Of a stretch of 64,000 bases of DNA, positions 1-64,000 are shown in pieces. The notes beneath the pieces are model-generated. The model did not search any database. It saw only the letters and a list, made by a program, of their open reading frames with translations, and was not told the origin of the DNA. A program made the position numbers and the translations under genes. The stretch's first letter is position 1. Each line of letters opens with the position of its first letter. Origin of the DNA: Polytrichum commune (lineage: Eukaryota; Streptophyta; Polytrichopsida; Polytrichales; Polytrichaceae); NCBI GenBank assembly GCA_950295325.1, contig OX485805.1, positions 55,700,758-55,764,757 of the forward strand. The letters run 5' to 3'.

Positions 1-2
1 AC

Positions 3-107
3 CTGACTGCGCAGGTAGCGGCCATGACTCAGGAGCTGAGTCAGAAGAACGAAGAGATCCGGAAGTACCACGCGGAGCAGGCAGTGGTCTTCAGTCGGGA
101 AACTTAG
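3..107 (+). pseudogene. Partial gag-like coiled-coil fragment
   Basis: An open frame enters from the left edge and runs about 34 residues to a TAG at 105-107. It is rich in Glu, Gln, Lys and Ala, with a predicted helical character (TQELSQKNEEIRKYHAEQAV). It resembles the coiled-coil segment of gag-like proteins I associate with charophyte retroelements, but that is recall and not proof. The frame stops where the repeat terminus at about 98-120 begins, so it was probably interrupted by that insertion. Confidence 0.4.
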
Positions 108-1035
108 TAGTGTGAGCGTAGAGCGGAGAGCGGTGATTGGAGAGCGGAAAATTTAGATTTTATTGGGTAATTTTAGGAGAAGCAATGCCTATTTCCGTGG
201 ATTTAGGGGTAGTTTGAATTCAACTTGTTGGAAATGCACCCCATTCCCGTGGACATAAGAACCATGAATTGTTCGAGAAACCAACGGATCCTATAGGCGT
301 GGAAGATTGCATTTGTTTTCAAACATCCTATAGTCTAGGTTTCAAATGTTTCATATTAAATTAGGGCTGACGTCACCAATTGAAAACAAAATACCATACA
401 CAAAATATTTTATTGGCCGACAAAATGTAGGTGAAGTTAGGTGCCAACCTCAAGACTTACAAAAAGGTGTATGCAGTTCAAGTAGCTATATACAGATTAC
501 TCTACTTTATTTCCATCTACACCCTATCTGCCGGGCATGTCCAATATGGATAAAATGATTCAAAGATCATGCCATACATCTCCACTGCACACCATGAGCT
601 CTCCAATTCATCCCTTAGCTTAGCCAATGAACGTAATGACAAATCCCCCAAGTCGGACATAAGAATCCTCCGCGAAATCCGTGTGCTAACGTGGCGGCTA
701 TGTGAGAACCACATCAAGTTTTGTTGAAATTGAGTGACGAGGTTATGTTCGCGTGGCAAACAAACCCTTGGGACAGCATTGGGACCCATCGCGTATTCAT
801 ATTGAGCCAAACGAAGAGCATTGTACTCCGCACTTTTATCCACAATCATTTTCCATGCTTTACAAGATAGCCTCAAACTATGGATAAGCAAGAAACGGAG
901 TTGGGTGTCCAATGACGTCTCTGCACCCATATCCACATTTGCGGCACCCACCAACAAGTTTGGGACCAAGACCCTCAATTGTACATCTTGGTCCAAATAC
1001 AATGCAAGAGGCGCCATAAAGTCGGATTAGCGCGA
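98..1035 (-). repeat. Left copy of an inverted repeat-family end
   Basis: The sequence from about 98 (motif GTGAGCGTAGAGCGGAGAGC near 112) to about 770 matches, in inverted orientation, the stretch from about 62905 back to about 62240, with only scattered differences and small indels. The match covers the noncoding terminus and the 3' coding part of the open frame at 517-1017. A third copy of just the terminus occurs at about 33480-33540. The shared edge and the shared coding segment suggest the end of a DNA transposon family whose last gene lies close to the terminus. Confidence 0.65.
517..1017 (-). CDS. Conserved hypothetical protein, probably the last exon of a repeat-family gene
   Basis: A 166-residue frame begins with ATG and ends in FYPYWTCPADRV. 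Its last 70 or so residues are repeated, with mostly conservative replacements, in the plus-strand frame at 62183-62491; the shared block includes LSLRSLAKLR and SFYPYWTCPADRV. Keeping the protein sequence while the DNA has diverged suggests past coding constraint. I recognise no domain. The N-terminal part (LRLSCKAWKMIVDKSAEYNA) is missing from the right-hand copy. The frame lies just inside the repeat terminus and is followed upstream by minisatellites, so it is probably the last exon of a gene belonging to the repeat family. Function unknown. Confidence 0.4.
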   Translation of the reverse strand: MAPLALYLDQDVQLRVLVPNLLVGAANVDMGAETSLDTQLRFLLIHSLRLSCKAWKMIVDKSAEYNALRLAQYEYAMGPNAVPRVCLPREHNLVTQFQQNLMWFSHSRHVSTRISRRILMSDLGDLSLRSLAKLRDELESSWCAVEMYGMIFESFYPYWTCPADRV

Positions 1036-1059
1036 TCTTCCCCATTACACACATTGTCA

Positions 1060-1505
1060 AACACAAAACAAAATGAGAATCTGGTGTCAAGGGCCAACCC
1101 CTCAAGCCTAGTAGAAATACATTCATAGCTTACACACATATACAAAAACAACAAGAGGAGAATCTGGTGTCAAGGGCCGACCCCTAAAGCCTAGTAGAAA
1201 TACATTCATAGCTTACACACATATTCAAAAACAACAAGAAGAGTAGAATCTGGTGTCAAGGGCTGACCCCTCAAGCCTAATAGAAATACATTCATAGCTT
1301 ACACACATATACAAAAACAACAAGAGGAGAATCTGGTGTCAAGGGCCGACCCCTCAAGCCTAGTAGAATTACATTCATAGCTTACACACATATACAAAAA
1401 CAACAAGAGGAGAATCTGGTGTCAAGGGCCGACCCCTCAAGCCTAGTAGAAATACATTCATAGTTTACACAAATATTCAAAAACAACAAGAAGATTAGAA
1501 TCTGG
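1060..1505. repeat. Tandem repeat, unit about 83-88 bp, about five copies
   Basis: Each unit contains AGAATCTGGTGTCAAGGGCC, followed by ACCCCTCAAGCCTAGTAGAA and an ACACACATAT tract. Copies start near 1074, 1158, 1245, 1327 and 1412, and a last partial one near 1498 leads into the next minisatellite. Related units occur at 12195-12870, showing that both belong to one repeat landscape later split by retrotransposon insertions. Confidence 0.85.
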
Positions 1506-2883
1506 TGTCAAGGGCCAAGGCCTTAACCTCATATACAAGAGCCTACAATCACAAATTTTTGGCCAAGGCCTTAACCTCACACACAAAAGCCAACAATCTG
1601 AATTTTCTGGCCAAGGCCTTAACCTCATATACAAGAGGATACAATCTGAAATTTTTGGCCAAGGCCTTAACCTCACACACAAGAGCCAACAATCACAAAT
1701 TTTTGACAATGCATTAACCTCACACACAAGAGCATATAATCTGAAATTTTTGGCCAAGGCCTTAACCTCACACACAAGAGCCAACAATCACAAATTTTTG
1801 GCAATGCATTAACCTCACATACAAGAGGATACAATCTGAAATTTTTGGCCAAGGCCTTAACCTCACATACAAGAGCCAACAATCTGAATTTTCTGGCCAA
1901 GGCCTTAACCTCACACACATGCAAGAGCCAACAATCACAAATTTTTGGCAATGCATTAACCTCACACACAAGAGCATATAATCTGAATTTTTTTGCCAAG
2001 GCCTTAACCTCACATACAAGAGCCTACAATCTGAATTTTTTGGCCAAGGCCTTAACCTCATATACAAGAGGATACAATCTGAAATTTTTGGCCAAGGCCT
2101 TAACCTCACACACAAGAGCCACTAATCTGATATGTTTGGCCAAGGCCTTAACCTCACATACAAGAGCCTACAATCACAAATTTTTGGCCAAGGCCTTAAC
2201 CTCACACACAAGAGCCAACAATCACAAATTTTTGGCAATGCATTAACCTCACATACAAGAGGATACAATCTGAAATTTTTGGCCAAGGCCTTAACCTCAC
2301 ATACAAGAGCCTACAATCTGAATTTTTTGGCCAAGGCCTTAACCTCATATACAAGAGCCACTAATCTGATATGTTTGGCCAAGGCCTTAACCTCACACAC
2401 AAGAGCATACAATATGAAATGTTTGGCCAAGGCCTCAACCTCATATACAAGAGCCTACAATCACAAATTTTTAGCCAAGGCCTTAACCTCACACACAAGA
2501 GCATACAATATGAAATGTTTGGCCAAGGCCTCAACCTCATATACAAGAGCCTACAATCACAAATTTTTAGCCAAGGCCTTAACCTCACATACAAGATGAT
2601 ACAATCTGAAATTTTTCAACAAGGCCTTAACCTCATATACAAGAGCCTACAATCTGAAATATTTGGCCAAGGCCTTAACCTCATATACAAGAGCCTACAA
2701 TCACAAATTTTTAGCCAAGGCCTTAACCTCACATACAAGAAGATACAATCTGAATTTTTTGGCCAAGGCCTTAACCTCACATACAAGAGGATACAATTTG
2801 AAATTTTTGGCCAAGGCCTTAACCTCATATACAAGAGCCTACAATCACAAATTTTTAGCCAAGGCCTTAACCTCACATACAAG
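1506..2883. repeat. Minisatellite, unit about 47-48 bp, about 29 copies
   Basis: The core GGCCAAGGCCTTAACCTCAC is followed by AYACAAGAG and an ACAATCTGAAATTTTT-like tract, repeated with small variation. Some units carry GCAATGCATTAACC instead of the core. Because the unit is often a multiple of three, long open frames appear on both strands; they are artefacts. The array resumes after the solo LTR, at 12147-12200, so the LTR landed inside it. Confidence 0.9.
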
Positions 2884-4192
2884 TGTGAGCCCAAAAGGGT
2901 GCCCACATTTAGTCTTAGACCCTTGAAACGTTAGTTGATGCACTTTGAAGTAGCATGTTACTTCACAAAAATATAAAAAGAGTGAAATGTTAGTCTTAGA
3001 AGTACCATGTTGTAAGAGGCTAGGATGTGAGTTGTTATTGTGTTTTTACCTTCGGAAGGATTTGAGTGAATGAGGATAGGTAAGGAGAACTTGGATTGAG
3101 TAGTTAGTGAGTAGGCTAGTACAAATGGATGGAGACAACCAAAGTGACTCAAGAGGCAAGTGCATTCGAATTGGGATGAATGGAGGATCACATGGAGCGC
3201 ACAAGTGGACCACCTCATCATGGCCACTTAATGGGGAAGGCCCAAGGAAGAATGCAAGGTGGAGGATAAGCAAATTCTCAAAGCACCAATCAAATCACGA
3301 GTTAAGCATCGTGGTTTGAATTAAGTGGTGAGCGACGATTTGGGAAAGTAAGGGGAGAAAGTTATGGCGGCGGAAAGCGAAGGAGGCTAAGTTTGGGTTG
3401 AAGCATCCCAAGTTTGGTAAAGTGTGGTAGGTAGAAAACCAAGGCTAGTTAAATGTTCGAATTAGGATCCTTGTTGATCATTTGAGGGAGGAAGGCTTAG
3501 AAGATAGGATTGGCGCCTACTAAGTAGGAGGAAATCTCAAGGGCTTATCGTGAGCCTTGAGGGTGCTCACCCCCTCAAGCTTACTATATAATCCCTCATT
3601 CTTCCCTCACTCATCCTCTCTTTCCTTTGTGCTCCAAGGCACCCCACGAGTTATAAGTGTGGGTGTGGGAAGCCATATTGGAGCACATGTGTGTGCTTAG
3701 TTTTTAGTTTGAGAGCCAAGGCTTGTTAGCCTTGAAGAGGGCTTGACCTCTTGGTAGAATTAGTGTTGACGTGAAGGATTTTAAAGTTAATTCATGATTC
3801 CAATTTGTGGTACTTAAAGTTCATGTTTTGAATACACGTGGTTGCAAGTTCCATGTTTAAGAGTTGAGCACTTGATGTTGTGATGAGTGCAAAAATATAC
3901 TTGTGTGGATTAGTTAGTCTTAGTGAAGTTAGGAAATTCTCTCTCCCCCTCTCCTCTCTAGGATTTTAGGATTTTAGGATTAGAGAAGAATTGTGTGATT
4001 AGAAAGGGGTTGTTAGTAGAATTAGGGAAATTAGGTAGGAAGATTAGTTAAGGGCTTGAATAATTAGTGAGGTAGTTGGGGATTACAACTACAAAGTTGT
4101 GGGTTCATGAAGGAGCTGGGTTTATGAAGGAGCTGGGTTTGTTTAGTTAGAAAGTAAAGAGCTGGGTTTATGAAGGACCTGGGTTTGTTTAG
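2884..4192 (+). mobile_element. Solo LTR-B, left part (split by LTR-A element)
   Basis: It begins TGTGAGCCCAAAAGGGTGCC and, with the right part at 11262-12146, reconstructs an LTR of about 2.19 kb that ends in GGTTTGGCCTCACA. The ends form the short inverted repeat TGTGAG/CTCACA. The 5-bp duplication ACAAG flanks the pair (2879-2883 and 12147-12151), which shows a real insertion reduced to a solo LTR. It is nearly identical to the 3' LTR at 44183-46303. A TATATAA box near 3585-3592 followed by a pyrimidine-rich stretch is a plausible U3 promoter. A GAAGGAGCTGGGTTTAT minisatellite lies near its split point. Confidence 0.92.
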
Positions 4193-5169
4193 TGTCGCGC
4201 ACCTCTCCATGAGGAGTGGCCGAAACACCATGGGCACAAGGGGGACCCCGGAGTGACACCCGCGACTTGTGGCGCCATTGGTGAGAGGGCCCAAGTGATC
4301 CTAGGGTGGGTGAGGGCCCCGGGCGTTGGGAACGCCTCCCACCCACGGAGACTAGGAGGCACAAGGGTAAGGCCATGAGCTATGCGTAGCTCATGGCGTG
4401 GTGATTCTAGAATGCTCAAGATCACCTCAATCGGAGGTGTGAGCTAGGAGTTATGGCCATTTGAGTGGGGTGCTGTCCCGGGACAGCGCCCTGGTACAGC
4501 AGTGCCTGGGAGTGATTCCCGGGACTGCCAAGGTTCAAACAGGCATAACTTCCTCAACACTTGCCCGAATGGGGCAAGTGAGGAGTCCATCGGCATCTAC
4601 GTGAAGCGTAGATGAGGATGGAGGGGTTGGTTGTTATGATCAGACATCATACAAGGAAGTTATGATGGTCTGAAGCTGCTGGGCGGGTTCTAGGCCCAGC
4701 AGCTAAGGGAAAATGTCCACTTGGCCCCAACTCTTGGTAGAGAGACAAGAGGTTGGTTGGCGGTGGGATAGGGGCTCCGTGTAGAGTCCTAGAGGCTTAT
4801 ATGGGTGAGGTGGTGTGGCCTCACCCACCCGAGGCCGAACGGCAAGGCCTCCATGGGCATTGGCCCATTGTGAGGCCATAGTTGCCTAGTATGGTTCGGG
4901 TTGTTGTAGTGTTGCTCCGGCAACGCGATGATCAACATAAGATTGGACTTCCATGGATGGAAGTCAACATCTAAGGAGTGGTTACCGATTAAAGGGGTGA
5001 GTCCCGAAATCAAAGTAGGAGGGTTGGTTCCCCTCCTATGAACTAATGGTCCGGGGTTAGAGGAGCTAACCATTAGCATGGCGGAATGCGAAGGGTTAGC
5101 GACTCGTAACCTTTGCTAGAATTGAAAATTGGCAAGATGGTCAAGGGGGGGCTAGCAAGGGTTGCGACA
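4193..5169 (+). repeat. LTR-A, 5' LTR
   Basis: It starts TGTCGCGCACC and ends GGGTTGCGACA, giving the inverted terminal hexamer TGTCGC/GCGACA. The same LTR recurs at 10280-11256, 36173-37338 (internally duplicated), 61136-62107 (inverted) and 63757 to the window end. Confidence 0.95.
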
Positions 5170-5170
5170 C

Positions 5171-5183
5171 TTGGTATCAGAGC
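5171..5183 (+). promoter_or_regulatory. Primer-binding site (initiator tRNA-Met type)
   Basis: TTGGTATCAGAGC lies one base after the 5' LTR. TGGTATCAGAGC is the common plant retrotransposon site complementary to the 3' end of initiator tRNA-Met. It fixes the element's strand and its LTR boundary. Confidence 0.93.
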
Positions 5184-6780
5184 AGGTTTCCAATATTTGA
5201 GCTAGCACTTTGAGGGAAGCATGGCTATCAAATAAGCGGGTTATGATGGTGGCCCGGGGTTTCCAAAAGGTTGTGAGGCTCAAATTGGAACAAGGATCAT
5301 GTGCAAATGGAGTTTGACCATACCATTGATTTTAATGGTAATGGTGGGCATGAGGGTGGATTCGGTGAGGAAAATGGAGGTGTCCTTTGAAAAGGGCTCC
5401 CGCAAACCTCAAATAGTATTTGGGGCCAAGAATACCGAATGCACCCAAAACCTTGGAGGGTATTAATGTTGGATTGAAATTTCAATTCGAGATGCTTCGA
5501 AGGTTCGGATGTTGAAATGAACTTGGTGCTAATGAGGCACCCGGGGCGTCTGAAGGCCTATGTGCGCTATTCAAACGCACAAATGAAGGATACACCTAAA
5601 ACGGACGAGCTTTCTAAGAAATGCATCGTTTTAGGTGGGGTTTTAAAAGCGGGTGGTGGATGCCTTGTTTAAGTCCCCAAGGCTTCTTGAGGACATGGTG
5701 GGGATCATCAAGTTTGCAAGATCATTGAATCCGATGGTCCCGAAGAAAAGTTTGGCGGCGCATCACCACAAGTGGCTTTAGCCAAAGTTGGTCCCAAAGA
5801 AATGAGTGCAAATTGTTTGGTTCATTTTACTTAGGCAAAATATGTTGGTGCCGCTAACGGAATGTTGAAAGGTGGCTTTATGCTTCCAAGGCAAATCATA
5901 CTCATGCCGTGGACGGAATGTTGGAAGGTGGGTTTGTCCTACCAAGGCAATTCATGTTCGTGCCGCATACGGAGTGTGGGAAGGTGGCTTTGTGCTATCA
6001 AGGGAAAACATGTTTGTTTTGTGGACAAATTATTGGAAATTGCTTTTGTGGCACTAAACCACTTCGTCCCATGGACGAAATGTTAAAAGTTGGCTTTGCG
6101 GACCGAGCCAAAACATATTGTTGCGGTGGACGGAGAATTAGATGGTGGCTTTGTGGCCAAGGCTAGTAGCCTTAAGCCAAGGCCAAGTCATGTATACCTT
6201 GAGGCTCAAATGAATGGGAGATATGTCTCATGAGTTGTCAAAGAGGCAACGGACTCTTTCATGAGCCGAAAGCTCACAAGGGAGTTGGGGCTTGCCGATT
6301 GATAGAGTGGGCGAGCCCACCAAGGTGCGGTTTGAAAATGGCGAACCGCATGAGACAAAGGAGGCCGCGATGCATGTAACCTTTCAATGTGGGACATTGG
6401 ATATTTGTCAAAATTTCACACCATGTGAAATAGATGAAATGCATGTCATTGTGAAGGCTGCCTTCTTTGAAACTCACATGATAGATGTGAGGTGCAAGCC
6501 GGTGTGCTTGCGGTGCATTTGTGATGTGCCATGATGGCAAAGAATTGAACTACAAATTGACAAGGACTCCTATGGTAGGAGGACCCAAGTTGAATTTGGT
6601 CTCAATGGACCAAATAAAAAAATGGTAAACATAATGGTCGTGGTTCAATTGGAGCAATTCCAAGGAACTCATGGGGAGGCTAGGAAAGATGGGCCTCCCC
6701 CAAACCATACTTGTGGGATGTTGGTGAGATACAAGGATGTATTCACCAATGTGTTGCTCAAAATGTTACCGCCAAGGAGT
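5184..6780 (+). pseudogene. Degenerate gag/protease region of the LTR-A element
   Basis: No long frame survives. At 5862-6166 a unit of about 65 bp is repeated roughly four to five times (variants of TGGACGGAATGTTGGAAGGT followed by a GGCTTTGT-like segment). At 6292-6540 a frame reads like the C-terminal part of a chromovirus protease domain (VRFENGEPHETKEAAMHV, then CEIDEMHVIVKAAFFE), which I infer from family resemblance. At 6660-6785 a segment resembles the linker before reverse transcriptase (RYKDVFTNVL, then PPRSEL). The palm domain with its YxDD motif should follow but is absent. Confidence 0.55.
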
Positions 6781-6839
6781 GAATTGTAACTTTGCTCAAG
6801 AATAAATTGAGTTCTTGAGGCATGTAGTGACAAAGGAAG

Positions 6840-7640
6840 TTGGTGGATAAACATGAAGAATTTCAAGGCAATCCAAGAGGAGAATTGGCCCTTGACTCAA
6901 AAAGACTTAGGTCATTGGTTGGCCTAGCCAACTACTACCACCACTTCATTCGAGGTTTTTCTAAGGTTGCTAGGACCTTAGTCAATTTGTTGAAAAAATG
7001 GCTATCCCAAGAGTGGGATGAGCCTTGTCACCAAGCCTTTGGGAAGCTCAAGAGCAAGTTCCCTTCACAAGATGTGGTTAAGTTTCCGGGTTTTCATAAG
7101 CATTTTGAGGTGCACATGAAGACGAAGGACTTCACCATTGGCGGATGTTCATCCAAGATGGATGACCATTGCTTATGAGAGCATTAAGCTCCATGGTTGT
7201 CGAACCTTGTCCGGCTTGTGCAAGAAATGGCTATCCCAAGAGTGGGATGAGCCGTGCCACCAAGCCATTGGGGAGCTTAAGAGCAAGTTGTCTTTGCCGC
7301 CCGTGCTCAAGCTTGCGGAGTTTGCCAAACCTTTTGAGGTGCATACGGGGGCGAGTGACTTTGCCATTGGCGGATGGTTAACGTAAGATGGATGGCCATT
7401 GCATATGAGAGCGTTAAGCTTGATGGTTATCCGACCTTATCCGACTTGTGGAAGGATTAGCTATCCCAAGAGTGGGATGAGCCTTGCCACCAAGTCTTTG
7501 GTGAGCTTGAGAGCAAGTGTTCTTAGACGCCCGTGCTCAAGTTCGCGGAGCTTGACAAACCTTTTGAGGTGCATACGGGGGTGAGTGCCTTTGCCAATGG
7601 TGGATTATGTGTAATTGGATGGCCATTGCATATGGGAGCA
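6840..7640 (+). pseudogene. RT-connection/RNase H remnant with triplicated segment
   Basis: The frame from 6840 carries the typical post-palm segment of Ty3/Gypsy pol (SLVGLANYYHHFIRGFSKVA), followed by an RNase H start (FEVHMKTKDFTIGG). A block of about 230 bp beginning with GCTATCCCAAGAGTGGGATG occurs three times in tandem, at about 7001, 7230 and 7460. This gives three copies of the segment ending in FEVHTGASDFAIGG-like sequence in different states of decay. Frames shift between copies. An active enzyme is not possible from this region. Confidence 0.75.
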
Positions 7641-9000
7641 TAAAGCTCGATGGTTGTCAAAGAAGACAACCAACTCATGACAAAGAACTTCTTTGCCGTA
7701 GTGCATTGCTTGAAGATGTGGCGACATTATATGGGGTCGCACAAAGCAAAGGTCTACATGGACAATGTGTCCTAAAAGTATTTTGACATACAAGCGTAAG
7801 TGAACGCCAAATCATTGCGGAGGCATGATAGTTTGGCGCTTATGAAGGTGGATTTGATCCACAAACCGGACCGTGGAAATGTGGTGCCGGATGCGCGAAG
7901 TAGACCGGAAGAGTTCCAAGCAATGAGAACCATCCAAACCTTGTGGCTAATGTGTGCCGGCAAAGGAAACTTGTGATGCAAGATACGGGAGGGGTAAATT
8001 AACTACCCCAAAGCACAAAAGCTTTTAGGTGAGCTTCGCAAGAGCAAGGTGCTCAAAGAGGTTAAGTTGGTGGACGGATTGTTCAAGTGCAAACAAAGTC
8101 GGGTATATGTGCCACAAGGCAAGTTGAAGCTATCGGTTTTGAAGGAGGAATATGATAGTCCTATTGCCGGCCTTAGAGGAGAAAGAAAAAGCCGCCATAG
8201 AATGGTGTCAAAGAGGTACCATTGGCGGTGCATAAAAGGAAGATATAGCCCACTTTGTGAAGGCTTGAATCAAAGTGCCAAGTGAACCGAGCCTCTTACC
8301 AAAAGCAAGGCGGCTTCTTGCAACCGTTGCCTATCCCGTCGGCGCCATGACATAGTATGTGCATGGACTTGATCACAAGTTTGCCGGAGTCACATGGGTA
8401 TGATGCCATCTTGTTGATGGTAGAGCGGTTTGCCAAGTTGGCACACATGGTGCCGATTGTGGGAGCCGCCACCGCGTTGAAGACCGCATAGCCTTTTCTC
8501 AAAGGATGGTTGAGGCACCACGGGTTGCCAAGAGTGATTGTGTGGGATCAAGATCCAAAGTTCACAAGTGCATTTTCAATGCATTTCTCTAAGGAGGTCG
8601 GAAGGAAACTAAGGTTTAGCACGGCCTCGCATTCCCAAATGGATGGGAAAACGGAGCGTGTGAATGGAGTCTTGAAGCAATACTTGAGGAACTTGGTGGG
8701 GGCGGACCAAGGAGATTGGGCGGACTATGTGGGTCGAGCGGAGTGTAATTGCAATGTAGCCACGCACTTGGCTACCAAGGGGTGGTCTTTGGTGGTGGCT
8801 TATGGAGTGGATGCGCTCCAACCTATTAACCTAGCTCTCGAGGGGGCACATTCAACACTAGAGTTCAACCAAGATGGTGGGGACTTGGCCAAGAATGTAA
8901 ACAAGTCTTGGAGATGACCAAGTTGTTGGTGGAGAAAGCCCGAATGTGCTACGAAGTGCAAGTGAATGCCGGAAGACGCGAAGTGGAGAATGAGGTGGGC
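7641..9000 (+). pseudogene. RNase H end and integrase remnant of LTR-A element
   Basis: Pieces of integrase are recognisable in several frames. There is a degraded zinc-binding region (about 8049-8285). The catalytic core follows, with CMDLITSLPESHGYDAILLM near 8360, VWDQDPKFTSAF near 8540 and a TERVNGVLK glutamate segment near 8655. Stops interrupt it, for example TGA in the GCTTGAATCAAAG segment near 8263 and TAG near 8490. The truncated copy at 33627-36172 shares these same lesions, so the damage predates the spread of the family. Confidence 0.8.
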
Positions 9001-9060
9001 CAAAAGATGTTGTTGAATGTGAACAACTTCACTTAGCCGGAAGGCCTCACTCCAAAGGTC

Positions 9061-9475
9061 ATGTCCAAAATTGGAGCTTCATTTCCCATTGTGGAACAAG
9101 TGTTCAAGGACATGTATAAGTTGGAATTACCGCCCGAGATCAAAGTGCATCCAACATTTCATGTCTCAATCCTAAAGCCATTTAAGGACGACACCTTGTG
9201 GCCCAATTACAAGCAAGTGATTAGGCCACCTCCCGACCTTGTGGACATCATTTGGAACATGAGGTAGGAGGGCATCCTCAAGTGTAGGAAGCCCAAGTGA
9301 AAAGGAAAAAAAAATGTACAAAGGAGTACTTGGTGAAATGGTGAGGATACCATGAGAAAGAAGCCGTTTGGGTAGCGGCAAGAGACATGGTAACCACCAA
9401 TGAATTGGTGAAGCACTTTGAAGAAACTAAGGCTAAGGATTCCAATAAAATGAAGCGTAGGCATTGATGAGGACA
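9061..9475 (+). pseudogene. Integrase C-terminus and chromodomain remnant
   Basis: The frame at 9061-9267 contains the usual chromovirus tail (HPTFHVSILKPFKDD). In another frame near 9310-9400, KEYLVKW is followed after a stop by GYHEKEAVWVAARDM, the core of a retrotransposon chromodomain. Chromodomains of this kind guide integration to particular chromatin. The frameshift and stop mean it is not expressed as one piece here. Confidence 0.75.
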
Positions 9476-10279
9476 TCAATCTCCTTTAGTGGGGGAGAGA
9501 CGCTAGTAGCACACTTACCTTCGAGGTTAATTACTCCACAACATTAACTTGTTCTTTGGCTTGAGGGAATAAAGTCCAAACTTTAGTGGTGCAAAGAGAA
9601 AAGTATGAGATGAGGTCCTAGTCTTGTACTTGTGCTTGGTTAGTGGAAGAGGGGGAATAGACATGCCAAACTAGGTTGGGTAAGCCGAGTAATTGGGGGC
9701 CATGGCTTGGAAGGGCCTTGGATAAAACCAAGAAACTTCTTAGCCGTGGGCTTGTCCGGGCGGGGACAAGGTGATGGCGCGTGCTCATAAAAGTGCTACC
9801 CGCGAGCTAACGAGAGTTGGCGCATGGGAGTCATGAACCCATGTCTCGAAAGAGCAAAGTGGGAACCGAGTCGGGCGGGACTTGGCATCACCCCCGTGCG
9901 ATCGAGGCGTGGCTTAACAATGGAAAGCCATCTCGGAATTGCAACCGAGACAACTTAGTGGAAGCGTTGAGGTCTCGCCTAGATGTGTCATGTTAGGCTA
10001 GTGGAGCCTAACGGGGGAGGCCCCAAAGGAGGGGCAACCCAAGTGAGTCCCAAAGTAGGTGGGTCTAGTATAGGTTAGGTCCTTGGAGGAGTTCCAAGGT
10101 CGCTAACGGAACACCTAGTAACGACACCTTTGGGACTATGCCAAATTTGAAGATGCATTGTGGGGGTCGCGCCCTAAGGTAAACACAATGCCGCACCATA
10201 GAGGATGGCAACTTGAGAATTGGTGTGCCGACTACGAGTATAGTCGATGAGGGCATCGACTCCGTTTGGTGGGGGTGAG
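9476..10279 (+). other. Noncoding 3' internal region of LTR-A element, with polypurine tract
   Basis: About 800 bp without a convincing frame separate the chromodomain remnant from the 3' LTR. The last bases before the LTR, GGTGGGGGTGAG at about 10268-10279, are purine-rich and correctly placed for the polypurine tract that primes plus-strand synthesis. Confidence 0.7.
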
Positions 10280-11256
10280 TGTCGCGCACCTCTCCATGAG
10301 GAGTGGCCGAAACACCATGGGCACAAGGGGGACCCCGGAGTGACACCCGCGACTTGTGGCGCCATTGGTGAGAGGGCCCAAGTGATCCTAGGGTGGGTGA
10401 GGGCCCCGGGCGTTGGGAACGCCTCCCACCCACGGAGACTAGGAGGCACAAGGGTAAGGCCATGAGCTATGCGTAGCTCATGGCGTGGTGATTCTAGAAT
10501 GCTCAAGATCACCTCAATCGGAGGTGTGAGCTAGGAGTTATGGCCATTTGAGTGGGGTGCTGTCCCGGGACAGCGCCCTGGTACAGCAGTGCCTGGGAGT
10601 GATTCCCGGGACTGCCAAGGTTCAAACAGGCATAACTTCCTCAACACTTGCCCGAATGGGGCAAGTGAGGAGTCCATCGGCATCTACGTGAAGCGTAGAT
10701 GAGGATGGAGGGGTTGGTTGTTATGATCAGACATCATACAAGGAAGTTATGATGGTCTGAAGCTGCTGGGGGGGTTCTAGGCCCAGCAGCTAAGGGAAAA
10801 TGTCCACTTGGCCCCAACTCTTGGTAGAGAGACAAGAGGTTGGTTGGCGGTGGGATAGGGGCTCCGTGTAGAGTCCTAGAGGCTTATATGGGTGAGGTGG
10901 TGTGGCCTCACCCACCCGAGGCCGAACGGCAAGGCCTCCATGGGCATTGGCCCATTGTGAGGCCATAGTTGCCTAGTATGGTTCGGGTTGTTGTAGTGTT
11001 GCTCCGGCAACGCGATGATCAACATAAGATTGGACTTCCATGGATGGAAGTCAACATCTAAGGAGTGGTTACCGATTAAAGGGGTGAGTCCCGAAATCAA
11101 AGTAGGAGGGTTGGTTCCCCTCCTATGAACTAATGGTCCGGGGTTAGAGGAGCTAACCATTAGCATGGCGGTATGCGAAGGGTTAGCGACTCGTAACCTT
11201 TGCTAGAATTGAAAATTGGCAAGATGGTCAAGGGGGGGCTAGCAAGGGTTGCGACA
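10280..11256 (+). repeat. LTR-A, 3' LTR
   Basis: 977 bp, starting TGTCGCGCACC and ending TTGCGACA, essentially identical to the copy at 4193-5169. It is followed by the target duplication TTTAG. Confidence 0.95.
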
Positions 11257-11261
11257 TTTAG

Positions 11262-12146
11262 TTAGAAAGTAAAGAGCTGGGTTTATGAAGGACCTGAGTT
11301 TGTTTAGTTAGAAGCTAAGGAGCTGGGTTCATGAAGGAGCTGGGTTTGTTTAGTTAGAAGCTAAGAAGCTGGGTTTATGAAGGAGCTGGGTTTATGAAGG
11401 AGCTAGGTTTATGTAATTAGAAAGTAAAGAGATGGGTTCATGAAGGAGCTTAGTAGATAGCCTACCTAATTAGCTCATAGACAAGTAGTTAGTTACATTA
11501 TGCTAGTTAGTGTTATGGTGGCTTTCACAAGTAAATGTATTTGAGATTGACTATAGAGAATAGTGTTTTTTTTTAACACTTGCATCCTCTCTTTAAAAAT
11601 AAACCACGTGCACAACTTAATGGAGAATGTGGAGCACTCTCGCGATGGCAAGACAAAGGAAGCAAAGACCAAAGGTGCGAGGGAGAGATTGACATAAGTC
11701 ACATAAGTATTTCTTAATACTTAAAGGCTTATGTACGGTATGGAGACACCAAGTGAGACCTCTTATAGTAGCGATACGGAATACAGAAGTGATAGTTCAA
11801 GTGGTAGTATAGAGTCAACGGCACGGACTCCATTTAGGAGAGGGATATCCTTAAGGGCTTGTGTAGCTAAAGCGGCCGGATGGACGTTAGAAGCAAACAA
11901 AGACAAAATAGCACCCGAGCATAAGGAGGTTAAAATAACATAGTTAACTTGTGCATTCTCCACATACGTATTGAAATTGTACATTGAGTTGTTAAAAGTG
12001 AAATTCCAGTTAAATCCAAGACCACTTGAAGGGTGAACCTTGCTCTATGGACTCATCCAAGTCCAAATCCAATACCGCGGAGGAATGTGAGCCCAAACCC
12101 ACTACTCGGACTACGGACGCTTAAGGGTGGGGGGTTTGGCCTCACA
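11262..12146 (+). mobile_element. Solo LTR-B, right part
   Basis: This continues the LTR interrupted at 4192, with the GAAGGAGCTGGGTTTAT minisatellite, then unique LTR sequence, ending GGTTTGGCCTCACA. A 70-residue frame at 11731-11943 (Ser-rich N-terminus, then ARTPFRRGISLRACVAKAAG) is also open in the other LTR-B copy at 45888-46100. Being in two near-identical LTRs, this alone is weak evidence of coding. The flanking ACAAG completes the target duplication. Confidence 0.9.
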
Positions 12147-12870
12147 ACAAGAGGATACAATCTGAATTTTTTGGCCAAGGCCTTAACCTCACACACAAGA
12201 ATTTGACTCTAAGATTACACACATTGTCAAAGACAAAACAAGAGGAGAATCTGGTGTGAGGGGCCGAAACCTCAAGCCCATTAGAATTTGACTCTAAGAT
12301 TACACACATTGTCAAAGACAAAACAAGAGGAGAATCTGGTGTGAGGGGCCGAAACCTCAAGCCCATGAGAATTTGACACTTAGATTGCACACATTGTCAA
12401 AGACAAACCAAGAAGAGAATCTGGTGTGAGGGGCCGAAGCCTCAAGCCCATGAGAATTTGACACTTAGATTGCACACATTGTCAAAGACAAACCAAGAAG
12501 AGAATCTGGTGTGAGGGGCCGAAGCCTCAAGTCCATGAGAATTTGACATTTAGATTGCACACATTGTCAAACACAAAAGAAGAGGAGAATCTGGTGTGAG
12601 GGGCCGAAACCTCAAGCCCATTAGAATTTGACACTTAGATTGCACACATTGTCAAAGACAAACCAAGAAGAGAATCTGGTGTGAGGGGCCGAAATATCAA
12701 GCCCATGAGAATTTGACTCTAAGATTACACAAATTGTCAAAGACAAAAGAAGAGGAGAATCTGGTGTGAGGGGCCGAAACCTCAAGCCCATGAGAATTTG
12801 ACTCTAAGATTACACACATTGTCAAACACATAACAAGAGGAGAATCTGGTGAGAGGGGCCGAAGCCTAAG
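12147..12870. repeat. Resumed minisatellites (48-bp remnant, then about eight 87-bp units)
   Basis: 12147-12200 continues the GGCCAAGGCCTTAACCTCAC array broken by LTR-B. From about 12195, units of about 84-87 bp repeat, each with AGAATCTGGTGTGAGGGGCC, a CCTCAAGCCCATGAGAATTTG segment and ACACATTGTCAAAGACAAA. They are relatives of the array at 1060-1505. Confidence 0.88.
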
Positions 12871-14073
12871 AGACACACCTGAACTCAAGAATGCAACCTT
12901 TGTGAAATGTGGCCGAGAGAGGCCTAACCAAGATTTGCATTTGTTATATAGCATTTGGGATAGAAAGTCGATGAATGTGAAAAGGGTGCACGTGGAGGCA
13001 AACATCATGGGGTTAATATTGGATTGGATTGCCCTACATCAATGGGGTGAATCTTAACTTGAGTGGGGGTTGGAATCAATATCACAACTCCGACTAAACA
13101 CCAATGTGAAAAGGATCCACGTGGATATGAAAATCAATGGTATATTAGTAGTTCCGATTGCACAAGATTGAAGGAGTGAATCATAACTTGAGTGGGGGAT
13201 GGAATCCATAACATAATGACCATAATGGCTCATGCAATATCTGGTGCCAACCCCAACCCACTACCCCTAACCCCTCAACTAGAGAAATAGCAACCCAACT
13301 AGGAAGATAGAATCAAGTCCACAACTAACACCATCCACATTAATTCAAAACGTGGTCCTAGACAACTAGTACCTTATCCTCTGGGAGCTGAGAGCTCACC
13401 CAAACATAAAATCAACCATCCACAGCAATACAAAATCTGGTCCCCTTCAACTAAGACCTTACCCTCTCGGAGCCGAGAGACCACCCAAAAACAAAATTTG
13501 GTCCCCTTCAACTAGGACCTTACACTATCAGAGCCGAGAGACTAACCAAACATAATATCAACCATCCACACTAATACAAAATCTGGTCCCCTTCAACTAA
13601 GACCTTACCCTCTCGGAGCCGAGAGCCTCCACAAACATAAATTCAACCACCCACACACATACACAATAATCTAACTTATATACAAATTGAGGAGTTCAAC
13701 AATGAAGCAAAAAATCTGGTCCAATCCAGCCACATACACATACACAATAGTCTAACCTAGAATCTGAAATATGGCAAAGAGCTTAACGTCAACCCATAGA
13801 TTCATGAATGCATAAAAATTGTCCGAGAGACACACCTGAATTGAAGAATGGAACCTCCCTCAAATGTGGCCGAGAGATGCCCAAACAAAACTTCCATGTG
13901 CTATATAGCATTTGGGATTTGAAGATGGCCAATGTGAATAGGGTGCACGTGGAGGCAAACATGATGGGTATGATATGTGATTGGATTCCACAAACCCCAA
14001 CCCCCTACCCCTAACCCCTCAACTAGAGAAATAGCAACCCAACTAGGAAGATACAATAAGGTCCACAACTAAA
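12871..14073. repeat. Noncoding stretch built of dispersed internal repeats
   Basis: No gene is supported. A segment near 12875-13020 is repeated, diverged, at about 13820-13990 (GTGCACGTGGAGGCAAACAT and the preceding TATATAGCATTTGGGA). A segment with TACCCCTAACCCCTCAACTA occurs at about 13262 and 14008. A GGTCCCCTTCAACTA...CTCGGAGCCGAGAG module recurs three times between 13432 and 13630. Part of the first repeat also resembles the inner side of the right-end repeat near 62200-62260. Confidence 0.7.
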
Positions 14074-14345
14074 CACTATATTCGTTAATTGGAGACTTTG
14101 GAAAGTCTCAAAATAAATTGGACCCGTAGTTTCGGATGCGAATATTGTGAACGTAGGGAACATAGGGAACAATGGCAACATAATGTTCGAAAGATCCATA
14201 TGTGATGAATATATATGTTTCTAAATATAGTAATTATTTGGGGGATAATCAAAACTACGCCAACACAATATTCCAATGTCACAAATTCACAATTATTTTG
14301 TATTTTTGATTTTGTATTGAACAAAATTAACGAATCTATAAATAG
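14074..14345. mobile_element. Possible short CACTA-ended element (MITE-like)
   Basis: CACTATATTCGTTAATT at 14074-14090 is faced by the near-inverted AATTAACGAATCTATA at about 14323-14338 (one mismatch over the core). This would delimit about 265 bp with no coding content. The same 17-base end occurs at 20500 and, inverted, at 30818-30831. No matching 3-bp duplication is evident, so the call is tentative. Confidence 0.4.
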
Positions 14346-14728
14346 CCATCTGATTTTATATCTAGGGACTCTTGGATGCGTATCCCAAACATAACATCTT
14401 AGCCAATTGTGGGTGAATTGAACGGCACATCCCAAACGCAACAATATTAAAATAATTTGACAGTGTGTATAAGAAATTGCAAATTAGCATCTGCAATATA
14501 ATTATATAGTTTGGACTCCACATCCGTAAACACAAACATATAAAAAACATTTGATAGCGCATGTGAAGTTGGATTCCACATCCGTAAATCAATACAATCA
14601 TGATATATAATTGTAATCTATAAAATTGCTATAAAATGTGTCTAATATAGTATTCGACCCCAATGTCATATATTTCATGAAAAACCAAGACACATTTCAA
14701 ATAATTGTGGTCCAACCCTACGTCAATA
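14346..14728. other. AT-rich flank of the transposase gene, no gene seen
   Basis: Low-complexity AT-rich DNA downstream of the minus-strand transposase gene. ATCCGTAAA half-sites occur near 14523 and 14579. They match one arm of the palindrome that is abundant upstream of the gene, as expected for subterminal repeats at both ends of a DNA transposon. Confidence 0.4.
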
Positions 14729-17700
14729 TCATTCTCCCTCTTCATCTTCAGCTTCATTTCCATTCTCAACATCGTTTTCTGCAGCAGCAATACGTGCCAA
14801 ATTGTCTTTGGCAAAATCTATATGTTTTTGGGGAATGGTCATTGTCTCTGATTTGGAACCTTTGCGTGGTTTCCAAGCACAAAGTATGGTATCTGTGTTT
14901 ATCCATATTGGTTCGTATGCTGAGTCCATTGTCCATTTGAAACCTTTTTTGGTGTCCCACCCTAAATATGTGCGGAGCACATTTTGATCTTTGGTGCTGG
15001 GACGGCAATATTCCACCTCAATTTGATGAAAATTTGGGCTAGTTGGAACAAAATTTGGTGATGACAATGCTTTTACCAACCAAATCGGTTTAGGGTGCTC
15101 CTCATCTCCAGGACGTACGAGGATCATATACCCTTCGTAGCAATCAACAGCCACACGAAATGATGGAGCCGGACGATTACGAGCTGGGCCAACATAATGG
15201 TCGTCCGCTGCGAACTCTTCACGGATGTCCCCATTGTCGAAGAACATGGCCTCAGATTCCACGATTGTCACTCGGCTTTGTGGCCAAAAACCTTGTGTCA
15301 AACATGAATGTGTTTCGACATCGGGTGCTAGCAATGCTGAGCGAATGCGATCCCAGTACGTAATCAATGGTTCGTGGGTATCCCGAACACGCCTTGTGAT
15401 GTCTTCCTCGCACAATTCTTTCCAATATTGGATGAATCCGGATATACCTTTGATGATTTCTGGTCCATTCCTCATGGGGTTGGGTTTGCAAGGCTTCGGC
15501 TCCCCATCAGGTAGCATACATTTGCCCTCTTTGTTTTGGCGCCATACGAGTATCCCTTCCTCTGGACCCCAATCCGGGGAAGTGCACAAAACTTTGAATT
15601 GCATGGCCGGCAGACCATCATCACGCATATAGAATCGGAATTGTTGAGCCTTGGTATGGCCCACTAAGCGGTCACCTCCCTTAAGAATGAATGGTTCGAT
15701 AAACGCTTTGAAATCGGGCACTTCTTCAATCAAATGCGGGATGACTGGCACATTATCCAAATCCATGTATGATTTCATGAGAAGAGGAATCGTCGGAAAA
15801 TCCTCCTCGTGCAACTTCATACTCCAACGTTCAAATGAAGCGTCAATGTCATCATGCGTGTGGCCAACCATCAAAAAAGACACAAACACTTCTTTGAAAA
15901 TGCCCTTGGCTACGAGCAATGACCAAAAACAAAATACGTATCGACATTTGTTGTCTTTGGCACAATTGTCCAGTTGCACATGTAGAGTTGGAGGCAAAGG
16001 TTTAGCAAGAACGGTTTGTTCAGGCGGTTCTTGCAGTGACGATAGACAAACTTCTTTCCCCTCTAGCACAGCCTCATAAATCGGTGTTGTTCCACATCCA
16101 ACAAAAAGAGCGTGGGAGGATGATGTTGGCGGACTCTCAAGATCTCGTAGAAGTTTTGCAAAAGACCCTACGGTATGATTGGCGTCGCCTGGATAGAAAT
16201 CCAAGCCATAATGTGCATACTTGACGTCCACATGGCCATGTGCAATCATGCCTGAATTAAGACATACAAATGAGAAGTACATTCCAATATCATATATGAT
16301 AAGGAAATTCAATTTTTTCCCAAGCAGGCCAAGAAAATGAACAAACATTTACGGACGTACATCCGTAACTCTTCATGATGAGTATGTGGGTGTGCAAAAA
16401 AAATGTGAAAACCAACGAACCTGTGACAGATATTGGGAGCTTGAAATATCCATCTGTAGCCTTTATTTTCCGTGCATAACAAGGGCACGCAGTCTTCGCA
16501 TGGTCCATTTTGTCATGAATGATTGTCAAAACCTCATTCGGCCTCATTATCGATAATGCGCGATTCTTGTAGTAGTCTTGACGGTGTGCCTCCTGGTTGT
16601 TGACATGCTCAATGTATTTTCGTTGAAGTCTATTGTGCGACTCAGTCCCTATTGGATGTGCATCTCGAAGGCCCTTATATTTCTCACAAGCAGAACACCT
16701 AGCAAACTTATCCCCAGGCCTCTTCGTAATGTACTCTGTAAATTGTTGATTCTTGATCACACTCAATTTTGACAACGAAATCGGCCCACATCCAGCCTTT
16801 TCGCCAACCTCATTAACATCCATAAGTATGTTCTTCTATTTTGTCCCTGTAGGCAAAACCATCTGGACAACCTTTTCCCCCGACGGCAGAGTCCGTGTCT
16901 TGTGTGGCATCGCATCCGCTAATGGCATAATGATGGTTGATAGTGTTGCAGCCGCTTGGAGTGTTGCCTCCCTGGGCTTCTTTGTACCAGAGTTGCCATG
17001 GAACCGAGAACGCCGTCCTTGCAGCGAGTAGTTCCGGAACCTATAAAAATCTGCCTTTGAAACAGCATGTATAATGTACCATGCCGTGCAACATACCTCT
17101 ATATTTTCCAAGGTCACAACCTTACGACCTTCGGCATCAAAGTGCATGTTGCGATGGACTTCAAGTTTCTTTGCAGATCGCATACGAAAGTCCGCAAGCC
17201 ACATCTCTTGTTTCAAAGATTTGATTTTGTCACGGGGAAATAGTTGGCAACACCTCTTTGCACAACAATCCTTTGTTGCTACGGACCTAATAGATGTGTC
17301 TCCCAATGTTAGATCTCGACGACGTTGCGTGGGTTCACGGGGCACGCGAACGGAATCATATTTACGCCGACCTTGTCTAGGACGCATTGTGGCGAACAAA
17401 TCCTTTTGTATTTCCTCAAAATGACGGGCATGATTCCACAAATTGACACCATCGTGAAGAACACTTCGCAACGGCCATCGACGAAGAGAGAATCTCCAAC
17501 CAGGAGATACTTCCAAAGGATTCAAGGAGTTCAAAATGCACACCCCAACATCTTCCTCCCCAAGGGGATTTGCATCAATACAATCCGTAGGATTCGAGTT
17601 CCGACAAACACCATCGGCCACGGGGACGCCACATCCATTGACTAGGACAACATCAAGATCAATCCACTGTTCCCGCGAATAACCCTCACATGGTGGTATG

Positions 17701-17825
17701 AAATCATCCTCTGCATTTGCGACATCAATTGTAGTTTCCCGTTCCATGACACCTTCAAATTCGCTACCATAGCTTGACGATTCTGAAGAGAACTCAAATG
17801 CACTATCACCGACGTTGGAATCCAT
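14729..17825 (-). pseudogene. DUF7869-type transposase-like gene, two exons, single in-frame TAG
   Basis: The frame runs 17825-16421, then 16251-14729, about 975 codons. The intron is supported by a GTTCGT donor and TTCAG acceptor, which join a split Gly codon. The N-terminal half has a Cys-rich block (DCCAKRCC), the middle a CSACEKY motif (Cys about 377 and 380), and the second exon QLDN (Asp about 563) and GHTHDDID (about 598-605). These are the hallmarks of DUF7869 proteins, thought to be DDE-like transposases; I recognise the family by motif and its biochemistry is inferred. Codon 330 is TAG (16836-16838) in an otherwise continuous frame, so it is either a young nonsense mutation or read through. 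An alternative ATG lies at 17885. A homologous N-terminal segment lies at 63194-63756. The intron holds a degenerate TTTACGGACGTACATCCGTA palindrome. Confidence 0.75.
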
Positions 17826-17949
17826 GGCCACTACAAGTGATCCAAATGAAGAGTATGTCAAAATATCCCATTCAATAAATGTCATGGATAGTCATAATGC
17901 TTATTGTCAATGAAACACAATGTGAACAATAGTGGATTTCATGGCCTGG

Positions 17950-19020
17950 AAACAAAGACACATTGGTATACGAACGCGCGTTCGTATACCTCCATGTAAC
18001 AACATTATTAGTGCAAGCACACGCGTATACAAATTCCTTTATTTGTTCATAGTCGGCGGACAGGTCCAGACAACAAAAACATGACATGTTTATGGACGCG
18101 CACCCGTAAAACTCTTCGTGCTCAAAGAGGTCAGTAACATGCGCAAATGGTTTCGCAAACTATACAAAATAGGTATACGGACGCGCGTCCACAAACATCC
18201 CAATGTCAAAAGTCAGTGGTGTCCAAGACACACAGAGGTTTAGGGAACCAAGATGTCCATGTGCCACGGACACGTATACCCAGGCCTGACGACTATGCAT
18301 TTGAAGAGGTTAACATACGCGCTTCCTACTGTGTTTTATCAATGTCAAAATATTATACTATGACACATAGGGTGATGTAAGTTTAGGATTTAAGGATCTT
18401 ATACCTCCATTGACCGTACAGTCTCAATGTAATATTCTACATGGCACATGGTCGAAATTATAGCACAAGAGGTTTGCAGGTTTACGGACGCGCGTCTATA
18501 AATCTCTCTGGACGTCATTATTACCACTAAACCCGTAAACGATCAAGGCAAGAAAGGATTAATGCGCCCGGAGGTTTAAGGTTTATGGACGCGCGTCCGT
18601 AAATTTTCAGGACAATACAGTCTCGTTGGCAGACTCACATAGCAAGTGGTCATGATGTCAGTTCAGGTGCAATGCCGAACTATGGTTCCATAAGGTACGT
18701 AGGCTTACGGACGCGCGTCCGTAAACCTCATTGTACATGAGTAATACCTAAAGTACAATTCTCAAAGCAATAGATATCCAATTAACCAACAGGTTTAAGG
18801 TTTACGGACGCGCGTCCGTAAACCTCAGTGTACATGAGTAATACCTCAAGTACAATTCTCAAAGCAATAGATATCCAATTAACCAACAGGTTTAAGGTTT
18901 ACGGACGCGCGTCCGTAAACCTCAGTGTACATGAGTAATACCTCAAGTACAATTCTCAAAGAAATAGATATCAAATTAACCAACAGGTTTAAGGTTTACG
19001 GACGCGCGTCCGTAAACCTC
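17950..19020. repeat. Array of palindrome TACGGACGCGCGTCCGTA
   Basis: Perfect 22-bp palindromes (TACGGACGCGCGTCCGTA flanked by TT and AA) occur at 18801-18822, 18898-18919 and 18995-19016 in tandem units of about 97 bp. A slightly shorter one lies at 18705-18724. Degenerate copies lie near 17970, 18177, 18483 and 18580, and within the transposase intron at 16348-16367. The array sits immediately upstream of the DUF7869-type gene. The clustering resembles subterminal transposase-binding repeats of CACTA-type elements, which is inference. Confidence 0.9.
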
Positions 19021-20499
19021 CGCGATTTGCGGCGCCATAATAGGAACCTTGCACCAGGAACGATACCTGCCATAAACAAAAAAATCAATCATACTAAGTG
19101 CAATCCACATAAAAATTGGCTCCACTAATGGGTTTAGAGCTTGGAATTTAGTATTTGGGGTATAAAAGGTCCATTGCAATAGGATCTGTACATGCACAAA
19201 ATAAACATCCAGCACTCTACAAGGGTCCAAGCAGCGCAACCCACATCTGAGATGCAAAAAGAGTCCCTTGGTGGGGGGAATGTCCCCTTAAGTACTCATC
19301 GTTTTCCCTTGGATCCGTTTTCCAACATAGGATACTAGCCACCAACTACGTCCTATAAATAAAAACCTAACATTACTACATTCCGTGTGCCAGCCTTACA
19401 ATGGAATGTGTATTCATAGTAGACAACATGCATAGACCATGAGTCCACATAATGACAAAGCAAAAGGCATCTACATATTTATGGTGGACAACAAAGAAAA
19501 TTGGCTAATAAGATATGAACATTGAACATTGTTGAGGGGGGGTTTTAATATTGAAGTACCTAATATTGAAAGTTCATTGTAGAATTAGTAGACAAAAAAT
19601 TATAGTATCGTGTAAAACATTAACCACAACAACAACAATAGTACATGGAGAATAAAAATACATGTCATTCAAAATTAAACTAGCCTCTATTTTATTGTTT
19701 TGCATACGATGTAATGATATTCACTCCAATATCATGTTATCTCCTCTCATCTTGCATTTAATATCGTAATTACATTGGCCACCACCCTACCATCCAACCC
19801 GTTTAATTTACCCACCTTTACACACCTATATATTATTGTATTAATACGTACACAAATTTTGAGCGCCTAGAGGCCATGAAAGTAGCACATCTATTGTCAT
19901 AGATACTATGGGTTGCATTAAAATCAATATTGTCAATTACCTCTCTTAACCTTAGGGCCCCCTTCAATACATCAACATTTATTTCAAAAAAACTAATACT
20001 AGCCTTCTTCATGTACTATACGTGAGAAAAAAACCAATTTTCGTACCCCATGTACATTATCTACAATAATGACTCAAACAATAGCAATTGTTGTTCCAAG
20101 TACCATTATGAGCCCAACAAAGCATAGTGGAAAGAAGGGGAGGGTGGGGTATCCAAATATTATTAAGGCAAGCAATATTAAGTAGGTGACAGAAGGGGGA
20201 TACTCTCAGTAGTTCATACGTGGTACCCTAAACCCTAAACCCTATAATCGCCCAACCCTAAACAAACACGAGGACATAGTGCAAGCATGGTTAACTGAAT
20301 AACTCCCAATACATGTCAAGGCTTAAGTGGAAGTAATTCAAAACTAATATATGACTACCTTTAAATTTTGTAAAATAAAATCATAAACATTTCAAAAGTG
20401 AAGCAAATTTATGGGTAACCTTACCTTTCATTTTTTTAAATCTTTCTTTGGCTGGGTAAAATCTACCCCTTAGAGGCAAGTACAAGATTTGGCTGATAA
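19021..20499. other. AT-rich intergenic DNA, no gene supported
   Basis: Only short accidental frames are present. A telomere-like CCCTAAACCCTAAACCCTA tract lies at 20226-20244. It mirrors TTTAGGG tracts near 29738, 30463 and 30885 in the opposite orientation. Confidence 0.6.
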
Positions 20500-21035
20500 C
20501 ACTATATTCGTTAATTTGAGACTTTTTGGGCATTTTGAGACAATCACAGAAATAAGAACAAGGATAAATGGAACACATATTGGAGAAAGTTGTAAGATGC
20601 GAACACTTTGAAGCGGGTGTTTAGAACAAGAACCCCATTAATAACTCATATTTGGGATTGTTTAGGGTGGGCAATCCAAACCTTAGGCCAAGTTGAAGGG
20701 GAAATCTTAAAACATTTATATTATCGCACAAAAACTTGTATGAATATGGTTTAGGTAGCGCAATCCAAACCATAGATCATATTGAAGGGGAAATATGTGA
20801 ACCAATATAATATAACATACAAAATATTCCAAACTCATATTTGTGATGGTTTAGGTAGGGCAATCCAAACCTTAGACCATATTGAAGGGGAAATCATGTG
20901 ACACTTATATTATTGCAAAAAAACATACAAATTATGGCATGTAAAATGCATAGCATGCTAACACCACACATCCATTGGATAGTGCGACCCAAAATGTTCT
21001 TGCCTATGGCTCACAACCCTACGCCTACTATGGCC

Positions 21036-21855
21036 TATCTAGCCTCGGAGACTACCTCTTTTTCTTTTGCTTCATTTTCTTTTGTTTTTTTTTCTTTTGC
21101 CTCTTTTTCTTTTGCCTCTTTTTCTTTTGCTGCGGCTTCTTTTGCTCGCATTGCTTCAACATTCCTGAAAATCTCCGCCCCGCGACTATAGCCATTCTTG
21201 GGGTGAGCGCCAACAATAACACATTTCGGATTCCGTCGGCCGCCCGAATTATACGACGAAGAATTCGAATACGATGAAGTGGACTGTCTTGCATTCCTGG
21301 TCATGGAGTAGAAACGCTCCAACTCAACGGACGCACTAGACCGCATAGGTTTACGGGTGGGAGCAACCTGCAACGCGTGAATGCAAGACCACATGTGTTA
21401 GTTTAGGGAGGAAGACCCAAACGTGTCACACTTTCATTTTTTAAGTGCGGGATGATTGTAATGCGCGGATAACCATGTTTTTTTTTGGGGGGGGGGTTCA
21501 CCTTGTCACCGGGGGCGTTCCCGTCGGAGTTGGCGAGGAGGGGCAATGCGTCCCGCAAAGGAATAGGAAGGGTGCCACTCTTCGTAGGCCGAGCGTCCAT
21601 CCGCAGCCGCCGTTGAGGTGTATTACTGCCGCCGGGCCGAGAGGGGGATGTCCGGACGCATTTGCGATTTATGCCCTTGAGCGGCGACGGGGACGGAGAT
21701 CGCCGGAAGATTTGCTTGGGTGGGGGGCTATCGATGACGCCGGCGTCGATAGGCTCCTTGGAGTAGTCGATGGTGGACGCGGCATCGTAGACGGTCTCGT
21801 AGAAGAAGCTCCCCAAGTTTGATTCGCTAACGATGTCAATCGAGGGCTCCAAACG
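21036..21855 (-). CDS. Hypothetical protein with charged C-terminal repeat, at least two exons
   Basis: One exon starts after an acceptor (CCCATCAG) at about 21855 and ends before a GTGAAC donor near 21502. The next starts after GCGTTGCAG near 21363 and ends at the stop near 21035. The two exons join in frame. The first part is Pro- and Ser-rich (DSPPPKQIFRRSPSPSPLKG); the second contains a tyrosine/serine-rich stretch and ends in repeated KEKEAKEKEAKEK-type charge clusters likely to form a helix. The only upstream in-frame start in the exon is not ATG, so a 5' exon is probably missing from my model. No family recognised. It lies just downstream of the phosphatase-like gene, on the same strand. 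Confidence 0.45.
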
Positions 21856-21973
21856 CTGATGGGAAAATTAAAACAAACAAAACCCAAGGGGAGGGGGGGA
21901 GGGGGGAGCATGTGAAAATCGATATACAATTGAGGCATAATATATCACACACAATGGCACACCATGTAGTATC

Positions 21974-22790
21974 TCAAATGAGTTTATTATATTTTGCATG
22001 AGAGTACAACTCTCTGTACATATAGTCCTTTGGATCCATGTATCTTTCGCCTATCGGATTACAACTAAGGAACCGGGGCACGGGTAGTCCGCTCCCCACG
22101 AGCGTTTGAAGGTACTTAAGTAGGTCTAACAAAAAGCGGTCTCGGACCTTCTCGACCGTCCACGTGGGGCAAACTATGAAGTTCGAGGTCGGGTTCAAAA
22201 TGTTTTTGGAAGCGCTGTCGTCCACCATCAACGTGTTGTCACGGGTGGGGCGAACGTCGTAGGGACAGCCAACCATGGTTGGACGCTGGTCCCATACGAC
22301 TGGCTTCAAGACCTTAAGAAACTGGTTTACGGCGGGGTTGTTGGGCTTCTTCACAACCTTGCCCTCGGGGGTGTATAATGTTTTACAAGAATCCTGTCCT
22401 AGGACCAAGCACGGGGGTTGGAGTCCCTTGAAGATGAACTCCACGACGGCCTGGGTGTTCTCGGACTTCATGGAGCTCCACACGATCACCCACCATTTGG
22501 ATAGGGCGACCTGCAGGAAGCGCCGAAGCCACGGGCGGAGGTACACTAGCTTGCTTTTGATGTACGCGGGGGGACCATCGTAGTTCCCGTCCTCGGGCTT
22601 GCAGAAAGGCACCGTGGGGACCTTGGGACAGTGCACGCATTGGACGAGGACCCCGTTGAGGTCTAGCACCAGGAACCGTGTCTTGGGCGGCGGAGACGGG
22701 GAGGGCAAAATCGGGGGGACCACCACGCTGTCCTCCACGCTCCTCGGGGAGGACCGGTGGGGAGCCACGACGCTATGCTCCGATCCCTGC
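21974..22790 (-). CDS. FCP1/NIF-like HAD phosphatase domain protein
   Basis: The frame shows the HAD-fold order of FCP1/small C-terminal-domain phosphatases. FLVLDLNGVLV (Asp about 36 counted from a GTG at 22768) is followed by a YLRPWLRRFL segment, VIVWSSM as motif II, and VDDSASKN as the acidic motif IV (about 182-189). Normal members use DxDx(T/V); here the second Asp is Asn (DLNG), as in some plant NIF-like proteins, so catalysis may be altered or lost. No ATG opens the frame. An acceptor (GTCGCCGCAG) just before 22790 suggests an upstream exon I could not place. A minus-strand AATAAA overlaps the stop region near 21983-21988. It lies between the ParB-methyltransferase gene and a hypothetical gene, all on one strand, and is presumably cargo of the same element. 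Confidence 0.7.
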
Positions 22791-23233
22791 GGCGACGAGC
22801 GAGAGAAGGCGGCGAGGACTATGTTATGCTATGTTTAATTCAAGCAGAACGGAAATTTTGTGCAAACACAAGAAGAATTGGACCATTGGTGGCAACAAAA
22901 ACATACAAGGGGAACAACATACATTGGGACACGGATGCTAACATATGGGCGCCAAAAATAATAATTTTATTGTTACAAATCTCTATGTACAATTTGATGG
23001 GGGGGCGCGGTGAACGAGGGCATTCACACTATCCTAATTGTACATCTACAAAATTGGTTGCGCGCCGCCAAGGTTGAGCGTAGTCGAGTGAGGTGAGACG
23101 AAGGGGATCGCGGGGGGAGCACGTTGTTGGGTGCGTCGGGGGGGTGTAGTTCCTCATAGCTAGGGGGGACAAGACCACGCCAACAAGACAATGACCAAGG
23201 AAGTTTGGGTCGGTCGACCCAAACTGGGAGGGC
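22791..23233 (-). other. 3' flank of gene F with polyadenylation signal and one palindrome
   Basis: Between the stop of gene F and the phosphatase-like exon, a minus-strand AATAAA (TTTATT at about 22974-22980) could end gene F transcripts. A TTTGGGTCGGTCGACCCAAA copy lies at about 23205-23224, just beyond the stop. No other gene is seen. Confidence 0.5.
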
Positions 23234-26200
23234 TCAGTGTGTTACCTCGCCCTGGTCATGTCTCGACGATGTGGATGCCTCCACCGTCCCCGGTGCCCCA
23301 CCTCTCTCGCCACCGCCTTCTCCGCCTACGTCAGGGACCTTGTCCTGCAAAGGTTGAGCATCAGGCCCTTGTCCTAAACCAATCTCCGCATATGCATCAT
23401 GCATGGGTTCATCGATTTGGTTAGGATTAGAGGTATCACCAGGCCCTTGGAGGCCTTCAACATCTAACATGGTTGTGTCTCTTTGAGACACAAGTTCGTC
23501 AAGGGAGGACTGAGCTGCTCCGGGGTTTGGGTCGGGCGACCCAAACTGTCCTGCATCGGGGGAGGCGCCTTGGGGCACTACAGTCGAGGGTGGGTTTGGG
23601 TCGGTCGACCCAAACATCCTGGGATCGTCCGGCTGGTGAGGGGGCGCCATCACTATGGGGGGCCGTAGTGGTGGAGGGCCCAGCGGGGAGGAGGCTCCAG
23701 ATATGCGCCAGATGTTAGGATCGTCCACTTGTTGGACCGGCGCGTACGGAACATGGGCCGGCCGCATCATGTGCTGGAAGCTGAATGACCCTTGCGACAC
23801 TGGGTGCTGAGGGATGCTCTGCGCTGGGAAACCGGGGGGCAAGTGCGGAAACGAGCTGGACGGAGCCACCACCAATCCTTGCGCCCACATCCCTTGTATG
23901 ACTTGCGATATCAAGTCGGCGCTGGATGGAGGTTGGGCCATCGCCCTTAGTCTTTCTTGTTCCAAGAGGAGAGCCCTCAGCTCTGCGACCTCGTTCCGCA
24001 CGGAGGGTTCTTCCGCGGCAGCCTTCTGCAAGCGGACGCGCTGCTCCTCGTCTCTACGCATCTTCTCGTTGGCTTCCTCCACAGTGAGGACCTCGGGTTT
24101 CACCCTAACCATGCCTGCGAACGCTGTCGGGGAGGGGGGATCCGATCTGAGCCGTTTGGCGAGCTCAATGTCGTCGTCATCCTCGCTGCTAATGGCAATG
24201 GTCTCCTCCAATGCGTAATCGCCATAGAGCTTCTTTCCCTTTAACTTCCTCCTCTCCCGGAACGTGGCAGTCGCGTCCCTGGAGTACATGTCCCTCGCAT
24301 CGTCCACCGTAAGGACGGGCATCATCTTACTCTGCGGGGTTGCCACACGCATAGCCTTCTTCCTCTGAGGGGCTTCAGATTCTTGCGTGAATCCCGTTGC
24401 CCCTTCCTCCACATCCCCCTCCTTTTCCTCCTCTCCGTGTTCTTCTTCTTCCTCCTCCTCTTCCACCTCTCCACCTCCTGTACGGGACGGATTGCCCGGA
24501 TGCAACCCGACTAGAGGTTCGGGTAATTGGGTTGTTTCCCTCATCGCAATTTCTTCCGGGTTGATCCGCCTCGCCCTATCAAGAGGGTTCTCACCCCCCT
24601 CAACAACCTCGTCCATGTAGCTTCCCGGGATCCAATCGAGGATATCCATCTTCTTTGCCAGCGATTTCTGCGTCCTGTAAAATTGCAGATCGCCATCCTC
24701 TATGTACGAGTAGATGTTCAACCCCAACATCTACACAATCCAAGTTATATAGAAATTAGAATGTGCAAGACAAAAACCAAGACCAAAAACAATATCTAGT
24801 TTGGATCGACCGACCCAAACCAAGAGAGAGCCTAGTTTGGGTCGACCGACCCAAACCAAGAGAGAGACTAGTTTGGGTCGACCGACCCAAACTGCGCAAG
24901 AGCTAAATAATGTAACTTACCATGGCAGCATAGAGGGGTTTTGAGCCCCCGAACACGTTGAAGATACAGTCCCCTCTCCTAGTCAGCGTCCTCAGCATCC
25001 GCATGTAGAATTCCATCCGCAGCTCATCTGCAGGATAGTTTGCGTATTTGGCCTCGTCGTATAGGCATTTGCTGGAACCTAACCCATCTGGAACTTGGAA
25101 GAGCTTGTCCATCCGGGATATAGGGTGGTTTGGCACCTTCAACAACTCCGCTTTGTACACGAAGTACAAACACAGGACGTTGACGACCTTGGTCTTCTTG
25201 TCCTTCAATGACGTGTAGGCCCCCTCCGCCGGTGCGGCGATGTAGTGAGACTTGGAGACTGCATACTCCGGCTGCAATTTCCGGACAAGGTCGTACACCT
25301 GCTCCGCCCTCCTATCCTCGACTATCCATAGCCAGACATCAATCTCCCTGAACTTAGGACTCGCATAATCGACGAACTTAGATAGGAAGGGGTCGTAAAA
25401 CAGTGTGCTCATCGTACCCTCAAATGAGCTTCCAGGAATGTTCCTGAAATCTATCATTCCGAATGGGAAACGCCCCCCTGCTTTCGTCCTTATCGCCATT
25501 CTGGCGTCTTGACCTAGCCAGCCCTGAATTTTCAAAGGTGACAAGGTGACAAGGTTGAAGTAAGCGTCCCCTTCAAACTGGACAATCTTCTTCTCCTTGA
25601 TGAAGTTCGAGAACGCACGCGCTGTGTGATCTGGAAGCGCCCGGTTCTTCCCACCCTTCACCATCTTGGCCCGCAAGAAGTCATCCCCCGCTTCCCTTAT
25701 TAGAGCCGCCATGGAGGCACTGGTGAACTTATATTCAGCTTTGAATGCTCTCCAGTTAGCCTCATGAACCTCGCCGTCCACGACAATATTCTTCTCCGGC
25801 AGCAATTTATGCAGCTCCTGCACTATAGTTGTCTTCTTTTTCCTATTCTCCGTCCATTCCTTCATGGTGTAGCATGAAGGGACGAAGGATTTGGGCTTTA
25901 AGAAGACAATCTTCGGGTGCACCCAGCACCTTTTCGCCGTGGGCGTGAAATGCAGGATGTGCGCCGCCGCCTTCTCCATCTCCGTCTCGAAAAGGCCTTG
26001 AAGAGTTCTAAAGAACTCTCTCACGAGAGGCTTCATTTGTTTGAAGCGCGTGGTTTGGTTGAAGAAAATTCCTGTGTCCGGGTCGATGAGCTCACCCGTC
26101 TCATGCTTCTCAAATACACTATTCCACTTCACCCAAACGGAGTCGGATGCTGTGATTAAATAAATCTCCCCTCTAAGCTCGTTGTATTTCTTCTGTTTGT

Positions 26201-28130
26201 GACTAACATTATCAATGGAGGAGAATTTATTTATCATTTGGTATTTGAAGTCCTGCATGTGATCAAAACAATCATTTGAATGCATGTTAGATATGAACAT
26301 GTGATTTCCAAAACATATCATGACCAGTATCTGCACCAAGAGTTTGGGTCGATCAACCCAAACTAAAAAACATGACTGCAACAAGAGTTTGGGTCGATCG
26401 ACCCAAACTAAAAAAACATGACTGCAACAAAGTACACAAATAAAGCTGCAAAAGGAGTTTGGGTCGATCGACCCAAACAATACTCACCTCCCACTTGGGA
26501 TTCTTGTCCTTCGCATTCTCCCTCTCCTTGGGAGGCCTACCGTAGAACTCCCACACCTCCCGCGAGGCCATGATATTCCTTATCCAGGAAGCTTGGTAGG
26601 CCATTTTCTTATTCCCCATGTTAAAGTAACGGAAGATGTCGCTCAGTCGGGTCTCATCGTCAGACCACACCACCAGTGCCTTCCACACCTTCAACTTCTC
26701 CTTCTGATGGTTGGGATCGTCCCACTCAGTCATCAGTTGGATTTTCTTGGAAGCCTCAACGCTGTGTTGGCCGTCTATGAGCCAAAAATCGCCTTTCTGA
26801 ATTGTCGCCCACATTTCAGGGGTAGGCATTTTCTTCAGTCCCTGGGGCATCACTACAATGGTTTGCCTGTCGTCTTTGAATTGTTCGCTAACGATCTGCG
26901 CGATTATCCAATCGACGTAGGCGTCTTCTTTTGCCCGGACACATTTTTCTGGTGGCGCGAGATGACACTGACTGATGTTCACGTCGAATTTGAAATCCCT
27001 GCCCATGAAAAAGCAATGGGAGCACTTGGTCGTGAAATTGTTCACAATTTTTTGGATCTCCCCTGCATCCACTTCCTGCCCTGGCTTCGGCATGCGCAAT
27101 TCTGGAGAGACTGGCTCGTCAGTCATCACAGATGACTCTCTCGCCCTCTTGGAGGGAGTTGTTTGGCGGCTGCCAGAAGGCGTAGGAATCTGGCTATCCG
27201 CCGGTGTCTCCGATGGAGTGGTTCGTCTTGAGCTAGGCGGGACTGGTTGCGGCACCCTCACCGATTGAGGCCTTGACGACCCTGCACCTTCCTCAGTGGG
27301 TACCTTCCGCCTGACGGCTTGCTGAGACTTCGTTTTGCTCTGCAGGGCTTTGTTGAGCACGCTGATTGCATGCTTTAGTTTCGTAAACCGGCTCGAGACC
27401 TTTGTGTTCGATGTACTGGCATCGATGAAAATTGTCTCGGGTTTGATTACGTCAGGTTCGACACATGACTCCCTTGCATATGTAGCGTCAAAGGGTTCGA
27501 CGAACTGGTGCAGAAACATATGAGCATTCTGCACAGCGCTATTTTCAAGGATGACGTCTGCGTAGTCTCCAAAAGACTGGACCGACGCCACCTCCCATCC
27601 CGTAAGAGTCGCCCAGGTATGTTTTTCCACGGTCCCTACTTTGACAACGAATATCAGTTTGTAAATGGAGGTTTTTACTACTTGAATTGACCAGGCGAGG
27701 ACAAGCCCGTCCTTAGGGACATATGAGTCATCCTGAGGTGTTTCGTGCTCCTGCCATAACACGTTTGGCGCAAGCATGAACCACCTTTCTCCTGGTCTTT
27801 TCTTTGGGGCCATCTGCAAAGAAAGAAGCAAGGATGTTAGTTTCGGTCGTTCGACCCAAACTTCTTCACAATAGATTAGATGTCACGTGATGGAAGGGAA
27901 ATGTAATGCATCAACGCATTTATTTTTGGATTGTGTCTTGTTATTTTAGAACTTCATTTATATGTTTATATGGTATTTCGTTATCTTGGGTGGATTTGCG
28001 TTTTATATTGTCATCAAGGATTTCTTGAAAAGTTTATACTGTAGAGGTTGCGTTTGGGTCGACCGACCCAAACAGCAGGATGTGCTTTGGGTCGATCGAC
28101 CCAAACAACAGGCTGTGTTTGGGTCGTCTC
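23205..28130. repeat. Palindrome TTTGGGTCG-NN-CGACCCAAA scattered through gene F locus
   Basis: Copies lie at about 23205 (past the stop) and at about 23527 and 23588 (in exon 3, read in frame as FGSxDPN). Three are in intron 2 (about 24802, 24838 and 24870) and three in intron 1 (about 26342, 26388 and 26458). Others lie at about 27841 (5' side, degenerate), 28049, 28087 and 28108. The central dinucleotide varies (GT, AC, AT) while the nine-base arms are kept, as expected for a binding or modification site under constraint or for serial insertion of one sequence. Confidence 0.9.
23234..27813 (-). CDS. ParB/Srx-like domain fused to DNA-methyltransferase-like domain (gene F)
   Basis: Three exons join in phase 0: 27813-26488, 26252-24921 and 24730-23234 (GTGAGT and GTAAGT donors, TGCAG and TGTAG acceptors), about 1384 residues. 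A Ser/Pro-rich stretch (about 190-260) precedes a ParB/Srx-like domain (about 270-420): KFDVNISQ, then IVVMPQG, then WLIDGQHSVEAS at 344-355. This matches the family's GxxRxxA loop except that Arg is Ser. Exon 2 ends as a beta-class amino-methyltransferase: a motif-IV-like FRNIP (D710 to P715), and motif I NVFGGSK (about 874-880), with the acidic E897/D898 following in exon 3. DPPY is not conserved, so activity is uncertain. Exon 3 adds acidic, helical and Pro-rich regions. Both introns, the last exon and the flanks carry TTTGGGTCG/CGACCCAAA palindromes. Domain names rest on motif order and not on a database search. Confidence 0.7.
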
Positions 28131-29500
28131 CCCAAACTGTTCTATTTTAATATAGTTTTTTAAACTTGGCAAGTAGCATATACAATGCTTATGCATTGTG
28201 TATGCTACAACATTGTCAATTAAGAAACACATATTGGAACCCCTTGAAAAACAATACCTTTGCTGAGGGTTTCTGTTGTAGTCGTTGCAGATGGTTGCTT
28301 TTGAACAAGTGCTCTTCTTCGACTAAGACAAAATCAATGAATTCCTATTCGCAGACACGCTAAAACTCACAAACAACTACCAGAGATTTCAAACCTTTCT
28401 TGAATCTCTCAATAAACCCACAATCTCTCACACAACTCTTGAGTCTCTTCAGAATCACTCAAACAACAATTGTAACTCTCAAACAACAACTGAGTCTGTT
28501 AAAACAACAACTGAATCTCTCAAAACAATAACTAAATCTCTGAAATCACTTTTGTATCACTTTTGTATCATTTTTGTATCTGTTATAGAACTTCCTAATC
28601 TGACAAGCACTCACAAGCACTCACATGCACTCATTCGCACTTCGAACTCTCGCAAGCACTGCCTAAAGCTCACACAGAATGTTGGAAAACCCTTCAACAA
28701 TCTGGAAAACACTTCAACAATGCTATATATTGCAACACTAGTGCAATCTCCCGCTACAGCAAGAGAAGGGAGGGAAGGAGAAGAAAAAAGGGTGGAGAAG
28801 GAATGTAAAGAAAAACGCCACCCTGAATCGCCACGGCGCTTCAGGAGAGGCGGCGCTTCCACAAGAGGCGCGGAGCGAAAGGTTGGCGGGAGAGAGAGAG
28901 AGAAAGGAGGAGAATGCTTGGCGGCTGGGGTTTTGTTACCCTCGGGAATTGGCCCCCAACCGCGCGAATAGGGTGCCAACGTGATTAGGGCAGCAACGGG
29001 AATAGGGTTACGGGGAACCCTAACTCCCATCCCTCTAAGGAGTAAACCCTTAGCGGGTAGTACAATTTTGAATAGACTTTGGAGTAGCCTAAGGTATACA
29101 TCAAATGAGGTATTCTAAAAAACTAAACCATTTATACAACTAATACATCTTTACAACGCAACTTTATGCTAACACTAATACTTAATTCCTACTTACATGA
29201 CACCATTAACTAAATTTTCCAAACAAGTTGAAGTCATTGGTTTCTCGTTTGTTTGAGCACGTTAGAAAAAAAATACAATTACGTGCCAAATACAATAGAC
29301 TTTACCATTGATGCCAACAACTCACACAATATGCAATGAATTAAAAATACAATCCCCACCCCCCAACATGAAATTCGGAAATTGAGGATATTTGAATGTG
29401 GAGCCTAAATGAATACCTTCCCCAAGTGCATATTGTGAGGGTTTGGAATTGCATGATCTTTATTTCAAAATGCTAACATGCTCAAGTTTTATAGGGTATC
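27814..29500. other. Upstream region of gene F, no further gene
   Basis: This is the 5' side of the minus-strand ParB-methyltransferase gene. Copies of the palindrome lie nearest the gene. At 28370-28540 an ACTCTCAAACAACAACTGAG-like motif is repeated several times. A minus-strand TATATAG at about 28723-28729 is the best promoter candidate; a 5' untranslated intron would be needed to explain the distance to the ATG. The rest (29030-29500) is AT-rich and shows nothing I can name. Confidence 0.4.
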
Positions 29501-29509
29501 CCCTAGATA

Positions 29510-30300
29510 TTCACTTTGATGAATCACATAGTCGCCAATAAACCATGGATCGTGATATATGTACTTGGAATGTGATATAAAAGCAAATCGGAGAACCACA
29601 ACATCATATGAAGCCCTTCAAGCAATCATGTTGTTATTGAAGGTTCGCTCCAAGTATATTAGATAATGGCGCAAGACAAACTTGATATTGTTTGTATATG
29701 GAGGTAGCACTGAACAACTACAAGATTTGGGGTTTAGGGTTTAGGGTTTAGGAGTCAGGGTTATAACATATTAATCTATCCAATATTAACGTACAACATT
29801 GACTTATTGGTGAGAAGAGTCTTATAGGAAGGTTATAATAAAGATGATGTTGAGTATGTTAAGTTGTTATTTGGGACGTTTAAACGTGATATACTAATTG
29901 GTCTTGTGTTTATTCAAATAGCATTTCATGTTGTGGATGTTATTTGGACTTAGGGGTCTAACTTTGGATGTTTTGCTCCCTTTGATGAATCACATAGTCG
30001 CCAATAAACGTAAATCGGTTAAGCACAACATCAAATGAACCCATGCAAGCAATCGTGTTGTTGTTCATTGTTCCCTCCACGTATATTAGATAATGGAGAA
30101 AGATATAACAAATGTTGTTTGTATATTAAGAAGAGTCTAATAGGAAGGTTATAGTGACCACAATGTTGATCATGTGAATATGTTATTTGGAACGTCTAAA
30201 CATGATATACTAATTGGTGTATGGTTTAGTCAATACGTATAATTTCATGTAGTGGATGTTAGAAGGGTTTAGGGTTCAACTTTGGATGTTTTGTTCACAC
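29510..30300. repeat. Diverged tandem duplication, unit about 320-470 bp
   Basis: A block containing GATGAATCACATAGTCGCCA, then TATATTAGATAATGG, then a segment around GATATACTAATTGGT and AACTTTGGATGTTTTG, occurs at about 29515-29975 and again at about 29980-30296 with substitutions and deletions. The first copy carries TTTAGGG repeats near 29738. No coding content. Confidence 0.75.
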
Positions 30301-30394
30301 ACATTAGTAAGCTTGAAGTGAACTTGAGGATGGATTCAATTAGCATGGAAATATTGAACTAAAAAGCGACATTGGTAGTTAGTAGCCCCTTATC

Positions 30395-30920
30395 GACGTC
30401 CACATACATTCGTCATTGCCACACTTGCATGCGAGAGAAGAGGACAATATTGTAGGGTTTAGGGTTTAGGGATGACAACATATTATATATAAAAGCTCTT
30501 GTCACTTGCATTGTTGCAAATTCAGATTTGGAACAATAAATGAACTTTGTCATGACATAATTTGATTTCAAAATTAATAATTCCCCTTGCGAGGATCTTC
30601 ATAACCACTTTAACTATTGTATTTAGTGACTCTTACCATAAGGCGTTACACAATGTTTAGACTTCTTTTGTCTACATATTGGTTAATGCCATACCGTAAT
30701 GTTTGAGTTAAAGTAGATCAATATCATCATTTAATATGTATATGATGCATTAGGGTGACATTGTAGAAGTTTTTGTTTGATCCATATATTAATTTGAGAC
30801 TAGAGAAAGTCACAATTTAACGAATATAGTGTTACATACATTTATCATTGCCACACTTCCATGCGAGATAATAGAGCAATGTTCTAGGGTTTAGGGTTTA
30901 GGGGAGACAAATAAATAATT
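30395..30920. repeat. Two copies of a TTTAGGG-containing module around the right CACTA end
   Basis: CATTGCCACACTT(G/C)CATGCGAGA followed by a short spacer and TAGGGTTTAGGGTTTAGGG occurs at about 30414-30474 and again at about 30848-30902. The second copy begins a few bases after the inverted CACTA terminus at 30831, so the terminus lies between two related modules. These are interstitial telomere-type repeats and not a chromosome end. Confidence 0.65.
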
Positions 30921-31600
30921 TTATTCATCATGACAATGGCCTCAAGCCTTGGAAACTCTCTCATAATTGCAGCCTCCAAATGGCCCCAACCCCACCGAAA
31001 TAGGTTTGCACTTGAAAGCATTGAATGGAGTTGTGGTTGGGTATACATATTGGTTAAAATATACCGTTGTGACACTTGAAAAAATTAATGTGGCCGCCAC
31101 CCTTCCTCCCAATGTCGTATGTCATATACACACAAAACCAAAAAAAGATTAAATATCATAGACTAAGTCATATGACGGCTGGGGTATGAGAGGGGCATTG
31201 AAAGATGCGCATTTTCTACAATAAACAGAAAACGGGGAATTCTGTCAGGAGGTTTGAAATAACAAGGCGGGAAAGGCATCCAATGAGGAAGTCGGGCAAG
31301 TGGAGGTGGATAGTATAAAGGGGCGCACCCCCCAAAAGTTGGTTCTTTTTTGCTCTTCTCCCACTCCTGAATTCGTAGAGAGAACTCTTAGTCGGAGCTG
31401 TACTTCGAGGTTCGTTCACGCTGCTGTTCATGAGGACCTATCCACAGCATGCAAGTCCGCAGTGAACTTTGCAATGAGCTGAAATTCCACACACCTCTCA
31501 ATATCCGCTGCATTATACGCCGCATTATACGCCGTATAATACGCTGTATTATACGTCGGTTGACACTAGTGTTGGCGGGTTCCAGTCTGACCCTTGTGAG
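30921..31600. other. Intergenic DNA, no gene supported
   Basis: Only short unconvincing frames are present. Near 31505-31560 an ATTATACGCCG-type motif is repeated in both orientations, forming a small imperfect hairpin just before the palindrome array begins. Confidence 0.5.
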
Positions 31601-31965
31601 GTTTGGGTCGGTCGACCCAAACCCCTCCAGTAGTGTGGGCGGGTTCTAGTCTCACCCTTCTGAGGTTTGGGTCGGTCGACCCAAACCCTTTCACTAGTGT
31701 TGGGGGAGTCTACTCTGACCCTTCTGAGGTTTGGGTCGGTCGACCCAAACCCCTTCACTAGTGTTGGGGGGGGGGGTCTACTCTGACCATTGTAAGGTTT
31801 GGGTCGGTCGACCCAAACCCCTTCACTAGTGTTGGGGGGAGTCTACTCTGACCCTAGTGAGGTTTGGGTCGGTCGACCCAAACCCCTTCACTAGTGTTGG
31901 GGGGGGGTCTACTCTGACCCTTGTGAGGTTTGGGTCGGTCGACCCAAACCCTTTCACCAGTGTTG
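31601..31965. repeat. TTTGGGTCGGTCGACCCAAA array, left block
   Basis: Six palindromes (first at 31602-31621, then about 31666, 31729, 31797, 31863 and 31929) are spaced 62-68 bp apart. The spacer contains CACTAGTGTTGGGGG and CTACTCTGACCCTT. It is the same palindrome as in gene F, about 3.5-4 kb away. Confidence 0.93.
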
Positions 31966-32912
31966 TCTATCGCGACGTCATGACGGGGTCGTGCCGTCAT
32001 GACGCGTCGTGTCGGGTCGGACCCCTCCGTCACGACACAATAGGCTCCTCGTAGGGTCAAACTAGGGTCAACCTAGTAGGGTGGGTAAAATACTTACCTT
32101 CTTGCCAAGGTGGTGTCCTATGTGGCAAAAAATGCCGACGTGGATGTGCATATTTCCCTTGGCATGTAAACCATTTTGCCATTGTGTTTACCATTTTGTT
32201 AAAATCAAAGTAATAAAATATTACTAAGGAGGGTGTAGGTCGGACGGGGGAGAGGGTCGGACGGGGGGAACGGGTGGGGAGCGCGGGCGGACGTGTGGGA
32301 ACGCCGGGGAACATGGGGTCGGATGGGGGTGAGGGTCGGATGGGGGTGAGGGTCGGGCGGGGGGAAGGGTCGGACGGGGGGGAGGACGGGAAGGTAAGTG
32401 GGAACCGGGGGGGGGGGGCGGACAGGGGGGAACGCGGGGAGCGTGTGGGAACGTGGGGAGCGGGGGATGGGAGCGGGTTTAGGAGGTTTGGATAGGACGG
32501 GATGGATGGGAACGGGATTAGGGGAACGGGGGAGGGGAACGGGAGGGAGGACGGGGGGTCGGACGGGAAAAGGGAGGACGGGGGGGTCGGACGGGAGGGA
32601 ACGTAGGGAACGGGTTAGGGAACATGTTAATGGGCTAAGGGAGCGGGGTTAGGGTACGGGGAACGGGGGCGGACGGGCGCTAGTAATTTTATTCCCCACT
32701 TTACCTCTACTTTGCTGACATGTCATCACACGTGGACATCGTAACTCCTACGTGTCCGCAATGGGGTAATGTAAATACACAAAAAATTCGGTAAAATTCA
32801 AGTCCGGCAGGATAAAGACATCATCCGTCATAATGTCGTGACGGATACGTGTCGTGACGGCACGACATTATGTCGGGATTACCCTCCGTCACGACACAAT
32901 AGACAACCCTGC
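31966..32912. mobile_element. Small non-autonomous element with TIRs, nested in the palindrome array
   Basis: The left end GTTGTCTATCGCGACGTCAT is faced by an inverted right end reading GTTGTCTATTGTGTCGTGAC. Internally it holds GTCGTGACGG-type inverted repeats near both ends and a strongly G-rich core (32230-32690, GGACGGGGG and GGGAACGGG runs) with no gene. The flanks CCTTTCACCAGT and CCTTTCACTAGT come from the array unit and may include an imperfect target duplication of about 9-12 bp, as for MULE-type insertions. Confidence 0.65.
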
Positions 32913-32929
32913 CTTTCACTAGTGTTGGG

Positions 32930-33475
32930 GGGGGTCTACTCTGACCCTTCTGAGGTTTGGGTCGGTCGACCCAAACCCCTTCACTAGTGTTGGGGGGGGT
33001 CTACTCTGACCCTTCTGAGGTTTGGGTCGGTCGACCCAAACCCCTACCCCACTGTGGGCGTTTATCGTAAAACCTTTCAGAAGGTTTGGGTCGGTCGACC
33101 CAAACTTTTTCGCACATCGTGAACGAATTGTTAATGGCCCTTACCCAAGGTACCTAGAAGGTTTGGACGGACAGAGTAGGAACCTTATCCCATCATATGT
33201 AATGTTTGGGTCGAGCGACCCAAACCTCATCCTAGTGTGGGTGGATTTACACTGTGAAAGTTTGGGTCGACCAACCCAAACCCTTTCCGAGTGTGGGTGG
33301 GTTTACCCTGTGAAAGTTTGGGTCGGTCGACCCAAACCCCTTCCCCAGTTTCGGCGGTTGTAGTTGACCATGACAAGGATTGGGTCGGTCGACCCAAAAT
33401 TTTCCCCACAGCGTGATGGAATTCTAAATGGCCCTCAACCCATCATTGTACAAGGTTTGAGTCGGTTGACCGGAA
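32930..33475. repeat. TTTGGGTCGGTCGACCCAAA array, right block
   Basis: About eight palindromes lie at roughly 32957, 33019, 33086, 33207, 33261, 33318, 33378 and 33456, increasingly degenerate towards the right. The last reads TTTGAGTCGGTTGACCGGAA. The first two units match the left block, confirming that the array was continuous before the nested element inserted. Confidence 0.9.
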
Positions 33476-33626
33476 CCGGACGACACTTGTATGTGAGCGT
33501 AGAGCGGAGAGCGGAGATTTGGAGAGCGGAGAGCGTAGAGGAAATAAAAATAGTAAACTTGTCAGACTAAAATTAGGATATTCCAAAATAGCCAAGAATA
33601 TACCAAGAATATTCCAGAATTTGACT
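33476..33626 (+). repeat. Isolated terminus of the window-edge repeat family
   Basis: GTGAGCGTAGAGCGGAGAGC near 33492, with a few preceding bases (ACACTTGTAT), matches the termini at about 112 and 62890. It is followed by different AT-rich sequence with ATTCCA/AATATACCAAGAATA repeats, so only the edge is present, joined directly to a truncated LTR-A element. Confidence 0.55.
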
Positions 33627-36600
33627 ACAAAGCAAAGGTCTACATGGACAATGTGTCCTAAAAGTATTTTGACATACAAGCATAAGTGAACGCCAAGTCA
33701 TTGCGGAGGCATGATAGTTTGGCGCTTATGAAGGTGGATTTGGTCCACAAACCGGACCGTGGAAATGTGGTGCCGGATGCGCGAAGTAGACCGGAAGAGT
33801 TCCAAGCAATGAGAACCATCCAAACCTTGTGGCTAATGTGTGCCGGCAAAGGAAACTTGTGATGCAAGATACGGGAGGGGTAAATTAACTACCCCAAAGC
33901 ACAAAAGCTTTTAGGTGAGCTTCGCAAGAGCAAGGTGCTCAAAGAGGTTAAGTTGGTGGACGGATTGTTCAAGTGCAAACAAAGTCGGGTATATGTGCCA
34001 CAAGGCAAGTTGAGGCTATCGGTTTTGAAGGAGGAATATGATAGTCCTATTGCCGGCCATAGAGGAGAAAGAAAAAACCGCCATAGAATGGTGTCAAAGA
34101 GGTACCATTGGCGGTGCATAAAGGAAGATATAGCCCACTTTGTGAAGGCTTGAATCAAAGTGCAAAGTGAACCGAGCCTCTTACCAAAAGCAAGGCGGTT
34201 TCTTGCAACCGTTGCCTATCCCGTCGGCGCCATGGCATAGTATGTGCATGGACTTGATCACAAGTTTGCCGGAGTCACATGGGTATGATGCCATCTTGTT
34301 GATGGTAGAGCGGTTTGCCAAGTGGGCACACATGGTGCCGATTGTGGGAACCGCCACCGCGTTGGAGACCGCATAGCCTTTTCTCAAAGGATGGTTGAGG
34401 CACCACGGGTTGCCAAGAGTGATTGTGTGGGATCAAGATCCAAAGTTCACAAGTGCATTTTCAATGCATTTCTCTAAGGAGGTCGGAATGAAACTAAGGT
34501 TTAGCACGGCCTTGCATTCCCAAATGAATGGGAAAGCGGAGCATGTGAATGGAGTCTTGAAGCAATACTTGAGGAACTTGGTGGGGGCGGACCAAGGAGA
34601 TTGGGCGGACTATGTGGGTCGAGCGGAGTGTAATTGCAATGTAGCCACGCACTAGGCTACCAAGGGGTGGTCTTTCGTGGTGGCTTATGGAGTGGATGTG
34701 CTCCAACCTATTAACCTAGCTCTCGAGGGGGCACATTCAACACTAGAGTTCAACCAAGATGGTGAGGACTTGGCCAAGGATGGTAAACAAGTCTTGGAGA
34801 TGACCAAGTTGTTGGTGGAGAAAGCCCGAAGGTGCTACGGAGTGCAAGTCAATGCCGGAAGACGCGAAGTGGAGTATGAGGTGGGCCAATAAGGTGTTGT
34901 CGAATGTGGACAATTTCACCTTGCCCAAAGGCCTTACTCCAAAAGTTCATGTCCAAAATTGGAGCTTTGTTTTCCATTGTGGAACAAATGTTCAAGGACA
35001 TGTATAAGTTAGAATTACCGCCGGAGATCAAAGTGCATCCGACATTTCATGTCTCATTACGAAAGTCATTTTAGGACGACACCTTGTGGCCCGAACACAA
35101 GCAAGTGATTAATTAGGCCACGTCCCGACCTTGTGGAGGTCATTTGGAACATGAGGTAGGAGGGCATCCTCAAGTGTAGGAAGCCCAAATGAAAAGGAAA
35201 GAAAAAATACAAAGGAATACTTGGTGAAATGGTGAGGATACCATGAGAAAGAAACCGCTTGGGTGGCGGCAAGAGACATGGTCAACACCAATGAATTGGT
35301 GAAGCACTTTGGAGAAACTAAGGCTAAGGATTCCAATAAAATGAAGCGTAGGCATTGATGAGGACATCAATCTCCTTTAGTGGGGGAGAGACGCTAGTAG
35401 CACACTTAGCTTCGAGGTTAATTACTCCACAACATTAACTTGTTCTTTGGCTTGAGGGAATAAAGTCCAAACTTTAGTGGTGCAAAGAGAAAAGTATGAG
35501 ATGAGGTCCTAGTCTTGTACTTGTGCTTGGTTAATGGAAGAGGGGGAATAGATATGCCAAACTAGGTTGGGTAAGCCGAGTAATTGGGGGCCATGGCTTG
35601 GAGGGGCCTTGGATAAAACCAAGAAACTTCTTAGTTGTGGGCTTGTCCGGGCGGGGGCAAGGTGATGGCGCGTGCTCATAAAAGTGCTACCCGCGAGCTA
35701 ATGAAAGTTGGCGCATGGGAGTCATGAACCCATGTCTCGAAAGAGCAAAGTGGGAACCGAGTCGGGCGGGACTTGGCATCACCCCCGTGCGATCGAGGCG
35801 TGGCTTAACAATGGAAAGTCATCTCGGAGTTGCAACCGAGACAACTTAGTGGAAGCGTTGAGGTCTCGCCTAGATGTGTCACGTTAGGCTAGTGGAGCCT
35901 AACGGGGGAGGCCCCAAAGGAGGGGCAACCCAAGTGAGTCCTAAAGTAGGTGGGTCTAGTATAGGTTAGGTCCTTGGATGAGAGATCCAAGGTCGCTAAC
36001 GGACCACCTAGGAACGACACCTTTGGGACTATGCCAAATTTGAAGATGCATTGTGGGGGTCGCGCCCTAAGGTAAACACAATGCCGCACCATAGAGGATG
36101 GCAACTTGAGAATTGGTGTGCCGACTACGAGTATAGTCGATGAGGGCATCGACTCCGTTTGGTGGGGGTGAGTGTCGCGCACCTCTCCATGAGGAGTGGC
36201 CGAAACACCATGGGCACAAGGGGGACCCCGGAGTGACACCCGGGACTTGTGGCGCCATTGGTGAGAGGGCCCAAGTGATCCTAGTGTGGGTGATGGCCCT
36301 AGGCGTTGGGAACGCCTCCCACCCACTGAGACTAGGAAGCATGAGGGTAAGGCCATGAGCTATGAGTGTCGCGCACCTCTCCATGAGGAGTGCCCGAAAC
36401 ACCATGGGCACAAGGGGGACCCCGGAGTGACACCCGGGACTTGTGGCGCCATTGGTGAGAGGGCCCAAGTGATCCTAGTGTGGGTGATGGCCCTAGGCGT
36501 TGGGAACGCCTCCCACCCACTGAGACTAGGAAGCATGAGGGTAAGGCCATGAGCTATGCGTAGCTCATAGCGTGGTGATTCTAGAATGCTCAAGGACACC

Positions 36601-37338
36601 TCAATCCGAGGTGTGAGCTAGGAGTTATGGCCATTTGAGTGGGGCGCTGTCCCGGGACAGCGCCCTGGTGCAGCAGTGCCTGGGAGTGATTCCCGGGACT
36701 GCCAAGGTTCAAACAGGCATAACTTCCTCAAGACTTGCCCGAATAGGGCAAGTGAGGAGTCCATTGGCATCTACGTGAAACGTAGATGAAGATGGAGGGT
36801 TGGTTGCTATGATCAGACATCATACACGGAAGTTATGATGGTCTGGAGCTGATGGGGGGTTCTAGGCCCAGCAGCTAAAGGAAAATGTCCACTTGGCCCC
36901 AACTCTTGGTAGGGAGACAAGAGGTTGGTTGACGGTGGGGTAGGGGCCCCGCGTGAAGTCCTAGAGGCTTATATGGGTGAGGTGGTGTGGCCTCACCCAC
37001 CCGAGGCCGAACGGCAAGGCCTCCATGGGCTTTGGCCTATTGTGAGGCCATAGTTGCCTAGTATGGTTCGGGTTGTTGTAGTGTTGCTCCGGCAACGCGA
37101 TGATCAACATAGGATTGGACTTCCATGGATGGAAGTCCACATTGGGGAAATGGGTTACCGATTAAGGAGTGAGTCCCGAAAGCAAAGTAGGAGGGTTGGT
37201 TCCCTCCTATGAACTATTGGTCCGGGGTAAGAGGAGCTAACCATTAGCATGGCGGAATGCGAAGGGTTAGCGACTCGTAACCTTTGCTAGAATTGAAAAT
37301 TGGCAAGATTATTAAGGGACCTAGCAAGGGTTGCGACA
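33627..37338 (+). mobile_element. 5'-truncated LTR-A chromovirus copy
   Basis: From ACAAAGCAAAGGTCTACATG at 33627 the sequence is collinear with 7741-11256 of the full-length element: integrase remnant, chromodomain remnant, 3' noncoding region and 3' LTR. It shares that copy's disabling lesions, including the TGA in the zinc-binding segment (near 34153) and the TAG near 34374, and adds its own (TAG at about 34654). The LTR at 36173-37338 has its first 194 bp duplicated in tandem (a second TGTCGCGCACC start at 36367). No target duplication is recognisable, and the 5' end is abrupt. Confidence 0.9.
36173..37338 (+). repeat. LTR-A, 3' LTR with 194-bp internal duplication
   Basis: Two TGTCGCGCACC starts 194 bp apart are followed by one ordinary LTR body ending TTGCGACA. 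The copies of the duplicated part are nearly identical, so the duplication is recent. The LTR abuts internal sequence of the family-B element at 37339. Confidence 0.9.
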
Positions 37339-37882
37339 GGGTGAGTCTCAAAGTTTTGGGAGTTGTCATTTCATGCTCTAGATTAAATTAATATTTCACA
37401 AGTTTATGGTGTTGTTACATTGAGTCACGATTGAGGGGAGTGCTAACTCACAGGGGGATGCGATTGCTCAAGGTATGTTTATTTCTTCAAAGTGAACTCA
37501 TTAACTAATTAAGGAATGCCTTTTGTACTCGTGATTGTTGTTATCCGTTGTAGAGGGTAATTCCCGAATTGTGGATGGTGTGAGAAGTTGAAGGGTGAAG
37601 CCTCGACTTTTAACATAATCTACTCGGAAGGTCACCCCCTCACAATCGGTATTGCGGTGAGTGTTAATTTGCGGGAAGGTGCGGAGGTGATGCTCCGACT
37701 TAACCAAAAAATTAACATGAACATGCCTATCCCCTATTGGGATTCTTTCACCTAAGTGGGCTTGCAGGTTCTTTTCCTCACCTCCTAAAAAAATTATAAC
37801 CACACCAAGACAAGTGAAAATATTAAGAGGGGAATTGCTAGGATTATGTGTGGTCAAGTGAGGGTCGATCGATTCTTATGGA
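37339..37882 (+). other. Leader region of the family-B element
   Basis: About 540 bp of noncoding sequence lie between the LTR-A copy and the gag start codon. No LTR-B end or primer-binding site is recognised. An open frame on the opposite strand (37501-37857) is not convincing. Confidence 0.5.
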
Positions 37883-38578
37883 ATGCAAGGTAGGACTCGC
37901 TCACAAAAACCAAGTTTGATAGTAGGACTAGAGAAATCTACTCGAAAGAGGCGGTCCTCTAAAATCAGTGATAGATTAGAACAAGATAATGTTAGAATAG
38001 AGAGTTGTTTGAACGTCGAACCTAGGACTAGGTCAATTCTAGACACCTTAGAACTTGGAGCTCAACTTGAAGAGGAGATCACTCCCTCCAAATTGAGTGG
38101 TGAAACTTCTTCGGAAAATTACACACTTAGAGAAGAATTCCCGGTAGAAGTTGATAGGGGATTGTTGAATAGTTCACCGGTCACCATGGCCGAGGAACGG
38201 GGGATGGATCCACCACCCATACCCCCAATTCCGCCCATACCTCCTATACCTCCAATAGACCCATTGGTTAGGCCAAGAGGCCTACCAATTGTGGTTCCAC
38301 AAAATTTAGCGGCGATGGATATGCCATCTCATCTCCCTAAATTTTATGGGACCAAGGATGAGGACCCCTCTCGGCACATGGAACGGTATATCGAACGGTT
38401 GGCTAGCTTCCTCATAACCGACCCGGGTTATTGGTTAGTGTGGTTTCCTACCACTCTAGAGGGGAAGCCTATGAATGGTATCGGGATCATGCCGAGGGAC
38501 ATTTTAGGGGATGGGAACAATTACAAAGGGAGTTTCTTAACGAATTTAGGCCGGAAGTGGGTCAAAGTACCGCATTAA
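37883..38578 (+). pseudogene. Gag N-terminal part of family-B element, frameshifted into pol
   Basis: The frame begins ATGCAAGGTAGGACTCGC and encodes a charged N-terminus, a proline run (PPIPPIPPIPPIPPIDP), and then a typical Gypsy gag entry (LPKFYGTKDEDPSRHMERYI). Near 38460, at a run of four G (CTAGAGGGGAAGCC), the recognisable gag sequence passes to the next frame, where it continues as GEAYEWYRDHAEGHFRGWEQ. Everything downstream in this frame is out of register. A single-base change explains it. A programmed shift is possible but would be odd in the middle of a domain. Confidence 0.8.
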
Positions 38579-41500
38579 GGGCATTGTCGTCATTGAAGCA
38601 AGGAAGGGAGGAAGAAATTTCGGCTTACATTAGGAGGTTTGATTTAGTGTGCACTAGATTTGTGGGTACCATGCTCAACGACGACACGCTAAAGCAATTT
38701 TTCATTCAAGGGTTTTTTAAGTCCGGAACTATTAGGGGTGTTATAGAAAGGAATCCCTTGACCTTGGCGGATGCCAAGCGTGCGGCTAGAGATATTGAAA
38801 ACTTGGATAAAGATCACGAAAGGCTATGGAGAAGGGAGGATGAATTGATCCCACAATTCATCCCCATACGCCCTAGGGTGGTAGCGGTAGAACCCGCTAA
38901 GTATGAGAACCAAATTCCATATGCCATTGTGGACACCGGTCCCCGACCTTTAGCGGTTAGGGAACCGGCACCTCTTTTGGCACTACCGGCCCCTAGAACG
39001 GATCCACACTTGGAGGAGGTTGAGAGAAGACTAGGTGCTAGCCAACTAGGATTCCAAGAGGCTATGATAAAACAAATGCAAAGCCTCACGGATCAAATGT
39101 CATTAATGATCCGGAGTCAACAACCGGGGCCTCCACCCCCGGTTGAGTCGGGTAGGCATTCTTCCGGATTATGGTGTGTCCAATGTGGCCAACCGGGCCA
39201 CACGCGTCAATTTTGTAGAAGTGGACAAAACCGTGACCAAAGAGGAAACGGTAACCCACCTCAACAAAATCAACGAGGTCAAGCGCCACCTCACTATGGA
39301 AATGGAAGCAATAGAGGACCACAACCTAGAGGGCAAGGTGGCCAAAATTTAGAGAAGAAGAAATTTCATCCCTTTTGTGGAAGGTGGCACGCTCAAGGAC
39401 AATGTTGGTCCGAAGGTCAAGAGTTTAATTGTAGCAATTGTGGAGGAAGTCATCCCTCGGATACGTGTCGCCAACCGGACAAAATAATTAATGTCCCTTA
39501 CCCGGTGGCTAATCCACAACAACAAGCAAGGGATAATATGCGAGGTGCTAGGCCACAAGGAGTACCGGCCAATGAACTTAGGCCACCTAACTTATACTAT
39601 GACCATAGTAATGCTAGGCAAACTTTTCATCCACCGGCGGGCTTGCAAACTACAACCGGTTACATTCCAATACAAAATAGACAAGGAGTTCCACCTAATG
39701 GTAGTAACGGGAGACAAGCGCCTCCAACGGATCCGGGACCATCTAACTCCCAAGATGTTAGGTTCATGGATGGAGTGTTGGAGGCCACATGTGATGACAT
39801 GCTTCCTCTCCCAACGAGAATTGGAGAGGAGCAAAGTCAATGGCCTCCTCACACCAATGCTATTACATATGAATTAGTGAAGGGTAAGGGTGTGGTTGAA
39901 GAAGCACCTGCACTAGCGGTAACTACTAGGGCTAGGAGAGGGGATGCCCCGTTGGAGGTAGGAATAGGAGAGCAAGGAAATTACTCTTCGGATGAAGAGA
40001 TTAATCTCTCCGAGTTGGATAGGGTAGCTAGAAGAGCTACTAAGGATGTGGAGAGGGAAAATATAATTTTACAAGATAGGGAGAGGACTAATGCGGTACA
40101 TGACTTGGATAATAGCGATGTGGGTGAATGGGAAGGACCGGGGGTTCCCGTAGACGAATTCGACGTAGTGGGTAATTCTAAGGTGGAAAGATCTACCGGG
40201 TACGACTTGTGGGCGGACCTTAGTACACTCAAGGCGGATATTACTTTCGGCCAACTATTGGAAATTTCACCCACGGCAAGGAAAACATTAAAGGAGGGAA
40301 TGCCGGTACACAAGAGGATGAGGAAGGTGAAAGCTAAAATAGCCGCTAGGATCCAATCACAAGGTGGAAGAGACGTGAAAGCTATAGAAATAGAAGTTGT
40401 TATAGTAGATAAGGTGGTTCCTAATGTGCTAGTCGACGGAGGGAGTAGTCTAAATATACTACCGGAGGATACTATGAAAAAATTGGGACTTGGACTCACG
40501 GGGCCTTCACCTTTGGTCATAAATATGGCAAATCAAAGTTCGACTACGCCTTTGGGGATGATCAAGGATTGTAGAATGACTACGGGAGGTGAGGAGTACT
40601 TGGTCACCTTCCATGTCATTAAAATGCACTCCAACAAGGACACCTTCCCCATTTTGCTAGGTAGGCCTTGGTTGCGGATGGCGAATGCTATGGTCAATTG
40701 GGGTGGACCTAAACCATCCATCACTTATGGTCCGGAGGGTAATAGGGTCATAGTGTCCATTGGTTCATTAGAAGGATGGATGAAGAAGGAGATGTATTTG
40801 CCATTGGAGAAGGAAATTGATGACTTAAACGAGAATGAGATTGGCAAGGCATTGGTGGGAGTCGTCCATCCCGAAGGTCAAAGGGTTGTTATAGATTCGG
40901 GCTCGGGAAGTCTAGGTCCTAATTTTTACAATTATGGGGATAATGGGGATTATGCCCAATGGCTAAGGGAGTACCCCGAGTCCGAGGTTGATGTAATGGT
41001 TACATTTCACCAAGTAGGCTTAGGGAGTGAATTTCCTAGTGTTAGTTTAGGAGAGGGCTCATTGTTGGAGCCATGTGAGGTGCTCACCGAGGAAGAGTGG
41101 ATTAGCGGTGGGTTAACACCTTGGGTAGATGACGTGGAAGAGGGTGAGGTTAGTTTAATTCATGTAGATGGGACTCAAGAGGAGGATGTGATTATTGAGT
41201 CATCGAAATTGGAGGAGCCTTTACATTTCAAGACCACGTCTACGGGGATAGTTGTAGGTCAAGATGTGAAAGATTACCCCAATGTGCCTTCCGATTGGTA
41301 TCGGAACAAAGAGGAACAAGCACATGTGTCGGAAGCGGATTGGCGGTACGTGGATGTGAAATTAAAGAATGGAAAAACCCGACAAATGAAGATGGGCTCC
41401 AAATTGGGGGAGAAAGAGGTTAGGGAGTATAGCAATTTGGTGGATGAGTTTAGTGATACTTTTGCATGGTCCTACGATGAGCTTAAGGGAATTCCTAGGG

Positions 41501-44121
41501 AAATGGTAGAGCACCGGATTCCTTTAATTCCGGGGGCGAGGCCAATTAGACAAAAGGAGAGGAGGATGAATCCTCAATTGCAATTGTTGGTGAAAGCGGA
41601 ATTGGAAAGGTTATTGAAGGCCGGGTTTATCAAGCCGGTGGAAATCACGGATTGGGTTTCTCCTATGGTCTTAGTAAAGAAAAAAAATGGGAAATTAAGG
41701 GTTTGTGTCGACTATAGGAAATTGAATTCGTACACACAAAAGGATCACTTCCCCTTACCTTTTATCACCTTGTTGCTTGAGGAGGTTGGAGGTCATTCGC
41801 GATATACCCTTATGGATGGGTATGCGGGTTATAATCAAATTTCCATAGCCCCCCAAGATATCCATAAAACGGCTTTTACTACACCTTGGGGTACTTTTGT
41901 GTGGGTAGTGATGCCATTTGGGTTATGTAATGCCCCGGCTACTTTCCAACGATTAGTAATGTATATCTTCACCGACTTGTTGTTCAAATCCATGACCGTC
42001 TTTGTGGACGATTTTAGCACACAAAGTAATGTGGATGATCACCTACATTGTGTTAGGGAGGCATTGGTTAGGTGTAGGAAGATGAGGTTAGCATTGAACC
42101 CGGATAAGACATTTTTGGGAGTGAATAAGGGAGTGTTGTTGGGTTATGTTGTTAGTGAGAAAGGTAGAGAACCCGATCCGGATAAGATTGCGGCCATAAG
42201 CGACTTGGCAACTCCAACCAATTCCAAGGGGATCTCTAAGTTGTTAGGACATGTGGGATGGTACCGGGAACTTATTCCTAATTTTTCAAAGATAGCGGTG
42301 CCCATTACCCATTTGCTCAAAAAGGATGTCAAATTCGAGTGGACGGATGCTTGTCAAAAAGCCTTTGAGGAATTGCGGGATAGGTTGAGCACCTATCCGG
42401 TGTTGATACCACCCAATTGGGGTAAACCTTTTCACGTCTATTGTGATGCTAGTAATGTGGCAATAGGGAGTGCGCTTTGTCAAGCAACGGGAGAAAAAGA
42501 GAAGGATCAACCTATAGCTTATGCGAGTAAGCAATTGACCCCCGCCGAAAGAAACTACTCTACAACGGAGAGGGAGTGCCTAGCCATGGTGTTTTCCGTT
42601 AAAAAGTTTAGGCATTACCTCATGTGCAACCCGGTTGTATTTTTTGTTGACCACATGGCTATCAAGTATCTAATTAACAAGGCGGAGTTAAGTGGTAGGT
42701 TAGCTAGGTGGGTTTTGTTATTAGAAGAATTCGACTACACGGTGGAATATAAACCGGGTCGTATGCATTTACAAGCGGACCACTTGTCTAGGTTGTCGGA
42801 GGAGATAGGAAAAAATCCGGTAAATGATATGTTAGTAGATGATAGCCTCTTTGTGGTCACTTCTACACCGGAGTGGTATGCGGGCATAGTGGAATTTCTA
42901 ACAACCCACAAGTTGCCCAAAGAGTGGACAAAAGAAGAGAGAAGGAAGGTGAGGGTAAATAGTAGGCAATTTGTTGTAGTGGGCCATAGGTTGTTTAGAA
43001 GGGGGTCCGATGGTATTTTACGACGATGCGTGTCAAAAACGGAGGTTGAAGCGATTTTAATCGCTTGCCACGATAGCGCTTGCGGCGGTCACTTCTCGGG
43101 TCAACTCACCGGGCAAAAAATACTTAGAGCGGGCTACTTTTGGCCTACACTATTTAAGGACGCCCATGACTATGTAAGGAAATGCGACGCTTGCCAACGG
43201 TATGCCCGAGACGACCTTAGAATGGAGATGCCTTTACATGTATCACTACCCTTAATTCCTTTCGAAAAATGGGGCATCGACTATGTGGGTGAGGTCCATC
43301 CCCAATCTTCAAAAGGAATGAAATATATTGTGGTGGCAACCGAGTACCTCACCAAGTGGGCGGAAGCCAAAGCGGTGAAGACCGACACGGCGGAACACGC
43401 GGCAACATTTATGTACGAAAACATAATTTCGCGGTTCGGGGTGCCGAAGATCCTAGTAAGCGATAGGGGTACTCACTTTTTGAATGACTTGATTCGAGAG
43501 ATGACAGAGAAATTTAAAATTGATCACCGGAAGACTACTCCCTACCACCCACAAACCAATGGACAAACGGAAAGGGTTAACGGAATTTTGGTGAGTATAC
43601 TACGCAAGACGGTTATAGACTCGAAGCGGGATTGGGATACGAAACTAACGGCGGCACTTTGGGCATACCGTACAACCTATAAGGTAACTACGCGTGCTAC
43701 ACCATTTTCCTTAGTCTATGGTCTTGAAGCGACACTACCAATCGAATATGAAGTCGAGTCACTTAGGGTGGCCGTGAGTACGAGACTTACCGAAAGTCAA
43801 TCCTTACGAAATCGACTAACCGATTTGGAAGCACTTGACGAAGGGAGGAGAATGGCGGCTCAACATATTGAGGCAATCCAAAGAAGGAGAAAGATTACTT
43901 TCGACAAACGACATAAGAGAAGGGCCCTAACACCGGGAATGATGGTCATGATTCAAGACGCACGAAAGCTTGAATTTCCGGCGAAATTCAATGCGGTATG
44001 GTTAGGACCTTACCTTGTCTATGAGGTCTTTCCTAATAATTCAATTCAATTGGAAACGTTGAATGGTGAGCTCTTTCCTACCCGTACATCGGGAAGTAGA
44101 TGTAAGGAGTACCGAGCTTGA
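38464..44121 (+). CDS. Gag-pol polyprotein of the family-B Ty3/Gypsy element
   Basis: This long frame (open from before 38464; its natural start is in the gag frame upstream) contains, in order: gag matrix/capsid-like helices; CCHC knuckles (CVQCGQPGHTRQFC near 39174 and CSNCGGSHPSDTC near 39430); an aspartic protease with VDGGS (40432-40446); reverse transcriptase with VDYRKLN, MPFGLCNAPATFQ and FVDD (42001-42012); RNase H with a YCDASN start; and integrase with an H2C2 finger (43069-43194) and a D-D-35-E core (Asp at 43279 and 43462, Glu at 43570). No chromodomain follows. VDGGSS and the absence of a chromodomain resemble the Tat/Athila-type non-chromovirus branch, an inference. Catalytic residues look intact, so this frame could serve enzymes in trans if expressed. 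Confidence 0.93.
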   Translation, partial: EAYEWYRDHAEGHFRGWEQLQREFLNEFRPEVGQSTALRALSSLKQGREEEISAYIRRFDLVCTRFVGTMLNDDTLKQFFIQGFFKSGTIRGVIERNPLTLADAKRAARDIENLDKDHERLWRREDELIPQFIPIRPRVVAVEPAKYENQIPYAIVDTGPRPLAVREPAPLLALPAPRTDPHLEEVERRLGASQLGFQEAMIKQMQSLTDQMSLMIRSQQPGPPPPVESGRHSSGLWCVQCGQPGHTRQFCRSGQNRDQRGNGNPPQQNQRGQAPPHYGNGSNRGPQPRGQGGQNLEKKKFHPFCGRWHAQGQCWSEGQEFNCSNCGGSHPSDTCRQPDKIINVPYPVANPQQQARDNMRGARPQGVPANELRPPNLYYDHSNARQTFHPPAGLQTTTGYIPIQNRQGVPPNGSNGRQAPPTDPGPSNSQDVRFMDGVLEATCDDMLPLPTRIGEEQSQWPPHTNAITYELVKGKGVVEEAPALAVTTRARRGDAPLEVGIGEQGNYSSDEEINLSELDRVARRATKDVERENIILQDRERTNAVHDLDNSDVGEWEGPGVPVDEFDVVGNSKVERSTGYDLWADLSTLKADITFGQLLEISPTARKTLKEGMPVHKRMRKVKAKIAARIQSQGGRDVKAIEIEVVIVDKVVPNVLVDGGSSLNILPEDTMKKLGLGLTGPSPLVINMANQSSTTPLGMIKDCRMTTGGEEYLVTFHVIKMHSNKDTFPILLGRPWLRMANAMVNWGGPKPSITYGPEGNRVIVSIGSLEGWMKKEMYLPLEKEIDDLNENEIGKALVGVVHPEGQRVVIDSGSGSLGPNFYNYGDNGDYAQWLREYPESEVDVMVTFHQVGLGSEFPSVSLGEGSLLEPCEVLTEEEWISGGLTPWVDDVEEGEVSLIHVDGTQEEDVIIESSKLEEPLHFKTTSTGIVVGQDVKDYPNVPSDWYRNKEEQAHVSEADWRYVDVKLKNGKTRQMKMGSKLGEKEVREYSNLVDEFSDTFAWSYDELKGIPREMVEHRIPLIPGARPIRQKERRMNPQLQLLVKAELERLLKAGFIKPVEITDWVSPMVLVKKKNGKLRVCVDYRKLNSYTQKDHFPLPFITLLLEEVGGHSRYTLMDGYAGYNQISIAPQDIHKTAFTTPWGTFVWVVMPFGLCNAPATFQRLVMYIFTDLLFKSMTVFVDDFSTQSNVDDHLHCVREALVRCRKMRLALNPDKTFLGVNKGVLLGYVVSEKGREPDPDKIAAISDLATPTNSKGISKLLGHVGWYRELIPNFSKIAVPITHLLKKDVKFEWTDACQKAFEELRDRLSTYPVLIPPNWGKPFHVYCDASNVAIGSALCQATGEKEKDQPIAYASKQLTPAERNYSTTERECLAMVFSVKKFRHYLMCNPVVFFVDHMAIKYLINKAELSGRLARWVLLLEEFDYTVEYKPGRMHLQADHLSRLSEEIGKNPVNDMLVDDSLFVVTSTPEWYAGIVEFLTTHKLPKEWTKEERRKVRVNSRQFVVVGHRLFRRGSDGILRRCVSKTEVEAILIACHDSACGGHFSGQLTGQKILRAGYFWPTLFKDAHDYVRKCDACQRYARDDLRMEMPLHVSLPLIPFEKWGIDYVGEVHPQSSKGMKYIVVATEYLTKWAEAKAVKTDTAEHAATFMYENIISRFGVPKILVSDRGTHFLNDLIREMTEKFKIDHRKTTPYHPQTNGQTERVNGILVSILRKTVIDSKRDWDTKLTAALWAYRTTYKVTTRATPFSLVYGLEATLPIEYEVESLRVAVSTRLTESQSLRNRLTDLEALDEGRRMAAQHIEAIQRRRKITFDKRHKRRALTPGMMVMIQDARKLEFPAKFNAVWLGPYLVYEVFPNNSIQLETLNGELFPTRTSGSRCKEYRA

Positions 44122-44182
44122 CTAGGCAACTTACCCTTGGAGCAAGAGATGTTTGGATTCATCCCCCGATGGTCGCCAATTA
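44122..44182 (+). other. Short 3' untranslated segment before LTR-B
   Basis: Only about 60 bp separate the pol stop from the 3' LTR. A clear polypurine tract is not visible directly before TGTGAG (the bases are CGATGGTCGCCAATTA), which is unusual for the family and means the exact LTR start rests on the match to the solo LTR. Confidence 0.55.
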
Positions 44183-46303
44183 TGTGAGCCCAAAAGGGTG
44201 CCCACATTTAGTCTTAGACCCTTGAAACGTTAGTTGATGCACTTTGAAGTAGCATGTTACTTCACAAAAATATAAAAAGAGTGAAATGTTAGTCTTAGAA
44301 ATACCATGTTGTAAGAGGCTAGGATGTGAGTTGTCATTGTGTTTTTACCTTCGGAAGGATTTGAGTGAATGAGGATAGGTAAGGAGAACTTGGATTGAGT
44401 AGTTAGTGAGTAGGCTAGTACAAATGGATGGAGACAACCAAAGTGACTCAAGAGGCAAGTGCATTCGAATTGGGATGAATGGAGGATCACATGGAGCGCA
44501 CAAGTGGACCACCTCATCATGGCCACTTAATGGGGAAGGCCCAAGGAAGAATGCAAGGTGGAGGATAAGCAAATTCTCAAAGCACCAATCAAATCACGAG
44601 TTAAGCATCGTGGTTTGAATTAAGTGGTGAGCGACGATTTGGGAAAGTAAGGGGAGAAAGTTATGGCGGCGGAAAGCGAAGGAGGCTAAGTTTGGGTTGA
44701 AGCATCCCAAGTTTGGTAAAGTGTGGTAGGTAGAAAGCCAAGGCTAGTTAAATGTTCGAATTAGGATCCTTGTTGATCATTTGAGGGAGGAAGGCTTAGA
44801 AGATAGGATTGGCGCCTACTAAGTAGGAGGAAATCTCAAGGGCTTATCGTGAGCCTTGAGGGTGCTCACCCCCTCAAGCTTACTATATAATCCCTCATTC
44901 TTCCCTCACTCATCCTCTCTTTCCTTTGTGCTCCAAGGCACCCCACGAGTTATAAGTGTGGGTGTGGGAAGCCATATTGGAGCACATGTGTGTGCTTAGT
45001 TTTTAGTTTGAGAGCCAAGGCTTGTTAGCCTTGAAGAGGGCTTGACCTCTTGGTAGAATTAGTGTTGACGTGAAGGATTTTAAAGTTAATTCATGATTCC
45101 AATTTGTGGTACTTAAAGTTCATGTTTTGAATACACGTGGTTGCAAGTTCCATGTTTAAGAGTTGAGCACTTGATGTTGTGATGAGTGCAAAAATATACT
45201 TGTGTGGATTAGTTAGTCTTAGTGAAGTTAGGAAATTCTCTCTCCCCCTCTCCTCTCTAGGATTTTAGGATTTTAGGATTAGAGAATAATTGTGTGATTA
45301 GAAAGGGGTTGTTAGTAGAATTAGGGAAATTAGGTAGGAAGATTAGTTAAGGGCTTGAATAATTAGTGAGGTAGTTGGGGATTACAACTACAAAGTTGTG
45401 GGTTCATGAAGGAGCTGGGTTTATGAAGGAGCTGGGTTTATGAAGGAGCTGGGTTTATGAAGGAGCTGGGTTTGTTTAGTTAGAAAGTAAAGAGCTGGGT
45501 TTATGAAGGACCTGGGTTTGTTTAGTTAGAAGCTAAGAAGCTGGGTTCATGAAGGAGCTGGGTTTATGAAGGAGCAAGGTTTATGTAATTAGAAAGTAAA
45601 GAGATGGGTTCATGAAGGAGCTTAGTAGATAGCCTACCTAATTAGCTCATAGACAAGTAGTTAGTTACATTATGCTAGTTAGTGTTATGGTGGCTTTCAC
45701 AAGTAAATGTATTTGAGATTGACTATAGAGAATAGTGTTTTTTTTTAACACTTGCATCCTCTCTTTAAAAATAAACCACGTGCACAACTTAATGGAGAAT
45801 GTGGAGCACTCTCGCGATGGCAAGACCAAAGGTGCGAGGGAGAGATTGACATAAGTCACATAAGTATTTCTTAATACTTAAAGGCTTATGTACGGTATGG
45901 AGACACCAAGTGAGACCTCTTATAGTAGCGATACGGAATACACAAGTGATAGTTCAAGTGGTAGTATAGAGTCAACGGCACGGACTCCATTTAGGAGAGG
46001 GATATCCTTAAGGGCTTGTGTAGCTAAAGCGGCCGGATGGACGTTAGAAGCAAACAAAGACAAAATAGCACCCGAGCATAAGGAAGTTAAAATAACATAG
46101 TTAACTTGTGCATTCTCCACATACGTATTGAAATCGTACATTGAGTTGTTAAAAGTGAAATTCCAGTTAAATCCAAGACCACTTGAAGGGTGAACCTTGC
46201 ACTATGGACTCATCCAAGTCCAAATCCAATACCGCGGAGGAATGTGAGCCCAAACCCACTACTCGGACTACGGACGCTTAAGGGTGGGGGGTTTGGCCTC
46301 ACA
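44183..46303 (+). repeat. LTR-B, 3' LTR
   Basis: 2121 bp, collinear with the solo LTR-B at 2884-4192 plus 11262-12146. It has the TATATAA box at 44884-44890, the GAAGGAGCTGGGTTTAT minisatellite near 45410-45620 and the 70-codon frame at 45888-46100. Differences between the copies are few, mainly in minisatellite number and a short deletion near 45826. Confidence 0.93.
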
Positions 46304-46581
46304 CCGCATCATCTTCCGCTGAAAGATCGAAAGAGAGATAAGACAATTTCTTATATGGATTTGCTTCGACCGGGTCCACCTCCCTCGCAATCATCTAAGA
46401 AGTATGCAAAACGGAAATAGAGTTGATAGACATAGGAAGCATTGTAATACAAAATTTTGAAGCAAATAAAAATAATCATTGAGATTATACCTTTATTATA
46501 TCAATCAATTATTGCTTCACAAGAGGTCCAGAAATGGACACATATATCATAGCCCAAAGTACTGCTAGGCTGAGATAAATC
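46304..46581. other. Junction segment between LTR-B and MULE-like gene
   Basis: A plus-strand frame enters from the LTR edge and ends at about 46420 with a Lys-rich tail (RPGPPPSQSSKKYAKRK). It could be the 3' end of a gene interrupted by the retrotransposon, but no upstream part is found, so this stays open. The remainder is the AT-rich 3' flank of the minus-strand transposase gene. Confidence 0.35.
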
Positions 46582-49500
46582 CTAAGAAGTAGACTTTGTC
46601 AAAAGACCCCCTTCGAGGATGAGTTTGACTTCGTTGAAGCTAAATGTCGGGGCGTGAACGAACAAATTCACTTCCGCATCCAAATTAGAAACCTTGATGA
46701 AAATGTAATACAAATGCTTACAATTCAAATAAGAATTTCGTTTGCGGCTGAACTTGGAAATCATATCCAAGAAAAATGCGCAGTTGCACTCTGGAAGAGA
46801 ACTGACTGTCACTTGGTAGATCGGTGGTTGGGGTTCTGATTTGGACTGCAGTGTGATAATGCAACCAAATCCCGGTTGAGGGATCATAGTTAACTTCATA
46901 ACGGTACCATGCATAGCTTCAGCAGAGGCCACCATCTGCCTCTGCTTTGCCGAAGGTGCGCTACTGGATCGCCGAACAAGCTTGGACAATCTTGTCGGAG
47001 GGATCATGTCGGGGTTTTCTGGAACACGGATTCCAGACATATCCAGCGGGGGAGCAGAGTTGGTGAAGAGTTGAGTCGGTGTGATGCGCTCCTTTGGTGG
47101 GAGTTGAAAACCTGCGTTCTCAAGGGCGAAGATATCCGAGCGGGTGAGGTTGGTACCAATCTTCACGGGCCAGATTGGGGGAATAGGAGGCTTCTGGTCA
47201 TGAGCAGAGAACGGCATGACCCATTTCCGACGAGGGCCCTTCACGCAACCCTCAATGTCGTCGGGGCAAAAGACAAAGTCCGTGCGCTTCATAGATTGGA
47301 GTTTGTAATGATGCCACATACCGGTGTAGGTCGGCGCAGGGACGCTCTTATTATTAGTGACGATTCTTGCGGTGCACTTCTTCTTCGTGCCCGCATGATT
47401 AGTCCAACAAGACTTCCCAGACGTATAGGGTATGCGGGCAATATGCCAAAGAGAGACATCTACTTTGGTTTCTTGCACGGCAGTGACACGCTGGAAACCA
47501 AGTCCTGCAGGTGAAGGCACTTGAACCTCTTGTACAGAGGGGGAAGACTCCTCAATGATAGTGGGTAGTGTTTCTGGTTGAGATCGAGTGACACGCTTAC
47601 CGGGGGGAGGGCGAGAGAAGTTCACGGTATCGGGGCGGTGGGTCTCGCCATCATCACCAATTGGAGTGTCTGATCTTCGCTTCTGCAATCCAAACACCTC
47701 GGCGCCCTCAAGGTGTGGATCGCGAGTGCAAAATTCTTCCCCACCGGACATGTCAAGCAAGACCTTCTGCAACACTGTGGGGTCGCCAGTACGCTGAGCT
47801 CGACGTTGAGCACCCCTGAGCTTTAGTTCTTCTTTGCTTGGACCATCTCCGCCAATTCCACCTTTAAGGAACTGGTAGTATGCAACAACTTGTAAGAAGG
47901 CGCGAATGTAGTCGTCAACCGTAGCCACATATAGATCTCCACCCTTGTTGCCGGAGGCTTGAAGCCATTTGTTGTGGACGGACTCCGCAAGATTGCACGA
48001 CGGCATCTCGGCCAATTGGTCTTGGGTTAAAACCTTTTCCTGATTGGAGAAATCAAGTATTAATATAAATGTACAGAGAGAGGAAATCGAATCCAAGAAA
48101 AACCAATAATGAATTATGAAGGAGATGTACCAGTTCCATGAAACCACCCCATTGAAGGTAGCGGAAGTGCCAAAAAGCAAGCCAGAGCTGAAGATGCTTG
48201 AGACCGTCCTCACTTGTACAATTCGATGACGCCCACCAAGCCTTGATAGCTAGGTACCTAGTCTCAGCCTCTTCCATAGATGACGCATTTCGATATTGAA
48301 GGCAAAGATGTCTATGTTGGTCTTGTAACTCATGCTTTATATACGATTTCGTATGTTTTTCGAGCGATTGTTTCCAATGGAAAAAACAAGTGCGCTCACG
48401 ACCCTCCATTGGAACTTTGGGATCCCCCGAACCATATACAATGCGAACAGCGTTCCAATTGGCTTGGGCACTGTCCGCCATGAAGCCTATAAAGTTTGGA
48501 TGTGGGATACCGTGTCGGGCCATGACGTGGTTGAGGTTCTGCCAGAAGAGAACTTGGGCATCCTTATCCTCCGATTGGAAATCACAACATGAAATGGTCA
48601 TGACCCGTTGATAAGTCCCATCGTACACATGAGCGGCCATGGTGGTCCACCCTTTGACCCGCTTCACGTGATCGGACATCATCCACGCGTTCTCCAGGTC
48701 CCCACCCGGTTGCATCCGACGAACCAAATCCACTCCACTTCCAGGACCAACCTCCGACATCTTGAAGACGAACACCTTGTCTGTATCGTCACCTTGTCCT
48801 GGGAATTGGTTCCGTTGGACGTAGGCCCAATTGCTAACGCCTCGGAGCTTTGCGATGCCATCCATAACACCAAACCTCCGCAAATATTTGAAAGAGGTAA
48901 CCTTAGAGCGAAGGTTTGGGGAATTCAACTCTCTACAGCTCTCAAAAACAGGTTCAAGCTCTTTTAAAGAGAAGAGACGGTGTGTGTCATTATCGCCAGA
49001 AAGGAGAAACTCACCAACAATGTCCTTGCTAGCTTCAAGGACGATCTTGCTGTGGGTGGCTTGAGGCGTACGTTCAACGTGCTCCTCAAGAAGTGCATTG
49101 ATACGCTTCCGACTGTCTCTGCAGTCTCCAACCTTCACTGGATGTTGATGAGAACCGAGATGAATGCAGGCTCTTTGGGATGACTCCTTCCCATGGACGT
49201 AGAAGATTTTGGCCTCGCATAGTGCAATGCATTTGGGAGGCTCTTTACAGATCATGCAGACAAGAGTAGATCCGGATGGCACAATGCCAGAGAGACGGAA
49301 AGGATCTTTAGTGAAACCTTCAAATTCTGTGTCATTGACCTTAGAGGTACGATGGGCGCGTTGAAGGTAATCACAACTCGGGTTTTGGCATTGGAGATGG
49401 CCAACACAGGTAGAGGAACGAAATGCAAGGCCAACGTCGTTTGTAATGTTGGTGGTTTGAGTCTTAGTCCAAACATGGCCATCATATTGCTTGTCCATGC

Positions 49501-50254
49501 CGTCCAACGACTTGGCCCTGGTTTGAGATGAAGAGACTTCTGCTGCAGGGAGGACAAATAACTGGGTGCCATCGAAACGAGGGGGAAGGTGATTAACTTC
49601 TTGGATTTTGATTTTATCGTAATCTATTTTCTTGAGGACGTTCTTACTACCGGGCATAGAGCCAAGACGACGAAGACATTGAACAATAGTTTGAGGAGGT
49701 TTAGACGTAGGGACCGAAGGAGTTGAAGGGACAGAGCTAGATGGAGAAGGCGTTATGTAGGATGCAAAGGGAAACAAATGAGGGGAATCATGGACAGCAA
49801 CCTTATACACTGGTACATCTTCACTCGAAGAATCAGACAAGTCTATAACGTTGTCTACACCAGGCTCGGTCTTGACGCTTATTATGGGGGGTGTGCTAAA
49901 GGCAACAGTGGATGATCGAAGAGGAGGAAGGATTTCTGTTGACACTTCCATCTGAGAATCTGGCCAGCCACAAACCCTATACTTTCCCGCGCCAAGCTCC
50001 CACACTACATTGCCATTGTCAGTTATCTTGGAGGTCTCATGGAAGGTATGAACGAGCAATCCAGTATCAGGATGGTAGATCTCACGCTCTACCCATATTG
50101 TACTAGCTTTCAAAGAGAACCTAATGCTAAGATGAAGCTCCGAGACAACAACAATACCTTGTGCACCAATGGGGAATATAATAGGGACCCCGATGCCATG
50201 TGAACGAAGTTCGGCCATCTCAGAGACGGGAGGAAGAATTGAGGTGGAAGCCAT
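46582..50254 (-). CDS. MULE-like transposase with SWIM zinc finger, two exons
   Basis: Exon 1 (50254-48131) and exon 2 (48039-46582) join in phase 0 through a 91-bp intron (GTACAT donor, AATCAG acceptor), giving about 1193 residues. The DDE-like core includes YDGTYQRV (Asp about 545), MADSAQANW (Asp about 594), a CFFHWKQSLEK segment and a Glu near 660-664, the pattern of MULE transposases. Exon 2 ends with CNCAFF (Cys about 1126 and 1128) and CKHLYYIF (Cys 1148, His 1150), a SWIM-type CxC...CxH finger that MULE proteins use for DNA binding. Both exons are open throughout, so the gene may be functional. It is divergent from the ParB-methyltransferase gene starting 320 bp away, which could reflect a shared element and a bidirectional promoter. 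The start at the second Met was chosen because its context (ATGGCTTCC) looks better. Confidence 0.8.
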
Positions 50255-50573
50255 GAAGGCAGAGAAAGCAAATGTGAAGGAACAAAGATGCAAAGATGCA
50301 TAGAGAAGGAGAATGGTGATGACGATGAAGTTATAAACAAATACGCATGAATATCAGGAAGGAGACAAAACTGTCAGGCATCCTAAAAAAAGATACCCCT
50401 AATTACAAAGATGGTTGTCAGATAGTAAAGCGCGCCTCCCATCGGGAGGTATTGCAATTATATACTGAGAAGAATGCGATTGCTCACTTTCTTTCCAATG
50501 TGTGAGTTTGATGTGGTGAGGTTGTGGAAAGGAAATAGAGCGAATAGGTCTGAATTGCGGGAGGGTTGAACAC
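50255..50573. promoter_or_regulatory. Divergent intergenic promoter region
   Basis: 319 bp separate the start codons of the minus-strand MULE-like gene and the plus-strand gene at 50574. Promoters for both should lie here. I see AT-rich patches but no unmistakable TATA box. Confidence 0.35.
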
Positions 50574-51522
50574 ATGAAGGAAATAGGCAATTCACAACCT
50601 CCGACAACGGAACCATCTAAGAAAAAGAAGAGGAGGCGATCGTCTACACATTACACTGATAAGAAGAGAAAGACAGTGAGGACACAAAAGTCACAGGCAA
50701 GGAAAGCGCCAATTGAGGGCCGTGGGACGCCCGAGGATTTGAGCCAAAGCATAAAGGACCTGCGGAAACCTTCGTGGAGGTTAGACTGTGGGATTCGGCC
50801 TTTTCATTTATCACCGATTGTAGAAGAGGCGGACGGAAGTAAAGCGCAACCAATGGCAGAAGTGGAGGAGTTGGGAAACGACAGCATCCAAGAGGACTCA
50901 CGCGAAGAGACAAACTCTACAAGTGTCGTACGTATTCTTCGGGTTCTCCATATATTCAGTTGTTTGAGCACATAATGAAAATGGTAGAACATATTCAACT
51001 GTGAAACAACTTTTCTTTTAGATATTATGGTTTGTCATCATTGTTATAAACATTGTTTTATCTTAAATATAGGAAGAGGGGGGGAGTGGAGATAGTGGAA
51101 ATATCTATGAAGAAGACAACAAGGAGGTAGCACAACAAATTGAGAAGGCGTTAGAAGAGCGAGAACCGATGTCGGGACAACCAACGATTCAAGCAAGAGA
51201 AAAAATGAAGGCGTCCAAGAGGAAAGCGGCAAAGGAAGATCTGAAATCAAATTTGTTGGGAGGCCGCGAAAGAGCTGAAGGAGGAGACCCATGCGCAGAA
51301 ACCCTAAGTGTGGATGTTGTGACCCCTGCTTCAAGATTTCTGCGAAGCAAGGCGGGCGGAACACAACAAACATCAAGGCGAGGGCGTGGCCGCGGGAGAG
51401 GAATGGTGCAAGTAAACCTCGGAGATTCGAGAAGCACTCCAATATCGCCGACAGAGGACGGGACCTCGGAAGATAGTGGCGCCAATATAGGGGCTTCAGT
51501 GGAGGGCATACTCCAAATTCTG
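50574..51522 (+). CDS. Probable 5' exons of ParB-methyltransferase gene G (Lys/Arg-rich N-terminus)
   Basis: An ATG at 50574 opens a 118-codon exon ending at a GTACGT donor (50928). A second exon (51073-51522, 150 codons) starts after AATATAG and ends at GTAAGG. The protein is very basic at first (SKKKKRRRSS, a nuclear-localisation-like run), then acidic, then has an RGRGRGRG stretch like an AT-hook or RGG region. Both exons end in phase 0, and the exon at 56719 also starts in phase 0. The simplest model is that these are the first exons of gene G, with the palindrome array as a 5.2-kb intron. Alternatively they form a separate short gene ending at the TAG near 51595. RNA evidence would decide. 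Confidence 0.5.
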
Positions 51523-52821
51523 GTAAGGTGTCGGGATCTCGGCCAAGCTATGTTCGCCAACGTTTTTGCTTTCTATCACCTTGATTTCTCATAGTATTTG
51601 GAATATCAGCTTGACTTGCTTTCGGCCTTGTCTTTATTTGGGTTTAGGAACATGTTAGGAAAGGTATGTTTGTGCTTGAAAAATCAAAAGGTTATGTGCA
51701 CATCATGTTGCTCTCGGCCTTGTCTCGTTTTGTGTAGTGCACAAGAACGAGCTAGGGCAAGAGGCCTCGGATCCGAGGCCTCATTTTTGTGTAAGTTTGA
51801 GTATGTGAGAGGTAGGGTTTTGAGGGAGGTGAGGTTCTTGATTTCTCAACCTAATAGAATGTCAACTTTCTTGCTTTCTTGATTCCTTGCTCTCGGCCAT
51901 TTCTTCTATTGTGTAGTGCATAAGTGGGAGCCATAGGAAGAGGCCTCGGATCCGAGGCCTCTTATTTGTGGGTAGGTTTGTGCTTGAAAAATCAAAATGT
52001 TATGTGCACATCAATTGCTCTCGCCCTTGTCTTGTTTTGTGTAGTGCATAAGAAGGAGCTAGGGGAAGAGGCCTCGGATCCGAGGCCTCTTATTTGTGTA
52101 AGTTTGAGTATGTGAGAGGTAGGGTTTTGAGAGAGGTGAGGTTCTTGATTTCTCAAACTAATGGAATGTCAACTTTCTTGCTTTCTTGATTCCTTGCTCT
52201 CGGCCATTTCTTCTATTGTGTAGTGCATAAGTGGGAGCCATAGGAAGAGGCCTCGGATCCGAGGCCTCTTATTTGTGGGTAGGTTTGTGCTTGAAAAATC
52301 AAAATGTTATGTGCACATCAATTGCTCTCGGCCTTGTCTTGTTTTGTGTAGTGCATAAGAAGGAGCTAGGGGAAGAGGCCTCGGATCCGAGGCCTCTTAT
52401 TTGTGTAAGTTTGAGTATGTGAGAGGTAGGGTTTTGAGAGAGGTGAGGTTCTTGATTTCTCAAACTAATGGAATGTCAACTTTCTTGCTTTCTTGATTCC
52501 TTGCTCTCGGCCATTTCTTCTATTGTGTAGTGCATAAGTGGGAGCCATAGGAAGAGGCCTCGGATCCGAGGCCTCTTATTTGTGGGTAGGTTTGTGCTTG
52601 AAAAATCAAAATGTTTTGTCCACATCGATTGCTCTCGGCCTTGTCTCGTTTTGTGTAGTGCATAAGAAGGAGCTAGGGGAAGAGGCCTCGGATCCGAGGC
52701 CTCTTATTTGTGTAAGTTTGAGTATGTGAGAGGTAGGGTTTTGAGAGAGGCGAGGTTCTTGATTTCTCAAACTAATGGAATGTCAACTTTCTTCCATTTT
52801 TGATTCCTTGCTCTCTGCCTT

Positions 52822-55800
52822 GTGCCCCACGGGCGAACGCCCGTGGGCCATGTAACAAGTAACTTGGTTAGGCATGTCTTTATGAGGCACTTTGGTTGGT
52901 TCTGAGTATGTAAACTAGTTTGTGTGTGAGGCCTTGGATCTGAGGCCTCTCGGCCGAGGCCACTTGAGGTTTTTTGATTCAAAGTATAACTTGTATGAAT
53001 GAGGCACTTTGCTTGTTTTTGAGGATGTAAACTAGTTTGTGAATGAGGCCTCGGATCCGAGGCCTCTTTTATGTGTTCCAAAACAAGTGTAGAGAAGAGG
53101 CACTTTGGTTGGTTTTGAGTATGTAAACTAGTTTGTGAATGAGGCCTCGGATCCGAGGCCTCTTTTATGTGTTCCAAAACAAGTGTACGGAAGAGGCACT
53201 TTGGTTGGTTTTGAGTATGTAAACTAGTTTGTGTGTAAGGCCTCGGATCCGAGGCCACTTGAGGTTTTTTGATTCAAAGTATAACTTGTATGAATGAGGC
53301 ACTTTGCTTGTTTTTGAGGATGTAAACTAGTTTGTGAATGAGGCCTCGGATCCGAGGCCTCTTTTATGTGTTCCAAAACAAGTGTACGGAAGAGGCACTT
53401 TGGTTGGTTTTGAGTATGTAAACTAGTTTGTGTGTAAGGCCTCGGATCCGAGGCCTCTCGGCCGAGGCCACTTGAGGTTTTTTGATTCAACGTATAGCTT
53501 GTATGAATGAGGCACTTTGCTTGTTTTTGAGTATGTACACTAGTTTGAAAATGAGGCCTCGGATCCGAGGCCTCCTTTTAGTGCCCTCGATCAGCAGTCC
53601 CCTGGGAGTGGCTCCCGGGACTGCGAATGTTTAAACAGGCATAACTTCCTTGATTTTTGCCCAAATGGGGCAAGTGAGGTGTCCATCGGCATCTACATTT
53701 CACGTAGATGACGATAGAGTGGTTGATTGTTAGATTTGGAGACCACACGTGGAAGATATGGAGGTCTGAAGCTGCGGGGGGGGGGGGAAATGTGTTTTGT
53801 TAAGTGCATAAGTAGGAGCTTTGGGAAGAGGCCTCGGATCCGAGGCCTCTTTTTTGTGTCAAGGTTTGTGCTTGAAAAATCAAAATGTTAGGTTCATTTT
53901 TGAATTCTCTCGGCCATTTTCTGTAGTATGTATTTCATAAGGAGGGGCATTCGGAAGAGGCCTCGGATCCGAGGCCTCATTTTTGTGTCAAGGTATGTGC
54001 TTGAAAAATGAAAATCTTATGTTCATTTTTGAATGCTCTTGGCCTTCTTGTTTTGGGTAGTGCATAAGTAGGTACTTTGTGAAGAGGCCTCGGATCCGAG
54101 GCCTCATTTTTGTGTCAAGGTATGTGCTTGAAAAATGAAAATCTTATGTTCATTTTTGAATGCTCTTGGCCTTCTTGTTTTGGGTAGTGCATAAGTAGGT
54201 ACTTTGTGAAGAGGCCTCGGATCCGAGGCCTCATTTTTGTGTCAAGGTATGTGCTTGAAAAATGAAAATCTCATGTTCATTTTTGAATGCTCTTGGCCTT
54301 CTTGTTTTGGGTAGTGCATAAGTAGGTACTTTGTGAAGAGGCCTCGGATCCGAGGCCTCATTTTTGTGTCAAGGTATGTGCTTGAAAAATGAAAATCTCA
54401 TGTTCATTTTTGAATGCTCTTGGCCTTCTTGTTTTGGGTAGTGAATAAGTATGTGTTTTGGGAAGAGGCCTCGGATCCGACGCCTCATGTTTGAGTCAAT
54501 TTTATTTAAGAAAAATCAAAATGTTATGTTCGTGTAAGATTACTCTCGGCCTTCTTGTTTTGGGTACTACATGAGTAGGAGGTTTGTGAAGAGGCCTCGG
54601 ATCCGAGGCCTCTTGTTTGTGTAAGTTTGAGTATGTGAGAGGTAGGGTTTTGAGAGAGGCGAGGTTCTTGATTTCTCAAACTAATGGAATGTCAACTTTC
54701 TTGCTTTCTTGATTCCTTGCTATCGGCCATTTCTTCTATTGTGTAGTGCATAAGTGGGAGCCATAGGAAGAGGCCTCGGATCCGAGGCCTCTTATTTGTG
54801 GGTAGGTTTGTGCTTGAAAAATCAAAATGTTATGTGCACATCAATTGCTCTCGGCCTTGTCTTGTTTTGTGTAGTGCATAAGAAGCAGCTAGGGGAAGAG
54901 GCCTCGGATCCGAGGCCTCATATTTGTGTAAGTTTGAGTATGTGAGAGGTAGGGTTTTGAGAGAGGCGAGGTTCTTGATTTCTCAAACTAATGGAATGTC
55001 AACTTTCTTGCTTTCTTGATTCCTTGCTATCGGCCATTTCTTCTATTGTGTAGTGCATAAGTGGGAGCCATAGGAAGAGGCCTCGGATCCGAGGCCTCTT
55101 ATTTGTGGGTAGGTTTGTGCTTGAAAAATCAAAATGTTATGTGCACATCAATTGCTCTCGGTCTTGTCTTGTTTTCTGTAGTGCATAAGAACCAGCTAGG
55201 GGAAGAGGCCTCGGATCCAAAGCCTCCTATTTGTGTAAGTTTGAGTATGTGAAAGGTAGGGTTTTGAGAGAGGTGAGGTTCTTGATTTCTCAAACTAATA
55301 GAATGTCAACTTTCCTGCTTTTTTGGTTCCTTGCTCTCTGCCTTGTGCCCCACGGGTGAACACCCGTGGGCCATGTAACAAGTAATTTGGTTAGGTTTTA
55401 ACATCATCAAATGTGTGCCCCACGGGTGAACACCCGTGGGCCATGTAACAGGTAACTTGGGTAGGATTTAGCATCATCACGGGGAGATGTCTCCATGTCA
55501 AATATTTTTAAAAATTATGATTTTTTTTTCTCTATATTCATAACTATTGATTATATCTTTTGTATATTTTTTTGAAATTTTTTGTCATCTTCATTTTTTC
55601 TAGTAATTGTTTTAGTTGAATTCTGCGTCATTCTAGGTAGAAATGGTATGTTTTCTAGAAAAATATGGTCATCAAATTTGGTCATGATATTTTACTCCGT
55701 AATAGATATCATGTATATCTACGTCCCAAAAACATTTGAGAAAATTTTGACCCATTTTGGTGATGCAACTTGGCAATGGAGTGACCTCCCCTGGAACATC

Positions 55801-55840
55801 ATCAAATGTGAACCTCACGGGTGAACACCCGTGAGCCATG
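52822..55840. repeat. Second palindrome CCCACGGGTGAACACCCGTG, four dispersed copies
   Basis: The hairpin-forming sequence with ten-base arms around a central AA occurs near 52827 (CCCACGGGCGAACGCCCGTG), 55348, 55418 and, degenerate, near 55812. Each is followed by GCCATGTAACAAGTAA-like sequence. The copies flank blocks of the AGGCCTCGGATCCGAGGCCT array. Confidence 0.8.
53588..53790 (+). repeat. Diverged LTR-A-like fragment inside the palindrome array
   Basis: CTGGGAGTGGCTCCCGGGAC, then AACAGGCATAACTTCCT and GGCATCTACATTTCACGTAG, parallel about 200 bp of LTR-A (4500-4690) but with many substitutions. It is much older than the other LTR-A copies in the window. It marks a related ancient insertion or a sequence shared by the two repeats. 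Confidence 0.7.
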
Positions 55841-56718
55841 TAACAAGTAAATTGGTTAGGTTTTAAAATCATCAAGGAGGGGCATTTGGAAGAGGCCTCG
55901 GATCCGAGGCCTCATTTTTGAGTCAGGTTGTGTGCTTGAAAAATGAAAATGTTAGGTTCATTTTTTAATTCTCTCGGCCATTTTCTGTAGTATGTATTTC
56001 ATAAGGAGGGGCATTCGGAAGAGGCCTCGGATCCGAGGCCTCATTTTTGTGTCAAGGTATGTGCATGAAAAGTTAAAATGTTATGTTCATTTTTGAATGC
56101 GCTTGGCCCTCTTGTTTTGGGTAGTGCATAAGTAGGTACTTTGTGAAGAGGCCTCGGATCCGAGGCCTCATTTTTGTGTCAAGGTATGTGCTTGAAAAAT
56201 GAAAATCTTATGTTCATTTTCGAATCCTCTCGGCCTTCTTGTTTTGGGAAGTGAATAAGTATGTGTTTTGGGAAGAGGCCTCGGATCCGAGGCCTCATGT
56301 TTGTGTCAATTTTATGCTAGAAAAATCAAAATGTTATGTTCGTGTAAGATTGCTCTCGGCCTTCTTGTTTTGGGTACTACATGAGTAGGAGGTTTGTGAA
56401 GAGGCCTCGGATCCGAGGCCTCATTTTGGAGACAATGTATGTGCTTGAAAAGTCAAACTGCTATGTTCACATAAGATTTCTCTCGGCCTTTTTCTTTTGG
56501 GTAGTGCATAAGGAGGAGGTAGGAAAAGAGGCCTCGGATCCGAGGCCTCTCATTCGTAGGTAGGTTAGTGCTAGAGTTGAGCACTTGACTTAGCATTCGG
56601 CCATTTCCATTTGTAGTTTGCTCTCGGCCTTGTATTGTTTTTGTGAGGATTTGTTTCTTTATAGTTACGAAGTTATTGACTTTTCTTTGTGAAATTCTCA
56701 TTTTCTCCATGTTCTTAG

Positions 56719-59700
56719 GATATGGACTCTTCACAGGTTGCGCAATCGCAACCCCAATCTGGAGAGGATGTTGTTCTTGCGGCCCCCGCGGTTGAAGTTG
56801 AAGCTGTGCAGGTTGAGAGTCTCAATTCGTAGGGCCCATTACAAGTAGAGGTGAGTTGGATAGTTGTTGAATAATTTGTTAAGCAAGTTTTTTGAGTTCT
56901 AGCTTTCTAAGCATGGTTTTATTGTTTGTGTTTTTGTTAGGCTCTCGCAATGAGCGAAGATGCCGTTCAAGCAGTTGCCGACACGGATCCCGTGGTGTGT
57001 GAGCTTGAGCTTCGGAAATCACAAAAGGAGGACTCCATTGGTGTTATCCAACGCCTTCGGATTAAGCCAACATGTAAGTCCCGCTTATCCATTCCCTTAT
57101 GCCGCTTGAGAGCCCTCCCTCTCGTCCGTCCTATCAGTGAGGTTGAGGTGCAGCGCTTGGAATGTGAATTTGTAATGGGATACCGAGAGGGTGATCGGGT
57201 TCTTTACGTGTCTTCTTTCAACGACGTTCCCGTGGACCTCCCCATTCCCCCTGGCATTATGGCCTCTTGGAGCCCTCTCTGGCAAGAGGCCTCCGCAGAA
57301 TTTGACGCCAAGCTCAAGGAGGATCCGGATCTTGCACATTTCGCCGGGAAGATGTTCTTCGTCTGGGAAGGCAATCATCGTCTCACCGCTTGGTGGAGAC
57401 ACATCAATAACCACCACGCCGATGACAAGAGTTGGCATATCTCGGTGGATTGCATTGTTGTTGACCCTAGAGGATACACCGGTATATTCCTCAATGCCAT
57501 GAGCGACATTAATTGGTAAGCTCATTCATTTTTTTCATTCATTTTTCATTTTTGTTTCAATTCTTTTCCATTATTTTCAGCTCACGTTCCTCACATATTT
57601 TTTCTCAGGTCAACCAAGCATGATTATGTCAAGGCAAACATTCCGGCCAAGCTCCTTCGAATCCGCACTTTTGGGAGGTTAGAGTTGTCCACCTTCAAGG
57701 ATCTTATATCGCCATCTGACTACAAAGCATGCGAGAAGATAAAGGAGAGTCGCCCAACTTGGTACACCTTGACCGCGGATGTTTTCGTTAAGTTTCTTTA
57801 CAAGGTATGGTTTTATGCATTCAATCATTTAGAGCTTCCAACATAGATAATTTCCATACCGATTATATGAACTCACAAGGTCATTTCTTGCAGAGAGACA
57901 TTTCGGCTCAAGCAGACCTTGCAGTGAGGCATTACCGTGAGACCACACCCGTTGCGGAGAGGTCGGCCACTGAGATTTGGAATGTTATGACCAAGGCCCA
58001 GGAGAGGACAATCAAAAGTATTCGGGCCCGTTCTTTTGAGAAGTACATATCCGTTGCACACCCTGACAATGGAGAGGATTTCTTTCATGAGGTACTCTTT
58101 TGAACTCAAATCACTCTTGAACGCAATTCATCCAAATCACTCTTCAACTCTATTACTCTTTTGAACTCAAATCATTTTTATTTTGTGCACAGATTGACCG
58201 TCATTTTAATGAGTTCTCTTCGACGGATATGACAATTGAAAAATTGCAAAAAATTGTCACATGCCCGGTCGAAGCTTCGTTCAAAGCTAAGTGGCTTCAC
58301 TGGTGGAACGCCCCCCTTCGTGAAAGGTTAGATAACAAGTTCCCCGTCGACAAGCCTATGAGGGAGAGGGCTTTGGACGACTGGCTACACAAGGCGTCTT
58401 TCTGGGCTCAAGTAAATCCATTCCTCGGCCTTCTTCATTTTCATTTTCCTCTATTCCATTTATCTCATATCTAATCATCTCCTTCTCTGCAGTTGGAGAA
58501 AGAAGTCGCGGTTGAAATTGAGACCTTAGAGGAGAGCCTCTCCGTCTACATTGATTGGGACGCATCAGAAACTATCTTGCGCCCTCGTGAGTACGTTGAT
58601 CATTGGCGGATTGTCCTTTGGGACAAGGCCTTCAAGCCTTATCTCGGCGATAAGCCTGACATCGCATTTGCCAAAGGTGATAATCTCTTGGAGTTCGAGG
58701 AGGGGGCTCTCGCTATCAAGCGTGTAGCCTATCGGTAATACATCTATCCTCCACTTTGCACCTCTCCTTAATGTCATTTCTTGCTCGTTTTGTTGGTTTT
58801 CTTACATTCTTGTTTTGTCATGTAGGTATATCATGAGAGAATTGGTTGTGAAGAATGCATTGGCCTCATCTTCCTTGCCGGACTACCTCTCGGACTGGGT
58901 GAATATTTTTTCTAGCCTCTGCGTGTATACGACCGCGCAAACAAACAAGTTTTCCGAATTGCACTTGCAGGGTGGTGGATGGTACTTGGATTGTGCTGCA
59001 GGATTTGTCCCCGGGGAAGAGAAGGCTTTGTTTGCTAGCCTTGTGGGTAGTGCTCTGGATAATAACATTGTTACCTTGGAGGACCCTGACATCGTTGAGC
59101 TTCCCCCTCCTCCTCCTAAGGCACCAAGGAGAAAGGGCAGAGCAAAGAAGACCGCCACTCAAGCATCTTCCCAAATTCTCACTCGGTCTGCTTCTAAGAC
59201 CCCGGTTGAGCCACCCACCCTTCCACACAGTCCATCTATCGCTCCCTCCGTTGCTCCCTCTCTTGCCCCTTCTGTTACTCCATCTGCATTTCATCCACAA
59301 TCTCTTGCCACTCCATCTCATAGTGGCACTTCTCTCCTCTCTTTGCCTCGCAAGAGGAAGGCCGCTCTCTTGGATACCAGTGCCACCTCTTCGGATGCCA
59401 CTAACACGCTTACCCTCATCGAAAATGTGGACATGGTTCAACTAATGCTGGATTCCGAGGTTGCCGGAGGTCCCCTCCCCGCATATACCCGCATCCAAGA
59501 GTTCATTGCCAAGGTTTGTATACTTGCCTTCGTCAATTCTCAATTTTTTTTCCTTTGCTTTGTTTATTTCTTTCCTTCTTGTTTTCTCATGAAGTTTCAA
59601 TTGCAGGTTGGGGCAGGTCGTTCCCGTGTGAACACCTCGACTACAACTCACAAGGGCCTCGATTTGCTCTTCGCCGACATTCCCGAAAATTTGCCGGTGC

Positions 59701-60922
59701 CGAACATCTCCACCGATGTTCCTGCTTGGAACAAGCTCCATGAATCATACTATGAGTGTCTTTTTGCATTTGCGAAATCTAACCTCTATGATCATGGTGT
59801 CCTTGTTCTTGCCCATTGTGCGAGTGCCAGTGTTTCTAGGAGTATTTTCGATTGGGCACACACTTATGACTTCTACGTCGCGGAATATTGGTTTGGAATG
59901 AATGATTTAGACCTCCAATCTCCCGTTGTTCCCTCTGGAGTGGTAAGCAAGTCTCCCTCTCTTCCCTTTCCGTATTGCTTATCATTTCAATTTCAATTCA
60001 ATTTCAATTCCATTTCATTTCAATTCAATTTCATTTTCATTGTTGCAGACTCGGAAGTTCAACATCAAAGTTCTTGTTCGTGTTAACTCCGTTCTTAGAG
60101 TGCGGGAGGAGGCCATACAAGAGTATGGTTACAACCTCCAACGAGATGGATGGTTGAATACCTTCACCGATGAGAAGAGCCAGACGATGCGCAGTGATGG
60201 GGTACCTTGGCGAGGTGCCCGTGAGAAGCATCCTGTTTTTTTTTCCATCCTTCTCGCTACTCTCACCGACAAGAATGATGTTATTATGGACTGGCAGTGT
60301 GGTGTAGGTACGCCTTCTTTTTCAACTTCATCCTTACTTTGAATTTTCCATTATTTTTCCTTGACTAGTTTTCATACTAACATTTTACCTCTCTTTGCTT
60401 TAGGTGGTTCGATTACAGCATGTCGCTCCCTTGAGCGGCATATTGTGGCCCTTGAGAGTGACCCCGTCATTTTCAATTCACTCCTACTCCCCATGCGCGA
60501 TCCCCAGCCTGCGCGTATATCTCGCTCAGTTGCCGCACCGTCTACATCTATCTTTGATCCTCCTCAAAAGATGACCAAGAGGGCATTCGGATTTCTTTGT
60601 GCGTAAGTTTGCTTTCTATATTTTGCCATGTTTGCTTTGATTTCAAATTCTCATTTTCTAGTGTCATCATGTTTCTAATCCTTTTGCTTGGGTGTTTAGA
60701 GAGCCAGCGGAGGTCGCAGTCATTCGTCGAGACATGTTTTCAAGTCCTCCGAAGCCGTTTGAGCTTCCCCCGTATGCTAGTGCAATGGCGGATTGTTTTG
60801 CGAAGGCGGAGTCCCCATCTCCTCCTCGCGTTCGTCATTTCTCGCGTGGAACACGAAATCTTTTCTTGTTAGAAGCAAATGAGGGTGAGGAGAGTGATAG
60901 GGAATGTTCTCCAAGCCCTTAG
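56719..60922 (+). CDS. ParB/Srx-like domain fused to DNA-methyltransferase-like domain (gene G)
   Basis: Eleven exons with GT-AG borders join cleanly: 56719-56850, 56941-57515, 57609-57804, 57894-58091, 58193-58411, 58493-58734, 58826-59513, 59607-59942, 60049-60307, 60404-60602 and 60700-60922. The first has TAG at 56830-56832; from the ATG at 56950 the frame gives about 1041 residues. A ParB-like region (about 45-190) reads LSIPLCRLRALPL, then an ISEVEVQRLECEFVMGYREG helix, then VWEGNHRLTAWW (138-149), fitting the GxxRxxA nucleotide-binding loop of ParB/Srx folds. The C-terminus has motif IV as DLLFADIPE (722-730, with DIPE for DPPY) and motif I as DWQCGVGGS (896-904), followed by the acidic ALESD (917-921): the beta-class DNA amino-methyltransferase order. 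Between them lies a long basic/Pro-Ser region. The altered motif IV leaves activity open. A polyadenylation signal AATAAA is at 60978-60983. Confidence 0.75.
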
Positions 60923-61135
60923 TTTATCATTTTGGTTTTGGAGATTATAACTCCGTTTGTTGTTGTTATCCGGCTTTAATAAAAGTTGTGTGTTGGTTTT
61001 ATTTTTGATATCCGGCGCAAGTTTCATTCTTTCTTTCCATTATTTCATATTCATATGTCAACCCGCATTGCATTCTTTATTTTTTCTTCATCGTTCGGAT
61101 CTCTTAACTTCTAGTCACAAAACAATCTAGCTCTC
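60923..61135 (+). other. 3' untranslated region of gene G
   Basis: AATAAA at 60978-60983, about 55 bp past the stop, followed by T-rich sequence, is a plausible polyadenylation region. It ends at the LTR-A insertion. Confidence 0.6.
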
Positions 61136-62107
61136 TGTCGCAACCCTTGCTAGGTCCCTTAATAATCTTGCCAATTTTCGTTTCTAGCAAAGGTTACGAG
61201 CGCTAACCCTTCGCATTCCGCCATGCTAATGGATAGCTCCTCTTACCCCGGACCAATAGTTCATAGGAGGGAACCAACCCTCCTACTTTGCTTTCGGGAC
61301 TCACCCCTTAATCGGTAACCCATTTCCCCAATGTGGACTTCCATCCATGGAAGTCCAATCCTATGTTGATCATCGCGTTGCCGGAGCAACACTACAACAA
61401 CCCGAAGCATACTAGGCAACTATGGCCTCACAATGGGCCAATGCCCATGGAGGCCGTGCCGTTCGGCCTCGGGTGGGTGAGGCCACACCACCTCACCCAT
61501 ATAAGCCTCTAGGACTTCACGCGGGGCCCCTACCCCACCGTCAACCAACCTCTTGTCTCTCTACCAAGAGTTGGGGCCAAGTGGACATTTTCCTTTAGCT
61601 GCTGGGCCTAGAACCCACTAGCAGCTTCAGACCATCATAACTTCCTTGTATGATGTCTGATCATAACAACCAACCACTCCATCTTCATCTACGCTTCACG
61701 TAGATGCCGATGGACTCCTCACTTGCCCCATTCGGACAAGTATTGAGGACGTTATGCCTGTTTGAACCTTGGCAGTCCCGGGAATCACTCCCAGGCACTG
61801 CTGTACCAGGGCGCTGTCCCGGGACAGCGCCCCACTCAAATGGCCATAACTCCTAGCTCACACCTCCGATTGAGGTGTTCTTGAGCTTTCTAGAATCACC
61901 ACGCCATGAGCTACGCATAGCTCATGGCCTTACCCTTGTGCCTCCTAGTCTTCGTGGGTGGGAGGCGTTCCCAACGCCCGGGGCCCTCACCCACACTAGG
62001 ATCACTTGGGCCCTCTCACCAACGGCGCCACAAGTCCCGGGTGTCACTCCGGGGTCCCCCTTGTGCCCATGGTGTTTCGGGCACTCCTCATGGAGAGGTG
62101 CGCGACA
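61136..62107 (-). mobile_element. Solo LTR-A, inverted
   Basis: A 972-bp LTR in minus orientation (starting TGTCGCAACCC and ending GTGCGCGACA on the plus strand), flanked by the 5-bp duplication CTCTC (61131-61135 and 62108-62112). The duplication shows an independent insertion that has lost its interior by LTR recombination. Confidence 0.95.
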
Positions 62108-62112
62108 CTCTC

Positions 62113-62853
62113 GGCTCTTAGTGTGAGATCTTAGTTATAGGGGGACCATACTTTCTATTAGTGTGGATGGTTTATTTTATGGTTGTGCACACTAATCACA
62201 TTGGCCGTCTTCCAATCCCAATTGCTATATAGCAATTGGAAGTTTTGTTTGGCACGCGAACATAACCTCGTCAAACTTTTTAAATTGAAATTCATGTTGT
62301 TCTCAAAGAGCCGGCACGTCACCTCAAAAATTTCCAAGAGGATTCTAAGGTTGGACTTGGGGGATTTGTCTTTGAGGTCTTTGGCTAAGCTAAGGACTGA
62401 ATTGGAAGGCTGTTATGGTGCGACGGAGTTTTATGGCATGTTCTTTGGATCATTTTACCCATATTGGACATGCCCGGCAGATAGGGTGTAGATGGCCCTA
62501 AACTAGAGTATATAGTTATTTTAACTAACTACCCATTTTTGTAAGTCTTGAGGTTGGCTACATTTTGTTGACCAATAAAATATTTTGTGTATGGTATTTT
62601 GATTTCAATTTGGTGACGTCAGCCCTAATTTAATATGATACATTTGAAAACATATACTATAAGATGTTTGATAACAAATGCAATCTTCCACGCCTATAGG
62701 ATCCGTTGGTTTCTCAAACAATTCTGGGTTATTATGTCCACGGGAATGGGGGTACCTTTCCAAATATAGAATTCAAACTATCTCTAATTCCACGGAAATA
62801 GGCACTGCTTCTCCTAAAATTACCCAACAAAATCTAAATTTTCCGCTCTCCAA

Positions 62854-62884
<31 letters not shown>

Positions 62885-62905
62885 ACGCTCACATACTTGA
62901 GTTTC
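62113..62905 (+). repeat. Right copy of the inverted repeat-family end
   Basis: This is the mirror of 98-770: a conserved coding tail, then noncoding sequence (AATATTTTGTGTATGGTATT and TCCACGCCTATAGGATCCGT), ending in GCTCTCCGCTCTACGCTCAC near 62892. It faces outwards, as does the left copy, so the two enclose almost the whole window. They may be the ends of one very large composite or two separate insertions. Confidence 0.65.
62183..62491 (+). pseudogene. Conserved hypothetical C-terminal exon, copy of 517-1017
   Basis: The last 70 or so codons (CLAREHNLVKLFKLKFMLFS through SFYPYWTCPADRV) align with the minus-strand frame at 517-1017. The upstream half of that protein is absent and is replaced by sequence resembling the noncoding repeat near 13880-13940. 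This copy is therefore an internally deleted derivative. Confidence 0.5.
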
Positions 62906-63193
62906 CCGACCGGAACCCGACCCTATCCCACGGGCAAGGTGTGGATGGCCCTCAATCCCTGGTGCCACAGGGTTTAGGTCGGCCGACCCAAACTCCCACC
63001 CAAAATATTTTGTGGAACATTTTGTGGACTGGCGCACAGTATTGGGAGCTCACATTGCATTTGTGTTGCAAATGTCTTGATCCTCAGTGTCCCCATTCAT
63101 CGTGATGTTTTGCATTTTCCAATATTTGATTCTTTTGGACCCTTACGTTGTGTCCATGTTTGTTGAGGTTTCATGTGCATGTGTGTAGGCGTA
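62906..63193. other. Spacer with one TTTGGGTCG-type palindrome, 5' flank of transposase fragment
   Basis: TTTAGGTCGGCCGACCCAAA near 62971 is an isolated relative of the gene F palindrome, about 29 kb from the array. The rest is the 5' flank of the transposase-like gene, with an acceptor-like TGTGTAG just before its ATG. Confidence 0.5.
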
Positions 63194-63756
63194 ATGGAGG
63201 GAGTTGGTGGAAGAGGGGATTCCTTCTCTGAAGACATGGGCAGCACCCAATCTCTGTCTGGGGATGAGCTAGACATTGTCGGGGAGGATAGTTTTGATGA
63301 CAGTGCAGATGAAGGTCATTTGGGGAGTCCTTCGCCATCTGACCCTTTTTGCCCCATTGTGGAATGTGCGGGGCTTTCACGAGCTTCATGGGTGAATTTG
63401 GATGTGGTACTTGTTAATGACAGTGGAGTTGCTGTGGCGGAGGGTATTTGTCGTAACACACATCCACAAGATTGCATTGATGAACACCCCCTTGGCACCG
63501 AGGACGTTGGAGTTGTTATATTAGAATCACTCGTACATTCGGAAGTCAATCCAACTCATAGGTTCTCGTTGCGAAGGTGGCCGTTGAGGAATGTGACAAT
63601 TGAGGGGGTTAGCTTGCGCGACCATGAGCGACGACACGTCCAAATCCAACAGGAGCTCCAAGCAAACATTCGGCCACACAAAGGCCTTCGGAAGTACGAA
63701 ACATTGGCACGTCCTACTCCGTCTGCAAATAAGTGTAAACGTCAAAGGTTGCTCTG
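63194..63756 (+). pseudogene. DUF7869-type transposase, N-terminal part, cut by LTR-A
   Basis: The ATG at 63194 opens a frame with an acidic Ser/Asp-rich start, followed by a block clearly homologous to the N-terminal part of the gene at 14729-17825. Shared motifs are LDVVLVN, then GICRN...DCID, HRFSLRRWPLRNV and RPHKGLRKYE. The frame ends where LTR-A begins at 63757. Whether the rest of the gene lies beyond the window is unknown. The two copies are diverged (about half of residues shared by eye), so they are different family members and not a recent duplication. Confidence 0.75.
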
Positions 63757-64000
63757 TGTCGCGCACCTCTCCATGAGGAGTGGCCGAAACACCATGGGCA
63801 CAAGGGGGACCCCGGAGTGACACCCGGGACTTGTGGCGCCGTTGGTGAGAGGGCCCAAGTGATCCTAGTGTGGGTGAGGTCCCCGGGCGTTGGGAACGCC
63901 TCCCATCCACGAAGACTAGGAGGCACAAGGGTAAGGCCATGAGCTATGCGTAGCTCATGGCGTGGTGATTCTAGAATGCTCAAGAACACCTCAATCGGAG
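63757..64000 (+). mobile_element. LTR-A, partial, running off the window
   Basis: Starts TGTCGCGCACCTCTCCATGA at 63757 and matches the first 244 bp of LTR-A. It may be a solo LTR or the 5' LTR of a full element beyond the edge. The preceding bases (GCTCTG) would be the left target duplication. Confidence 0.92.

Follow-up and report, generated by a model that had tools for sequence, protein, structure and literature searches.

Giant DNA transposons of Polytrichum commune carry putative ParB-methyltransferase-like genes and palindrome arrays whose type tracks protein clade

The palindrome arrays of a 64-kb window of the Polytrichum commune genome (the window being the whole stretch of DNA that we analyzed) lie within giant DNA transposons, and among homologs of one transposon gene across the genome, palindrome type tracks the clade of the putative ParB-methyltransferase-like protein. 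Such joint change of a palindrome and a putative DNA-binding protein suggests a private address code for self-recognition. The anatomy of the elements is shown by an uninterrupted copy, by their termini, and by target duplications, which bears out the preliminary suggestion that the system is tied to mobile elements.

Palindrome families in the window

The palindromes are real and occur far above chance. The F palindrome, TTTGGGTCG-NN-CGACCCAAA, has 27 matches in the window at ≤3 mismatches (shuffle mean, 0.01), of which 20 are exact, 6 have one mismatch, and 1, at 20974, is doubtful, with three mismatches. The G palindrome, AGGCCTCGG-NN-CCGAGGCCT, has 31 matches at the same limit, 27 of them exact (shuffle mean, 0.00). 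Exact sites number 9,731 (F) and 2,137 (G) across the 408-million-base genome; the reversed control pattern gave 0 in each case. A third family, the D palindrome (TTTACGGACGCGCGTCCGTAAA), is present in 10 copies at ≤4 mismatches between 16348 and 19016. The arrays are tandem repeats; arms are kept while the central two bases vary, and the GATC in the middle of the G palindrome was rejected as a target of methylation because the center varies. All ten listed palindrome families contain CpG. A search of Rfam at the gathering threshold and a tRNA search gave no match. In a scan of nine element-linked palindrome families (≤3 mismatches), the site-by-element matrix for the window was nearly diagonal: 27/27 F sites fell in the F element, 33/33 sites of the AGGCCTCGG type (type A) in the G element, and 9/9 D sites in the D element.

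Three elements, one inside another

The left part of the F element (20498 to 33477) begins with the terminus AACACTATATTCGTTAATTTGAGACTTTTTGG at 20498, and three genomic copies begin to resemble it no more than one base away from this position. Its right part (62918 to 64000) contains a single F palindrome (62973) and the beginning of a DUF7869-type gene (ORF 63173 to 63820), with long terminal repeat sequence from about 63756 onward; the palindrome at 62973 belongs to the F element past a MULE-like insertion, which corrects an earlier reading. Together the two parts contain gene F, an NLI/CTD-phosphatase-like gene, the DUF7869-type gene, and all of the TTTGGGTCG-NN-CGACCCAAA sites of the window. 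The phosphatase-like gene (21974 to 22768, minus strand; PF03031, E = 1.9e-14) was found in 3/3 fetched F copies, one of which has a stop codon in it. A complete F copy measures 16,952 bp, with the starts of its 25 exact sites ranging from element position 2,690 to 12,950.

Gene F (23234 to 27813, minus strand; 1,384 amino acids) has three exons (27813-26488, 26252-24921, and 24730-23234) whose ends were set by eye. The preliminary description had gene F surrounded and penetrated by about 28 palindromes, and the 27 matches agree with it: introns 1 and 2 and coding exon 3 contain sites, others directly follow the stop codon or lie upstream of the start codon, and a block of them occupies 31602 to 33398; 25 of the window's 26 sites with ≤1 mismatch fall between 23204 and 33398. 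All three of the other F copies that we examined have the same palindrome. Gene F is under purifying selection, with dN/dS values of 0.059 to 0.078 between diverged copies (dS, 0.74 to 1.42) and 0.14 to 0.17 between closer ones. Stop codons do occur among the fetched F copies, which we count against the explanation that we favor below.

Inserted in the F element is a MULE-like element (33478 to 62907) that carries gene G and has retrotransposon insertions of its own. It is flanked by matching copies of a 10-bp target duplication, GACCGGAACC, at 33468 to 33477 and 62908 to 62917 (plus strand), a length within the 8- to 11-bp MULE range for this one insertion, and the F copy at C1:1178k runs continuously across the insertion point, without the insertion. 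Its inverted ends share GTATGTGAGCGTAGAGCGGAGAGCGGAGA, with the outermost 11 bases matching poorly. The MULE-like transposase gene (46582 to 50293, minus strand) consists of two ORFs with a SWIM-like CxCx(n)CxH recognized by eye; a Pfam scan of this transposase gave neither a MULE nor a SWIM match, and one homolog matched the SWIM profile weakly (E = 0.075).

Gene G is transcribed divergently from the transposase gene, on the plus strand. Its 5' exons (50574-50927 and 51073-51522) are mutually in frame; downstream exons span 56719 to 60922 (56719-56850, 56941-57515, and nine more), exon ends having been placed by eye with splice signals and reading frame as guides. Exon 56719-56850 as drawn contains an in-frame TAG. 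The G palindromes (51762 to 56548) lie in the intron 51523-56718, between the in-frame exons 51073-51522 and 56719-56850; gene G had been thought probably to span an array of about 30 copies, and indeed the whole array, 31 sites, is inside this one intron. The locus C1:2150k has the same MULE-array-G layout with different palindromes.

The left part of a third element, D (14072 to 20497), has the terminus AACACTATATTCGTTAATTGGAGACTTTGG, of the same kind as the F terminus, and presumably extends to 20497, where the F element would have interrupted it. Its DUF7869 gene (14729 to 17885, minus strand; PF25273, E = 1.7e-40) comprises three ORFs that are probably exons, and part of the ORF at 16836 to 17885 is 49 to 52% identical to the F element's DUF7869 copy at 63173. 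Nine D palindromes are upstream of this gene and one is within it (16348 to 19016).

CACTA/EnSpm transposons are defined by target duplications of 3 bp and by CACTA at the very start of their ends, and they carry TnpA motif arrays. The F and D elements resemble them in having CACTA within their ends and motif arrays in the element. However, both start with AACACTA, one complete F copy has a 4-bp target duplication (ATAA), the array is internal, and DUF7869 is the only transposase-like domain in the F and D pieces scanned (E = 1.7e-40 and 3.2e-41), in which no EnSpm-type transposase domain was matched; on these points they depart from CACTA/EnSpm.

Palindrome type follows protein clade

The preliminary description had proposed co-variation of palindrome and protein, and 22 G homologs elsewhere in the genome gave a positive result. 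Homologs with ≥72% identity to G have AGGCCTCGG (9/9 loci); those with 62 to 68% identity have CCCTCTCGG in 9/11 and AGGCCTCGG in 0/11; those with 59% identity have ATCCCACGG (2/2). No second type among these three was found at any of the 22 loci. Twelve loci were sampled once the types had already been defined, and 4/4, 5/7, and 1/1 were as the clade predicts. The two remaining loci of the 62 to 68% group had no site within the 1.9 kb read, two others (L062 and L065) show two sites apiece when ≤4 mismatches are allowed, and in L046 the only sites are degenerate and were overlooked by the de novo scan.

Between AGGCCTCGG loci, arms are 87 to 97% identical, a figure partly determined by the scan's own mismatch limit, and flanks 11 to 30 bp out are 21 to 38% identical (55% between the window and L052); the 10 bp adjoining the arms retain a residual similarity of 22 to 64%. 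Both arms differ jointly between clades. Of the first 50 exact G sites listed, 46 have a scored G exon within 10 kb, always one of the AGGCCTCGG clade (manual count). Exact CCCTCTCGG sites number 2,064 genome-wide (control, 0); of the first 50 listed, 26 have a scored 66%-identity exon no more than 10 kb away and 0 have a AGGCCTCGG-clade exon nearby. The sites with no scored G exon within 10 kb were 4 of these G sites and 24 of these CCCTCTCGG sites (22 in one cluster), scoring having covered 150 of 1,281 G candidates; F candidates number 1,226.

This co-variation was established on G homologs, the F sample being three copies with one palindrome, and it is partly due to the descent of whole elements. 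What stood of the original proposal is that different proteins go with different palindromes among G clades (22 loci); strict one-to-one pairing, each gene with its own array, did not, since MULE-like elements with distant G homologs carry the F palindrome as well. Of the first 100 F sites listed, 81 are in three F elements and 19 in four MULE/G2-type loci (manual count). F is thus not the sole owner of its palindrome: the G homolog in the sharing elements has no sequence homology to F, and a direct comparison of F with G found none. Some elements hold two palindrome families. A G3 and a G2 homolog at C1:470k have four AGGCCTCGG-type sites between them, and these sites have no assigned owner, which also counts against our favored explanation.

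Putative domains of F and G

The ParB and methyltransferase identities of F and G are putative, based on motifs and weak profile matches. By eye, ParB-like motifs are GNHR in G (exon 56941-57515) and DGQHS in F (exon 1); methyltransferase-like motifs follow in the next nine exons of G, and a methyltransferase-like motif I spans the exon 2/3 junction of F. Pfam scans of the F and G pieces scanned gave no ParB match, and the PHROG ParB profile matched F weakly (E = 0.097). For one G homolog, a methyltransferase identity has moderate support: its exon L043:3351-3626 matched phage DNA methyltransferase profiles (phrog_67, E = 8.4e-4; phrog_3008, E = 2.6e-3) and PF01555 (E = 0.092), while the same methyltransferase profiles did not match F exon 2. 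The catalytic motif, read by eye at its inferred position, is DFRN in F, DIPE in G and G3, and QFPD in G2. None of the four fits the N4/N6 methyltransferase pattern D/N/S-PP-Y/F/W, and because the motif is degenerate in all four proteins read, F and G may have lost methyltransferase catalysis. AlphaFold models of the ParB-like exon of G (4 alignment rows; pLDDT, 39) and the ParB-like piece of F (3 alignment rows; pLDDT, 36) were both unsuccessful and went into no fold search. There was no match in a viral contig search or in a phage search with F exon 1, a phmmer search of the PDB with three exons gave nothing meaningful, and an NCBIfam search gave weak or irrelevant matches only.

What might read the palindromes

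On balance, with a modest lean in its favor, we prefer the explanation that the F and G accessory proteins form a self-recognition or anti-silencing module like that of VANC, built from a different protein and binding its own palindrome as a dimer. In this view each element combines three parts: a transposase-like gene; the accessory gene F or G, which is transcribed divergently and codes for a protein with ParB-like and methyltransferase-like features; and its own palindrome array, placed in introns and promoter regions of the element's own genes. Dimeric binding would suit arms that are kept around a variable central dinucleotide, and the bound protein would mark its own element family or shield it from host silencing. 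As in VANC systems, short motif arrays lie in the elements' own introns and upstream regions and diverge with the protein clade. We know of no resemblance of VANC to ParB or methyltransferase proteins. We infer the role of F and G as binders, as well as any effect of binding on chromatin or silencing and any modification chemistry.

It is unlikely, though the strongest competitor, that the palindromes are sites for the transposase, or a TnpA-like partner, in transposition, with the ParB-like gene incidental. Motif arrays to which a transposon protein binds near CACTA ends are a known precedent, and the MULE gene at C1:2150k, where the palindromes differ, is only 42 to 50% identical to that of the window (main matches); since whole elements descend together, and the single pair of loci compared shows divergence of the transposase as well, the transposase could be the binder. 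Against this, the arrays are internal (positions 2,690 to 12,950 in the complete F copy; mid-element and intronic in G), on which ground we rejected subterminal transposase sites, and the F palindrome is common to DUF7869 and MULE-like elements with different transposase-like genes. That same sharing between unrelated element types, the CpG in all ten listed families, and the location of sites in introns and near divergent gene starts would fit recognition by host transcription factors or silencing machinery, which several families of transposons might exploit or be trapped by. Yet within this one genome different clades of a single protein family go with different sites, which is unexpected for a single shared factor, and we consider this a little less probable than the transposase. 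Least probable is that the arrays are neutral tandem repeats passed down with element lineages, co-variation reflecting common descent alone. They are tandem repeats, and whole elements are inherited as units; even so, flanks between same-clade loci are at or near background where arms still match (in part by the mismatch limit), and between clades both arms differ together while the central dinucleotide varies.

Relation to known systems and significance

Transposon-borne ParB-methyltransferase proteins have already been published: the giant transposon Sola1-1_Ec32 of Ectocarpus encodes a ParB-like and DNA methyltransferase accessory protein (PMC12477816). That element belongs to superfamily Sola-1, in contrast to the DUF7869 and MULE-like elements here, and unlike its accessory protein, as described there, F and G appear to have a degenerate catalytic motif; the word "palindrome" is absent from the main text of that paper (PMC12477816). 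ParB-methyltransferase fusions also occur in phages (PMC12704722). Our literature search found no description of clade-specific palindrome arrays (Iyer 2011 and Petroll 2025 being outside its scope).

In Arabidopsis, VANDAL transposons, which are of the MuDR/MULE type (PMC12730594), encode VANC proteins that target their own family via short motifs; these are tandemly repeated in introns and upstream regions, and motif and protein coevolve (PMC5735166). The VANC21 motif has 9 bases in a single-orientation array, whereas the sites here are palindromes, and loss of DNA methylation has been demonstrated for VANC (PMC5735166), whereas for F and G an anti-silencing effect is a prediction.

Clustered palindromes as proposed targets of a putative ParB-type domain recall bacterial ParB-parS, although the setting there is a chromosome or plasmid and here a transposon, with the ParB fold predicted from motifs. 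A bolder and more doubtful reading is that of a eukaryotic parS-like code, in which ParB-type transposon proteins that also have a domain derived from a methyltransferase, possibly without catalytic activity, would load at their own clade-specific, CpG-containing palindromes and shield or mark the element; many orthogonal pairs would evolve by coupled change, and an unrelated transposon would sometimes capture them, the F palindrome being an example.

If the accessory protein does read the palindrome, one genome would hold a natural series of protein-site pairs (nine families were scanned), which would help to work out how a ParB-type domain reads DNA. The elements would then represent a second, differently built answer to the problem that VANC solves, sequence-specific evasion of silencing by a transposon, and would point to a possible function for the ParB-methyltransferase proteins known from algal transposons.

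Palindrome type follows the clade of G

F and G, accessory genes of two transposons, encode putative ParB-like and methyltransferase-like proteins. The preliminary description paired each with its own palindrome array, and for G we found that the palindrome does co-vary with protein clade. From the 150 scored G exons, we hand-picked 10 that span identities and read the 4 kb upstream of each; as a second, independent sample, we read 1.9 kb upstream of 12 more loci (every 12th table rank plus rank 150; rank 48 was skipped because it was already among the first ten). Palindrome types were defined on the first ten loci and the window; identities compare the ParB-like exon with that of the window's G. 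AGGCCTCGG-NN-CCGAGGCCT occurred in 9 of 9 loci at 72 to 99% identity, CCCTCTCGG-NN-CCGAGAGGG in 9 of 11 at 62 to 68%, and ATCCCACGG-AT-CCGTGGGAT in 2 of 2 at 59% (a single copy in one); the second sample alone gave 4/4, 5/7, and 1/1, respectively. Within the 62 to 68% group, L046 has only degenerate copies, missed by the de novo scan, two copies at ≤4 mismatches are present in L062 and two in L065, and L061 and L064 have no site in the 1.9-kb stretch read. None of the 22 loci held a second of the three types. Single stray matches to other palindrome families were seen in L049, L062, and L065; shuffling the twelve loci gave 22 matches over 20 rounds and nine families. The first ten loci were ordered perfectly by identity, an arithmetical chance of 1 in 1,260 under random labels; given the relatedness of these loci and their use in defining the types, this is no proof of selection.

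More distant G homologues are accompanied by still other palindromes: GTGTCTCGG, as well as TTTGGGTCG and one CCCTGTGCG site, occur at C1:470k, and TTTGAAGCC and GGGTTTCGG occur together just right of the window (L040, C3:55764758-55774757). TTTGGGTCG and CCCTGTGCG also share a G-type element at C1:2150001-2168000 (L038 and L043); some G-type elements thus hold two families simultaneously. Four AGGCCTCGG-type sites at C1:474.7k (L037, 4657-5044) lie between two other G homologues and have no assigned owner. CpG is present in all 10 palindrome families listed, at least twice in 9.

In pairwise comparisons of AGGCCTCGG loci, the arms are 87 to 97% alike, a similarity partly fixed by the scan's mismatch limit; the next 10 bp are 22 to 64% alike and flanks 11 to 30 bp out 21 to 38%, except for window-L052 (55%). 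Flanks of F sites score 0.30 to 0.36 between F loci, versus 0.28 for random pieces. The informative part is the matched sites within unmatched surroundings.

Distribution of sites in the window and genome

The clusters themselves are real: the window holds 27 F palindromes (≤3 mismatches; shuffle mean, 0.01) and 31 G palindromes (shuffle mean, 0.00). Across the 408 Mb (64 contigs) surveyed, exact copies number 9,731 for F, 2,137 for G, and 2,064 for CCCTCTCGG, with none for the reversed F and G patterns or the CCCTCTCGG control.

By hand count, the first 100 entries in the list of F sites comprise 81 within three F elements and 19 from four loci of MULE/G2 type (G2 being a distant G homologue). 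For G, proximity counts use the 150 scored exons of 1,281 candidates: 46 of the first 50 distinct sites listed lie ≤10 kb from a scored exon (C1:2258164, 12940403, and 13973542; 98, 82, and 95% identity), and 4 do not. Of the first 50 exact CCCTCTCGG sites, 26 surround scored exon C1:16461491 (66%), another 22 cluster together at C1:24.59 Mb away from scored exons, and 2 are single; none of the 50 lies near a scored exon of the AGGCCTCGG clade.

Anatomy of the elements

Apart from gaps, the F element copy at C1:1178k runs collinear to window positions 20498-33481 and then directly to 62909-63758; in the C1:2110k copy, the array joins directly to the equivalent of 62971-63758. Because these copies read across, gene F and the F sites belong to one transposon, together with the phosphatase-like gene and the DUF7869-type gene at 63173, and the 29 kb absent from C1:1178k (window 33478-62907) is an inserted element. 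The C1:2110k copy is complete (16,952 bp), with 28-bp inverted ends AACACTATATTCGTTAAATTGAGACTTT, a 4-bp target duplication (ATAA), and 25 exact F sites starting at element positions 2690-12950. The NLI/CTD-phosphatase-like gene (window 21974-22768) is present in the window's element and three fetched copies (dN/dS, 0.07 to 0.20). Two F palindromes lie inside coding exon 3 of F (window 23526-23614), encoding FGSPDPN and FGSTDPN. Modules within one copy pair differ strongly in dS (copies L031-L036): between the window and C1:2110k, dS is 0.735 for F exon 1 and 0.072 for the DUF7869-type exon, which suggests that F elements are mosaic.

The inserted G element is flanked by a 10-bp target duplication, GACCGGAACC, and its inverted ends match in part. 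Its MULE-like gene is on the minus strand, with G divergent from it about 0.3 kb away. As had been suspected, G spans its array, which lies entirely within intron 51523-56718; a second palindrome type, CCCACGGGTGAACACCCGTGGG with close variants, is interspersed there in four copies (52826-55835).

A third F-type terminus at 14072 borders a region (14072-19016) that holds a further DUF7869 gene (E = 1.7e-40) and a third palindrome family, TTTACGGACGCGCGTCCGTAAA (10 copies at ≤4 mismatches); we infer that the F element inserted into this D element, whose own accessory gene, if any, would fall outside the window. Inverted stretches of about 650 bp at 114-764 and 62244-62876 are 83% identical, and the former may be the end of another MULE-like element. 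Positions 1-14071 also hold two CCCTCTCGG-type sites. The window appears eukaryotic, with genes needing splicing, a Ty3/gypsy-type polyprotein, and, by eye, TTTAGGG-like repeats.

The F and G proteins

Diverged copies of F exons gave dN/dS of 0.067, 0.078, and 0.059 at dS of 0.74, 0.79, and 1.42, respectively, and two closer comparisons gave 0.14 and 0.17; synonymous sites are saturated between F exon 1 and C1:614k. Of 1,226 genome candidates for F exon 2, the best 95 were scored (89 to 100% identity), 76 of them stop-free by hand count; the 150 G exons scored span 59 to 100%.

Identification of the ParB and methyltransferase domains from these sequences is weak. ParB-like motifs were recognized by eye (GNHR in G, DGQHS in F), and the stretch of F that includes DGQHS has a weak ParB-like match in PHROGs (E = 0.097). 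An exon of one G homologue matches phage DNA methyltransferases in PHROGs (E = 8.4e-4 and 2.6e-3) and, weakly, PF01555 (E = 0.092). Pfam found neither domain in the window F and G exons scanned, and neither AlphaFold model of the ParB-like pieces was usable. Since the expected catalytic-motif position reads, by eye, DIPE in G and its distant homologue G3, QFPD in G2, and DFRN in F, the methyltransferase-like enzyme may be catalytically dead or altered.

A possible self-recognition module

The sampled G clades each have their own palindrome type, but the F palindrome is shared with a G/MULE family. Three results chiefly speak against the model in its simple form: this sharing, the divergence of the transposase-like gene as well, and the weak domain calls. 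PMC12477816 already describes giant algal transposons encoding ParB-methyltransferase proteins, suggested to bind and modify their own element. Our search of the open-access literature found no description of clade-specific palindrome arrays accompanying such proteins. The layout resembles that of VANC and its targets in Arabidopsis VANDAL elements (PMC5735166), where arrays amplified as tandem repeats likewise lie within introns and close to the starts of divergent genes, differ per clade, and change along with the protein. Given this shared layout and clade change, and the algal proteins, the arrangement is by analogy most likely a VANC-like self-recognition module, in which the putative ParB-type protein would bind the palindromes of its own element.
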